From the NCBI GenBank assembly GCA_937924035.1, contig CALDTK010000108.1:1-56366 (forward strand): a DNA stretch of 56,366 bases. Reading direction: 5' to 3'. Under the pieces are notes generated by a model. It saw only the letters and a list, made by a program, of their open reading frames with translations, was not told where the DNA came from and ran no database searches. Each line of letters opens with the position of its first letter. Positions within the stretch are counted from its first letter, which is position 1. Positions 1 to 56,366 of this stretch are shown piece after piece. The position numbers and the translations under genes are program-made. Source of the stretch: an uncultured Saprospiraceae bacterium (lineage in GTDB: Bacteria > Bacteroidota > Bacteroidia > Chitinophagales > Saprospiraceae).

Positions 1-1067
1 CGACAAGGTCCACACCAGCTGGCCCAGAAATCAATGAGTAGAATTTTACCTCGGTAATCTTCAGGCCCAATCTTACCAGAGCTATCGATCAACATTTGCG
101 TGAATGATGGGGCCACAGCTCCATCTTCAAAGGCGGCTAAGCGAGCGATAGTTTGTTCTAGTAGGGCGACAGACTCTGGTTCTTCGGCGCCATACTTCTT
201 CAGGTATTGCTTGGCAAACGTAGCTGCCATTGGGTTGTTCGCTCCTTTCAGGGTAGCAATTACTCCGCCTAGAGCCAGCTTATGAACAGAAGGATAGTTG
301 TAAACGAGATCTAGTTGAGTATTCAGGCTTTCTCCGAGCAGCTGAGAAGGAACTTTGGCTTGCACGAGTGTCTTCGTGAAGTCGCGGTAGCTTTCGAAAA
401 CCCATGGATTACCTACGTATACAGGTTCTGAGAAGTCTGTGTACTGAAAACGCTCATTGACGAAGTACATCAGCTCATTGGTGTATGGTTTTTCACTGTT
501 CGTAAAGCTGGTGTACAGGTTTGCTGCCATTACAGAAGCAAAGAAATCCTTACCCTCAGCACGAAGACCTTCCAACTTAGCTACTTTCTCGTCGTCGTTT
601 GCTTTCAAGTTAAGTTTCGCTGCTTCAAAAGCTGGAGTTCCACTTTTGGTTACACTCAAACTTTGCGTAAGACTTTGCCCTTTCTTAGACAGCGCTTGAA
701 ATTCTCTCTTTAGCTCTCCGTAAGCATCGTTTACGGCAGAACCAGTCATGATTGCAGCTGCCATTTTTCGGCAGTTTCCATTGATGTTGAAGGACTCTTT
801 TCCGTCTAAAACGATAGGAATAGGATTCCCAGATTCAGGTCCTATGTAGGTTATCCCTGTTAATTCTACATCGTTGGCTAAAGTATAGCTACCGTCAGCC
901 TGCTTCTCCAACGGCTTCGTTTTGATAAAATTCACGCCATTGAAGCGGAATTGGTACATAGCATCTTCACAATTGGGCACTTTAACAGTGACTTGCTGTG
1001 CGGAAACAGAAAGTAGGCTCAGTGTAAAACTTGCAAAAAGGAGTACGCGCAAATAAGTCATGGTCAT
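1..1067 (-). CDS. Thioredoxin-like/TlpA-family disulfide reductase, secreted (partial, C-terminus beyond window)
   Basis: Open minus-strand frame running off the left edge. Manual translation gives MT(M)TYLRVLLFASFTLSLLSVSAQQ signal peptide and ends in ...YRGKILLIDFWASWCGPCR, a thioredoxin WCGPC motif. Start at 1067 or 1061. Confidence 0.85.
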   Translation of the reverse strand, partial: MTMTYLRVLLFASFTLSLLSVSAQQVTVKVPNCEDAMYQFRFNGVNFIKTKPLEKQADGSYTLANDVELTGITYIGPESGNPIPIVLDGKESFNINGNCRKMAAAIMTGSAVNDAYGELKREFQALSKKGQSLTQSLSVTKSGTPAFEAAKLNLKANDDEKVAKLEGLRAEGKDFFASVMAANLYTSFTNSEKPYTNELMYFVNERFQYTDFSEPVYVGNPWVFESYRDFTKTLVQAKVPSQLLGESLNTQLDLVYNYPSVHKLALGGVIATLKGANNPMAATFAKQYLKKYGAEEPESVALLEQTIARLAAFEDGAVAPSFTQMLIDSSGKIGPEDYRGKILLIDFWASWCGPC

Positions 1068-1318
1068 ATTACGTTCAAGTGAACCCCTTAGTTGTGTGAA
1101 CACTAGGTGAATACTAAGGTTAAGGTAGAGCTCCAAAGATCAAATTCCTTTTGGTTTTTTGATCGGAAAAACTAATTCGGCCAGCGAATAGTGACATTCC
1201 TATCATATTTGTGCAGGTATAGGCACAACAATCTGCCAACTCAAAGTGCTTATATTTACAGCTCTACCTTGTTTCTGATAGACTGAGCTACCTTTAGACT
1301 GCCGCTAATCGACCTTGA

Positions 1319-2380
1319 ATGACAAAATTAAGCTCCCCATTTAACACCCTCAACGAAGCTACTATTAAAACGGAGCTTGCGAATTGGAAGAAAATCGTAG
1401 CGAAATATCAAGTGCCAAGCTGGTCTAAGGCTATTTGGCAGCTTGTCAACAGCTTTGGTCCTTTCATTGCGATTTGGGTGGCGATGTATTTCAGCGTTGA
1501 TTACAGCATCTGGCTCACGATGGGCTTAGGTGTTATTAATGCGTTTTTCCTTGTACGCATCTTCATTATACAGCATGATTGTGGCCACTTCTCGTTTACG
1601 AAGAGTCGTAAAGCCAACGAAGCAATCGGCTGGGTTTGTTCCTACTTCTCCACCATTCCTTATAACTACTGGGCACGTGTTCACAGTTATCACCACGGGC
1701 ATACAGGGCAGCTAGAGCATCGCGACATTGGAGACATCGACTTTCTAACTGTAGATGAGTTTCGCGTGAAGAGCAAGTGGGATAAGTTTAAATACCGTCT
1801 TTTCCGTAATCCGCTTGTGATTTTCGGTATCGTTCCTGTGATCTACCTAGGAGTAATGCTTAGGCTCTCAAAAATTACATTCCCAGGTTGGAAAAAAGTG
1901 CACGTCAAACAGCACATCAATAACATCACACTGGTAGCAATCTATGCCGGATTGGGCTACTTGGTAGGTTGGCAGAAATTCCTCATCGTGCAAGGCTCTG
2001 TTGTCTTTTTCTTTGGTGTGATTGCGTTCTGGTTCTTTTACGTGCAGCACCAACACGAGGACACCTACATGCGTTGGACAAAGCAATGGGATTATCTACT
2101 AGCAGCAATCCGTGGAGCGACTTTTTATAAGCTGCCACGCTTCATGCACTTCCTTACTGGAAACATCGGTTTTCACCACATTCACCACTTGAGCTCTCGC
2201 ATCCCGAATTACAACCTTCGTAAGTGCGCCCAAGAGAATCCGATTCTCCAGAAGTACGTGACCTCAGTTACTTTCTTCGAAAGTCTCCCAATGATGTTTA
2301 ATAAGTTGTGGGACGAAGAGACTGCTCGAATGATTACATTCAAAGAGTATTATCGCCGCGAGCGAGTGCGTATGGCGTAA
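1319..2380 (+). CDS. Membrane fatty acid desaturase
   Basis: 353 aa with three His boxes HDCGH, HSYHH and HHIHH plus TM segments; typical FA_desaturase family. Confidence 0.93.
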   Translation: MTKLSSPFNTLNEATIKTELANWKKIVAKYQVPSWSKAIWQLVNSFGPFIAIWVAMYFSVDYSIWLTMGLGVINAFFLVRIFIIQHDCGHFSFTKSRKANEAIGWVCSYFSTIPYNYWARVHSYHHGHTGQLEHRDIGDIDFLTVDEFRVKSKWDKFKYRLFRNPLVIFGIVPVIYLGVMLRLSKITFPGWKKVHVKQHINNITLVAIYAGLGYLVGWQKFLIVQGSVVFFFGVIAFWFFYVQHQHEDTYMRWTKQWDYLLAAIRGATFYKLPRFMHFLTGNIGFHHIHHLSSRIPNYNLRKCAQENPILQKYVTSVTFFESLPMMFNKLWDEETARMITFKEYYRRERVRMA

Positions 2381-2399
2381 CTGCTAGTCAATAAGAGAA

Positions 2400-2436
2400 A
2401 AAGAGGTCTAACTGTCAATCAGTTAGACCTCTTTTT
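2400..2436. terminator. Bidirectional Rho-independent terminator
   Basis: Stem aagaggtctaactg / cagttagacctctt with 5-nt loop, followed by a T tract, between convergent genes. Confidence 0.85.
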
Positions 2437-2441
2437 TTGCG

Positions 2442-4190
2442 TTAAAAGGAGTACACCTCTTCTGCTCCAATATAAGTGTGTAGAACCTCAGCACTTGGAA
2501 TACTGTCAGCTTCGCACTTCACCAAGTTTCGATCAAGCACGATAAAGTCAGCTAGTTTTCCTACGCTTATGCTTCCTTTTAACTTCTCCTCAAAGCCTGC
2601 ATAGGCGTTGGCCATGGTGTATGCGTAAATGGCTTCCTCTCTAGAAAGTGCTTGTTCTGGGAAGAAAGCTTCACCACCAGGTTTTTGCTTACGCGTAAGC
2701 ATCGCATACAGACTTGCCAAAGCACTAACTTCTTCGACCGGAGCATCTGTACCATTTGTCACTACAGCACCCGCCTCGAGGAGTGAGCGCCACGCGTAAG
2801 CGCCCGTACGAGCGCGTTCTTCGCCCAATCTTGCAACTACAAATGGAGCGTCGCTCGTCGCATGAATCCCTTGCATACTCGCGATAGTTCCAGTTGAGGC
2901 AAATCGCGAAATGTCTTCTACAGCAATATGCTGGCTGTGCTCATTTCGCCAGCGCAAAGCAGTATCGACTTGGTTTGAATAGACCTCCACGATGTCTAAG
3001 GTTTCTTTGTTGGCTCGGTCGCCAATGGCATGTACACAGAGCTGCATTCCTTTCGAAAAGGCGAGGTCCGCAATGCATTTTACCTCTTCAACCGTTGTCG
3101 TATTCTGTCCTTGAAATCCGGGCTTATCACTGTAATCTTCAAGAAGCCAAGCTCCATAGCTGCCCAAGGCACCGTCGAGTTCGGTTTTGATTGCTCGAAC
3201 GGTGAGCTTGTGGTTTCCAACGTCGAGCCAAGGGAGTCCACTGGCGCTGCCATCTGACCCTTCCATTTCAGCGCAGCTTTCACGTAGCATCATCCAAAGT
3301 CGAACATCGAGTGAGTCAGCTTCCGCCAAAACCTTTAGCGCATCTAGATCTAGCCGGGAGGTACCTGCGTCCTGAAAACTTGTGATTCCCTGCTTGATGC
3401 AGGCTTGACTTGCGAGTTTCCAAGCCTGTTGCTGTTCTGCTACTCGCTGTTCTTGAGGTAAGCTCGCATAGTAAGCTTGCAATGCTTCGTAGAGCTGTGC
3501 TGTAGCGCGTTCTTCGAAAATACCGATAGGCTCCCCGTGCGCATTTCGAAGAATACGACCTCCTTCAGGATCTGAAGTCTCGTTACTAATGCCTGCTGCT
3601 TTCATTGCTGCTGCATTTGCCATAGCTCCGTGTCCGCTGGCATGTGTAAGGACTACTGGGTTGTTGGGCGAAACTTCACTTAGTGCATCATGGAGTGGAT
3701 ATCCATCAACGGTTTCATAGCCCGTGTCGGTCCACTTTTCTTGGTGCCAGCCTCGCCCGTATATCCAATCACCAGGTTTGGCGCGCTCGGCCCGAACACG
3801 AACAGAATCGATGATTTCCGCCCAAGAGGTAGTTGCTAGAAGGTTTAGGTTTAATAGGGAGTTTCCTAACCCTCCAAAGTGAGCGTGCCCTTCAATGAAG
3901 CCCGGCATTACAAAGCGTCCTTCAAGGTCGATAACCGTTGTTGCATCTGTTTTAAGAGCGCTAATTTCTGCAGTCGAACCAGTTGCAACGATGCGATCTC
4001 CTTTCGTAGCAATAGCCTCTACCCAAGGTTTGTCTTCTTCAACGGTGTAAATTTTACCGTTGATGAAGAGTTGATCGGCCACACGCTCGTCAGGGGTTTT
4101 GGCGCAAGCAGACAAGCCGAGGATCACTGCTGCTGAAACATAAACAAGGGTCATACTTGTGAAAAGCTGATGGAGGAGGGTAGACTGCAT
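2442..4190 (-). CDS. Amidohydrolase family lipoprotein (YtcJ-like)
   Basis: ORF 2442..4238; lipobox LGLSAC after a hydrophobic stretch suggests a downstream start (4190 or 4154). Amidohydrolase motifs PGFIEGHAHF, CVHAIGDRA and NGTDAPVE. Confidence 0.88.
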   Translation of the reverse strand: MQSTLLHQLFTSMTLVYVSAAVILGLSACAKTPDERVADQLFINGKIYTVEEDKPWVEAIATKGDRIVATGSTAEISALKTDATTVIDLEGRFVMPGFIEGHAHFGGLGNSLLNLNLLATTSWAEIIDSVRVRAERAKPGDWIYGRGWHQEKWTDTGYETVDGYPLHDALSEVSPNNPVVLTHASGHGAMANAAAMKAAGISNETSDPEGGRILRNAHGEPIGIFEERATAQLYEALQAYYASLPQEQRVAEQQQAWKLASQACIKQGITSFQDAGTSRLDLDALKVLAEADSLDVRLWMMLRESCAEMEGSDGSASGLPWLDVGNHKLTVRAIKTELDGALGSYGAWLLEDYSDKPGFQGQNTTTVEEVKCIADLAFSKGMQLCVHAIGDRANKETLDIVEVYSNQVDTALRWRNEHSQHIAVEDISRFASTGTIASMQGIHATSDAPFVVARLGEERARTGAYAWRSLLEAGAVVTNGTDAPVEEVSALASLYAMLTRKQKPGGEAFFPEQALSREEAIYAYTMANAYAGFEEKLKGSISVGKLADFIVLDRNLVKCEADSIPSAEVLHTYIGAEEVYSF

Positions 4191-4286
4191 ATCGCTAAGA
4201 TTGCAAGAAGGATAGATATTATCAGGATGATGATGCAACGTACTGTCTCAGATGTTGTCATTTGAGCAGACCTAAAAAACTACAAC

Positions 4287-4982
4287 ATGACTCGCATCAC
4301 CTTACTCCTCGCAGCTTTATTCATAGCATTCTCCGCTTTTGGTCAAAGCAAAACCTTTAATCCAGGAGCATTTGACATGGTCGGCGTCAATTATGGAATA
4401 GATGCTGTCATTCAAAAGGGTAATACGCACGCGGTTACTATCGAAGCAGACCAATCTGTACTCGATGTGGTGGTTGTTCGTGTAGAAGGAGATCAATTGA
4501 AGATTTCTTTTGATCAAAAAGAATGGAATCAATTGAGGAAGTCGGCGCTTCGTAAGGGTATTAAGGCGACGATTACAACCCCAGCTCTCAGCGGAGTTCT
4601 CGCCAATGGTGGGAGCGACGTTGTGAGCAAAGATGTCTGGAAGGGAGATTCTTTTTCTGCTACCTGTAATGGAGGTGCAGACCTCACTTTGATCGTCGAC
4701 GTTGAAAGTATCAAAGTCGTTGCCAATGGAGGTGCGGACATTTACCTTTCAGGAAGCGCTAGAAAAGCTAAACTGGTAGCGAACGGTGGCGCAGACATTG
4801 AAGCGGAAGACCTTATGACAGAAACTGCAGAGGCAACTGCAAATGGAGCTGGAGATATTTCATTGAATGTCTCAACAACGTTGAAGGCCCGCGCAAATGG
4901 CGGAAGCGATATCGAATATTACGGAACCGCCTCTAAGATTGACGTGCGTGCGAGTGGTGGATCTGATATTGACCGAGGGTAA
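4287..4982 (+). CDS. Secreted head GIN domain (DUF2807-like) protein
   Basis: Signal peptide MTRITLLLAALFIAFSAFGQ; repeated ANGGADI/ANGGSDI turns typical of DUF2807 beta-helix proteins. Confidence 0.85.
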   Translation: MTRITLLLAALFIAFSAFGQSKTFNPGAFDMVGVNYGIDAVIQKGNTHAVTIEADQSVLDVVVVRVEGDQLKISFDQKEWNQLRKSALRKGIKATITTPALSGVLANGGSDVVSKDVWKGDSFSATCNGGADLTLIVDVESIKVVANGGADIYLSGSARKAKLVANGGADIEAEDLMTETAEATANGAGDISLNVSTTLKARANGGSDIEYYGTASKIDVRASGGSDIDRG

Positions 4983-5099
4983 TGGTTTTGAATAATGATT
5001 GATAATTTGTTTTAGGGAGTGAAATTAGTTCAGGAATTCGTGTATGTTTACGGTACGTGAGAAGTTATGACTTTTTAAATGTAATCAAATTCTCTTAAA

Positions 5100-5475
5100 A
5101 TGAGATTCTCAATATTTTTTTTTCATTTCGGCCTTTGCCTTTTCCCTGACAACAACTAGTTGTACAGATGATCTGGTTCTTGGAGCCAATGCCCTAGAGG
5201 TTGTTAGTGTTGATAACATAACCATATACGATTTAGATGGGAGTGTAAGCCAAAACATTACTGTTTCTTTTTTAAGTGACGGATCAAATATCATCGAAGG
5301 GCAAGAAAGCCTTGGCGATTCTGGATCAACTCTCGAAAATAGAGCAGCACCAATCAAAGGTAGACGCTTTGTAGATCCTCAGGGCAATGACGATGCTCCA
5401 GAGCCTAATAATGATGGTGGTCTTGATTACCACTGTTGGACAAGTAACACTGCGATTTGCTACAATAGACCGTAG
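5100..5475 (+). pseudogene. Small putative lipoprotein gene with +1 frameshift in a T9 homopolymer (possibly phase-variable)
   Basis: With one T removed (T8) the frame reads MRFSIFFFISAFAFSLTTTSCTDDLVLGANALEVVSVDNITIYDLDG...DYHCWTSNTAICYNRP*, 124 aa with a lipobox. With T9 it stops at TAG 5157-5159. Length 376 nt = 3x125+1. Confidence 0.65.
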
Positions 5476-5492
5476 CCATCCAAAATTTTACA

Positions 5493-6638
5493 ATGAATTA
5501 TTTTATTGTAGCATTTCTACTCTTTTGGGCTGCATCGGTAGGTGTGGCCCAAACTAGTAGTGACGAGTGTTCTAGTCAGCTATTTAAAGTCGACTTAGAT
5601 GCTGATGCCTATGCAAAGCGTGCTTCAGGTTTTGAAACAGGAACTCTCATTGTGTTAGATTCGGTGAGAAGCTTGTTTAATATTGGACACCTCGATGTGT
5701 TTTTAATTGATAATAAAGGTGGGATAATCAGAGGTTTAGATTATACCAAGATCGACAGTATTGCAGACCTCCATGCCAAACAAAAACACGGAGCATCAGC
5801 AAAGGTGAAGAGAACTTTGACAGAGCTGGACTCTGTCTTGTGCATGCGAACAGTCTATTATGTTAGAGGGTTGAGGCGGATTGAAGGACAGGAACTTGCT
5901 CGAATTGAATTGTCCGTAATAGTCGAAAACGTAGATGTTAGGTATGGGTATGCATTTGAAAATGCTTTTTTTACAGTTGACGTAGATTATGATTTAAATA
6001 TTTGTAAATCTACTCTCATAGAAGATTCTTCCGTTCTTGCACATTCTTTATCGCTAGTGAATGGAATCTCAACAGCTAAAGATCTTGTATTAAAAACTGA
6101 GGAGATTGATGGTTTGGATTCAGCCCAAAGTATATTTGTTCATTTTTCTTTGAAAAATGATAAATGGATATACAATGGTCCTTTTACTAAATTGAAATAT
6201 ATTGAGGGACCAAATTATTTTACACATTTCCCTGGTGGAATAAAACATTCTGAAGGATTTTTATATTCAAATGGTAAGGACGCCCTTGTTCAAAATGTAG
6301 AAGGTGTTGATGTCTTACAATGGGAGGTGCCAGACTACAGAGATTTTTCTATAAAAAAATTAATTTCCTATGATCGTGGGTATATTGCGATTAGTTTTCC
6401 TATTGGTGAGAATAGACCTCCTAAAGGAAAGCCATTCTATTATTATGTTGAATTTAGAGATCAAAAATTGAATCAAAAAACAAGTATCGGCAGATACGAT
6501 ATGAAACGGTTTTTAGTAAATGATATTTCTTTGAAAGGAGAAGGCCTTCATGTTTTACTATTCGATAAAAAATCAAAAAATCATGTAGTACACATTCTTA
6601 ATTTTAAAGAAGGCTGTGATGGAAAGGTTTACAGGTGA
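5493..6638 (+). CDS. Hypothetical secreted protein
   Basis: 381 aa ORF with signal peptide MNYFIVAFLLFWAASVGVAQ; visibly AT-rich relative to flanks. Confidence 0.8.
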   Translation: MNYFIVAFLLFWAASVGVAQTSSDECSSQLFKVDLDADAYAKRASGFETGTLIVLDSVRSLFNIGHLDVFLIDNKGGIIRGLDYTKIDSIADLHAKQKHGASAKVKRTLTELDSVLCMRTVYYVRGLRRIEGQELARIELSVIVENVDVRYGYAFENAFFTVDVDYDLNICKSTLIEDSSVLAHSLSLVNGISTAKDLVLKTEEIDGLDSAQSIFVHFSLKNDKWIYNGPFTKLKYIEGPNYFTHFPGGIKHSEGFLYSNGKDALVQNVEGVDVLQWEVPDYRDFSIKKLISYDRGYIAISFPIGENRPPKGKPFYYYVEFRDQKLNQKTSIGRYDMKRFLVNDISLKGEGLHVLLFDKKSKNHVVHILNFKEGCDGKVYR

Positions 6639-6713
6639 TCTGAAATCCAAGTGCCGATTGCGTTGGTGTGTTTGCAAGATGTAGTTTTTATTTTGTGTGG
6701 TTAACTTGGCGCA

Positions 6714-9701
6714 ATGCAGCGTCACTTTCTCCTCTTACTTATTGTATCTATAGGTTTTTGCTCCTTTGCACTTGCGCAAGGGACAAATCCTGTTTCGGCA
6801 CCCTCAGACAAACGACCTAACAGTTATGCCATCAAGGCAGCTAAGGTGTATATCACCCCAGAGCGAATGCTTGAGAATGCTACGGTCATTGTCAAGGACG
6901 GACGCGTAGTAAACGTGGGTGTTGGGATCAACATTCCAGCAGGTGCAATTCAAGTGGATGCAGGAGAAAAGACTATCGTTCCTGGATTTATAGATCTGAT
7001 GAGCGACTATGGCCAGCCTGCGCTCGAAAAGACTAAGCGTGATTGGAGTAGGCCACAGTATGAGACCAAAACCGATGGTCCATTCAGTTGGAACCAAGCG
7101 TTAAAATCAGAGTACAATGCTGCTGCGCATTTTACAACAAATGAAAAGCGCGCAAAGGAGCTTCGTAAGCTTGGTTTTACAACGGTGCTGAGTCATAGAC
7201 CTGACGGAATCTCTCGAGGTTCGGCAGCAATGGTCTCTCTCGGTGACAAGTCGCCGCAAGAGTCAGTGATCAATGGAAAAGCAGCGCACGTGCTTAGTTT
7301 CTCTAAGGGAACGAGCACACAAATGTATCCGGGTTCTTTGATGGGCATGATTGCTTTGTTGCGACAGACCTATCTAGACGCGGAGTGGTATAATAGTTAC
7401 GGCAAAAAAGAAGTCACTAACCTCAGTATTGAGTCATGGTCTGATCTGCAAAACTTACCTCAGATATTTGCTGTAGGAGACAAGCTTGAAGCGATTCGGG
7501 CCTTGAATCTAGGTACTGAATTTAACGCCAAATACATCATAAAAGGAGACGGCGACACCTATCAACGACTGGACGGCTTTCGCCAAAACGAGAAATTTAT
7601 TGTCCCGCTCACCTTTCCTGATGCGTACGACGTCACCGATCCATATGATGCTCAAATGGCTGATTATGCCGACCTATTGCACTGGGAATTAGCCGATGCC
7701 AATGCGGTTTACTTGAAGAATGCTGGTCACCAAGTTGCCTTCACACTTGATGGTCTAGGCAAGGATGAAAAGTCGTTTTTTGAGCGCCTGGCTCGTGTGC
7801 GAGGCGCAGGGATGAGCGATTCAGATTTGCTTGCCGCATTGACTACTGTACCGGCAGCGTACGTAGGTATGGGTCAAGATTTAGGATCTCTCGAAAATGG
7901 AAAACTCGCCAACCTTATCATTCTAGATGAATGGCCAGTAGCCAAGAAAACGAAGGTTTACCAAACCTGGGTTTCAGGAGAGCCTTTTACACTCGCTCCA
8001 TTCAGTGAGGAAATCGCAGAAGGAGACTATCGCATTGTTGTCGGTGATATGGCTTACCTCATGCAAGTCGACGGCAAGGGTAAAGCCAAAGTGCGTGTAA
8101 AAGGGGATTCGGCTTTCGTCGATGCTAAATTGAAGCGCACTGTTGATCGTATCACCCTCTCTTTCCCCTCAGATACAGTGAAAGAAGCAGCTGTGATTCG
8201 CTTAGGAGGCCTGGTACAAGCACGTAAATGGGCAGGACAAGGCTATGACGCTGCTGGAAATTGGATGTCTTGGTCGGCGAAGTACGACGATACAATGTTG
8301 GTTGGAGACGAGGCGAAAAAGAAGGAGGATAAAGCTCCCGCCAAAACCCAAATAGACAAGCTTCCAGAGCTGCCAAAACCCTTCGCTCCATACGGATCTA
8401 CAGTTTTGCCGAAAGGCGAATCATTCGTAGTGCGCAACGCAACCGTTTGGACCAATGAAGATGTCGGTATACTCGAGAAGGCTGATGTCTACGTGGTTAA
8501 TGGAAAAATATCTGGTTTTGGCGAAAGCTTAAAAGTACCTAAAGGGGTAAAAGAAATCGATGGAACTGGCAAACACCTCACTACTGGAATTATAGATGAG
8601 CATTCACACATTGCAATCTCCCGCGGAGTAAATGAAGCTTCGCAAGAATCGACAGCTGAGGTAAGGATTGGTGATGTTGTCAACTCTGAAGACGTCAATA
8701 TTTATCGTCACCTCTCTGGTGGTGTTACTGCCATTCAACAACTGCATGGTTCTGCAAATCCAATCGGGGGCCAGTCATCGCTTATCAAGTTGCGCTGGGG
8801 TCACACGCCCGAAAAGCTCAAAATTGATGGAGCGGATGGGTTTATCAAGTTTGCCCTCGGTGAAAATGTGAAGCAGAGTAACTGGGGCGGGAATACCACG
8901 CGCTATCCGCAAACACGCATGGGGGTTGAGCAGGTTTATGAAGACTATTTCACGCGTGCGGAGGCCTATCACAAAGCTCGTATGGCTGGAGATAAATCGG
9001 TAAGGCGAGACCTAGACCTTGAAGCGCTCGCAGAGATTGTCAATAAAAAGCGTTTCATCTCTTGCCACTCGTACCGTCAGTCTGAGATCAATATGCTGAT
9101 GAAGGTTGCCGAACGCCACAACTTTAATGTCAACACCTTCACCCATATTTTGGAAGGCTACAAAGTGGCTGATAAAATGAAGGAACACGGTGTAGGTGCT
9201 TCGACCTTCAGTGATTGGTGGGCCTATAAATTCGAAGTCTGGGATGCGATTCCAGAAAACGGACCGATGATGCATGAGCAAGGGGTGACCGTAGCTTATA
9301 ATTCAGATGATGCAGAGCTAGGTCGACGCCTCAACCAAGAAGCAGGTAAGGCTGTACAGTACGGCGGCTTGAGCGAAGAGGACGCTTGGAAATTTGTGAC
9401 CCTCAATCCTGCGAAGTTGCTTCATCTTGACAATGAAATGGGGTCGATCAAAGCTGGCAAGGATGCCGACCTAGTGCTTTGGAACGCCCACCCAATGAGT
9501 GTGTATGCAAGTGCTGAAATGACTTGGGTAGATGGCACACTTTACTTCGATAGAGCAGATATGAAAAAGCGGCAGCAGGCCATGCGCACGGAGCGCAATC
9601 GCCTGGCACAAGCAATGCTAGACGAAAAGAATGCTGGAAAACGTACCAAGCCTGTAGAAGGGCATGGTGGTGAGCACTATGAATGTGACTCAGTCCACTA
9701 A
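6714..9701 (+). CDS. Two-domain amidohydrolase (imidazolonepropionase-like), secreted
   Basis: 995 aa, signal peptide; C-terminal amidohydrolase signatures GIIDEHSHIAISRG, ISCHSYR, AYNSDDAELGRRL, AGKDADLVLW; N-terminal half with related fold (FIDLMSDYG). Confidence 0.9.
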   Translation: MQRHFLLLLIVSIGFCSFALAQGTNPVSAPSDKRPNSYAIKAAKVYITPERMLENATVIVKDGRVVNVGVGINIPAGAIQVDAGEKTIVPGFIDLMSDYGQPALEKTKRDWSRPQYETKTDGPFSWNQALKSEYNAAAHFTTNEKRAKELRKLGFTTVLSHRPDGISRGSAAMVSLGDKSPQESVINGKAAHVLSFSKGTSTQMYPGSLMGMIALLRQTYLDAEWYNSYGKKEVTNLSIESWSDLQNLPQIFAVGDKLEAIRALNLGTEFNAKYIIKGDGDTYQRLDGFRQNEKFIVPLTFPDAYDVTDPYDAQMADYADLLHWELADANAVYLKNAGHQVAFTLDGLGKDEKSFFERLARVRGAGMSDSDLLAALTTVPAAYVGMGQDLGSLENGKLANLIILDEWPVAKKTKVYQTWVSGEPFTLAPFSEEIAEGDYRIVVGDMAYLMQVDGKGKAKVRVKGDSAFVDAKLKRTVDRITLSFPSDTVKEAAVIRLGGLVQARKWAGQGYDAAGNWMSWSAKYDDTMLVGDEAKKKEDKAPAKTQIDKLPELPKPFAPYGSTVLPKGESFVVRNATVWTNEDVGILEKADVYVVNGKISGFGESLKVPKGVKEIDGTGKHLTTGIIDEHSHIAISRGVNEASQESTAEVRIGDVVNSEDVNIYRHLSGGVTAIQQLHGSANPIGGQSSLIKLRWGHTPEKLKIDGADGFIKFALGENVKQSNWGGNTTRYPQTRMGVEQVYEDYFTRAEAYHKARMAGDKSVRRDLDLEALAEIVNKKRFISCHSYRQSEINMLMKVAERHNFNVNTFTHILEGYKVADKMKEHGVGASTFSDWWAYKFEVWDAIPENGPMMHEQGVTVAYNSDDAELGRRLNQEAGKAVQYGGLSEEDAWKFVTLNPAKLLHLDNEMGSIKAGKDADLVLWNAHPMSVYASAEMTWVDGTLYFDRADMKKRQQAMRTERNRLAQAMLDEKNAGKRTKPVEGHGGEHYECDSVH
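7576..7589 (+). repeat. Iterated 14-mer GCTTTCGCCAAAAC, exact
   Basis: Exact match; in the amidohydrolase encodes G-FRQN. Confidence 0.95.
8515..8528 (-). repeat. Iterated 14-mer GCTTTCGCCAAAAC, exact
   Basis: gttttggcgaaagc; encodes GFGES in the amidohydrolase. Confidence 0.95.
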
Positions 9702-9741
9702 TCAGTATTAGAGCCTCTTTTTCACCCTCAAGAATTCAACC

Positions 9742-11025
9742 ATGCGCACGTTTTTCTTTTTCGTTTTTTCCCTTCTTTTCACTCAACTTCAAGCTCAATT
9801 TATCCCTGGAGCTGAGCAGACGAAGCCCATTGCAATTACTGGAGCAACAGCTCACTTAGGCACAGGACTAGCCGTTGAAAATGCAGTTATCACCTTTGCC
9901 GAGGGTAAGCTTACTTACGTAGGTCCACAAGCTGGCGCACCTTCGCTGGCAGGGCATACGGTAATCGATGCAAAAGGGAAGGACATCTATCCTGGCTTTA
10001 TCGCAATGGACACCAGATTGGGCCTTGTAGAAATCGATGCGGTTCGAGCAACGGATGACATGCGTGAGGTGGGGTATCTCAATCCTAACGCGCGCTCACT
10101 TATTGCATTCAATACCGACTCAGAGATCATTCCGACGGTGCGAAATATTGGTGTCCTCACAGCACAGGTGACACCCGATGGTCGGGGGCTTGCTGGTCAG
10201 AGTAGTGCAATGTCAATGGACGGCTGGAACTGGGAAGATGCAGTCATCGGAATGGATGAGGGGATGCACTTGCACTGGCCTAGCGATTTTAGAATGACAG
10301 GCTGGTGGGCTGCACCAGGCGGCATGAAGAAGAATGAGAAGTACGATGAGCAAGTACAGTCAATCCAACAGTACTTTGAAGAGGCTCAGGCTTACGCCAA
10401 AACTGCAAGTCCAGTAGATAACCCTCGTTTTCAAAGTATGAAGGGAGTTTTTGCGGGCAGCCAAACGCTATATATCCACGCTAGTTTTGCCAGAGAAATA
10501 GAGGATGCAATTGCTTTTGCAGAACACTATAAGCTGAAACCAGTGTTGGTTGGAGGTCAGGATGCGTACCTACTCACAGACCTCTTAAAAGAGAAAGGCA
10601 TTTCTGTAGTGGTTGGTCCGGTACACGCTTTACCTGAGCGAGGAGATGACATGGTGAGTCAGCCATTTGAAACGCCAGGGCAATTACATGCAGCGGGCAT
10701 TCCTATTGCGTTTAGTGTTGGTGGAGCTTGGGAGCAACGTCGCCTACCACTCAATGCTGGGCACGCAGTTGGTTTTGGCTTGCCGTACGAAGAGGCCGTT
10801 AAAGGACTAACCCTCACTCCAGCGACAATGCTGAACATAGCGGATCGCGTAGGAAGTTTGGAAAAGGGCAAAGACGCTACACTCTTCATAAGTAAAGGTG
10901 ATGCACTCGATATGCGCACTAATATCCTAGAGCAAGCCTGGATAGGTGGGAGAGAAGTTGACTTACGTAGCCGACAGACCGAACTCGCTAAGAAGTACAA
11001 AGAGAAGTATACGCGTGGAGAGTAG
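9742..11025 (+). CDS. Amidohydrolase family protein, secreted
   Basis: 427 aa; signal peptide; KDIYPGFIAMDTRLG, LTPATMLNIADRVGSLEKGKDATLF motif. Confidence 0.88.
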   Translation: MRTFFFFVFSLLFTQLQAQFIPGAEQTKPIAITGATAHLGTGLAVENAVITFAEGKLTYVGPQAGAPSLAGHTVIDAKGKDIYPGFIAMDTRLGLVEIDAVRATDDMREVGYLNPNARSLIAFNTDSEIIPTVRNIGVLTAQVTPDGRGLAGQSSAMSMDGWNWEDAVIGMDEGMHLHWPSDFRMTGWWAAPGGMKKNEKYDEQVQSIQQYFEEAQAYAKTASPVDNPRFQSMKGVFAGSQTLYIHASFAREIEDAIAFAEHYKLKPVLVGGQDAYLLTDLLKEKGISVVVGPVHALPERGDDMVSQPFETPGQLHAAGIPIAFSVGGAWEQRRLPLNAGHAVGFGLPYEEAVKGLTLTPATMLNIADRVGSLEKGKDATLFISKGDALDMRTNILEQAWIGGREVDLRSRQTELAKKYKEKYTRGE

Positions 11026-11034
11026 GACTGTAAC

Positions 11035-11868
11035 CTACGCAACCAACATCTTCATCTCTTCCTCACTTAACTCAATTTTACCTGCGGCCAAGTTTTCTTC
11101 CAAGTGCTTCACACTGCTGGTACCTGGAATTGGAAGCAAGTTTTCTTTGTAGTGGAGCAACCAGGCAAGGGCAATTTGATAGACGGTTGCTCCGTGGGTT
11201 TTGGCGACAGCTTGAAGCGCCTCATTATCGACAGCACCGGCATTTAAGGGGTACCAAGGAATGAATCCAATACCCTGCTCTTTGCACCAATCTAGCTCAC
11301 CTTCCCACGCACGATCGGCGAGGTTGTACTTGTTTTGAATGCTAACAACCTCGAAGTGTTGTTGAGCTTGTTTCACTTGATCAATGGTGACTTCTGAAAG
11401 TCCAAGGTGGCGCACGTACCCTTGCTGCTGCAGCTCCGCGAGCTGACCTAAAAATTCATCAGCGGGTACTTTATCATCGAAACGATGCAATTGAAAAAGA
11501 TCAATTCGGTCAAGTTTCAGTCGCTTGAGACTTGACTTACATCGCTCTACTAGATGCTTAGGTCGACCGTTTGGACGCCACTTGTTTGGTCCATCGCGCA
11601 TGAGCCCGGCCTTCGTGGCGATGAGTACCCCATCATGATAAGGATGCAAAGCCTCCGCGATTAACTCTTCACTTACGAAAGGACCATAGGAATCTGCGGT
11701 GTCAATAAAATTGACCCCGAGTTCAACGCTGCGTTGTATTACCCTAATCGCCTCTCGTTTATCTTTTGGAGGTCCCCAGACGCCATCACCGGTGATACGC
11801 ATGGCACCATAGCCGAGTCGATTTATAGAAAAATCTCCGAGAGAAAAAGTAGGATTGTATGTTGGCAT
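11035..11868 (-). CDS. Aldo/keto reductase
   Basis: 277 aa; LGYGAMRITGDGVWG, FIDTADSYG, RIDLFQLHRFD, IPGTSSVKHLEENLAA. Confidence 0.95.
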   Translation of the reverse strand: MPTYNPTFSLGDFSINRLGYGAMRITGDGVWGPPKDKREAIRVIQRSVELGVNFIDTADSYGPFVSEELIAEALHPYHDGVLIATKAGLMRDGPNKWRPNGRPKHLVERCKSSLKRLKLDRIDLFQLHRFDDKVPADEFLGQLAELQQQGYVRHLGLSEVTIDQVKQAQQHFEVVSIQNKYNLADRAWEGELDWCKEQGIGFIPWYPLNAGAVDNEALQAVAKTHGATVYQIALAWLLHYKENLLPIPGTSSVKHLEENLAAGKIELSEEEMKMLVA

Positions 11869-11903
11869 GTGAGTTTAACAACACACCTAAGCCTTCGGTT
11901 TGC

Positions 11904-12773
11904 CTAAGGCCGGATCTTATGTATCAAAGTCCCACTCACACGCCAAAGTCGGCTGGTATTTTCACCCCCCAAGAAAGCTGCGCCACTTGCTGCGAAGCCC
12001 CACTTCGGACCTTCAGAATAATAAACGGTACCACCAATTTGCTGGTAATCGACACGATACGCTTGCGGTAATTCCTCAACATCAGGAGTGAAGTCACTGC
12101 CTCCAAGGGTGCGCTGCACCTCCAACCAAACATCGGAATAGAAACGATTACTAGGAAACCCGAGTCGGAGTAATCCTGACACGTAATCTTTCGGCTGCTC
12201 TGGAAAGTAGGCTGGTCGTGTTCGCTGAATTTCCTCCAACGCGATTAAGTCTAGTTCATCAAATCGATAGTTGTAGCCGAGAACCGTGCTGGCAAAAAAA
12301 CCTGGTTGGTTGTACTGCGCCACTAGCCTTGGTTGCAGAACTTGCGCCCGCTGACCAATCGCTCCTGCAGCAACAACTTCATATTGACTTAAAGGAAGAC
12401 TGATTCCAAACGATCCGAGAAAGTCAAATGACTTTTCTTGATTTTCGCCGAACTTCCATCGCTTCAATAGGCCTTTGAGATAGAACCCGCCATCTTGAAG
12501 CCCAGAAGTAGACTCAGTGATTACAAAAGGGATGTTTGCGATGACGTTGAGCTTGTCGCTGATGCCGTAGATTCCAAATGCACTCAAGAGCTGGCCATTG
12601 AAAGGCAGGTCGAATTCCGCCCCATCACCGCCAATAAATTGGTTGGCACCTGTTATACTAACCCCTATAGCAATGTCTGCTTCGCCTTTAGATTTTAAAT
12701 AGCCATCAATTGGACCTTGGCCATAAACCACACCCGCGATACAAAGCACAGTAAGGATTAGAAATAAGCGCAT
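11904..12773 (-). CDS. Putative outer-membrane beta-barrel protein
   Basis: Signal peptide MRLFLILTVLCIAGVVYG and alternating beta-strand pattern; start adjusted from 12797 to the MRLFL Met. Confidence 0.75.
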   Translation of the reverse strand: MRLFLILTVLCIAGVVYGQGPIDGYLKSKGEADIAIGVSITGANQFIGGDGAEFDLPFNGQLLSAFGIYGISDKLNVIANIPFVITESTSGLQDGGFYLKGLLKRWKFGENQEKSFDFLGSFGISLPLSQYEVVAAGAIGQRAQVLQPRLVAQYNQPGFFASTVLGYNYRFDELDLIALEEIQRTRPAYFPEQPKDYVSGLLRLGFPSNRFYSDVWLEVQRTLGGSDFTPDVEELPQAYRVDYQQIGGTVYYSEGPKWGFAASGAAFLGGENTSRLWRVSGTLIHKIRP

Positions 12774-12824
12774 CGTAGCAAGTACGCTTTCTTCCATGAT
12801 TTGGTTGGCTTGTAGTCTTACCTT

Positions 12825-13478
12825 GTGGCTGTGCTATACCGAATCATCTTCAATCCTTTTCAAGAAAACACCTACATTTTCGCTAACGAATTAGGTCAAG
12901 CAGCGGTCATTGATCCGGGCATGAGCGACACTTCTGAATGCGAAGAATTTGATAGTTTTTTGCGAAAGCATAACCTCACTTTAGTCGCTTGCTGGCTAAC
13001 CCATGCGCACATTGACCATGTGCTTGGGCTAGCCCACGTGTTTGAAACCTATGGCTTAAAACCTAGAATGCATCCAGGCGAACAGGTTGTTTATGAAGCC
13101 AATCCGAAAGTCGCCGCGATGTATGGGATGCTTTTGCGTCAACTTCCCGAGCCTGTGTTTGACCTTAAAGAAGGAGAAGAGCTCAAATTCGGAGAAGCTA
13201 CTTTAAAACTCATACTTGCGCCAGGACACTCTCCAGCAAGTATTTGCTTTTACTGTGAAAGCGAAGGGCTATTGATAGGTGGAGACGTGCTTTTTAGGGA
13301 ATCTATCGGACGCACCGATTTACCCGGAGGTGATCATGCTACCTTGCTGAAAAGTATCAAAGAGCAAGTCTATACCTTGCCAAAAGCAACCGTCGTATGG
13401 CCTGGTCATGGACCCGAAACTACAGTTGCTTTTGAACGCGTTAATAATCCGTTCGTCCGCGCAAGTGATGCGGTTTGA
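12825..13478 (+). CDS. MBL-fold metallohydrolase (glyoxalase II-like)
   Basis: 217 aa, GTG start; THAHIDHVLG, APGHSPASICFY, GGDVLFRESIGRTDLPGGD. Confidence 0.95.
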   Translation: MAVLYRIIFNPFQENTYIFANELGQAAVIDPGMSDTSECEEFDSFLRKHNLTLVACWLTHAHIDHVLGLAHVFETYGLKPRMHPGEQVVYEANPKVAAMYGMLLRQLPEPVFDLKEGEELKFGEATLKLILAPGHSPASICFYCESEGLLIGGDVLFRESIGRTDLPGGDHATLLKSIKEQVYTLPKATVVWPGHGPETTVAFERVNNPFVRASDAV

Positions 13479-14329
13479 ATAAACTTCATGCCTTAGGCAA
13501 AGCAATAAATTCATTAGCGCTGCTTTCGCCAAAACTAGCAGGCAACATAGCCGTACGTCTTTTTATTCGCCCAAGAAGAATTCCAGTCCGCCCAACTGCT
13601 CAAGCATATTTAAATAAAGCTGAGCGTCTTGATGCTGATGTGGGGCATCCTTTGGTGGGGTATTACTGGAAAGCAAAAGGAGAAACAAAGCAGCGCGTTT
13701 TACTCATTCACGGCTGGGAAAGTCATGCAGGGCGGTGGGTGCCACTGGTGCAACGCTTGCGTAAGATTGGAGTTGAAGTGGTTGCTTTCGATGGACCTGC
13801 TGCAGGTAAAAGTGGTGGCAAGGAAACGCCATTCAACTTTTACATCGATTGTATCCAAGAGGTGGAGCGACAATATGGTCCTTTTGATTCGGTGATCGGG
13901 CATAGCCTGGGTGGTGGGGTCGCAGTGCAGCTTTGTGCTCGCCTCAATGATTCCCGAAAGCCTGCTAAGGCAGTGGTTATGGCTGCTTTTGATGAGAGCA
14001 ACCATGTCTTTGACCGTTATCAAAAAATGTTAGGACTCAGCAATCGAGTGCGTGTCGCTTTCGATAGCCACATTATTGGTATGGTAAATCGCGACCTTGA
14101 CGAAGAGCTTTCCATTCAGGATTTTTCAAATGTAGCTTCCGTTAAAACACTACATCAAGTTGAAGCCTTGGTGGTACATAGTACAGATGATTTGGTTAGT
14201 CCATATGAAGAAGGCTTGGCGATATATGAAGCTTGGCCCCAAGCTAAGCTCGCCACATTTGAAAGTGAAGGGCATAGACTTCAAGGCAAGCAAGTCTTAA
14301 GTCACATTGTCGAATTTATAGGAAGCTGA
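13475..14329 (+). CDS. Alpha/beta hydrolase
   Basis: 284 aa; LLIHGWESHAGRW, GHSLGGG, VHSTDD, EGHRL; TTG start overlapping previous stop. Confidence 0.92.
   Translation: MNKLHALGKAINSLALLSPKLAGNIAVRLFIRPRRIPVRPTAQAYLNKAERLDADVGHPLVGYYWKAKGETKQRVLLIHGWESHAGRWVPLVQRLRKIGVEVVAFDGPAAGKSGGKETPFNFYIDCIQEVERQYGPFDSVIGHSLGGGVAVQLCARLNDSRKPAKAVVMAAFDESNHVFDRYQKMLGLSNRVRVAFDSHIIGMVNRDLDEELSIQDFSNVASVKTLHQVEALVVHSTDDLVSPYEEGLAIYEAWPQAKLATFESEGHRLQGKQVLSHIVEFIGS
13522..13535 (+). repeat. Iterated 14-mer GCTTTCGCCAAAAC, exact
   Basis: Exact match; encodes LLSPKL in the alpha/beta hydrolase. Confidence 0.95.
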
Positions 14330-14749
14330 TTAGACAGCATAAAGACCTGACATGTCCTTAAATCCTTTGATCTCTATTGGGTTCCCTGAGGGGTCCTTCA
14401 CAAATACCGTCCACTGCTCTCCAGGCTCACCTTCATACCGTAGCATTTTTGGAAACACGTACACTGTATTCGGTTCAGCTTCGAGTCGAGCATTCACCTC
14501 TTGCCAAGTTTGTAGGTCGAGTACGATACCCAAGTGGGGCATAGGGACCTCTAGACCAGCGACAAGCCCTGTATTTGTAGTCTTAAAAGGCTCTCCTAGG
14601 TGGCAACTGATTTGATGTCCGAAGAAATCAAAATCTACCCACGTTTCGGTGCTTCTACCTTCAGTACATCCAAGTACTCGACCATAAAAATCACGAGTAG
14701 AAGCAAGGCCGCGAACGTGAAAAGCGAGGTGAAAGAGGTGCGATTTCAT
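14330..14749 (-). CDS. VOC family (glyoxalase/dioxygenase superfamily) protein
   Basis: 139 aa; LFHLAFHVRGLASTRDFYGRVLGC, FVKDPSGNPIEIKGF. Confidence 0.92.
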   Translation of the reverse strand: MKSHLFHLAFHVRGLASTRDFYGRVLGCTEGRSTETWVDFDFFGHQISCHLGEPFKTTNTGLVAGLEVPMPHLGIVLDLQTWQEVNARLEAEPNTVYVFPKMLRYEGEPGEQWTVFVKDPSGNPIEIKGFKDMSGLYAV

Positions 14750-14801
14750 AAGGTGAAATTAGTATGATCATAAGATTTAAATCACTTACTACCTTGGCGA
14801 C

Positions 14802-15359
14802 ATGGCTAACCTAATAAACTTAAAGCGCAAAGTCGCTGACTACAAGGCTGTACTTGCCAATACAAAAGAATATCGCCAAATCTGGGATGATTCACTCGGC
14901 GCTCAAATTATCAGTGAACTCAAAGCGATAACCGAGGCTATTGGTCTTACAGCTATCATTGAGGAGAAGGAGGAGATTAATAATTTGGCTGCAGTAACAA
15001 TGTCCCTAGGCAATGTGAAATCAGGCATGTCTCAAGAAGTAGCCGACGGTGTAAACCGAGAATTGATCAAGCACAACGGAAGTCTCTTGTACCAGCAGCT
15101 TTTCAATGGGAAAGTGATCGTTATTATTCAATATCCATTTATTGAAAATTATGGTCAGCCGCAACCACCCAAAACAATTGCGATTTACCGTCCAGAAGAG
15201 CTTCGTACGCCATTTTTCCATCGTCATGTTGAGGAACTGATTACAGAAGTGACGAAGTGGGAAGACTATGATGACGATGAGCCTAGCCAAAAGAAAATTG
15301 GCTTTAAGCTCAACTTCGAGCAACCAGATTTGACAGCTTCGGCAGACGTTAACGGCTAA
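14802..15359 (+). CDS. Conserved hypothetical protein
   Basis: 185 aa ORF; stop overlaps start of the following DUF4442-like gene. Confidence 0.78.
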   Translation: MANLINLKRKVADYKAVLANTKEYRQIWDDSLGAQIISELKAITEAIGLTAIIEEKEEINNLAAVTMSLGNVKSGMSQEVADGVNRELIKHNGSLLYQQLFNGKVIVIIQYPFIENYGQPQPPKTIAIYRPEELRTPFFHRHVEELITEVTKWEDYDDDEPSQKKIGFKLNFEQPDLTASADVNG

Positions 15360-15892
15360 TGGGGCTTTTCAAGCATCCAGGTGAGTCGTGGTGGACCCGC
15401 ACTTTTAGGTTTGGAATGAACTGCTATCCGATGTACTTCGGTACGGGAGGACGTATCCAATACATTGCTAGCGATTGGCGTGAGGTTAAACTCACACTTG
15501 GCTTAAATCCATTCACCTATAACTACGTTGGGACCATTTTTGGAGGTTCAATGTTTGCTGCCAACGATCCATTCTTGATGGTTATGCTCATGAATGTGCT
15601 TGGTAAAGACAAGTACGTGGTCTGGGATAAAGCGGCTAAAATCCGGTTTAGGAAGCCTGGAAGATCTAAACTGAGTATGCACATCAAGCTCGACCAAGGG
15701 CTGATCGACGAAATCAAAGCAACTGTTGGTACAGAACATAAGTGGACGCAGTGGTTATCCTTGCAATGGAAAGATAAAAATGGCGATGTCGTAGCTGAGA
15801 TTGAGCGGGAGCTTTATGTTGCCGACAAGCAGTGGTACAAACAACGTCGTTTATCAAAGGCTTCTGCCAAAACCTCAAAACCCACTGCTTAG
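15359..15892 (+). CDS. DUF4442 / hotdog thioesterase-like protein
   Basis: 177 aa; NPFTYNYVGTIFGGSMFAANDPFLMVMLMNVLGKDKYVVWDKAAKIRFRKPGR. Confidence 0.88.
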   Translation: MGLFKHPGESWWTRTFRFGMNCYPMYFGTGGRIQYIASDWREVKLTLGLNPFTYNYVGTIFGGSMFAANDPFLMVMLMNVLGKDKYVVWDKAAKIRFRKPGRSKLSMHIKLDQGLIDEIKATVGTEHKWTQWLSLQWKDKNGDVVAEIERELYVADKQWYKQRRLSKASAKTSKPTA

Positions 15893-15893
15893 T

Positions 15894-16136
15894 ATGTCAG
15901 CATCAAAAGAAGAGGCGTCATCTTCGAGTATGCTCTTCCTTTTCGTAGCAGCTATTGGCCTTGCTTTAGCTCCTTTTACTCCAGAACCACACCTTTTTGG
16001 TAAGCTTCGATGGGTTATGGGAGGTGCCGAAGGGATGGGCATACAGGATTGGTTTGACCTGCTGATGCATGGCCTACCAATAACGCTACTCACCTTTTGG
16101 TCGCTTTGGAAATTTGTAGCTAAAGTTAGAGGCTAG
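15894..16136 (+). CDS. Small membrane protein, hypothetical
   Basis: MSASKEEASSSSMLFLFVAAIGLALAPF... 80 aa with two TM segments; start moved in from ORF 15801. Confidence 0.65.
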   Translation: MSASKEEASSSSMLFLFVAAIGLALAPFTPEPHLFGKLRWVMGGAEGMGIQDWFDLLMHGLPITLLTFWSLWKFVAKVRG

Positions 16137-16159
16137 AGCCTGAGGTTTTGAACCACCAA

Positions 16160-17134
16160 TCAGCCACACAGCTCTAAAAAAGTCTCCTCGTCAATCAGTT
16201 TGACAGGTAAGCCTTGAGCACTCAATTCTTGTGCCTTTTTCACCTTGCTTGTTACTCTTCTCCATGTTGGTACGCCTTGTACGACATAGTCAGTCGACTT
16301 GCTAACGGAGGTGGTGCATTTTCCACCAAGTTCTAGCACTTTGCGTTGCGCATCTTCACGGCTACAAGTAGTGAGTTCGCCGGTAAAAACAAAGCGTTTC
16401 CCATACACTGGGTGGCCTTCATGTGCATCACTAGCGTCAAAGAGGATGTCCTTGATTTTGGGATGATTTGGCCAATTGTGAATCTGTGTTCTTTGCTTGG
16501 TTTCTTTTGCTATAGCAGCCTTTCTATTCGAAGTTCTTGTTGATCGCGAGCTCTTTTTCTTTTTGGTAGAGCGCCCATAATCATCAATACTGCGCGGCTG
16601 TAAGCCTACTTCACGCAGTAGCTCGTCAACATGCGGTGTTCCATACATCTGTTGTGCTTGGATCATAATCTGTGCACACGCATTTGCATCTGAAAGTGCT
16701 TGATGATGTTCGAGCTCAATACCAAGGTAAGCGCTAATGATTCCTAAACCATAGCGAGGGGCATCTGGCCATACACGACGGGCTAGTTGAACAGTACAAG
16801 AGTATGTGAGTGAAGGTACTGGTAATCCATAATGCTTCATTGAGCCAAGCAAAACGCCCATATCAAAGCTGGCGTTGTGGGCTACCATGTGCTTGTTCTC
16901 GAAGTAGGGTAACATCTCGTCGTAAAGCTCTTCAAATGTTGGCTCGTGCATCACTTGTTCGGGAGTGATCTTATGTATGCGGATGTTCCCAAAGTCAAAC
17001 TGGTTGGGTGTAGGTCGGATCAACCTTCTGTAGGTATCGACAACTCTCCCGTCCTCAACGACTACCATTCCTATCTCACAGGCGCTGGCCCAGTTGCGAT
17101 TGGCGGTTTCAAAATCTATTGCGACGAAGTCCAT
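16160..17134 (-). CDS. 3'-5' exonuclease (DnaQ/epsilon-like) with C-terminal BRCT domain
   Basis: DFVAIDFETANRNWASACEIG, VAHNASFDMGVL, HQALSDANACA; BRCT: GKRFVFTGELTTCSREDAQRKVLELGGKCTTSVSKSTDYVV. Confidence 0.93.
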   Translation of the reverse strand: MDFVAIDFETANRNWASACEIGMVVVEDGRVVDTYRRLIRPTPNQFDFGNIRIHKITPEQVMHEPTFEELYDEMLPYFENKHMVAHNASFDMGVLLGSMKHYGLPVPSLTYSCTVQLARRVWPDAPRYGLGIISAYLGIELEHHQALSDANACAQIMIQAQQMYGTPHVDELLREVGLQPRSIDDYGRSTKKKKSSRSTRTSNRKAAIAKETKQRTQIHNWPNHPKIKDILFDASDAHEGHPVYGKRFVFTGELTTCSREDAQRKVLELGGKCTTSVSKSTDYVVQGVPTWRRVTSKVKKAQELSAQGLPVKLIDEETFLELCG

Positions 17135-17195
17135 AGGGGTAGTGCTTCAACCTAATGGGTTAAAGGACAAATGTAACAACACAATTTGTTTTGGA

Positions 17196-18953
17196 TTACT
17201 CCCTCAATTTCAAGCCCAATTCAACAAGCTGCTCCTCACTTACCGTATCAGGTGCATCTATCATAACATCGCGACCTTGGTTATTCTTCGGGAAGGCGAT
17301 GTAGTCACGAATACTTGTCTTGCCCTGCATTACAGCACATAGACGATCAAAGCCAAATGCGATGCCACCGTGTGGAGGAGCACCATACTCGAAGGCACCC
17401 ATTAAGAATCCAAACTGTGCCTCTGCCTCTTCTTTCGAGAAGCCGAGCAGGTCAAAGTTGCGTGATTGAAGCGCGCGGTCGTGAATACGAATACTACCAC
17501 CTCCAATCTCAGAACCGTTGATGACTAAGTCATACGCATCGGCCTTAAGGTTTTTGAGCACTTCATGATCAGTTGAATCCATTAAGTGACGCTCACTTGG
17601 TTTCGGACTGGTGAAAGGGTGGTGCATCGCATGGAATCGACCACCGTCTTCGTCCCATTCTAAGAGCGGAAAATCAATGACCCAGAGTGGCTTGAAGTCA
17701 CCTGGTTTTACGAGGTCAAGTTGGTTTGCCATTTCAAGACGAAGCTCTCCGAGTTGCTTGCGCACTTTGTCAACTTCTCCTGAAAGAATAAGAATCAGGT
17801 CGCCTGGTTTAGCAGCTGCTGTTTTGGCGAAAGCTGTGAGCGCATCTTGATCATAAAACTTGTCTACGCTACTCTTGAAGCTTCCATCGTCATTACACTT
17901 CACATACACCATGCCTTTGGCGCCGATCTGAGGACGTTTTACCCAATCGGTAAGCTTGTCTAGTTGCTTGCGTGTGTAAGAGGCTGCGCCAGGAATGCAG
18001 ATACCTGCAACGAGTGGAGCCTCATCAAAAATCTTGAAATCCTTACCTTTTGCTTCAGCATTTAGATCAATGATCTCTAGACCAAATCGCATGTCTGGCT
18101 TGTCTGAACCGAAGCGACGCATCGCCTCGTCGTACTGCATACGAGGGAACTCACGGAGCTCAACATTGAGCACTTCATTGAAAAGATGACGGGTGAGTCC
18201 TTCGAAGGTATTTAGGATGTCCTCCTGCTCGACGAAGGCCATTTCACAATCAATCTGGGTAAATTCAGGTTGACGATCTGCACGTAAATCCTCATCACGG
18301 AAGCACTTCACAATTTGGAAGTACTTGTCGTAGCCACTCACCATGAGCAGCTGCTTGAAGGTCTGTGGACTTTGCGGCAGCGCGTAAAAGTTGCCTGGAT
18401 TCATGCGGCTAGGAACCACAAAATCACGTGCACCTTCTGGTGTTGATTTGATAAGGACTGGCGTTTCAACTTCAAGGAATCCCTGACCACTCAAGTGTCC
18501 ACGTACGGCTTGCGCCATTTTGCTTCTGAAGATGATTGCATTTTGCAGTGGCCCTCGACGTAAGTCGAGATACCGGTACTGCATACGGATGTCCTCACCA
18601 CCATCGCTTTCATCTTCGATAGTAAATGGAGGAGTTTTAGCTGCATTTAGTATGGTTATCGCTTTCGCAAAAACCTCAACTTCGCCCGTTGCCCGATCAG
18701 CGTTTTTTGACTCCCGTTCACGAACAGCACCACTTGCCTGAATTACAAATTCACGACCGAGCGAATCAGCGATCTTTTGCATAGCTGCCCCTGAATCTGG
18801 ATCAACCACAACCTGAGTAATGCCGTAACGATCGCGCACATCTAAAAAGATGAGGCTTCCGAATTGACGTTTACTTTGGACCCAACCCGCTAGGGTCACA
18901 TCATTTCCAGCGTCGGTGATACGTAATTGGCCACAAGTGTGCGTACGGTACAT
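17196..18953 (-). CDS. aspS: Aspartate--tRNA ligase
   Basis: 585 aa; [57 protein letters not shown]. Confidence 0.98.
17821..17834 (-). repeat. Iterated 14-mer GCTTTCGCCAAAAC, exact
   Basis: In aspS, encodes AFAKT. Confidence 0.95.
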
Positions 18954-18964
18954 AATGAAGGCAA

Positions 18965-18978
18965 GTTTTGGCGAAAGC
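18965..18978 (-). repeat. Iterated 14-mer GCTTTCGCCAAAAC, exact
   Basis: Intergenic, 11 nt upstream of the aspS start codon. Confidence 0.95.
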
Positions 18979-19176
18979 TTTAAGAGGAGGAATCCTCAAC
19001 TTCTGCATTTAGCGCCGCGAAAGTAGGAAGTCTAATCGCGACTTGCATTGCTAGATTCAACGGTAATTAGACTCCTTTAGTTAGAGTGATTCTTAATAGA
19101 TGGAAAAAAGATGATTTCTGGTTCGCAAGTGACTGGATGTTGACACGAAGACGAGCGTTGACAGCATTGGATCGGC

Positions 19177-19184
19177 TATGTTTG
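19177..19184 (+). promoter_or_regulatory. Candidate Bacteroidota-type -7 element (TATGTTTG) upstream of hemA
   Basis: TAnnTTTG consensus match with TTG at 19158-19160 at suitable spacing, 16 nt before the hemA ATG. Confidence 0.4.
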
Positions 19185-19200
19185 TATTCTAGACTTATTC

Positions 19201-20481
19201 ATGCTCAGCGCCTACAGACTTTTTACATTAACCCACCGCCAAGCTTCACTAGATCAGCTTGAGCCTTACGTGATTCCAGCGGAAGCGATGGATAGCACGC
19301 TTTTGCGTTTGCGTGAGCAACTTGGATGGGAGGAGGTGTTTTACCTGGCGACCTGTAATCGTATCTTATTCTTTTTTTATGAAGAAGATCGCGATCCAAC
19401 AACAAGTGCCGAACTTCAACGTGCGCTTGGAATTTCAGAAAATGCAAGCGTAGTTAAGCCCCTCTTCAGAAGCGGTGCAGATGCTGTTTTACATTTATAC
19501 GATGTTGCAGCTTCGGTTGATAGCATGGTGGTTGGTGAGCGGGAAATTTTGCGTCAATTAAGATTAGCCTATTTGGCTTGCCATGAAGGTGGTCATAGTG
19601 GTGATCACTTGCGCATTTTGATGCAAAGTGCTGTAGCTGCTGCCAAAACGGTTTATCACAAAACACGGATTGGTCAGAAGCCCGTTTCGGTAGTGAGTTT
19701 GGCTGCCCAGCGTATTCGCCAACAGCGCCTTGACCCGGCAACAGCTCGAGTATTGATGATTGGTGCAGGTCAGACAAACTGGCTCGTTTCTAAGTTTTTG
19801 CAGAAGCAAGGTTTTAAAAACGTAACCGTAGCAAATCGGTCGATTGGCAATGCTGAGAAGCTAGCAGCGGTTTTTGACGGTTACGCAACTTCTCTAGATT
19901 TACTTGGTGAATACGATCAAGGGTTTGATCTGCTCATTGTATGTACAGGTGCGACGAAGGCAGTTGTAGATACTGCTTTGTTTGAGCGATTACTTAATGG
20001 CGAACAAGCAGAGGATAAAGTAGTCGTCGACCTGTCAATCCCGCATAATGTTGATGCGGCTGTAATTGAGGAGTCCTCACCGACGTATATCCAAATTGAT
20101 GACCTGAGGCAACTGGCTCAGGAAAATTTAGCTTTCCGAGCAGGTGAAGTCACCGAGGCAAGAAAGCTCATCGGAGAGCAATTGGCAACCTTCAGGGAAC
20201 GTGTTCAGCAGCGTCGCATTGAACGTGCGATGAAAGATGTTCCAGCCGAGATAAGATCTATTCGAAAACGTGCAATGCGCGTTGTTTTTCAGCGTGAACT
20301 AGCCGATCTCGATGGGGATACCCTAGAGTTGATTGAGCGTATGATGCTTTACATGGAAAAGAAGTGCATCGGAATTCCAATGAAAGCTGCGCGTAAAGCC
20401 GCTAAGCCTGTTGATGACCTTGATACACTTTTATCTGAGGACGAGGAGCCCCTTCCTTCGCTAAAAGAGACCGCTAAGTAG
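19201..20481 (+). CDS. hemA: Glutamyl-tRNA reductase
   Basis: 426 aa; YLATCNRILFF, VDSMVVGEREILRQLR, MIGAGQTNWLVSKFLQKQGFKNVTVANRS. Confidence 0.95.
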   Translation: MLSAYRLFTLTHRQASLDQLEPYVIPAEAMDSTLLRLREQLGWEEVFYLATCNRILFFFYEEDRDPTTSAELQRALGISENASVVKPLFRSGADAVLHLYDVAASVDSMVVGEREILRQLRLAYLACHEGGHSGDHLRILMQSAVAAAKTVYHKTRIGQKPVSVVSLAAQRIRQQRLDPATARVLMIGAGQTNWLVSKFLQKQGFKNVTVANRSIGNAEKLAAVFDGYATSLDLLGEYDQGFDLLIVCTGATKAVVDTALFERLLNGEQAEDKVVVDLSIPHNVDAAVIEESSPTYIQIDDLRQLAQENLAFRAGEVTEARKLIGEQLATFRERVQQRRIERAMKDVPAEIRSIRKRAMRVVFQRELADLDGDTLELIERMMLYMEKKCIGIPMKAARKAAKPVDDLDTLLSEDEEPLPSLKETAK

Positions 20482-20841
20482 CCAATTGACAGCTGCTAGA
20501 ATAAAAGCAACCATTAGCGCGGTTGTAAACCCTTCGAATTTAACACTTTCCATCAGCTTGTCTGCGACCATAATCGCTGCAGTTGTAATGAGGAGTGACC
20601 ATACACCAAGTGTAAGGAAGTTCAAGAATCCAAAGTTGAAGATTCCGAAAACCCACGTCAGTAGTCCTACGACAACAGCCATGATCGCCGCACTAACAGG
20701 TGTGGCGATAGAGACGCCATTGATGTACTTGTTACATCCAATAAGTACGAGTGTATTGATGACTATTCCGGTCAATCCTCCTCCAATTCCTGAAGTATTG
20801 ATGTCTACAAGTAAGTTGATAGGTTCGGTTATGAAGCTCAT
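20461..20841 (-). CDS. Phage holin superfamily IV-like / small membrane protein
   Basis: 4 TM segments, GIGGGLTGIVINTLV..., LGVWSLLITTAAIMVADKL; start moved to MSFITEPIN. Confidence 0.7.
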   Translation of the reverse strand: MSFITEPINLLVDINTSGIGGGLTGIVINTLVLIGCNKYINGVSIATPVSAAIMAVVVGLLTWVFGIFNFGFLNFLTLGVWSLLITTAAIMVADKLMESVKFEGFTTALMVAFILAAVNWLLSGLF

Positions 20842-20936
20842 GTTTGCAAGATGAAGACTAAGGTTCAATAATGACCTGAAGTTTCGACGAGGAGCCGCTG
20901 CATCGTCGACCAAGAGGTTCTACCTTCGCGATTAGT

Positions 20937-22142
20937 ATGCAAGATGTTCTGATTTTTGACTGTGTTCGCACTCCAAGAGGGAGAGCACGATTAGGTGGTG
21001 GACTGTATGAGGTAGCCCCACATCGTCTAGTAGCTAAGTTGCTCCACGCGATTTCTGATAGACTATCGCTCGATCCATCAGACGTGGCTGATTTACTGTT
21101 GGGCTGTGTAACTCCTGTAGGTGATCAAGGATATAACATCGCTCAGGCGAGTCTTCTTGCTGCGAATTGGCCAGATGGAGTTGCTGGTGCTCAGGTGAAT
21201 CGATACTGTGCCAGTGGCTTAGAAAGTATTCATAGTGCCGCTGCTCGAATTGCTGCAGGCTGGGATGATCTAATCATAGCCGGAGGAGTAGAATCGATGA
21301 GTCGCGTCCCTCTAGGGAGTGATGGTGGTCCGCTGCTCGATAATCCTTCACTTGTTCTGGAAACGGCAGCTATTCCACAAGGAATCAGCGCAGACCTGAT
21401 CGCTTCTTTGCAAGAGATGAGCCGCAAAGAGTTAGATGAATATGCATTGCAGTCTCAAAAACGTGCGGAAGCTGCTCGCAAAAAGAAGCTTTTTAAGAAA
21501 TCGCTGATCGCTATTAAAGATGAAAATGGGATCGTGCTATTAGATCAAGATGAGCACCCTAGGCCTACTTCAACGCTCGAAGCATTGGGGGGGCTTTCTC
21601 CAGCTTTCGCCAAAACAGGAAAACTCGGGTTTGATGCACTTGCACTTCGTAAATACCCAATCTTAGCCGCAATAGACCATAGGCATACTGCAGGTAATAG
21701 TTCTGGGCTTGTAGATGGTGCAAGCCTCGTAGTACTTGGTAATGACGCAATTGCTAAGCAAACAGGCATGAAGCCACGCGCGCGAATCAAGGCAGTCGCG
21801 GTGGCGAGTTCGGAGGCTACTATCATGTTGACTGGGATGATTCCAGCAACAGAAAAGGTTTTGGCGAAAGCTGGGCTGAGTATCTCAGACATTGACCTTA
21901 TCGAAGTTAACGAAGCTTTCGCGGCTATCCCTTTAGCGTTCATGAAGCACTTCGGGCTTAAAGACAACAATGTAAATGTGAATGGTGGCGCCATTGCCCT
22001 TGGACATCCTGTCGGAGCAACAGGTTCTATGTTGGTTGGGACTATCGTAGATGAACTGGAGCAACGTAAAAAGAAGCTTGGGTTAGTCACATTGTGTGCG
22101 GGAGGTGGACAAGGGATTGCCGCTGTAATCGAATTGATTTAG
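20937..22142 (+). CDS. Acetyl-CoA C-acyltransferase (thiolase)
   Basis: 401 aa; DCVRTPRGRARLGG, VNRYCASGLESIHSAA, NVNGGAIALGHPVGATGSM, LVTLCAGGGQGIAAVIE. Confidence 0.97.
   Translation: MQDVLIFDCVRTPRGRARLGGGLYEVAPHRLVAKLLHAISDRLSLDPSDVADLLLGCVTPVGDQGYNIAQASLLAANWPDGVAGAQVNRYCASGLESIHSAAARIAAGWDDLIIAGGVESMSRVPLGSDGGPLLDNPSLVLETAAIPQGISADLIASLQEMSRKELDEYALQSQKRAEAARKKKLFKKSLIAIKDENGIVLLDQDEHPRPTSTLEALGGLSPAFAKTGKLGFDALALRKYPILAAIDHRHTAGNSSGLVDGASLVVLGNDAIAKQTGMKPRARIKAVAVASSEATIMLTGMIPATEKVLAKAGLSISDIDLIEVNEAFAAIPLAFMKHFGLKDNNVNVNGGAIALGHPVGATGSMLVGTIVDELEQRKKKLGLVTLCAGGGQGIAAVIELI
21603..21616 (+). repeat. Iterated 14-mer GCTTTCGCCAAAAC, exact
   Basis: In thiolase, encodes AFAKT. Confidence 0.95.
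21858..21871 (-). repeat. Iterated 14-mer GCTTTCGCCAAAAC, exact
   Basis: In thiolase, encodes VLAKA. Confidence 0.95.
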
Positions 22143-22218
22143 ATTTTATATGGCATAGTATTTCGCTTCTAATTAGGTTCGCGAGTACCGAAAAAATGCC
22201 GCGGCTAAACAGATACTT

Positions 22219-23901
22219 ATGTCAAAATCATCGTTCAAAATTCCTTTTAAACAACCTTATAAGGTTGCCAAAAAATACGACCATTCAGCAGCCTACTTCT
22301 GTATGGAATTTGGGATCGACCAAGCGCTCAAAATCTACTCAGGAGGGCTTGGGTTTTTGGCAGGAAGCCATATGCGATCGGCGTATAACCTAAAGCAAAA
22401 CGTCATTGGAATTGGCATAAAGTGGACTTGGGGGTACTATGATCAAATGAGAAATCAAGACGGTTCGATGAAGGCCGAATTTCTCGAAAAGCACTACGAC
22501 TATCTCCAGGATACAGGAATCATTTTCGAGATTGAAGTGAACCATCATCCTGTCAAGGTAAAGGCATTCTATCTTAGTCCAGAGACTTTTGGGACTGCTC
22601 CTATATTTCTACTCTCCACAGATATTCCAGAGAATGATTATCTCGCTAGGCAGATATCTAAACGTCTGTATGACTCAAATGTAGAGGCTAAGATTGCTCA
22701 ATATATTCTGCTCGGAAAAGGTGGTGCTGTACTACTTGAGAAGCTTAAAGTTAAGCCAGAGACGTATCATTTTAACGAAGCCCATGCTTTGCCTGCGGCA
22801 TTCCACCTCTTCGGAAAGTTGCATAGTCTAGAGAAAGTGAAGGCGAAATGTGTAGTGACTACCCACACGCCTGTGGTCGCTGGAAATGAAGTACATTCTT
22901 TTAGACTGCTTAATAAGCTTAGCTTTTTCGGAAAAATGAGACCTGAGAAGGTTCGAAAGCTATTAAGTGTAGAAGGAGATGCTTTCAACCAGACGCTGGC
23001 AACGCTCCGCATGTGTCGCCTTGGCAATGGGGTATCGAAAATGCACGGAGAAGTTGCTCGAGAAATGTGGGGCGATTTCGAAGGTGTGTGCCCGATTACA
23101 CATATAACCAATGCGCAAGAACGCAAGTACTGGCAGCTCCCAGACATCGCAGCAGCACATAAAGCTGGTGACATGTCGGAAGTGATGTCCATTAAAAATA
23201 CTCATAAAATTGAATTGCTCAGAGAAGTAGCGAATCAGACAGGGAAACTCTTAAATCCAAATGCCATCACGTTGGTTTGGGCTAGACGATTTGCAGGATA
23301 CAAGCGTGCAGACCTTATTACAAGAGACGAAGAGCGTTTTGAGAAACTACTAAGCAACACGAAGCACCCAGTACAAATCATATGGTCTGGCAAGCCTTAC
23401 CCAACGGACTATGATTCTGTGAGTGTATGGGATCGATTGGTCAATATGAGTCGTCAGTTTTCTAATATGGCGGTGCTCAGTGGCTATGAACTCCACCTGA
23501 GTGCGTTAATGAAACGCGGCTCAGATGTTTGGCTCAACAATCCTCGCATCACACGAGAGGCCTCTGGAACAAGTGGAATGACTTCTGCGATGAATGCTGG
23601 AGTTAACCTGTCGACCAATGATGGGTGGATACCTGAATTCGCAAAGCATGGTAAAAACAGCTTTGTGATTGTTCCGCCTTCAGAAGGTTTTGAAAGTGAA
23701 TTTGAAGAGGATAAGCATGACCTTGAGGCGATGTACAACATCCTTGAAAAGGAGATTTTGCCAGCTTATTATTCGCGAGGACAAAAGAAGTGGAAGTCTA
23801 TCGTACAGCAGAGTATGAATGATGTAGTTCCTTTCTTTGGAAGTGACCGTATGGCTGCGGACTACTATAAGAAGTTGTACTTGGCTAAATATAAGAAATA
23901 A
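22219..23901 (+). CDS. glgP: Alpha-glucan phosphorylase family protein (short form)
   Basis: 560 aa; AYFCMEFGIDQALKIYSGGLGFLAG, ARRFAGYKRADL, REASGTSGMTSAMNAGVNLSTNDGW. Confidence 0.9.
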   Translation: MSKSSFKIPFKQPYKVAKKYDHSAAYFCMEFGIDQALKIYSGGLGFLAGSHMRSAYNLKQNVIGIGIKWTWGYYDQMRNQDGSMKAEFLEKHYDYLQDTGIIFEIEVNHHPVKVKAFYLSPETFGTAPIFLLSTDIPENDYLARQISKRLYDSNVEAKIAQYILLGKGGAVLLEKLKVKPETYHFNEAHALPAAFHLFGKLHSLEKVKAKCVVTTHTPVVAGNEVHSFRLLNKLSFFGKMRPEKVRKLLSVEGDAFNQTLATLRMCRLGNGVSKMHGEVAREMWGDFEGVCPITHITNAQERKYWQLPDIAAAHKAGDMSEVMSIKNTHKIELLREVANQTGKLLNPNAITLVWARRFAGYKRADLITRDEERFEKLLSNTKHPVQIIWSGKPYPTDYDSVSVWDRLVNMSRQFSNMAVLSGYELHLSALMKRGSDVWLNNPRITREASGTSGMTSAMNAGVNLSTNDGWIPEFAKHGKNSFVIVPPSEGFESEFEEDKHDLEAMYNILEKEILPAYYSRGQKKWKSIVQQSMNDVVPFFGSDRMAADYYKKLYLAKYKK

Positions 23902-23919
23902 GGAGCGAAGAGTATAAAA

Positions 23920-24693
23920 TTGGTTATCTTTTGGCTGGTGAAAGAAGCAGTACAAAAAGCATCATTAATTAATAGAATTACAGCAGGCTTCTCGGAATTT
24001 ATATTCCCAGAAGCCTGTGCTGTTTGTGGTAGGTCTATTCCAGCGGGAACTCGATTTGTTTGCGTTCGCTGCAGGGCTACGATGACAACTCTAGACCTCC
24101 ATCATTTACCAGAGAATACGATTACCGATCGGTTTTGGGGACGACTTCCAGTAGACCGAGCAGCAGCGTTACTACCGTATAGTCAGGGTACTCCCGCTCA
24201 AAGGTTAATGTGGTTGTTGAAGTATGATAATCGACCCGAAGTGGGCGTGAAATTAGGGGCTTGGTTAGGTCAATTGATTAAACACTCGTTTGTTTTTGGA
24301 GAAGTAGACTATGTTATACCAGTGCCACTACATGAGAAAAAACTTCGAACACGCGGTTACAATCAAGCAGAACGTGTAGCGGCAGGAATTGCAGAAGAAA
24401 TTGATGCGGAATGCCTTCCATTTGCTGTTGTGCGAAAGCAGTTTACAGAGACCCAAACGCGAAAATCACAGTTTGAAAGGATGGAAAATGTAGAGGCCGT
24501 TTTTGAGCTGGCTCGTAGTCCAAACAGTCAGGGTCAAACAAATCAAAAATCTCATTTCCTTACGGGAAAACACATTTTACTCGTCGATGATGTCATGACC
24601 ACTGGAGCGACACTGGAGGCCTTGGGCAGGGCTATTCTTCCTGCAAGACCGGCGAGTTTTAAAGTAGCGGTTCTTGCCTTGGCTCGCTTTTGA
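23920..24693 (+). CDS. ComF family phosphoribosyltransferase-like protein
   Basis: N-terminal Cys pairs (CAVCGRSIPAGTRFVCVRC), LLKYDNRPEVG, IPVPLHEKKLRTRGYNQAE, and PRTase loop ILLVDDVMTTGATL; likely TTG or alternative start. Confidence 0.92.
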   Translation: MVIFWLVKEAVQKASLINRITAGFSEFIFPEACAVCGRSIPAGTRFVCVRCRATMTTLDLHHLPENTITDRFWGRLPVDRAAALLPYSQGTPAQRLMWLLKYDNRPEVGVKLGAWLGQLIKHSFVFGEVDYVIPVPLHEKKLRTRGYNQAERVAAGIAEEIDAECLPFAVVRKQFTETQTRKSQFERMENVEAVFELARSPNSQGQTNQKSHFLTGKHILLVDDVMTTGATLEALGRAILPARPASFKVAVLALARF

Positions 24694-24721
24694 AGTGTGA
24701 GGGTCTTGGTAGATTTGGGCT

Positions 24722-25327
24722 ATGATTATCCGAATCTTTGCCCTCACCTTGTTTCTAGCGATTTGCACCAACACCGTTGATGCTCAAAGACGAGAACAAG
24801 GAACATCAATACGACAGTCGCCTAAAATTGAGAAACCATCTTTTCCGGCAGCGTGGGTTGGAGAGTGGCATGGAACTTTATCGGTAGAACGCGGAATGAA
24901 GGAGGTGATGAGCACACCTTTTAATTTGAGTATTCAACCTTTGGAAAACGGTTGCTACACCTGGGGAATCTCTTATGGTGAAGGTAAGTCAGACAACCGC
25001 CCATATACTATGTGCCCAACTGATACTACCACATTAGTGCATTGGATTATAGATGAACACAATGGTATTTTACTTGATGGTTATGTGCATGGGAATGTGT
25101 TCTTTAATAGATTTGAAGTGATGGATAATTTATTATTCACGCGAGATGAATTGAAGGGAGATACACTTTATCATGAAATTATTACAGGACCGCTTTCAGG
25201 TGCAACAACTACTGGAGATACAGTAATTTCTGTTGAGACAGTTGATGGTATTCGAAATGATTCCATTCCTTTGGTGAACTCATTTGTTCTTCCAACTCGA
25301 CAATGGGCAAAGCTCACACGCATATAA
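24722..25327 (+). CDS. Hypothetical secreted protein
   Basis: 201 aa with signal peptide MIIRIFALTLFLAICTNTVDAQ. Confidence 0.8.
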   Translation: MIIRIFALTLFLAICTNTVDAQRREQGTSIRQSPKIEKPSFPAAWVGEWHGTLSVERGMKEVMSTPFNLSIQPLENGCYTWGISYGEGKSDNRPYTMCPTDTTTLVHWIIDEHNGILLDGYVHGNVFFNRFEVMDNLLFTRDELKGDTLYHEIITGPLSGATTTGDTVISVETVDGIRNDSIPLVNSFVLPTRQWAKLTRI

Positions 25328-25336
25328 AATACAACT

Positions 25337-25363
25337 GCCTCTTAGACCTAAAGTCTAAGAGGC
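25337..25363. terminator. Perfect 11-bp hairpin, terminator-like without U-tract
   Basis: gcctcttagac ctaaa gtctaagaggc just downstream of ORF 24722-25327. Confidence 0.45.
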
Positions 25364-25476
25364 GAGTGTAGCTAGGGTACGCTGATCTTGGAGATCATTG
25401 ATTGGTGGAGGCAGCTCAACGCTACGATCCGTACCACTTCTCAATACATCCCTGCGAAGGGAATTCTTTATGATTC

Positions 25477-27516
25477 TTAGTGCTGGATGGTGATCGCTTC
25501 AGTTTGGGTGCGCTCACCTTCAGAAAGTCTGACAACGTAATTACCATTTGGTAAGTCTGATAGGTTTAGCTGGTACTGTCCATCTTGCGTGTATGCTTTA
25601 AAAACTACGCGTTGTCCATTCATGTTTAGCACTGTGGCATATACAGTTCTTGCACCTTCTCGTGGCTTGAGTTCAACATTCAGTATTCCGTCGGTCGGGT
25701 TTGGATATAGGTTTGAAACTATGGTTTCATTGGTTCCAGCTTTTATGCGAGCAGTAACTAGGTCTGAATCATATGTTGTGCCATCGAAATCTTCACTCAC
25801 CAGCTGGTAGTAGTAAGTCTCTCCAGGAATAACCGCGGCGTCTTCATAATAGTAAGAACCGTTTTCCATTGCTGGTACAAAAACAACTTCGTCAAATCCG
25901 CCGCTCGGCTTTCGGCGTAATAGTCTGTAACCAGCAAGGTCAATCTCAGAACCAACCACCCAGTCTAGGCGGATGCTAGCCTTCAGAGCTGTTGCATTGA
26001 AGGAGATGAGCTCTACAGGTAGTGGAGCAAATGCGCTTTCTACTGCTCCTAGGTCGACGGTTGCATTAGAGATTCTAGAAGCTCCTAAAAAATCCCCACC
26101 AGTTGCTGTAACTCCACTATTCAGTCCAGAATTTATCGCAGCAGATGTAGCAGAGCCTATTTCAGGATAACCTGCATTCGAAGTGAGTTGAGGATCTGTA
26201 CCGTAAATCATTCCTGGGCCTTCATTGAGAACGTCTGAGTTGCTCGTCGATGCCTGATTTAATAACTCTATAGCATTTGCTGCTTCAACAAGTGAGTAAG
26301 AAATATTTACTGTTCCGTTTACAAACCGGATATCCTTTCCACCAAACGGATTTTGAGTAACCTCATTACCATAAGATATGGTATTAATTATATCGGCTAC
26401 ACCGCCATTTACATAAAGCCCCCCGCCTGAACCACCAGTTCCGGTAGCGGTGTTATCGGTCATCGTTACATTCTCAAAGCTGGTGTTCCCTCCTAAGTTG
26501 TAGATCGCTCCAGCAGAGAAAGCCGTATTCCCATCAAGAATCGAATTTTCGAGATTGACTTGTAGAATTCCAGAACCTGAAGAAGTAAAATACATTGCCC
26601 CGCCAAGGCCTGTTGTATTATTATTTACGCCACTGCCTGCGTTAGCATCAGCACTGTTATTTTGGAATAAGCATCTTGTGAAATCAATCACAGCATTACC
26701 ACCTAGGGTGACTCCATAAATTGCCCCACCTGATTGTGTTACACCAGGCGCATAGCTAGTCTGATTATTCGTGAATTGGCAATCTCTGAATTTAGGATTT
26801 GCGGTTCCGTTTGTGCCATTTAGAGCGATTGCTCCACCTTCTCCATTAGACGAGTTGCTGTCAAAAGTGCAGAAGCGAAAGATTGGCGAACTTTCTCCTG
26901 GAGAACCGTTGCAAAAAACCGCGGCACCGCGTCCAATAACTTTATTATTTGAGAAAGTACAATTTGTGACTACTGGGTTTGCTTGTCCAGTTGTACCATT
27001 CAAGTACAATGCAGCTCCTGCGCGGCCCACTTCATTTGGACCTGAGCTGGCTAGTCGATCTCCATTTCCATCAGAAATAGTGAAATTTTCTAGTCCTGCG
27101 TTAATCCCACAGCTGTTACAAACAACGATGTTGTACGAATTATCAGAGTCGTCGTTTGTAACGCCGATATCTCCAGATAAGGTAGTAAGGTTGCTCGGAG
27201 AGGCTTGAGTGCGAAGTGTCTCATTTCCAATGAAACCACCAATCAAATCAACCCCATCTTTCAATGTAAATGCGGTCATACGTTCTGCTTCTGTACATCC
27301 AGCGACGCATTCTGTTGGATAGTAAGTTCCTTGCATCACCCATACTTCATCGCCAGCAGTAGTGGCAAGTAGGATAGCGCTTAAGTCTCCAGAAGCATTA
27401 GCCCAGTCTAAGCCAGTTCCTGTACCATTCGGAGAAACATAATAAGTAGTTTGACCAAATAGAGTTAGGCTAATGGTAGCTAACAGAATTGTAGCAATTA
27501 GTTTGGTGTATTGCAT
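25477..27516 (-). CDS. Secreted parallel beta-helix protein with T9SS type A C-terminal sorting domain
   Basis: Repeated NCTFSNN/ALYLNGTTG beta-helix turns; C-terminus SNLYPNPTDGILNVEL...LPNGNYVVRLSEGERTQTEAITIQH (Por sorting type). Confidence 0.93.
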   Translation of the reverse strand: MQYTKLIATILLATISLTLFGQTTYYVSPNGTGTGLDWANASGDLSAILLATTAGDEVWVMQGTYYPTECVAGCTEAERMTAFTLKDGVDLIGGFIGNETLRTQASPSNLTTLSGDIGVTNDDSDNSYNIVVCNSCGINAGLENFTISDGNGDRLASSGPNEVGRAGAALYLNGTTGQANPVVTNCTFSNNKVIGRGAAVFCNGSPGESSPIFRFCTFDSNSSNGEGGAIALNGTNGTANPKFRDCQFTNNQTSYAPGVTQSGGAIYGVTLGGNAVIDFTRCLFQNNSADANAGSGVNNNTTGLGGAMYFTSSGSGILQVNLENSILDGNTAFSAGAIYNLGGNTSFENVTMTDNTATGTGGSGGGLYVNGGVADIINTISYGNEVTQNPFGGKDIRFVNGTVNISYSLVEAANAIELLNQASTSNSDVLNEGPGMIYGTDPQLTSNAGYPEIGSATSAAINSGLNSGVTATGGDFLGASRISNATVDLGAVESAFAPLPVELISFNATALKASIRLDWVVGSEIDLAGYRLLRRKPSGGFDEVVFVPAMENGSYYYEDAAVIPGETYYYQLVSEDFDGTTYDSDLVTARIKAGTNETIVSNLYPNPTDGILNVELKPREGARTVYATVLNMNGQRVVFKAYTQDGQYQLNLSDLPNGNYVVRLSEGERTQTEAITIQH

Positions 27517-27782
27517 ATGGAGAAGGTTTCGCAAGTTTGTTGTATTGAGATTGCAAAGTTAATAGAGGTATCCTGCGAAGGCGTCCCATGCATAGGGTAG
27601 TTGATTGATTATCAGTATGAAAGAGCTAACATCTGGCTTCGGGAATTGGCGAAAAATTAACTATTTACGTCAATAAAAGTCCCGAAAACTAACTATATGC
27701 CCGTTAAGCATGTAGATGTAAATACCAGATGCGGGTTATGTAGAATTTTTAGATTTTTCTTGAGCATAGTCTACATCAAGAA

Positions 27783-27816
27783 AAGCCCCGTACAACGCTT
27801 GTTGTACGGGGCTTAA
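27783..27816. terminator. Rho-independent terminator-like hairpin
   Basis: aagccccgtacaac gctt gttgtacggggctt perfect stem; lies 3' of the NifU-like gene. Confidence 0.75.
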
Positions 27817-27848
27817 AAGAGAGAACCACTTTTTTCAAATAGATTAGA

Positions 27849-28463
27849 TTAACCCATTTCTTGCTTAACTTCTGTGACCTCAGGTATCATACGCTTTAGC
27901 ATAGATTCTATACCACTTTTTAAAGTTACTGTTGAAGAAGGACAGCCGCTACAACTGCCTTGCATGATTACGGTTACCACGCCTTCCTTGAAACTCTTTA
28001 AGGCAATATTACCTCCATCCATTTCAACTGCTGGTCGGACGTATGTATCGATTAGTTCCTCGATTTTCGTGACGATGGCTTCATCATCGCCAGAGTACTC
28101 GTAATTGGCGCGTCGCTCAGCCTCCATTGCTTCTGATGCTTCCGCAAAACCTTCCTTGACAATTTCATGGCCTTCTTCGATCCACTTCTTGATGAAGGAC
28201 TTGGCTTGTAACATGATATCGTCCCAAGCGTAATTGAACTCTTTCGTAATCGTTACGAAGTTGTTGCAGATATAAACACCCTTGACGTAAGGTTGCTTAA
28301 ACAGTTCAGAAGCAAGCTTACTCCATTCATCAGCCAATTCAACTTCTCTAAAATCGGCTGTGCCTGTATAAAGCATGCGATTCGTTACAAACTTCAGAGA
28401 TTCCGGATTTGGAGTTTGCTCTGTGTAAAGCATTACAGGACTTTTCGTTGTAGTAGCGGACAT
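27849..28463 (-). CDS. NifU-family Fe-S scaffold protein (Nfu-like, with N-terminal Nfu_N domain)
   Basis: YTEQTPNPESLKFVTN; VRPAVEMDGGNIALKSFKEGVVTVIMQGSCSGCPSSTVTLKSGIE (CxxC). Confidence 0.96.
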   Translation of the reverse strand: MSATTTKSPVMLYTEQTPNPESLKFVTNRMLYTGTADFREVELADEWSKLASELFKQPYVKGVYICNNFVTITKEFNYAWDDIMLQAKSFIKKWIEEGHEIVKEGFAEASEAMEAERRANYEYSGDDEAIVTKIEELIDTYVRPAVEMDGGNIALKSFKEGVVTVIMQGSCSGCPSSTVTLKSGIESMLKRMIPEVTEVKQEMG

Positions 28464-28534
28464 GATGATGTGTTTATCTAGCTTTATAAACCGCCAGAGG
28501 GCAGTCAGGTTGTTAGAACTTCTTGAACAGGTTC

Positions 28535-30349
28535 TTAGTCTTCTGTTTTCTTGGAGGGTTGCTTTCTGTGAAAAGGCTTTTTGCGGCCCACTGGTTCTTT
28601 TCCATTTGATGTTTTGTACATCTTAGGGAGTTTAGAGGCGATAGCTTCAGTCTCTTGGTTGACTTCCAAGAGCGTATCTTCCCACTCGTCAATTTTTTCA
28701 GTGACAACCTTAGATTTTGTCTTAGCTCCAGATGTCCTTTTGCCTTTAGGCTTCAGCTTTCTCACAGGAGTTTCTTTGCTGACTTTTGGAGTGTGTTGAC
28801 CAGAGAGTCCTAGAGGAGTATCCTCCCAATTCGCTTCCTTTTCTTTTTTGGTAGCTCTAGATTTTAGCTTGGAAGACTCGTTTTGCTTTCCAGCCGGTTT
28901 CCTTCTTGGTTTTCGAGCTACCTTCTTTGGCTTAGGGCTTTTTTCGAGGCCAAACAATCCCCCAAAGTCAATCGCCATAACTGCAGATGCGTCCTTTACA
29001 ATTGGAGTTAAGACACGTAAAGGAATCGGTCGGCGAACACGCGTATTTTTAGTCTTAGTGGCGGCTGAGGTTTTCTCTTTTCTCTTCTCAGGTGAGTTCT
29101 TGACCCTTGAAGATACTTTTGGACCAGAAGCTATGATTGTATCGTTGCCTTGCTTGGTTTTAGCGGAAGCTTTATTCTGTTTGATGCTTGATGATATAGG
29201 TGCTGAACTGGTGTCATCTGCGAAGTACCAGAGTTCATCAACAAGTTCTATAGATGTCCCTGAGACCTGTATGCCATTCCAGATAGATCGACCGAGTCTG
29301 CTATTGTTGCGCCGTTGTTTCCGTGCTGGTTTTGAAAATCCAGCGCTTGTAGTTTTAGCTCGCGGAGAGGTTTGTTTTTGAGTTTTAGTGACAGCTTTTT
29401 TAGGCTGATTAGAAGCTCCTCTGGTAGGTCGATCGGTAGCCTGCCTTTTCAACGAATTTGCTACTGGTTTTTCGGCTGATCTACTTGCTACTTTTTTGTC
29501 AGTAGTATTTTTGGTAGGAGCTTGAGGACGTCTTTCTGAACGTGCCCTTGTAGGCTTCTTTTGCTCTTTCTTTGATTTCGTGGAAGGGGATTTAAGCCCA
29601 TCCTCTTTAGAAATTACTTTATTAATAAGACCCAATTTTTGAAGAGCTCGCAGGCTAGCGAGCTGTTCGGCGGACTTTTTATTGAAGTCGTCGGCTAACG
29701 AAACTTGCTCGCCATTCACCAGAACAGCCACTTTGAAACGGTCACGACGGTCTTGCTTGAATTTATTGAGCAACTTATAAGTGACTTGCATCCCGTTTTT
29801 CTGGCAATACTCTAGCAACTGACTTTTGTAATTGTCATCAACGGTTTCTAGCTCATGCATATCTACATAAAGCTTAAGCATTCTCTGAATGACAAATCGC
29901 TCAGTACCTCTATAACCTTTCTCCAAATAGACTGCGCCGACCAATGCTTCTACTGCATTTCCAAGCATAGAGGAGCTAAGCCGCGTGCGGTTGTATTCTG
30001 TCAATAGGACATCGAGTCCCATTTGGTCACCGATGTAATTTAGACTTTTACGCTTTACGATTTTAGAGCGCATTTTCGTTAGAAAACCTTCGTCTCCATT
30101 TGGATACTTTTTGAAGAGGTATTCAGCGACGATGGTGCCTAGGACAGCATCACCCAAGTATTCAAGACGCTCATTGTTGGTCTGGGCGAAGTCTCTTGTG
30201 GCTTGATTGCTCTTATGAGAGAAGGCCAACTTGAAGATAGAAAGTCGGGCAGGCACAAAGCCTGTCATTTGGCGAACGCGCTGCGCCAAATTTTTGTCTT
30301 TCGAGAAGTAGAGGTTATAGATCCTGAGAAAAAACCGAAGTATGAGCAC
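28535..30349 (-). CDS. rnc: Ribonuclease III with very long basic low-complexity C-terminal extension
   Basis: First ~245 aa: NERLEYLGDAVLGTIVAEYLF signature and dsRBD; about 355 further aa rich in K/R/S/T/P. Confidence 0.93.
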   Translation of the reverse strand: MLILRFFLRIYNLYFSKDKNLAQRVRQMTGFVPARLSIFKLAFSHKSNQATRDFAQTNNERLEYLGDAVLGTIVAEYLFKKYPNGDEGFLTKMRSKIVKRKSLNYIGDQMGLDVLLTEYNRTRLSSSMLGNAVEALVGAVYLEKGYRGTERFVIQRMLKLYVDMHELETVDDNYKSQLLEYCQKNGMQVTYKLLNKFKQDRRDRFKVAVLVNGEQVSLADDFNKKSAEQLASLRALQKLGLINKVISKEDGLKSPSTKSKKEQKKPTRARSERRPQAPTKNTTDKKVASRSAEKPVANSLKRQATDRPTRGASNQPKKAVTKTQKQTSPRAKTTSAGFSKPARKQRRNNSRLGRSIWNGIQVSGTSIELVDELWYFADDTSSAPISSSIKQNKASAKTKQGNDTIIASGPKVSSRVKNSPEKRKEKTSAATKTKNTRVRRPIPLRVLTPIVKDASAVMAIDFGGLFGLEKSPKPKKVARKPRRKPAGKQNESSKLKSRATKKEKEANWEDTPLGLSGQHTPKVSKETPVRKLKPKGKRTSGAKTKSKVVTEKIDEWEDTLLEVNQETEAIASKLPKMYKTSNGKEPVGRKKPFHRKQPSKKTED

Positions 30350-30656
30350 AAAAAAGTATTGACGTATGTTGTCTCACGGCTAGCGCATGACAGCAAAGGA
30401 TGATACGCCGAGCCCTTTCAGTAGCTTTTGGCTAAAGTAGGACGGCGATCGAAAGTTCAATACTTATATAGGTGCTTCCTCTGCTAACTAGCTTGTGTTG
30501 AGTCGATTAGGTCGTTACTCTTTTCTCGGATGGGATTGATGTTAACCAAGTCTGCAGAAGGATAATTTCCTTGTGCGGGCTCACCTGTGCGTTACATTCA
30601 ATCAAGGAATTCATAAGAGAATTCATCACCAAGACCCTTTTGAAAGGAGTCACGTT

Positions 30657-30670
30657 GCTTTCGCCAAAAC
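30657..30670 (+). repeat. Iterated 14-mer GCTTTCGCCAAAAC, exact
   Basis: Intergenic between rnc and the anti-sigma gene. Confidence 0.95.
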
Positions 30671-30812
30671 CCAATAGCCGTTGCTGGGGGTAAGCTTACC
30701 TTCTATAAGGTATTGAAAAGTATGGGGACACGTGGTTCGCATCCTTACCACAAAGAAACGTAAAAGTCTAGCTACTAGGTACATTGATTATCAAAGGACC
30801 GTAAAGAGTCGT

Positions 30813-31343
30813 CTACTTCAAAGCATCGAAGATGACCTCTTGAGACAACGCTTCATCTACCTGGCCGTCATCTGCCCAGTCGAGAAGAACATCCTCGACA
30901 GGTGAAAACATAAGCTCGTTATCTTCAAAAGTGTACGACTCATCGTCAAGTAAAAAGGCCAAAGGGTCTGCTGTTTCAGCTTCAAAACTGGCAACAAGTT
31001 CTGCTGAAATAGCTGCATTCGTCCTCGCATAATTTGAATCAGATTCAGCTGAGGAATAAATGCTGAATGTAAGAAGTGAACCGATCATAAGTGCGATAGC
31101 TGCCGCGGCTGCTTTTATCCATGTCCGCTTACGATGTACCACACGTAGCGAAGACTCTGGCCTTACCTTGGGAGAATCATCGAGTGGCACAGCTTGAAGA
31201 GCAGCACTTCCAAGGCTATGCAGTCTATCCATATCTGTCGAAGACGCAGTTTCTGTCTCACCTTGCTTTCGCAAACGGGCAAGAATAGGACTAAGTCCTT
31301 CAAGTTCGCGTTGAACGTCTTGATGTGGTGTGTTGCTACTCAT
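30813..31343 (-). CDS. Putative anti-sigma factor / membrane protein downstream of ECF sigma gene
   Basis: 176 aa, single TM (WIKAAAAAIALMIGSLLTFSIY); start overlaps the stop of the sigma factor gene. Confidence 0.75.
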   Translation of the reverse strand: MSSNTPHQDVQRELEGLSPILARLRKQGETETASSTDMDRLHSLGSAALQAVPLDDSPKVRPESSLRVVHRKRTWIKAAAAAIALMIGSLLTFSIYSSAESDSNYARTNAAISAELVASFEAETADPLAFLLDDESYTFEDNELMFSPVEDVLLDWADDGQVDEALSQEVIFDALK

Positions 31344-31915
31344 GGTGTTGAAATTGGAGCATGTTCTTGGACAAACGCAGTGACTTTTTGAACAGCATGA
31401 TGGTAGTTTGCTTTTAAAGTACCTTCGCTTTTTCCGAAGGTTTCCGCGAGAATAGCATAGGGGGTTTCTGCAAAATATCTTGCCTTGAACACGCTGCGTT
31501 GCTGAGGAGGTAGCATCTCAATGGCTTTTGCAAGAATCTCTTCGATCTCCGAGCCGTTATACCCATTAGATTCAGATACTCGGTCTTGAATTCCAAGTTG
31601 CTCGTCGTTGGTTTTGCCGAAAGGTGCAGAAGCATTGCGTTTTCGCTTTCTTAGAAAATCGAGTGCTTCATTAGAAGCGATCCGATAGAGCCAACTGTAC
31701 AAAGAACTATCCGCTTTAAAAGACTTGATTCCTCTAAGAACTTTGATCAACGCATTTTGATAAACATCCTCTGCATCTGCCTCGACAGTCACGATAGATC
31801 TTATGCGCTGAAAGAGTCTTGGTCCGAACTGTTCCGTAAGCGCACGCATAGCTGCATCTCTCTCGCTAGAAAGTGATAAGCCATGTACGATTTCAGATTC
31901 AGTCATCGATGTCAC
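31340..31915 (-). CDS. ECF-type RNA polymerase sigma-70 factor
   Basis: 191 aa; DAEDVYQNALIKVLRGIKSFKADSSLYSWLYRIASNEALDFLRKRKR; LPPQQRSVFKARYFAETPYAILAETFGKSEGTLKANYHHA. Confidence 0.95.
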   Translation of the reverse strand: MTSMTESEIVHGLSLSSERDAAMRALTEQFGPRLFQRIRSIVTVEADAEDVYQNALIKVLRGIKSFKADSSLYSWLYRIASNEALDFLRKRKRNASAPFGKTNDEQLGIQDRVSESNGYNGSEIEEILAKAIEMLPPQQRSVFKARYFAETPYAILAETFGKSEGTLKANYHHAVQKVTAFVQEHAPISTP

Positions 31916-31974
31916 ATTGGTTGGACGAGATGAAAGGAGTAAGGTTTAATTTTTCGGCACTGGTTATTGTGACT

Positions 31975-32934
31975 TCATGCTGGAGTGCTCAGGTTAATTC
32001 TATCGAGGTGCAATAACATTTGCCCTTCCTCAGTAGCATGATACATTGGAGCAAAACGATGGTTCCACTTCAAACAGCTCCCATAGTAGCTTGTGTGTTC
32101 GAATATTTGACGAGCATAGGTCTCTTCAAAAGCACTGAGCTGAACGATGAACTCACCATTGGTCGCTTGAATTTCTTCAACGGTGAGTCCATGAAGCGGG
32201 CTGGTATCATCAATAGGGTGCACCACCGTCCAATTCAGCGGTAACAAGGCTACCTCAGCTCGTTCAAGGTCAAGCGATTCAAATTTTCGTTTTCGTTTGC
32301 CATTGCTTTCAGCAATCCAGGAGTAGACAATCTGTGCTGATACATTTATGAGCTTGGTTGAAGACCTATTAGCAAGTCGAAATTGAAAAGAGAGTCCTTC
32401 ATTGAATGGAGCAATGAGTGCGTTTTCGGAAAAAATAATAATTCTACTGGGTCTTGAAAAACGCGCAAAGAGCAAGCCTGTAGCGAGTGCTAAGCTCATC
32501 AAGCCAACCAATGCACCTAGTGCAGCTAGCATTTGGTGAGGTAAATCAATCGGTGACATTGAGCCATAACCCACTGTTGTGAACGTTTGGACACTAAAAA
32601 AGAAGCACTCAAGCAGTGTTTGATACCATGGTCCTGCTGAAAGTCCACTTATGCCGCTTGAGCCAAGCAAGAAAAAAAGCCCTCCAAGCACGAAGTTGAC
32701 GATGATATAGTAAGCAAGTACACAAGCGAAGAACTTCCACCATGGCATTTCGATCAACCACTGGTAGGCAAAACGATCCCCATATCCCGTACGCTCTACA
32801 TTGAAATTTCCATCTTTGTTCACCAGTTTAATGCCTTCCTCTGATACCTTTTCTCCAAAGCCAAGGTCATCAAGCTGCTCTGCCTCCGTTTCGGGCAAGC
32901 GGTTACGAAATGGATTTAAACGCATAGGCTTCAA
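31975..32934 (-). CDS. Inward-rectifier (KirBac-type) potassium channel
   Basis: QTFTTVGYGSMSP selectivity filter, two TM segments, C-terminal Ig-like cytoplasmic domain (LSFQFRLANRSSTKLINVSAQI). Confidence 0.93.
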   Translation of the reverse strand: MKPMRLNPFRNRLPETEAEQLDDLGFGEKVSEEGIKLVNKDGNFNVERTGYGDRFAYQWLIEMPWWKFFACVLAYYIIVNFVLGGLFFLLGSSGISGLSAGPWYQTLLECFFFSVQTFTTVGYGSMSPIDLPHQMLAALGALVGLMSLALATGLLFARFSRPSRIIIFSENALIAPFNEGLSFQFRLANRSSTKLINVSAQIVYSWIAESNGKRKRKFESLDLERAEVALLPLNWTVVHPIDDTSPLHGLTVEEIQATNGEFIVQLSAFEETYARQIFEHTSYYGSCLKWNHRFAPMYHATEEGQMLLHLDRINLSTPA

Positions 32935-33003
32935 ACGTAATGGTCATCTAGCTGGTTTTCTAATTAGCTAGTTTGATGTAATCTAGTGTTCTTAATTCAG
33001 CTC

Positions 33004-33567
33004 ATGTCCCTTACCAAAAGCATATCTTCCTGGGTTTTTAGGAAATGGGGGTGGTCTATAGAGGGACCTTTGCCCTATGATGTACCAAAATGCCTGGTAG
33101 TAGTCTACCCACATACCAGCAATTGGGACTTCCCGATAGGCGTACTCTTTCGAGAGGTTACTGGAATTGATATTGGATTTGTTGGGAAGCACACGCTTTT
33201 CAAACCTCCTTTCGGATGGATTATGCGGTGGTTAGGAGGCAAACCAGTTGTTCGAACGGGTAATACCAATTTTGTGGACGGAGTCGCTAAGATTTTTGAA
33301 GAAAATGAGACCTTCCGCCTATGTCTTACCCCAGAAGGGACGCGGTCAAAAACGGAGAAAATAAAGAGCGGATTTCACTACATGGCGGTGGCTGCTGGTG
33401 TACCGATCGTTTGGTGTGCCTTTGAATGGGACACCAAAACGATGCGTTGGAGCGATCCGTATGAGGTAACCGAAGACTACGAGGAGACCTTAAGAGCTTT
33501 CCATGACTTTTTTAGGGGTACGGTCGGCTATGCGCCTGAGTTGGCGTATGAGATACCTGCAATTTGA
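33004..33567 (+). CDS. 1-acyl-sn-glycerol-3-phosphate acyltransferase-like protein
   Basis: VYPHTSNWDFPIG (H-x4-D), LCLTPEGTRSKTEKIKSGFHYMA. Confidence 0.88.
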   Translation: MSLTKSISSWVFRKWGWSIEGPLPYDVPKCLVVVYPHTSNWDFPIGVLFREVTGIDIGFVGKHTLFKPPFGWIMRWLGGKPVVRTGNTNFVDGVAKIFEENETFRLCLTPEGTRSKTEKIKSGFHYMAVAAGVPIVWCAFEWDTKTMRWSDPYEVTEDYEETLRAFHDFFRGTVGYAPELAYEIPAI

Positions 33568-33628
33568 ACCAAGTTTTCTGTAGTCCAAAGCACGAAGGAA
33601 TCTTTATCAACCGCGAACCTGAAAACCT

Positions 33629-34438
33629 ATGGATCCACGCTACCTAGTCATTGCAGTTTTACTTCTCATTTTGATAGGGGCAGGGGTCTATCTCTTTTGG
33701 AAATCCCGACGAAGCTTACCTGAGGAAGCAGTGCCTAAAGAGTGGATTGCGATACTCAAAAAAAGGGTACGCTATTTTAGAGAACTTTCTCCTCAACGAC
33801 AGGCCGTGTTCGCCAAACGCGTCCAAGGCTTTCTCAATGAAATTACGATCAATGGTGCTGATACTACGGTAACACTGACGGATAGTCTCCTTATTGCAGC
33901 GAGCGCTCAGATTCCACTTTTCGGATTTCCTGATTGGCACTATCCGAATATTGATGAAGTGATTTTGCATCGAGCAAACTTTGCGCGAGACTTTGATCCA
34001 GACTCTCCAGACCGGAACATTCTCGGGATGGTTGGAAATCGTGAATTGAAACGTGCCATGGTGTTAAGCAAACCAGCACTGCACGAAGGCTTCGGTCGAC
34101 ATACCGATTCAAACGTAGGCGTTCACGAATTCGCACACCTACTCGACATGAGCGATGGTGACGTTGATGGGTCGCCAGACTACTATTTGGAAGATGGCCT
34201 AGCCGGACCATGGATGCGCCTAGTAGAGAAAGAGATGCGTAAGATTATTCAAGGAGAAAGCATACTCGATGAATATGGCGCAACCAACGAGGCTGAGTTC
34301 TTCGCTGTCGCTACGGAGTATTTCTTCTTTCGTCCTGATGATCTCAAGGAAGACCACCCCAAGCTTTATGGGATGCTAGAAGACATCTTTCGGCAAGACC
34401 CAACGCAGGCTAATCTGGCAGAGGCGTATCGAGAATAA
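33629..34438 (+). CDS. Zinc-dependent peptidase, M90/MtfA family
   Basis: 269 aa; VGVHEFAHLLDMSDG HExxH motif, EFFAVATEYFF. Confidence 0.92.
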   Translation: MDPRYLVIAVLLLILIGAGVYLFWKSRRSLPEEAVPKEWIAILKKRVRYFRELSPQRQAVFAKRVQGFLNEITINGADTTVTLTDSLLIAASAQIPLFGFPDWHYPNIDEVILHRANFARDFDPDSPDRNILGMVGNRELKRAMVLSKPALHEGFGRHTDSNVGVHEFAHLLDMSDGDVDGSPDYYLEDGLAGPWMRLVEKEMRKIIQGESILDEYGATNEAEFFAVATEYFFFRPDDLKEDHPKLYGMLEDIFRQDPTQANLAEAYRE

Positions 34439-34454
34439 AACCAACTGTCTTTTC

Positions 34455-34750
34455 GACTGGCGCTGGCGTAGCCGCGAAACGGAGAAATCTGTTGGAGGAA
34501 TAGATCTCTCCGCTACACGGCTGCGCCAGTTCCGGTCGAGATGACCAAGTCCGCTACACGGCTGTGCCCACTTGATAGGCGGTTTCCGCTAACAGACTTC
34601 TCAGTGAGCCATCTCATTGCTCGCTTGGGCAGATAGAGTCCTGCTTCGCTAACAGACTTCTCCGTGCACCGTCTCATTGCTCGCTTGGGCAGGTAGAGCC
34701 CAGCTTCGCTAACAGACTTCTCCGTGCACCGACGGCTACGCCAGTCAGGC
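34455..34750. repeat. Mosaic intergenic repeat island with 60-bp near-tandem units and inverted repeats
   Basis: gctaacagac at 34588/34648/34708 (60-bp period); CTGGCGTAGCCG 34463-34474 versus CGGCTACGCCAG 34733-34744; internal cgctacacggctgYgcc copies. Confidence 0.85.
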
Positions 34751-36274
34751 TTAGTCGAAGTGACGGTTCAGCAGCTCCCCGCTCTTTACCAAGCCTTCCG
34801 CCCTCTCCATGTCGTAGGCAAAGATCCTATCCTCGGTGGCGTGAGTAATGTGCTTCCGCAAAACAGCATGTGCATGCTCGACGGCTGCTCCAGATTTTAG
34901 CGGACGTTGAAAGTCTAAGGCTTGACCTGCACAGAGTAACTCAATCGCAAGTACGCGCTCAAGATTACCAATGACGCGAAGCAACTTGCGACTTCCAATG
35001 CTGCCCATGCTCACATGATCTTCTTGCCCCATTCCAGTTGGAATAGAATCGGCCGAAGCAGGGAAACACTGCGTCTTGTTTTCAGAAACAAGCGCTGCAG
35101 CGGTGTATTGCAAAATCATATAGCCACTGTCAAGGCCGGCATCTTTCATCAGAAGGGTAGGCACATTTGGATGTGTTCCGAGCAAGCTCAAGTAGATGCG
35201 TCGTTCACTTATGCTACCCAACTCGGCCGCAGCAAGTGTCGCATAATCAATCGGTAAAGCCATTGGCTGACCGTGAAAACTACCGCCGCTGATCACCTCT
35301 TCATGTCCAACAAGTACGGGGTTGTCCGTCACGCTATTCAACTCAACAGTGAGCACATCGCTAAGGTGTTTCCAGGCATCGTAGCTCGCACCATGGACCT
35401 GCGGCATACAACGAATCGAATACGGATCCTGTACGCGATCGCAATCTGCATGAGCTGCAGGAATTTCACTACCCTGCATGTTTTGGCGTAAGCTAGATGC
35501 AACGTGAACAGCACCACTATGAGGTCGTAAAGCGTGTAGTCGCTCATCGAAAGGACTTGTAGCCGCCTGAATGCCGTCGACCATCATCGCCCCAATCAGG
35601 TTGGCGTGTTCTAGACAATTGCGCAAACGCTCTACCGCCAGCGTGGCGTGGGCGGCAATAAATTGCGTTCCATTAATCAAGGCCAATCCATCCTTAGGAC
35701 CAAGCTCTATAGCAGCCAACCCGTGCTCTGCATAAACTTCACTTGTCGGGCGTGCTTGAATACTTTCGTCAAAACCTTCATTTAGATAACCTTCACCTAT
35801 GAGTGGTAGGAATAAATGTGAAAGTGGGGCCAAATCGCCCGATGCACCCACGCTTCCTTGACTTGGAACGACAGGTGAAAATTGGTGGTTGATGAGCCAG
35901 AGAATCCGCTCTACCACAGCTGGGCTAATTCCGCTTTTGCCAAAACAAAGCGCATGAAGCTTTTGCACCAGCATGAGTCTAGAAACGATAATCGGAATCG
36001 GATTGCCCATCCCAACGCTATGACTTCGCAACAGCTTTTCTTGAAGAATTGCGCGTTGCTCCTTTGGGATAATCGTAGCGCACAACGGACCGAAGCCTGT
36101 GTTTATGCCGTAAGTCGCCGAATCAGATTGAGCAATTGCGACAATTTGATCGTGCGCGCTCACGATACCATGATGGACTTCAGCAGTAATCTGACCCTTG
36201 CTTTTAGCCTGAGCGAGTTGTAGCGCTAGTTCAGGAGTGAGTGTGTCGCTACCAAAAGAAAAAGACGGATTCAT
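34751..36274 (-). CDS. hutH: Histidine ammonia-lyase
   Basis: 507 aa; MIO motif GASGDLAPLSHL, YGINTGFGPLC, SVTDNPVL. Confidence 0.95.
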   Translation of the reverse strand: MNPSFSFGSDTLTPELALQLAQAKSKGQITAEVHHGIVSAHDQIVAIAQSDSATYGINTGFGPLCATIIPKEQRAILQEKLLRSHSVGMGNPIPIIVSRLMLVQKLHALCFGKSGISPAVVERILWLINHQFSPVVPSQGSVGASGDLAPLSHLFLPLIGEGYLNEGFDESIQARPTSEVYAEHGLAAIELGPKDGLALINGTQFIAAHATLAVERLRNCLEHANLIGAMMVDGIQAATSPFDERLHALRPHSGAVHVASSLRQNMQGSEIPAAHADCDRVQDPYSIRCMPQVHGASYDAWKHLSDVLTVELNSVTDNPVLVGHEEVISGGSFHGQPMALPIDYATLAAAELGSISERRIYLSLLGTHPNVPTLLMKDAGLDSGYMILQYTAAALVSENKTQCFPASADSIPTGMGQEDHVSMGSIGSRKLLRVIGNLERVLAIELLCAGQALDFQRPLKSGAAVEHAHAVLRKHITHATEDRIFAYDMERAEGLVKSGELLNRHFD

Positions 36275-36387
36275 AGGATGATGATTAGGGTTGCCGAAAG
36301 TACAATTTTGGACGTGACGATCAACATCTCCTCAATAGGGTAGAGAAGTAGGCTTAAGTAAAGGTTACGGCATAGCTTCGCGCGCAG

Positions 36388-36996
36388 ATGTCAATCCTTT
36401 ACGCTCTTGATCTTGCTGGTACGCTTGTATTTGCCATCAGCGGAATCCTCACTGCAATCGATAAGAAGTTCGATCTGGTCGGAACTGCCGTGATTGGGTT
36501 TGTCACAGCAGTGGGCGGAGGCACCTTGCGGGATTTGCTTCTTGGACAAACACCCGTGGGCTGGATGAATGACCTCACTTATCTAGGACTTGTGGGTATC
36601 GCCTTACCACTGTGTTATGTAGGCCGCGGCTACATTAGTAAGCTTCGGCGTGGAATGTTCATTTTTGATACTGTTGGAATCGGCCTTTTCACGATTATGG
36701 GGCTTGAGAAGACACTCAATCTCGGTCTTTCTCCAGTGATCGCCATAATGATGGGTATCGTATCCGCGGTGTTTGGCGGAGTGACGCGCGATGTGTTGTG
36801 TGCTGAGGTACCACTCATTTTTAGAAAAGAGATCTACGCAACCGCTTGTCTACTTGGGGGACTTGTTTTTCTTGCGGTCAACATGATCAGTCCGCTACGC
36901 GACCTCAACATCGGTATTTCGATTGCGGTGGTGATTTTGATTCGCTACCTGGCCGTACGCTACCACTGGCACATTTCGGTGAAGCCGTTAACCTAG
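36388..36996 (+). CDS. Trimeric intracellular cation channel family (YicG/UPF0126-like) membrane protein
   Basis: 202 aa, 7 TM; AISGILTAIDKKFDLVGTAVIGFVTAVGGGTLRDLLLG and internally repeated FGGVTRDVL. Confidence 0.93.
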   Translation: MSILYALDLAGTLVFAISGILTAIDKKFDLVGTAVIGFVTAVGGGTLRDLLLGQTPVGWMNDLTYLGLVGIALPLCYVGRGYISKLRRGMFIFDTVGIGLFTIMGLEKTLNLGLSPVIAIMMGIVSAVFGGVTRDVLCAEVPLIFRKEIYATACLLGGLVFLAVNMISPLRDLNIGISIAVVILIRYLAVRYHWHISVKPLT

Positions 36997-37008
36997 CTAG
37001 GCTTTAAG

Positions 37009-37896
37009 CTATTCGACAAGAATCTCAACTCTACGGTTACGTACTTGTCCTGCCCGTGTAGAATTGTCGGCAATGGGATCAGATTCGCCTTTTCCTAGAA
37101 GGACGATTTCAACACCCGTTAAATTCACTCGACTTTGTAAGAAGCTAAGGACCGATTCTGCTCGTCGATTGGAAAGTACAAGATTGTCTGCTTCTTCTCC
37201 TGTATCATCTGTATGACCAATGATGGTGATCTTTTTGATGTCCATCGTTTTTAATTGAGCGGCAAGTTTGCCAAATTGCTCAGCGCCTCGTCGTGGGATG
37301 GTGTAACTGCCATGGTTAAATAGCTGAGCACCTATTAAAACAATAGGCTCTTCAGGAGGAGCTGAGAGTTCAACATTTGGACAACTTTCAGCGGGACCTA
37401 TTCTGTCGATATCTAATTCTAGCGCATACCCACCGTAGTACGCATTGTAATACCAAACCTTGGCATCGTAGGTTTTTGCCTCGAGCACAATGCTATCTGT
37501 TACGCGCCTTACTTGGTGGTGTCCATCATTAGAAATGGCCAGCTCATCGTCTATCCAGAGTACAGATCCATCATCAGAATTTAGGCTTATTTGGTAGCAT
37601 CCAGCCTCTAGGATGTCCAACTTGGAACGGACGATTATGCCAAACTGGACGCGCTCGTATACACCTGGGAAGGTTTGGTCTTCTGGTTGCAACTCAATAT
37701 CCAGCGCTTCCAATTCGATGTGGCCATAAAACTCACCGTCGAACACATGTGGGCCATAGCCAGCTTGGAGGTATTTATCGTCAATATGATAGGCTGAGCC
37801 TTTCCATGGGGTGAGGGTATGGGTTTGTGCGTGCCCCGTTATAGTAGGGAGCAGAAATGCCAGTAGAAATAGTCCAATAGAAGTATATCCAGTCAT
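37009..37896 (-). CDS. PA14-like domain plus OmpA-family peptidoglycan-binding domain protein
   Basis: LNSDDGSVLWIDDELAISNDGHHQVR (PA14); IIGHTDDTGEEADNLVLSNRRAESVLSFL (OmpA). Confidence 0.9.
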   Translation of the reverse strand: MTGYTSIGLFLLAFLLPTITGHAQTHTLTPWKGSAYHIDDKYLQAGYGPHVFDGEFYGHIELEALDIELQPEDQTFPGVYERVQFGIIVRSKLDILEAGCYQISLNSDDGSVLWIDDELAISNDGHHQVRRVTDSIVLEAKTYDAKVWYYNAYYGGYALELDIDRIGPAESCPNVELSAPPEEPIVLIGAQLFNHGSYTIPRRGAEQFGKLAAQLKTMDIKKITIIGHTDDTGEEADNLVLSNRRAESVLSFLQSRVNLTGVEIVLLGKGESDPIADNSTRAGQVRNRRVEILVE

Positions 37897-38070
37897 CTTA
37901 CGAGTATTGCTTAGCAAGCTACGACTAAAAAGTTAGTTATTGGTTGCTCAGATGTTCTTTACTAGCAAGTCGAGCGCCGGCAGACTAACCAGGCATACCA
38001 ACCTTAGCTAAGTTCTGGCCGCGATAAAAGCAACTATCCCCTTTAGTCTGCTCTGAGCGAAGCCGCCCCA

Positions 38071-38115
38071 AAGCGATTTTGTTTCTTTTGGCGCGAGTAA
38101 AAGAAAAGGTGAGAA
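38071..38115 (+). repeat. 45-bp repeat copy A
   Basis: aagcgattttgtttcttttggcgcgagTaaaagaaaaggtgagaa; one mismatch to copy at 38731. Confidence 0.9.
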
Positions 38116-38177
38116 GGGCACTCATTCTGTTAGGCATGCATGGTCCTTCACTGGCCAACCGTCTTTTCTTTACCGCC

Positions 38178-38203
38178 TTTCTTTTGTCTTGATACAAAAG
38201 AAA
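38178..38203. repeat. Perfect inverted repeat (hairpin)
   Basis: tttcttttgt cttgat acaaaagaaa, 10-bp stem. Confidence 0.7.
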
Positions 38204-38730
38204 CGAAAAATCAAGGCTGCCTAAAAACTCGCCTTGGAGTTGAACCAACTGCAAGTGTCATCCGTCGATAAAGTTGTTACCCCTGCTTTTACGGATTTCG
38301 AGCATCGGTTACCGTGCATTGCCCTTAGCATCTAGCTAATGCTTATTTATTTTCTCATTAATTCAATCTGGGTTGTATCGAAATCCTGCATGGAAGTGCT
38401 CAAACAGAACGGCAGCCGACAGGGGCGCTATTGCGCAAAGGTCCTTGTTCCAAACAAGGCCGTCGCTCCTGGGAAAGTAGCAATGGAAGGTCAAGCAAGG
38501 TGTACGTGCTCATGAGCAACGCACCCTTCGCGTAGGCTTTACTTGTTTGAGCCACAAACCATGCACGACTACCGATGCACATTCAAGGAAAATGCATCTA
38601 CCTCAAGCTTCTTTCTGCACTAAGTTTTAAGCATTGAGCAGAGTAGTAGTCGGTAAGTAAGTGACCAAGATGCCTACCGGAAATGCTTAAGAGTGCTGCC
38701 AGCCTAAAAGCGAGTTCTGAAGCCGTCAAT

Positions 38731-38775
38731 AAGCGATTTTGTTTCTTTTGGCGCGAGCAAAAGAAAAGGTGAGAA
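38731..38775 (+). repeat. 45-bp repeat copy B
   Basis: aagcgattttgtttcttttggcgcgagCaaaagaaaaggtgagaa, direct repeat of 38071-38115. Confidence 0.9.
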
Positions 38776-38838
38776 AGCAAAACGTTAGTTACGTGAGGCT
38801 AACGCTCGCTGGCCCGAGCAGAGCTTGTCAAACGCCAG

Positions 38839-40149
38839 CTACACCCACCGACTCACCAAATTCTCTGCCCACTCCTGACGTCCACTCTGTAGGCCAAAAG
38901 CACCTTGCTTCTTCCCAATGTTCGCCAGTTGCTTTAAGGATAATTTTCCCTCCTCAAATTTCTTCCCATTGCCCTTGTCAAAGCTGCTGTAACGCTGCTT
39001 CACAAAATCTTCGAGAGTACCTTCTTCCATCATCGCATGTGCATTGATGAGCGCACGCGCAAATGCGTCCATGCCACCAATGTGTGCATAGAAGAGATCT
39101 TCCCGATCAGTTGAGTTACGACGAATCTTCGCATCGAAGTTGATGCCGCCTGGCCCGATGCCACCATTTTTCAAAATGACCCGCATTGCAAGAAGCATCT
39201 CTACAGGGTCCGATGGAAACTGATCGGTATCCCAACCATTTTGGTAGTCACCGCGGTTGGCATCGATGCTGCCGAGTACTCCCGCATTGGCAGCAACCTG
39301 AAGTTCGTGATCGAAGGTGTGACCTGCGAGCGTTGCGTGGTTCACCTCAATGTTGAGCGCGAAATCATCCATCAAATTGAACTCGCGCAAGAAGCCAATC
39401 ACCGTCTCACTATCATAGTCATACTGGTGCTTGGTTGGCTCCATCGGCTTCGGCTCGATGAGAAACTTGCCTTTGAATTTATTCTTGCGACCATAGTCAC
39501 GCGCCATGGTTAAGAACATTGCCATGTGCTCGCGCTCACGCTTCAGGTCGGTATTGAGCAGGCTCATGTAGCCCTCTCGACCACCCCAGAACACGTAGTT
39601 ATGTCCACCGAGAGCAACCGTCGTATCAATGGCTGTCTTTACCTGCGCCGCGGCATGAGCCACCACCTGAAAATCAGGATTGGTTGCAGCGCCATTCATG
39701 AAGCGTGGATTGGAGAAACAATTGCTCGTTCCCCAAAGCAAATCGATGCCTTTCGCTTTTTGGAGCTCTTTAGCATGCTTGGCCGCATCCTGCATGCGGT
39801 CCTCACTTTCAGCGAGGGTCTTGCCTTCTTCTACGAGGTCGTAGTCGTGCCAGCAGTAAAACTTAGCGCCGATCTTTTCCATAAACTCGAAGGCACCGTC
39901 AAGCTTTTTGCGTGCACGAGTCTTCGCATCGCGACCCTTATCCCAAGGAAATGAAATCGTACCTGCGCCGAAAGGATCTCCTCCAGTACCTCCAAACGAG
40001 TGCCAGTAGGCGACCGCAAAACGTAAGTGCTCGGCCATCGTCTTATCACCAATAACGCGCTCAGCGTCATAGTAGCGAAAAGCGAGTGGATTCTTAGAAT
40101 CAGGTCCTTCATACTGGACCTTTTTAACGGTTGGGAAATAGGTAGGCAT
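38839..40149 (-). CDS. xylA: Xylose isomerase
   Basis: [74 protein letters not shown]. Confidence 0.97.
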
Positions 40150-40210
40150 GGGTGAAAGGTACTTGTATCCACTCAATTTTTTGCTACCGGCTTAGAGGAT
40201 ACTTATTTCA

Positions 40211-41689
40211 CTAAAGGACTTCTTGCCATCGCCCGAAAAAGTCAGCATACGCATCTGCTAATTCAGCCTTTGGACGGAAGCCACCAATTTGCTCTAAGCT
40301 TGCCAAGGCCTCTTTGTGATCAGCAAATGCTCCACTTCCAACACCAGCTGCGCGTGCGGCACCTTGAGCACCGTCGGTAGCGAAGAGTTCAAGAGGAGCC
40401 CCTGTGAGTTGACTAAACGCTTGACAAAAGCGATCGCTTAAAAAGAGGTTGGCACGACCGGCTCGCACTACAGTTGGTTGAGCCCCAAGCTCACCCATTG
40501 CGTTGCCCCCGTAAGCTAAGGCAGCCGCAATACCATCTTGAATCGCAGCGGTCATTTCAGGAGCGCCATGTCGGTTAAAATTAAGGTGCCTTATCGTCGC
40601 CCCTGGTTCTGAATTCCCAAGTAAGCGTTCGGCACCATTGCCCCATGGATAAAACAGCAGGCCATCACTACCGATTGCACTTTCACTCGCCCAGGTATTG
40701 AGTTGGTTGTAGCCTGGCATCACACCTCCTGCTCCGAGGGTTCGTCGAAGCCAGGCGTAACCGCTGCCCGTGCCGTTGATGCAAAGTAGGATTCCGAGGC
40801 GTGCGGCTGCTTCAGAATCATTGACATGTAAGAAGGTATTCACCCGCTGTTGCTGATCGTATTTTTGTTTATCAGTTACCGCATAGACAACTCCTGAAGT
40901 TCCTGCGGTAGCAGCGGTTTCTCCTGGGTTGAGCGCCTTAAGTGAGTAAGCATTATTTGGCTGATCGCCTGCTCGATAGGTGACTTGGGTGTTTTGGCGA
41001 AAGCCGAATTGCTCGCATACTTCATGCTTCACTTCTCCTTGAGGTCCGAAGGTGGGCACTAGTGGTGGAAGTAGCGAAACGTCCAAGCCGTAATGGTCTA
41101 AGACAGCATAGGCAGGTTCTCGCGAGGCAAAATTCCAGAGTACCATCTCGCTTAATCCACTAGCCGTGGTGTTGCGTTCTCCGGTTAGTCTGAATGCGAT
41201 GTAGTCACCAGGTAGCATGGCGGTTACAGCTTTCGCCAAAACCTTCGGCTCGTTTGCAGCCACCCACGCCCACTTGCTTGCTGTAAAGTTTCCTGGGCTA
41301 TTCAGGGTGGTCGATTCAATGGTCTCAACTCCTATGGCAGCTTCTGCTGCTCTTCCAAGATCAACAGCACGACTGTCGCACCAGATAATACTCGGTCTTA
41401 CGGATTTGCCTTCATCATCTAGCAATACAAGTCCGTGCATTTGGTATCCAATTCCGATGGAATTGACTTCGGTGAGTGGATGGTTTTTAGAAAGTAAAGC
41501 GAGCGCTTTCTCTGTATGCTTCCACCACAGCTCAGGTTTCTGTTCAGCCCATCCGGCTTGTGGTGCATTGATTTTAAGCTCTTGTTTGGTTGGGGATTGA
41601 GCTGCTGCTAAGACCCTACCTCCGTTACTATCAACAAGCGAGACTTTTACAGAAGAACTTCCTAAATCAATTCCAAGGAGATGTGCCAT
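40211..41689 (-). CDS. xylB: Xylulokinase (FGGY family)
   Basis: LLGIDLGSSSVKVSLVD, QMHGLVLLDDEG, adjacent to xylA on the same strand. Confidence 0.94.
   Translation of the reverse strand: MAHLLGIDLGSSSVKVSLVDSNGGRVLAAAQSPTKQELKINAPQAGWAEQKPELWWKHTEKALALLSKNHPLTEVNSIGIGYQMHGLVLLDDEGKSVRPSIIWCDSRAVDLGRAAEAAIGVETIESTTLNSPGNFTASKWAWVAANEPKVLAKAVTAMLPGDYIAFRLTGERNTTASGLSEMVLWNFASREPAYAVLDHYGLDVSLLPPLVPTFGPQGEVKHEVCEQFGFRQNTQVTYRAGDQPNNAYSLKALNPGETAATAGTSGVVYAVTDKQKYDQQQRVNTFLHVNDSEAAARLGILLCINGTGSGYAWLRRTLGAGGVMPGYNQLNTWASESAIGSDGLLFYPWGNGAERLLGNSEPGATIRHLNFNRHGAPEMTAAIQDGIAAALAYGGNAMGELGAQPTVVRAGRANLFLSDRFCQAFSQLTGAPLELFATDGAQGAARAAGVGSGAFADHKEALASLEQIGGFRPKAELADAYADFFGRWQEVL
40991..41004 (-). 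repeat. Iterated 14-mer GCTTTCGCCAAAAC, exact
   Basis: In xylB, encodes FRQN. Confidence 0.95.
41229..41242 (+). repeat. Iterated 14-mer GCTTTCGCCAAAAC, exact
   Basis: In xylB, encodes VLAKA. Confidence 0.95.
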
Positions 41690-41741
41690 GGGGGCAATAT
41701 AGATGCACCATTCCTCTTTTACTGCGCAAAATCAGAATGGT

Positions 41742-41986
41742 GGTTCAGGGTTCGAGCCATAGGGGATGTTGTTTGGTTCACGGTTCGTCAAAATTCCTTT
41801 GTGCTTCGCACTTCAGAAATTTCGAGTTCAAGCTTCAGGCAAGTAGGGATTTTGTTTGGTTCGAGGTTTCGCATCAAATACTCGCGTTGCTCGTATTTGC
41901 TGGTTCAAGGTTTAGCGTGTGATGAGCAGCACCATGGACCAATTGACGAAATGCATAGCATAAGTCAATTGCACGAACCCTGAACC
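41742..41986. repeat. Intergenic GGTTCA/G-rich degenerate repeat island bounded by a 13-bp perfect inverted repeat
   Basis: ggttcagggttcg (41743-41755) versus cgaaccctgaacc (41974-41986); internal ggttcacggttcg, ggttcgaggtttcg, ggttcaaggttta. Confidence 0.7.
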
Positions 41987-41987
41987 C

Positions 41988-42024
41988 AAAAAGTCCAGAG
42001 AAGCTATGCTTCTCTGGACTTTTT
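41988..42024. terminator. Rho-independent terminator (bidirectional)
   Basis: aaaaagtccagagaag ctatg cttctctggacttttt perfect 16-bp stem. Confidence 0.85.
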
Positions 42025-42046
42025 GCTGAACCTAAAACTTCCGGTT

Positions 42047-42685
42047 TTACGCCGCCTTCAACTTCACTCCTAGTGGGCTATAGTTTGCTTCAGCCTTTAG
42101 TGCACTTGCAGGTACACGGACATTCACACTCGCACTTGAGTAGTCATAAGAAACAATAAGTGGTGCACCATTTGGAAGAGTTGCTTGAACCTCAATGCGG
42201 AAATCAGCTGGATCAGTAACAACGCCATCTACGTCAAACACCTGGACGTAACGACCTGCATCTTCTGGAAGATCAAGGTTGTGCAGATTTGCTGTACGTT
42301 CAAGCAGGCGATTAGTAATATCTCCTTGAGGGCCGATTAATATCTTGCTATCAGTCTCGTTAAACTTGTAGCTCTTTGCATTGATCCAGGTTGGCTTGAA
42401 ATCGGTTATAGCGATCTCAAATCCTTCTGCACTTTTGTTTGAACCTGATTTAATGTCCAGTACTAGGATGGTCCCAGAAAGACGAGCATGAACAACAGGC
42501 GCGTCTAGAAGTAGGTCGTCATTTTCAAGACGCGTTACTACAGGGCGTAGAAAAGGAGGTTCAATACGAGTTTCGAAGACACAGGTATCATCAACAGTAA
42601 CAACTTGACGAGCGCGTCGTCGCTGGAAAGAGATTACGTAGGCAAGAGCAAGTAAAGTTGCAGTAAGGAAAGATGTTGCGATCAT
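42047..42685 (-). CDS. Hypothetical membrane-anchored protein
   Basis: N-terminal TM, LPNGAPLIVSYDYSSASVNVRVPASA; ORF 42047..42706, likely start MIATSF. Confidence 0.72.
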   Translation of the reverse strand: MIATSFLTATLLALAYVISFQRRRARQVVTVDDTCVFETRIEPPFLRPVVTRLENDDLLLDAPVVHARLSGTILVLDIKSGSNKSAEGFEIAITDFKPTWINAKSYKFNETDSKILIGPQGDITNRLLERTANLHNLDLPEDAGRYVQVFDVDGVVTDPADFRIEVQATLPNGAPLIVSYDYSSASVNVRVPASALKAEANYSPLGVKLKAA

Positions 42686-43020
42686 GTCGTTGGGCTGTAA
42701 GAACAATACAAGTTTACTAGCCTAAGGGGCTGGTTCGCTTGCAACCCATGAAGGATCAACCGATTAGCGTTAACATGAAAAGGGTGTTTTTAGCTTTTCG
42801 GGTATTGGTATCCATTGGTCAGAGAATGGAGTAGATTGGCAAATAACTGCGGAAATGACTTCTACTGTAGCCGCTGAAAAACTTTGCCGCTCAGGGCATG
42901 GAGCGGAGTTTGCTGTAGTGTATATAAGAGCGAAATTCAGCTGTAAGAACCCTGAAAAGCTTTTTTGAGACCTTTAAAAACGCCATTTTCAATGACGTGT
43001 AGCCCTGCTACCTTAGCGTC

Positions 43021-43455
43021 ATGAACCTCGATCGCATTGCAGAACTCGCTGAGCAGCTTCAACAGGAAGCAGATTCTGATCGCGCAAGTTTTGGTCTCTA
43101 TCGCGAAGCCTATGAAGAGGACGCTATCGCAAGGGCAACTCGTGATGGGGTGGTGCTTTTTGCTGTCGAATTGCTAAAAGGACTTGGACGGGTTGATAAT
43201 CCTTTGGGTAACTCGATCATTGAGTTAGATCAAGAAGCAGTCTACGGAGATCCACAATCAGATTTGAATTTGCACGCTGTTGAAGTGTACGGAGATGATT
43301 TGCTCCCCCCTCGAAAGCGTAAACTCCGCATCACAAAAAAGGAGTACGCAGCTATTATGGGGTGCATGGTTACACTAATAGCCATAACCATCTTTGCACT
43401 TGCTGGCTTCTTCTTTATTGGTAGATGGGTGTGGCAGTGGGTACTTACCTTTTAG
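43021..43455 (+). CDS. Hypothetical protein with C-terminal TM segment
   Basis: 144 aa; EYAAIMGCMVTLIAITIFALAGFFFIGRW tail anchor. Confidence 0.72.
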   Translation: MNLDRIAELAEQLQQEADSDRASFGLYREAYEEDAIARATRDGVVLFAVELLKGLGRVDNPLGNSIIELDQEAVYGDPQSDLNLHAVEVYGDDLLPPRKRKLRITKKEYAAIMGCMVTLIAITIFALAGFFFIGRWVWQWVLTF

Positions 43456-43488
43456 TCTCAAATTTTTAGCAAAACAACACCTCGCACA

Positions 43489-43890
43489 TCATTCTGCTGA
43501 AGTCTGCTGTCTTCTCTTATTGTTGGCCTCGTGTTCCAGTTTTGTTTCTACTTGCTGAGCTCTTGCTTTGCCAAATATTCCAAGACGAGCAGCTGTGTGG
43601 TAGGTCCATGTACCCCATAAGAAGACTAAAAATGCATAGATCAGTGGGCTCAAGGAGTGGAAATAAACAGCATCACCAAATTCAAAATGATGGAAGTGTT
43701 GAACTGCTCTCGTTGTTCCGCAACCGTAGCATTCCATATCGAATAGCAGTACGGATGGACAGATAGATTGACCTTCATCAAACTGATCAGCAGGTAAAAT
43801 CCAAAGTACAATTGGTGCAGCTAGCAGTGCTACCAGCCAAGCTTTTTGAATCCATTTTGGGAATGGTTTTTTTACCTTTTTTTCTGTCAT
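43489..43890 (-). CDS. DUF2752-like membrane protein
   Basis: CPSVLLFDMECYGCGTTRAVQHFHHFEFGDAVYFHSLSPLIYAFLV; start MTEKKVKK. Confidence 0.85.
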   Translation of the reverse strand: MTEKKVKKPFPKWIQKAWLVALLAAPIVLWILPADQFDEGQSICPSVLLFDMECYGCGTTRAVQHFHHFEFGDAVYFHSLSPLIYAFLVFLWGTWTYHTAARLGIFGKARAQQVETKLEHEANNKRRQQTSAE

Positions 43891-43932
43891 GCGGCCAAGA
43901 TACAATCTAGGACTACTGTTCAGTAAAAAGCA

Positions 43933-43964
43933 AAAGCCCATACTTCGTGAGAAGCATGGGCTTT
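43933..43964. terminator. Rho-independent terminator-like hairpin
   Basis: aaagcccatacttc gtga gaagcatgggcttt; T-tract on the minus strand, 3' of the gene at 43987-44430. Confidence 0.7.
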
Positions 43965-43986
43965 AATCCTTAAGGTAGACAGTAGT

Positions 43987-44430
43987 CTAGTAGTACTCTT
44001 TCATTTTGACGAGACCATGGATCACACCAGGTAACCAGCAAAGAACAACTAGGATAAGGTTGACCCACCAGTTGTTTCCTTCCCAATCATCCATAAGACC
44101 CATAACTAGGAATCCCCATCCTAAAATTACTGCAAGGATGTATAGACCTTTAGGAATATCCTCTGCACGACCTTTCTTCATTTTCTTAACCTGCTTTTGA
44201 GCAGCTTTAAGAGCGAGAGATCCTTTAATGCCTAAACGCTCACCGGTAATCTCACGATACTTTTTTGGCGATAGATCAAGAAAAGAATCCATGTTGAGAG
44301 CAACATCAGCATTGTTGAGTCCTGCGATTTCTGTGGTTTCAGAAACGATGTCTTGCCATTTTTTGTGCGTAACAGCTTCAGCCGAAAACGCAAAAATGCA
44401 GCATAACAAAAGTGTAAGTGTAAGCTTCAT
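43987..44430 (-). CDS. YqaE/Pmp3-type membrane protein with signal peptide
   Basis: MKLTLTLLLCCIFAFSAEA; C-terminal NWWVNLILVVLCWLPGVIHGLVKMKEYY resembles the Pmp3 domain. Confidence 0.78.
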   Translation of the reverse strand: MKLTLTLLLCCIFAFSAEAVTHKKWQDIVSETTEIAGLNNADVALNMDSFLDLSPKKYREITGERLGIKGSLALKAAQKQVKKMKKGRAEDIPKGLYILAVILGWGFLVMGLMDDWEGNNWWVNLILVVLCWLPGVIHGLVKMKEYY

Positions 44431-44508
44431 ACGTTGAGAAATTTGGGTTAAAAGTCCTGACAAAGTAGTGAAAGTTTTGATGTCTACTTCTTCTTTTTTC
44501 TAAGAAGT

Positions 44509-45015
44509 TTAGCGCATCGCAAATTGGCAAAGCACTCCTCCCATAAGTCCAAGCGTAATAATCCAGTAGCCCAAGTGAATTAGTATGTACTTCCACCCGC
44601 GGCGCTCAAAAAGTGCATTAATAGCGATGAGTGGGAGTGCAACGAATAGTCCTCCAATTACTCCGCCGTGCATAGCTCCATGGCCAAAGGTCCTGTGCAA
44701 ATCACCATAGTTCGCAAGGAAATCATCGTAGTAATTTTGAACTTCCGAGCCCGCTACACCGAATCCTTCCTGCATGGCAAGTACGCCCATCATTCCAGAT
44801 TGATGAACCACCAGCTGCCAAAGTGGATAAGTGAGCATGAGCGCAAATACATAGCAAAGGATCAGTATCACCAGCATGTTAGCGCCTTTCAAACTTTCCT
44901 CCGTAAAGCCATTTGCTTTCATCCAAGCATTTCCCGCAAGGAGTGGAGAATAATAAAGGGAGCCGACAAGCATTGGGATGAGTGCTGCTAGTAGAAAAGG
45001 TAAAAATGCTGCCAT
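44509..45015 (-). CDS. DUF1761-like membrane protein
   Basis: MAAFLPFLLAALIPMLVGSLYYSPLLAGNAWMKANGFTEESLKG... Confidence 0.82.
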   Translation of the reverse strand: MAAFLPFLLAALIPMLVGSLYYSPLLAGNAWMKANGFTEESLKGANMLVILILCYVFALMLTYPLWQLVVHQSGMMGVLAMQEGFGVAGSEVQNYYDDFLANYGDLHRTFGHGAMHGGVIGGLFVALPLIAINALFERRGWKYILIHLGYWIITLGLMGGVLCQFAMR

Positions 45016-45136
45016 GGTTGATGGATGTGAAGTGAAAAAACCTCCTGTTACAAATGGAGACACATTGTTGGAATCGAAGACAAGCTACACAAAAACGTTG
45101 AAATGACGGTAAGATTACAATTGCCCAGATCTCTTC

Positions 45137-45649
45137 TCAGGAAACCTTTAGACAATCTTCAATGAAATGGTGCAAAATCTCTAGCTGCGGCCGCCCTAGG
45201 CGTTGTCCAGATTGCGCGCCTAGGTACAAGGCTAAAAAGGCTACTATAAATGCAGGAACCAGCCACAGGATTTTGGCTGGTCGTCCGAGCATATAGTAAG
45301 ACAAGCCAATAACACTAACAACAACAGTGGCTAACGTGAGTATAGCATACAGGAAAATAAACATCGTCCACACGGATGATCGAGGTCCATATAGTCCTCT
45401 GACCAACGTCTTGTCCTCTTGCTGCTCTAGTTGAAGCGTCAGTTGCGGTGACCAATAATGTTGCTCTTTCACAGGCAAATAGATCGTTCCAAACTGCGTA
45501 TAAATCGTTCCCTTGCATGGTGATGCTAAAGTGTGAAGCCGAGCATTGATCTGTTCTGCCACCTCCTCGGGAGTTAGCGAAACTTGGACCTCAAATCGTG
45601 GTCTAACACGAAAGGATTCAACGGGGACATGTGGTTCTTCAACAGACAT
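45137..45649 (-). CDS. Hypothetical membrane protein
   Basis: 170 aa with two TM segments. Confidence 0.72.
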   Translation of the reverse strand: MSVEEPHVPVESFRVRPRFEVQVSLTPEEVAEQINARLHTLASPCKGTIYTQFGTIYLPVKEQHYWSPQLTLQLEQQEDKTLVRGLYGPRSSVWTMFIFLYAILTLATVVVSVIGLSYYMLGRPAKILWLVPAFIVAFLALYLGAQSGQRLGRPQLEILHHFIEDCLKVS

Positions 45650-45727
45650 GATGTCTGTTAAAAGTACATCATCTTGCTCAGCTATTCAGCCGAATGGAAA
45701 GACGAAATTCAATTTGACAGACTACTC

Positions 45728-46996
45728 TTACAGATCATTATTACTGACTGTACCGTCCTCACCCGGAACCTCAAACTTCCCTACCGAGATTGCCTCATGC
45801 GTGATATTACTAGCAATCACATGAAGTGATCCGTCATAAAAATAAAGATCTTGAACATAAGGAGTGCTTACCCCCTCTTCTGTAGTAAAGTAATATTCAT
45901 TCAGAAGCTGGCCTGTAGATGCCTGAACGATTGCGATGCGATTACAACCAACGAAGGCGAGCATTTCGTTCGCTAGAACGATCACCCTTGGTTTAGCATG
46001 CAGGTCAATATTTTTTTTCCAAATCAGAGCCCCAGCGTTTAGGTCATAGGCGCTGATGACACCACAGTTGAATGTGAAGGACGTACTGTTTCCAACACTG
46101 CCGCAATAGTCCTTCAGATATTCTGCCGACTCAAATCTTTGTGTTCCAAAATTAAAAAGCCGACTCTGTTGTGTTCCTCTGCCATCAAGCATGAAGAATT
46201 GATCCGTCAGGCCGAATTTTCTATTGAATGAGTTAAGTTTATTGTTATAATATAATTCAGTAATTACTCCGCTATTATTTGCGATAATAAGTCGTGTACT
46301 ATCGCTCTTTGGGCACGTTTCACTCCACCCTGTAAAAGCTACAGCATGATCATTCACAGCCACGATAGAAAAGCTGGTGACCCCAAGACTGTCTAATTTT
46401 TCCGAAGAGAAAATGACTTCTTTTTCATTCGTTTTGTTATCGATTGCAACAATTGAATACGGCAACGTATAATCCCTTGACATCTCAAATCCAGCCCTCC
46501 ATTTGAAATAGGATTTTGATTTTGATGAATATGATTGCTCCATCTGGTATGCTCCATATCGCTCAGAGGAATACCTCGTTTCAGGATTGTAAATAAAACC
46601 ATTATCAATAGTTAAGAATGGACTCTGGTTTTGTGGGTTATAAGGTTCTCGAGTACTTCTGCATCGAGAACTAAGCTGAAACGCAGTATATGAGCTCGCG
46701 TCAACCTTGCCGGTGGTTGAATAACTCATCTGATAGGACTGATTTGAATTTGTTGCGATCACAATAAATCGTCCTTTTTCAGAAGCCGTGATATGCCGAT
46801 GGCTATCGCTAGCCTCTGAAAATAGATTTTTGAGTAGAAGTGTATCTATAGATTTAGAAGGTTCATTTTCAGGTGTAATATTTTGTTCCTCTAAATTCCC
46901 AATCGGATTTAACGAGTCGATACATGAATTTAAACTGCAGATGGCCAAGCATAGCAGGAGGCAAGTAGTAGGTCGAGATGTATTAACTATGAACAT
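45728..46996 (-). CDS. Hypothetical lipoprotein with PQQ/beta-propeller-like segments
   Basis: 422 aa; lipobox ICSLNSC; ISAYDLNAGALIWKKNIDLHAKPRV. Confidence 0.72.
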   Translation of the reverse strand: MFIVNTSRPTTCLLLCLAICSLNSCIDSLNPIGNLEEQNITPENEPSKSIDTLLLKNLFSEASDSHRHITASEKGRFIVIATNSNQSYQMSYSTTGKVDASSYTAFQLSSRCRSTREPYNPQNQSPFLTIDNGFIYNPETRYSSERYGAYQMEQSYSSKSKSYFKWRAGFEMSRDYTLPYSIVAIDNKTNEKEVIFSSEKLDSLGVTSFSIVAVNDHAVAFTGWSETCPKSDSTRLIIANNSGVITELYYNNKLNSFNRKFGLTDQFFMLDGRGTQQSRLFNFGTQRFESAEYLKDYCGSVGNSTSFTFNCGVISAYDLNAGALIWKKNIDLHAKPRVIVLANEMLAFVGCNRIAIVQASTGQLLNEYYFTTEEGVSTPYVQDLYFYDGSLHVIASNITHEAISVGKFEVPGEDGTVSNNDL

Positions 46997-47104
46997 GTTG
47001 CTGTATTTGAAGCAATACTACCTACTGCTTCAATTTACAATCGTTCAAATAATGAAACTTCTTAAGTATACAGTTGCAATTTTCGCAACTGAATGAGGTT
47101 CATC

Positions 47105-50100
47105 TTACATGTTCCTGCGATACTCACCTCCAACTTCATACAGCGCACCTGTCAATTGACCGAGCGAGCAATACTTGGCAGCCTCAAGCAACACATCAAA
47201 TGTGTTTTCTCCTGCTAGCGCAACTTCTTGGAGTTGCTTCAAGGCATCTGGAGCTCTATCAGCAAAAGCAGTATGTAAGCCTTCTAGACGCGTAATCTGT
47301 GAAAGCTTTTCATCTTGATCAGCTCGAATTACTTCACTTGGCGTAATCGTCGGCGAACCGTCTTTACCCTTGTAGGTGTTCACTCCGATCACAGGCATTT
47401 CACCTGTATGCTTGAGCATTTCGTAGTGCATAGACTCTTCTTGAATTTTGCCACGCTGATACATGGATTCCATAGCTCCGAGCACACCACCACGTTCGGT
47501 GAGGCGATCGAACTCCATGAGAACCGCATCTTCAACGAGATCAGTAAGCTCTTCTATGATGAAAGAGCCTTGAAGTGGATTCTCATTCTTAGCGAGACCA
47601 AGCTCGTGATTGATAATCAATTGGATGGCTACAGCGCGACGCACGCTTTCTTCTGTTGGAGTTGTAATTGCCTCGTCGTATGCATTCGTGTGTAACGAAT
47701 TACAATTATCATAGATCGCATACAATGCCTGAAGCGTCGTACGAATATCGTTGAAGCTGATCTCCTGAGCATGCAAGCTGCGACCGGAAGTCTGGATATG
47801 ATACTTCAGCTTTTGGCTGCGGTCATTGGCTCCATACTTTTCTCGCATGGCTTTCGCCCACACCCGACGCGCTACACGGCCGATAACAGCATACTCAGGA
47901 TCAATTCCATTGGAGAAGAAGAAGCTAAGGTTTGGTGCAAACTTGTTGATGTCCATCTCGCGACTCAAGTAGTACTCCACGTAGGTAAAGCCATTCGCGA
48001 GCGTGAATGCAAGTTGCGTAATCGGATTTGCTCCGGCCTCGGCAATGTGGTATCCTGAAATACTGACCGAGTAAAAATTGCGAATGCCTTCACGAATAAA
48101 AGCCTCCTGCATATCTCCCATAAGACGAAGCGAAAACTCCGTTGAGAAGATGCAAGTATTCTGCGCTTGATCCTCTTTGAGAATATCTGCTTGGACAGTT
48201 CCACGTACGCTAGTAAGCGCTTTAAGTCTACAAGCTGCATAAGCATCGGCAGGTAACACTTGGTCGCCCGTCAATCCAAGGAGCATGAGTCCCAAGCCAT
48301 CGTTCCCTTCAGGAATTTCTCCCCTATATGTTGGACGCTCGAGCCCTTTTGCATCGTAGGTTTTGGCGTAAGCTTCTTCTACAAGATGCTCAAGTTTGTG
48401 TTCCTTGATATACATCTCACACTGCTGGTCGATGGCCGCATTCATGTAAAAGGCTGTTATTGCAGCTGCCGGACCGTTGATAGTCATGCTTACTGAGGTA
48501 GTTGGCTTACTCAGATCGAAACCTGAGTATAGTCGCTTAGCATCATCGAGTGAGCAAATGCTAACCCCTGAGTTGCCCACCTTTCCAAAGATATCTGGTC
48601 GGTGGTCAGGATCTTCTCCGTAAAGGGTCACCGAGTCAAAAGCCGTTGAAAGGCGTGCTGCCGGCATACCTTGGCTCAAATAGTGAAAACGTTTGTTGGT
48701 TCGTTCGGGTCCACCTTCACCAGCAAACATCCGTGTTGGATCTTCCCCTTTTCTTTTGAACGGGAAAACTCCAGCGGTGAAAGGAAATTCACCCGGTACA
48801 TTTTCTTGACGTAGCCAGCGCAAGCGATCTCCCCAATCGTTATATTTCGGAAGAGATACGCGTGGAATCTTACTTCCGGAAAGACTCTTTGTCGATGTAG
48901 GGACTTTTATTGCTTTGTCTCTTACATGATAGACGTACTCATCGGCCGTGTAACGCGAAACGAGGTCATCCCAACCATCAAGTTCTCTTGCAGAGTCTGC
49001 GTGTAACTGACGACGTAAGGTAGCAGCGAGTTCTTTTACTTCATTGCTTTCTACAAGGGCCGCTGTACCTTCAACATGCTGCACTTTTCTAGCCAGTTCA
49101 GCTTCCGCCAAAACACGTGCATCGTAAGCACGATTTGCCTCTGCGATTTCCGAAAGGTAACGTTGTCGCGCCCCTGGAATGATTGCAGATGGAGCACCTG
49201 CAACTGCTGAAGCTGCCTCCGTAGATTGTTTTTCGAGACTGCTGGAAGCACTTGAAGAAAGCTGTAGATGATCGTATCCACGCTCGGCAAGTTTTGCTTC
49301 TACTGCTGTCCAGAGGGTGTTTACTCCCGCATCATTAAAGACTGAAGCCATCGTACCATACACTGGCATGTCATCGAGTGGGTCATGCCAGCGATCGTTG
49401 TTACGTTGGTATTGCTTACGCACGTCTCGGAGTGCGTCTAAAGATCCTCGTTTATCAAATTTATTGAGGGCAATGAGGTCAGCGAAATCGAGCATGTCGA
49501 TTTTCTCAAGCTGGGTTGCAGCCCCGTACTCTGGAGTCATTACGTAGAGCGTAACATCAGAATGGTCTACAATTTCTGTATCACTTTGACCGATTCCAGA
49601 GGTCTCTAATATGATAAGGTCAAAACCTTCTACTTTAAGCAGGTCAACTGCAGTTTGGACGTACTTACTCAAAGCCAAGTTGCTCTGACGTGTTGCAAGC
49701 GATCGCATGTATACACGTGGCGAGCGCAAGGCATTCATGCGGATTCGATCACCAAGAAGGGCCCCACCTGTTTTGCGTTTACTTGGATCGACAGAGATGA
49801 CGCCGATTCGCTCATTTGTTGTTGCAAGCAAAAAGCGTCGGATCAATTCATCAACGAGTGATGATTTTCCAGAACCTCCCGTTCCAGTTATTCCCAAGAC
49901 TGGGGTTTTGGCGGAAGCTGCTTTTTTAGAAACATCATCGATTAGATCCGTGTAACGATCTGCGTTATTCTCGACTAAGGTTATCTTTCTAGCAAGTTGG
50001 ACAACCTTATCGTCGATGTTCTTTTCCAGTGCGCCGAGTTCGAAGTCGCACCGCATCAGTACATCATTGATCATCCCTTGAAGGCCCATTTCCCGACCAT

Positions 50101-50524
50101 CATCAGGAGAGTAGATCCTGTTGACGCCATATGCTTGAAGCTCCTCAATCTCTGTAGGAAGGATTGTACCGCCGCCACCTCCAACGATTTGAATGTGAGA
50201 TGCACCTGCTTTGTTGAGCAGGTCTCGCATGTATTTGAAATATTCTACGTGACCGCCTTGATAGCTCGTAATTGCGATGCCTTGTACATCCTCTTGTAGA
50301 GCGCACCGTACAACCTCATCTACAGATCGGTTATGACCAAGGTGAATGATCTCTGCACCAGAACGCTGCAAAATTCGACGCATAATATTGATAGCGGCGT
50401 CATGACCGTCAAATAGGGCAGCGCTGGTGACAATGCGCACGTGGTGATGCGGACGGTAGATTCCGTTTTCATCAATTTTCCCTGGGGCATTGGCACTCAA
50501 AGGTGCTGCGGTTGTACTTGACAT
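47105..50524 (-). CDS. icmF: Fused methylmalonyl-CoA/isobutyryl-CoA mutase (B12-binding + MeaB-like GTPase + mutase large domain; IcmF-type)
   Basis: 1139 aa; [99 protein letters not shown]. Confidence 0.95.
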
Positions 50525-50764
50525 GCTTTATTTGGTTGCATCAGTTTGCTAGACTGATGGGTTAGGCGACGTGCAAGATAATAACAGTACGAACAGTTGT
50601 TCGTTCTAGCGAATATTCGCAGTCTAATCGGATGAGGAGATCTCGATTATCAAAAATCCACGAATACTTGGTATCATTGGGGACATCAATCAATTTCGCT
50701 AGTCACTCAGATTTTACTTGTTGCAAGTTTTTCTTTCTGAGAGCATTAGCACCATCTCAATCTT

Positions 50765-51721
50765 ATGAAGCAGTTCTACTACGCCGTTGGCGACGATAAG
50801 AAAGGTCCAGTTTCTCTCGACGAGCTCAAAGGAGCAGGAATTACTCCAGATACATTAGTCTGGTATGAAGGCATGGAAAGCTGGGTTCCAGCAAGTCAAT
50901 TACCTGAACTTTCAGGACTTCTTGGTGGAATCGCTGCGGCAGGTTCTGCGGCCATGGGTGCTGCCGGCGATGTCGTTGATAAAGCGGGTGATCTTGCATC
51001 TGGCGCGGCTGATGCAGCAAGTGATGCATTGGGCAGTGTTGCCGATAAAGCAGGTGATCTTGCATCAGGCGCAGCTGATGCTGCGGGTAATGTAGTAGGC
51101 AAAGCTGGCGATATGCTTGGTGGCGCGGCCGATAAGGCAGGTGATCTAGCATCTGGCGCCGTTGATGCTGCTGGTGATATAGCAGGCAAAGCTGGCGACA
51201 TGCTTGGCGGTGCAGCCGATAAGGCAGGTGATCTTGCATCAGGTGCAGCTGATGCTGCTGGCAATGTAGTAGGCAAGGCAGGTGATATGCTTGGAGGTGC
51301 TGCTAGTAAAGCAGGTGGCCTGGCAACAGGTGCAGGTGCTGCTGCAACAGGTGCATTAGCAGGTGCAGCGGGTGCTGCTTCTGGTGTATTTGGAAAAGCT
51401 AGCGGCGCATTGAGTGATGCAAGTTCTTCTATGTCAACTGGTTTTAAAGGTGATGATGCGTTAGGAGGAGCACCTCCTAAGACGTGGTTACTTGAATCAA
51501 TTCTTGTAACAGTTCTTTGCTGTCTTCCTCTTGGAATTGTTGGCATCGTCAATGCCTCAAAAGTAGAAAGCCGCTTTTATGCAGGTGATATCGCTGGCGC
51601 GCAGCGTGCTTCAGAAGAGGCCGCTAAATGGACGAAGATTGGGGGCGGATTAGGTATTGTAGTTGTAATCATCTATGTGATCATCATGGTGCTTGGTGTA
51701 GCTGCTGGAAGCAGCTTCTAG
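50765..51721 (+). CDS. DUF4339/GYF_2 N-terminal domain + Ala/Gly-rich tandem repeat + C-terminal CD225/dispanin-like TM domain
   Basis: FYYAVGDDKKGPVSLDELKGAGITPDTLVWYEGMESW; repeats of ADKAGDLASGAADAAGNVVGKAGDMLGGA; CCLPLGIVGIVNASKVESRFYAGDIAGAQRASEEAAKW. Confidence 0.88.
   Translation: MKQFYYAVGDDKKGPVSLDELKGAGITPDTLVWYEGMESWVPASQLPELSGLLGGIAAAGSAAMGAAGDVVDKAGDLASGAADAASDALGSVADKAGDLASGAADAAGNVVGKAGDMLGGAADKAGDLASGAVDAAGDIAGKAGDMLGGAADKAGDLASGAADAAGNVVGKAGDMLGGAASKAGGLATGAGAAATGALAGAAGAASGVFGKASGALSDASSSMSTGFKGDDALGGAPPKTWLLESILVTVLCCLPLGIVGIVNASKVESRFYAGDIAGAQRASEEAAKWTKIGGGLGIVVVIIYVIIMVLGVAAGSSF
51041..51301 (+). repeat. In-frame 87-bp tandem repeat (29 aa x3, plus a related 66-bp unit starting at 50975)
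   Basis: gccgataaRgcaggtgatct at 51041, 51128 and 51215, period exactly 87. Confidence 0.9.
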
Positions 51722-51798
51722 CAGAGTATTCAATCGATGGCTTGAGCCGCTGTGGTTAGAGATGCTCTTAATCACAGCGGCTTTTTTAATAAGGATGT

Positions 51799-52290
51799 AT
51801 GAGAGCATATTTCTATGAACTCGATGGGGTGGAGAACGGTCCAATTACCTACGCAGAGTTGATGAGACTTAAGATTCCGCGAGACTCAAAAGTTTGGTAT
51901 CAAGGTTTAGGCATGTGGGTTCGAGCTGATAAGCTTCCTGCCTTGAAAGAGGTGCCTCTGAGCTCAGCTAGAAATTCAGTTGGTATATCTACAGGACAAG
52001 CATCAAGTTTTAATATTCTGGATGCGGATTTTGATATAGATGGAAAGCCAAAAAATTATAGAGTCTTTTCAATAGTAGCCGTAGTGCTTTCTCTTATCAC
52101 TTGTGGGATATTTTCAGCTCCTATTGCAATCACAGCATTAGTCTTTTCTTTTCTCGTAGACAGTAAGTACAGGGAAGGTTTTTTTCTTACCTCGGAAAAC
52201 TTTAGTAAATATGCCAAGTACATGCTGTTAGCAGTGGGATGCTTACTCATTTTGAGTATGGGATTAAGTGCACTTTCTCTCGTATTCTAA
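51799..52290 (+). CDS. DUF4339 (GYF_2) domain membrane protein with DUF4190/TM2-like tail
   Basis: MRAYFYELDGVENGPITYAELMRLKIPRDSKVWYQGLGMWVRADKLPAL; two TM segments. Confidence 0.83.
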   Translation: MRAYFYELDGVENGPITYAELMRLKIPRDSKVWYQGLGMWVRADKLPALKEVPLSSARNSVGISTGQASSFNILDADFDIDGKPKNYRVFSIVAVVLSLITCGIFSAPIAITALVFSFLVDSKYREGFFLTSENFSKYAKYMLLAVGCLLILSMGLSALSLVF

Positions 52291-52685
52291 TGGCAGAAAC
52301 TCCTCTTTTTAAAAAGCCATTTGTAGTTGCCGGAGGGTTGATCATGCTCGGCTTTGGGGCATACATTTTCTACTCTTTTAGTCCTTACGACTCAGGAATA
52401 TTTCCTAAATGCCCAGTCTTGGTATCAACAGGGTATCAATGCACAGGCTGCGGGTCTCAGCGTGCGCTTCATGATTTAATGCATCTTCGATTTACCTCTG
52501 CACTTTCAGCCAACCCCTTCGCTGTATTAGCAATTCCTTATTTATTGCTCGGTTATATTGCAGAATGGAAGGCTGACAGTTCGCTCTGGTGGTCACGCCT
52601 ACGTAAATCCTTATTTGGCTTAAATGCAATCTGGATAATACTCGTGATGGTGGTAGTTTTCACGGTGATGCGCAATATTTTTTGA
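52290..52685 (+). CDS. DUF2752-like membrane protein
   Basis: TAATG overlap start; CPVLVSTGYQCTGCGSQRALHDLMHLRFTSALSANPFAVLAIPYLL. Confidence 0.85.
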   Translation: MAETPLFKKPFVVAGGLIMLGFGAYIFYSFSPYDSGIFPKCPVLVSTGYQCTGCGSQRALHDLMHLRFTSALSANPFAVLAIPYLLLGYIAEWKADSSLWWSRLRKSLFGLNAIWIILVMVVVFTVMRNIF

Positions 52686-52704
52686 ATAAAAACTACTATT
52701 TGGT

Positions 52705-53421
52705 ATGCTATTTCGATTTTGTTTGATTTTATGTTGCTCAATATTACTCGCGTCGTGTGGGTCTCCAAATCCAGCAATTGATAAATTGAAAGAAGTACAC
52801 CTAGCCATTCAGGCCGCTGAAACTATTGATGAGTTGTATCCATATTTTACAGATAGTTCTGTAGAGTATTTTAAATACATGACTCAAATTGAAGAGCAAT
52901 CAATAGAACAAAAACTACTCAAAGGATACAGTTTTGATCTCATGTTTACCACGGCTTTGTTTGCCCAGCAAGGAGATAATTCGCAGGATTCTACATTAGC
53001 CAAGTTTAATGAGACCTTCCTATTGCACAGCTTTAAAATGTCAAATAACCCCGTCTTTTCTTGGAGCGAGATCCCTCAAATTAATGATGACTTAAGTTCG
53101 TGTTGCAACCCTAGCTATGTCACGGTCTTGAAGAAACTGGACCACAAGACCTACATCACAAAGAAGATTTATTTCGAAGGCCCAGCCGATGACCTAAAGC
53201 TTGATGTCCTCAGCGCATTAAGAGCGGAAGAATCACTATTCAAGCAGTCTTTTGCGCAGTTCAGAGAACCTGGATTACTCGAAACGAATACGCAAAAGAG
53301 TATGCGTCGACTTGCCAGCATTGCTGCAAGAGCTCATCCTAACGACCCGAAGTGCACAGACTATGTAAAAGCAATGCTTTCTGGAGAGTTTGAAGGTGGC
53401 GGCGTTATATACCGCATGTAA
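52705..53421 (+). CDS. Hypothetical lipoprotein
   Basis: 238 aa; MLFRFCLILCCSILLASCGSPN lipobox. Confidence 0.8.
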   Translation: MLFRFCLILCCSILLASCGSPNPAIDKLKEVHLAIQAAETIDELYPYFTDSSVEYFKYMTQIEEQSIEQKLLKGYSFDLMFTTALFAQQGDNSQDSTLAKFNETFLLHSFKMSNNPVFSWSEIPQINDDLSSCCNPSYVTVLKKLDHKTYITKKIYFEGPADDLKLDVLSALRAEESLFKQSFAQFREPGLLETNTQKSMRRLASIAARAHPNDPKCTDYVKAMLSGEFEGGGVIYRM

Positions 53422-53563
53422 GAAGTCCCTAGGTCAACTAAGGAAATTAACCGTCAAATGTCCCACAGCAGTGGAATGGCCTTTCAACCGCAGCTCGGTA
53501 CATCTAGCTCGCGTCACGACATTACCAATTGACAATTACTAATTGATAATTGCCAACGACAGC

Positions 53564-55471
53564 CTACACGTACGCTCGCACATTTCGATTTTCAACGAAA
53601 TTCACAAAGGCCTGATTGGCTACGCGATTTCCGCCTGGAGTAGGGTAGTTGCCTGTAAAGTACCAGTCACCATCATTGTCTGGGCCAGTAGCCTCGTGCA
53701 AGCCTTCAACGGTTTGGTAGATTACCTCAACGTCGCACTCGACCACACTTGGAGTAATAATCTGAGCGATTCGGTCACTTATCTGCTCGTAGGTGAAGGT
53801 GTTGTATAAGGTCTGTATGTGGTTGTTGTTTGCCTGCTCAGAGCCAACTGGAGCCTTCAATGCTTTGAGACATAAGCGATAGGTCTTATCTATCAATTTC
53901 TCTTTGCCAGATTCTCTTAGTAAAGAAATCAAAGCTTGAAAAGCGACGAAATTGCCCATCTTGCTCATGTCGATACCATAGCAATCTGGGTAGCGAATTT
54001 GCGGAGCACTTGAAAGAACAACGATTTTTTTAGGCTTCAGACGCGCAACAGCATGGATGATCGAATCTCGAAGCGTTGTACCTCTTACAATCGAATCATC
54101 AAGCAGTACTAACGTGTCCTTGTTGTTTCGTACTACTCCATAGGTAGTGTCGTAAACATGACTCACCATTTCACCTCTACTGGCGTCATCAGCAATGAAG
54201 GTGCGGAGCTTCTCGTCTTTTACTACGAGTTTTTCAACTCGTACCGTTTGTGACATCAGCTTCTCTAGCTTCTCGCGCTTCATCTTTTTGGGCGCATTCA
54301 GAATGCGTTCGAGCTTAATCTCGTTGAGTTTGTCGTTCATGCCTTCTACAAGACCGTAAAAAGCAGTTTCGGCAGTGTTTGGAACATAGCTAAAGACCGC
54401 ATTCTTCAAATCGCCATTTAAGGTGTCAAGAACTTGGTCGACCATTTGCGCACCCAATTGCTTGCGCTCGCGATAAATCTGCCAATCTGTTCCACGACTG
54501 AAATAAATCCGTTCGAAAGAACAGCCTGTGCGCACTTCTGGCTGGATAATCTCTTTTTCAGAAACGTTGCCATTTGCTCTAATAATGAGGGCATGTCCCC
54601 TTGTCAACTCATGAATCGTAGAGCGATGAACGCCAAAGGTAGTCTGTAAGGCAGGTCGCTCACTCGCCATAGCTACCACTTCATCATCTTGATAGTAGTA
54701 AGCTGGTCGAATTCCATTGGGATCGCGCATCACAAAGGCATCACCATGGCCGATCAAGCCGCCCATGACATAACCACCGTCCCACTTTTTCGAAGCGCGC
54801 TTTAAAATGCGCTCGATGTCCATGTTCGCGAAAATCTTCTTGTTGATTTCGTCGTGCTGAGTCGTTTCGTCCTTGTAGTAGCTATGCAGGCGCGACACTT
54901 CGTCATCGAGGAAGTGGCCGATCTTCTCTAGTACTGTTACCGTATCGCTCATCTCTTTGGGATACTGGCCTAGATCGACAAGTTGCCCAAAAAGTTCTTG
55001 AACGTTGGTCAGGTTGAAGTTCCCCGCAACTACCAAGTTTCTACTGATCCAGTTGTTTTGGCGTAAGAACGGGTGGCAACTTTCGATGCTATTGCGACCA
55101 TGCGTGCCATATCTGAGGTGGCCCATCATCAGTTCACCAGCATATGGATAGTTGGCCTTAAGCGATTCTACATCATGCAGTTGCTCTGCACTTAAACCTT
55201 CAAACTCCTTGAATACCGAATTGAAAACCTCCCTAATCGGGTGATCTCCATTAGATCGTTTGCGAGAAATATACCGTGTCCCAGGTGCTGGATTAAGCTT
55301 TATCGTCGCAATACCGGCACCATCTTGGCCTCGATTGCGCATCTTCTGCATGAGCAGGTGCAACTTGTTGAGGCCATAAAAGGGTGTACCGTATTTCTCG
55401 ACATAGTAGTCAAGAGGCTTAAGGAGTCGGACTACGGCAAGTCCACACTCATGCTTAATCGAATCACTCAT
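53564..55471 (-). CDS. purF: Amidophosphoribosyltransferase (long form, class II glutamine amidotransferase)
   Basis: 635 aa; HECGLAVVRLLKP, RNRGQDGAGIAT, MGHLRYGTHG, VLLDDSIVRGTTLRDSI. Confidence 0.92.
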   Translation of the reverse strand: MSDSIKHECGLAVVRLLKPLDYYVEKYGTPFYGLNKLHLLMQKMRNRGQDGAGIATIKLNPAPGTRYISRKRSNGDHPIREVFNSVFKEFEGLSAEQLHDVESLKANYPYAGELMMGHLRYGTHGRNSIESCHPFLRQNNWISRNLVVAGNFNLTNVQELFGQLVDLGQYPKEMSDTVTVLEKIGHFLDDEVSRLHSYYKDETTQHDEINKKIFANMDIERILKRASKKWDGGYVMGGLIGHGDAFVMRDPNGIRPAYYYQDDEVVAMASERPALQTTFGVHRSTIHELTRGHALIIRANGNVSEKEIIQPEVRTGCSFERIYFSRGTDWQIYRERKQLGAQMVDQVLDTLNGDLKNAVFSYVPNTAETAFYGLVEGMNDKLNEIKLERILNAPKKMKREKLEKLMSQTVRVEKLVVKDEKLRTFIADDASRGEMVSHVYDTTYGVVRNNKDTLVLLDDSIVRGTTLRDSIIHAVARLKPKKIVVLSSAPQIRYPDCYGIDMSKMGNFVAFQALISLLRESGKEKLIDKTYRLCLKALKAPVGSEQANNNHIQTLYNTFTYEQISDRIAQIITPSVVECDVEVIYQTVEGLHEATGPDNDGDWYFTGNYPTPGGNRVANQAFVNFVENRNVRAYV

Positions 55472-55638
55472 GCTAGCTGCGTATGCTGGAAGAGTAGGAA
55501 GAAAGGCTGACTGCTCACGGTCAACTCTAAAGCAAAGATATGGTTATTCTTCTGCCTTAGCTTGTCATTTCTCATCTTACTCACAGATGTGAATAGATGA
55601 ACGACTTTTCTCTATTCTGGGTTCGTTTCTCGTCCCTA

Positions 55639-56366
55639 CTAGTATTTAGAAAGCACATCTGAGACCCAATTTTGGAGCAAGTTTTCACCAGCAGTATTGT
55701 GAGATTTGTCTTGTTCGTCGAGTTCTTGAAGTTGAACAATAGCTTTCGCTAAAACTAAGTTGGACTGTTTTGCACAAACCCCTTTCCCCTTGGCCGTCAG
55801 TGCTTTACCAAGCCATTCTTGTTCGGGTTGTCCAGGGGTAGGGATGAAGATTGCATTCCGCTTTAGAACAGCAAGGTCCATGACAGTAGTGTAACCCGGC
55901 CTTGTCACGATGATCTCAGCTTTCGCCAAAACATCCATCAACGCCTCAGTTCCTAGGTAGTCGTAAACCTCAACTACCCTCCCTAGGTTAGCTAGTGATT
56001 CCATCAAGTCTTTGTCTAGGTTTGGAGCCTTGTGAGGTCTTCCTCTAATGAGGGATACTTTTTCGCTGTAAGGGAATTGTTTTAGCTCAAGAAGGATTTG
56101 CTCTTCTAGTTTAGTGCGCTGTGGTTCGGGCCCAGAAAGGACGATGGCCATGCCTTTATTAGGTTCTTCGCGCTCGTTCTGTGAGAATCGACTAACGGCA
56201 CCTATATAGGCTGTTGGAGTTTTCGAATGTGGGGCGCTCATGTCTCCTGCTAGTCGAGGAGATGATGCGACATCAGGTACGATTACGTGATCGAATTTTG
56301 CAAGTAGCCTGTGGTTGAGAAAATTTCCAAGCTTTCGCGAAAACCAATTTTGAATTGGCAAGTGCA
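55639..56366 (-). CDS. Glycosyltransferase, MurG/GT28-like (partial, N-terminus beyond window)
   Basis: IVTRPGYTTVMDLAVLKRNAIFIPTPGQPEQEWLGKAL; frame stays open to the right edge. Confidence 0.88.
   Translation of the reverse strand, partial: HLPIQNWFSRKLGNFLNHRLLAKFDHVIVPDVASSPRLAGDMSAPHSKTPTAYIGAVSRFSQNEREEPNKGMAIVLSGPEPQRTKLEEQILLELKQFPYSEKVSLIRGRPHKAPNLDKDLMESLANLGRVVEVYDYLGTEALMDVLAKAEIIVTRPGYTTVMDLAVLKRNAIFIPTPGQPEQEWLGKALTAKGKGVCAKQSNLVLAKAIVQLQELDEQDKSHNTAGENLLQNWVSDVLSKY
55919..55932 (+). repeat. Iterated 14-mer GCTTTCGCCAAAAC, exact
   Basis: In the glycosyltransferase, encodes VLAKA. Confidence 0.95.

Follow-up and report, generated by a model that had tools for sequence, protein, structure and literature searches.

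A hairpin-forming DNA word spread through Saprospiraceae genomes: a possible single-stranded mark of self-DNA

A short DNA word is present in about two thousand copies, on both strands, in one bacterial genus and several related genera, and it is defined by the miniature hairpin that it can form. An earlier note on this DNA had described a fixed 14-nt sequence; the 14-mer is the commonest form of a pairing-defined element. We consider it rather probable that the word is a genome-wide self-DNA mark of a new kind, read as a single-stranded hairpin and not as a sequence, and supplied every few kb on each strand in several Saprospiraceae genera; such a hairpin would license single strands, whether imported or resected, to be taken up or recombined in the absence of type IV pili. 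The best explanation in our view, held with somewhat less than even confidence, is more specific: a strand-specific signal of self-DNA, read as a single-stranded hairpin and most likely serving transformation. The word points to a putative hairpin-reading protein and to a single-strand step in self-DNA recognition by these environmental bacteria, and offers a concrete handle on DNA uptake in pilus-less Bacteroidota; should its role be uptake, it would add a structure-based variant to the known signals of that kind.

The window is a stretch of 56,366 nt from an uncultured Saprospiraceae genome (G000). It holds eleven exact copies of the 14-mer, every one at the coordinates and on the strand first reported, and twelve one-mismatch copies, also all present, with one start corrected from 3320 to 3319; these 23 matches compare with 0.03 expected from dinucleotide shuffles. 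On the plus strand the exact copies lie at 7576..7589 (not conserved in the sister locus L009), 13522..13535 (conserved there), 21603..21616 (within a thiolase gene, conserved), 30657..30670 (intergenic), 41229..41242 and 55919..55932. Those on the minus strand lie at 8515..8528 (conserved in L009), 17821..17834 (within the aspartyl-tRNA synthetase gene, conserved), 18965..18978 (intergenic, upstream of the same gene), 21858..21871 (within the thiolase gene, conserved) and 40991..41004. One-mismatch copies read GCTTCCGCCAAAAC at 3319..3332 (+), 49101..49114 (+) and 49905..49918 (-), GCTTGCGCCAAAAC at 4096..4109 (-), GCTTACGCCAAAAC at 35480..35493 (-) and 48360..48373 (-), GCTTTCGCTAAAAC at 55742..55755 (+) and GCTTTCGCGAAAAC at 56331..56344 (+). 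The form GCTTACGCCAAAAC recurs at 10390..10403 (+), where it is conserved in L009, as is GCTTTCGCAAAAAC at 18661..18674 (+). A variant with the loop TGTC, GCTGTCGCCAAAAC, occupies 11198..11211 (-), and this loop recurs in both genomes. Compensated stems are found in CCTTTCGGCAAAAC, at 8403..8416 (-, with a C-G pair) and 31611..31624 (-), and in CCTTACGGGAAAAC at 24558..24571 (+), while ACTTTCGTCAAAAC at 35762..35775 (+) has an A-T stem. Further sites are GCTTCCGCTAAAAC at 29157..29170 (-) and the spacer-less GCTTCCGCAAAAC at 28138..28150 (+) and 34852..34864 (+).

The excess extends to the whole genome, which bears out the earlier claim of overrepresentation: G000 holds 547 exact 14-mers (285 plus, 262 minus) and its reversed control none, and GCTTNCGCNAAAAC occurs 1217 times (617 plus, 600 minus), again with a control count of zero. 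The density is about 0.5 per kb, and a genome-wide excess on both strands in hundreds to thousands of copies is as expected of DUS and USS. Departures from the 14-mer are non-random. Single mismatches concentrate at its positions 5 and 9, and about 30% more sites are gained by counting double changes that keep positions 1 and 8 paired; what looked like a double-mismatch class at positions 2 and 13 proved to be an artefact, arising because variants with G at position 9 are near-palindromes. The flanks, earlier described as losing similarity beyond the 14 nt apart from a mild preference for a preceding A, carry no repeated or conserved sequence but are not wholly random, C being preferred at -1 and T at -2 and -3.

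These variants obey a pairing rule. The element can be written x-C-TTNC-G-x'-N-AAAAC, where x and x' are complementary and G-C, C-G and A-T are all seen; it forms a mini-hairpin in which positions 1/8 covary, 0/9 partly covary and 2/7 are C-G, around a TTNC loop or, on the opposite strand, GNAA. Positions 1/8 pair at 290 of 295 sites in G000 (about 179 in shuffles), 244 of 246 in G001 (147), 179 of 208 in G027 (64) and 79 of 80 in G180 (37), and the covariation at 0/9 appears in every genome tested. When loops of 3 to 5 nt were scanned without bias in six genomes, C(TTTC)G, equivalent to C(GAAA)G, came out top or shared the top rank in each, and further TTNC loops ranked high in several of them. 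What the earlier description called an imperfect dyad is an intramolecular hairpin with a covarying stem and no ordinary dyad. At orthologous sites, in the G000 and genus g27 comparisons, no switching of the stem pair was seen. The GNAA strand is the better DNA fold (-1.8 versus -0.5 kcal/mol). Other Saprospiraceae genera use dialects with different tails, one of which shows all four Watson-Crick pairs; tails and stems differ among g1, g27, g29, g38 and g117, and such dialects among related genera are likewise a DUS/USS trait. Among the genomes examined the word was found at no comparable level outside the family, and an apparent case in Dokdonia (L079) turned out to be another word, palindromic over its full length. 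Even close relatives differ: in g27 the word is carried by G027, G179 and G250 but lacking in G297, and in g18 G018 has it and G172 does not.

The copies behave as a maintained genome-wide word, as had been proposed. About 84% of sites are intragenic, with sense and antisense counts of 78/83 and 57/59 and with all reading frames in use, which rules out a protein motif. The motif is kept in 26 of 32 orthologous comparisons, at 73% identity, answering the earlier call to check conservation in relatives, and in 12 of 13 within genus g27; 29 of the 32 G000 site comparisons align without gaps. Unconserved flanks and these mostly ungapped alignments rule out a mobile repeat, and on the best explanation point mutation creates the copies where they stand, and there they are kept. 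The same data bear on a very small REP-like repeat targeted by a HUH (Y1/RAYT) transposase. A hairpin read on one strand with a fixed 5' arm does resemble IS200/IS605 and REP ends (for IS605 stem loops see PMC2775950), but flanks are not repeated, most sites are intragenic, and Y1_Tnp (PF01797) is absent from six word-bearing genomes (G180, G029, G186, G135, G218 and G275); with neither the transposase nor extragenic spread by insertion in evidence, this origin is largely refuted and scarcely credible. Hardly more tenable is an RNA element, in which an RNA-binding protein would bind GNRA-loop hairpins in transcripts: C(GNAA)G also counts among the classic RNA tetraloops, but the equality of sense and antisense numbers inside genes and the lack of any Rfam match in the window strongly disfavour it. 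Carriage by phage is rejected as well, the viral contigs among those listed holding only single, chance-like copies. A 19.3-kb contig free of sites proves to be a polysaccharide island that the sister genome lacks, as would be expected of a self-marker, although this contig could instead be assembly contamination.

Spacing of the sites depends on strand. The overall balance of orientations noted earlier stands, but it had hidden a tendency of neighbouring sites to alternate: adjacent sites share an orientation in 90 cases and oppose in 185 (P = 1e-8), and in G001 in 76 and 149 (P = 1e-6). Pairs in the same orientation 200-3000 bp apart number 110, against 142 in label shuffles (the minimum of 2000 shuffles being 120). 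Same-strand neighbours are thus depleted over about 3 kb and opposite-strand neighbours are not, so that a copy seems to be required on each strand separately, which argues for a polar, single-strand function. Orientation shows no bias with GC skew or gene strand (in a draft genome whose replichores are not placed), and replication polarity accordingly seems unlikely.

This pattern would suit a Chi-like site, at which an end-acting recombination nuclease or helicase, on meeting the word in one strand, would change over to repair and so would need a site in each direction every few kb. Redundancy on the same strand with independence of the opposite strand over about 3 kb, seen here in sequence as the strand-specific action of Chi would predict, the density, differences at the level of the genus, and the opposite orientations that the two ends of a break would read all speak for such a role; it predicts the identical strand-specific spacing, which counts against the transformation reading. 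Strict covariation with all four pair types is, however, hard to fit to linear reading: instead of a fixed linear word of 5-8 nt, the element has over 10 constrained positions, of which 1/8 vary freely provided that pairing is kept. The want of gene-strand or GC-skew bias and the many complete relatives without the word also weigh against it, and we regard a Chi-like role as unlikely, albeit a serious contender. Still less likely, in our estimate, is a chromosomal site at which a cruciform- or hairpin-binding nucleoid, replication or repair factor would act on the cell's own duplex DNA. The even, conserved, genome-wide spread over both strands agrees with it, and a C(GNAA)G loop with a T-rich arm could perhaps extrude under supercoiling; yet extrusion exposes both strands, leaving repulsion confined to the same orientation without a reason, and a stem of 2-3 bp is very short. 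Among the roles first suggested, an uptake signal and a recombination site thus remain the two best, a nucleoid protein or global regulator being less likely.

On the reading that we favour, the form recognised would comprise a GNAA loop, a closing C-G, a free Watson-Crick pair, a weakly paired position and a T-rich arm on the 5' side. We infer three things: the hairpin folds in single-stranded DNA, the strand with GNAA is the one recognised, and transformation is the process concerned. Word-bearing DNA would be favoured by a self-DNA process to which, over a few kb, a single strand is presented at a time; in natural transformation a single strand passes in through ComEC, and a protein located at the inner membrane or behind it may prefer strands bearing the hairpin. 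Established uptake words act at the outer membrane in duplex form, in which hairpin folding ought to make no difference, and this counts against uptake.

Core competence genes, as DUS and USS would require, are found across the family, with ComEC in 31 of 32 genomes and DprA in 29 of 32 (DprA was not found in G000, which is 86% complete). Transformation of Bacteroidota can proceed in the absence of any known pilus machinery, and DUF5689 is a domain of a protein essential to this pilus-less transformation (PMC8459023); it is strong in all strong-word genomes except the 79%-complete G330. Many word-less relatives have ComEC, DprA and DUF5689 too, so these do not explain the distribution of the word and are rejected as discriminating genes. 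A duplex uptake sequence of the classical type, recognised by a type IV pilin in the style of Neisseriaceae and Pasteurellaceae, would imply that the pairing came about by chance among the dialects. Such sequences are indeed similar in copy number, in their spread within genes, in having genus dialects and in close inverted pairs (PMC3630211, PMC7811141), but strict pairing within a genome is no coincidence, positions that are free if paired do not make a fixed duplex-read sequence, and strand-specific spacing is not described for DUS or USS. The type IV pilus ATPase (PF00437) is moreover missing from nearly all word-bearing genomes: the strong-word genomes searched gave no clear match, the one clear match being in G063, with at most a weak word excess, and the sole partial match in G000 is a truncated PilB on a contig (C356) that, judged by eye, is probably gammaproteobacterial contamination. 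As far as PF00437 shows for G029, the one of the two that the search covered, G029 and G135 appear complete, pilus-free and strong in the word. We therefore consider pilin-read uptake very improbable.

To our knowledge, the highly iterated genome words described so far (DUS, USS, Chi, KOPS and HIP1) are all defined by sequence, and a word defined by pairing, with dialects and per-strand spacing, stands apart from them. Chi sites of RecBCD/AddAB are, like the present word, strand-specific and genome-wide, and they are recognised as a single strand; they are short fixed words, read linearly inside the enzyme and often polar along the replichore, and we know of no pairing requirement in them, whereas our word is a pairing-defined hairpin. 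REP/RAYT and IS200/IS605 elements resemble the word in having a hairpin with a fixed 5' arm that is recognised on one strand (PMC2775950 on IS605 stem loops), but REPs are longer and extragenic, and a Y1 transposase spreads them by insertion; the word has none of these traits. Neisseriaceae DUS share with it hundreds to thousands of copies on both strands, genic and intergenic, genus dialects, conservation and the absence of a mobile element, but have a fixed sequence, which the pilin ComP recognises (PMC3630211, PMC3868556), whereas the Saprospiraceae word is pairing-defined, with a free stem, same-strand repulsion and, as tested, hosts without type IV pili. Pasteurellaceae USS are similar in density (about 1 per kb), in close inverted pairs and in a watermark-like spread; a single USS is not a hairpin, however, and duplex DNA is taken up through the pilus secretin (PMC7811141, PMC2346458). 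Within reading frames USS also occur preferentially in one orientation (PMC2346458), while the Saprospiraceae word uses both alike.

All eleven exact copies of the 14-mer claimed for the window were found in place, as were the twelve one-mismatch copies, one of which had been given a coordinate off by one; shuffles predict 0.03 exact and one-mismatch copies together. The window is contig C108 of a 4.1-Mb draft genome (G000, 86% complete), and the whole-genome count proposed in the earlier note bore out its iteration, with 285 exact copies on the plus and 262 on the minus strand and none of the reversed word. The window's aspartyl-tRNA synthetase (96% identical to that of an uncultured Saprospiraceae MAG, L009, and about 70% to Neolewinella) places the host by sequence in the Saprospiraceae. 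Exact copies number 508 in the second genome of the genus (G001), 0–11 in the further Saprospiraceae genera first surveyed and 0–3 in the remainder of the order.

In a 403-kb sample of G000, 59/67 single mismatches fall at positions 5 and 9 of the word, giving GCTTNCGCNAAAAC, which occurs 1217 times in G000 (control 0) and 1128 times in G001 (control 5). Double mismatches gather jointly at positions 1 and 8 and restore Watson-Crick pairing: the stems are GC..GC (148), CC..GG (31) and AC..GT (14), and one-sided changes are nearly missing. Because positions 1 and 8 pair in nearly all sites (290/295 in a larger G000 sample against a mean of 179 and maximum of 198 when right-hand letters are shuffled; 244/246 in G001 against 147), the element is a mini-hairpin, reading 5'-GTTTTN-x'-C-GNAA-G-x on the strand opposite to that first read, with the spacer absent in some sites. 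Positions 0 and 9 form a third covarying pair in all genomes tested. When every hairpin with a loop of 3 to 5 nt was ranked without regard to the motif, C(TTTC)G, that is C(GAAA)G, came top or joint top in six genomes.

C(GNAA)G DNA hairpins are exceptionally stable for their size. Outside the window's genus, summed over G027, G179, G180, G186 and G129, 0/9 combinations amounting to a G-T wobble when read on the GNAA strand roughly match their number in shuffles (59 vs 65), whereas those that wobble solely on its complement are rarer than in shuffles (6 vs 19). Modest evidence that it is the GNAA strand which folds comes from this asymmetry together with the better DNA folding of that strand than of its complement. 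GCGAAGC-type mini-hairpins serve as stability modules (e.g., PMC4686876).

A minority of Saprospiraceae genera carry the loose probe SCTTTCGSNAAA in great excess over its reversed control: g1, the window's own (1088 vs 18), g27 (874 and 934 vs 22–24), g29 (577 and 1801 vs 14–19), g38 (925 and 1564), g117 (1344 vs 39) and g123 (386 vs 13), with weaker excesses in g69, g4, g140, g66, g133, g71 and g18. In the order's other families, counts stay at the level of the control. Tails differ by genus (NAAAAC in g1, A-rich in g27, CAAATG/T in g29 and g117), and g27 uses each of the four Watson-Crick pairs at positions 1/8 (93, 90, 29, 25; any other pair ≤9). Among 394 genomes surveyed across the phylum, none outside Saprospiraceae comes near word-bearing levels; the largest excess there, 2- to 5-fold in genus g174 alone, possibly reflects a palindromic word resembling that of a Dokdonia sp. 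MAG locus (L079). The latter, near TACGCTTTCGCGAAAGCGTA with four copies in 13 kb (1442, 7439, 10956 and 12003), is a separate word, perhaps of terminators.

Other repeats were seen in related genomes. Two interspersed repeats of about 60–70 bp (L221, contig C1 of G027, 5447–5509 and 9148–9219), with dozens of copies across g27 genomes, show as far as seen no relation to the hairpin word. L147/L148 (contig C1 of G063) contain what looks like a CRISPR array: about 39 closely packed repeats whose unit includes TAGAATAAGGATTG, with GGATTGAAAC words. Neolewinella persica (L010) has strong local repeats TCGCTTCGCTC / GCAGAGTTCGC within 22 kb, and GTTTTGAGT (ACTCAAAAC), over-represented in L015 and L019 (loci of 17–21 kb), could be an unrelated genome word. 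In pooled loci L024–L088, mostly Flavobacteriia, hairpins with inner CAGAAG have the outer base paired in excess (179 vs 122, z 5.9).

Within called ORFs sites lie sense and antisense equally (78/83 and 57/59) and use every frame; 16% of sites are intergenic, against about 10% of the DNA. Flanks show no conservation except a mild T-rich stretch and a C at −1. Conservation in a relative held up: in orthologous sister-genome DNA (73% identity) the motif is kept in 26/32 comparisons from G000 sites, motif columns being 97–100% identical, free positions 5 and 9 83% and 90%, and flanks around 75%. In g27, 12/13 sites are kept between G027 and G179, and just 1/10 in G297, a member apparently without the word. 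Such same-genus genomes with and without it (G027/G179/G250 vs G297; also G018 vs G172 in g18 and G004 vs G162 in g4) are useful for locating the reader gene by comparison.

Adjacent sites alternate in orientation in both G000 (90 same, 185 opposite; P 1e-8) and G001 (76 and 149; P 1e-6), more weakly in g27 and g117 and not clearly in g29 and g38, where less sequence was covered. Same-orientation pairs at 200–3000 bp number 110 in G000 (label shuffles: mean 142, minimum 120) and 115 in G001 (140 in shuffles); opposite-orientation pairs show no depletion, and convergent pairs are enriched at <400 bp. Gaps per strand are more even than random (CV 0.70–0.78). We read sites as redundant within a strand and independent between strands, and the user of the word would thus see each strand separately, on a scale of a few kb.

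Density in G000 is 0.49 sites per kb, which extrapolates to about 2,000 sites genome-wide. The sole long site-free contig in the sample, 19.3 kb (L161; C78, 1–19315), where about nine sites are expected, is a polysaccharide island of glycosyltransferases, an O-antigen-type (Wzt-type) ABC transporter and related genes, with 42% GC against 45% and without DNA matches to the sister genome or to six further ones. As recently acquired DNA without the word it would match the prediction of a self-mark; bin contamination is also possible. Viral contigs among the matches listed carry single copies only. We settle on a single-strand self-DNA signal; transformation, proposed tentatively, is our first choice for its use, and a Chi-like role in recombination comes second and seems rather unlikely.

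For transformation, ComEC and DprA are nearly universal in the genomes searched. The word-bearing genomes searched lack the type IV pilus ATPase, bar a clear match in G063, where the word's excess is weak, and a truncated PilB-like gene lying at the end of a G000 contig (L190; C356, 12129), gammaproteobacterial by eye, whose contig is probably a contaminant in the bin. Riemerella, also of the Bacteroidota, transforms with ComEC, DprA and ComF plus novel proteins that have no homologues among known uptake components, one of them carrying DUF5689 (PMC8459023). This domain is strong in all strong-word genomes save G330 (79% complete), and in many without the word. An uptake role for the word is therefore possible in these hosts, though their gene content does not prove it.

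Six genomes that carry the word have no Y1 transposase. No described word of this type was found in the open-access papers searched. The element is real, conserved, defined by pairing and strand-specific in spacing; it fails defining tests of DNA uptake words (DUS/USS), of Chi and of transposase-linked REP repeats, and is for that reason assigned to none of these classes.
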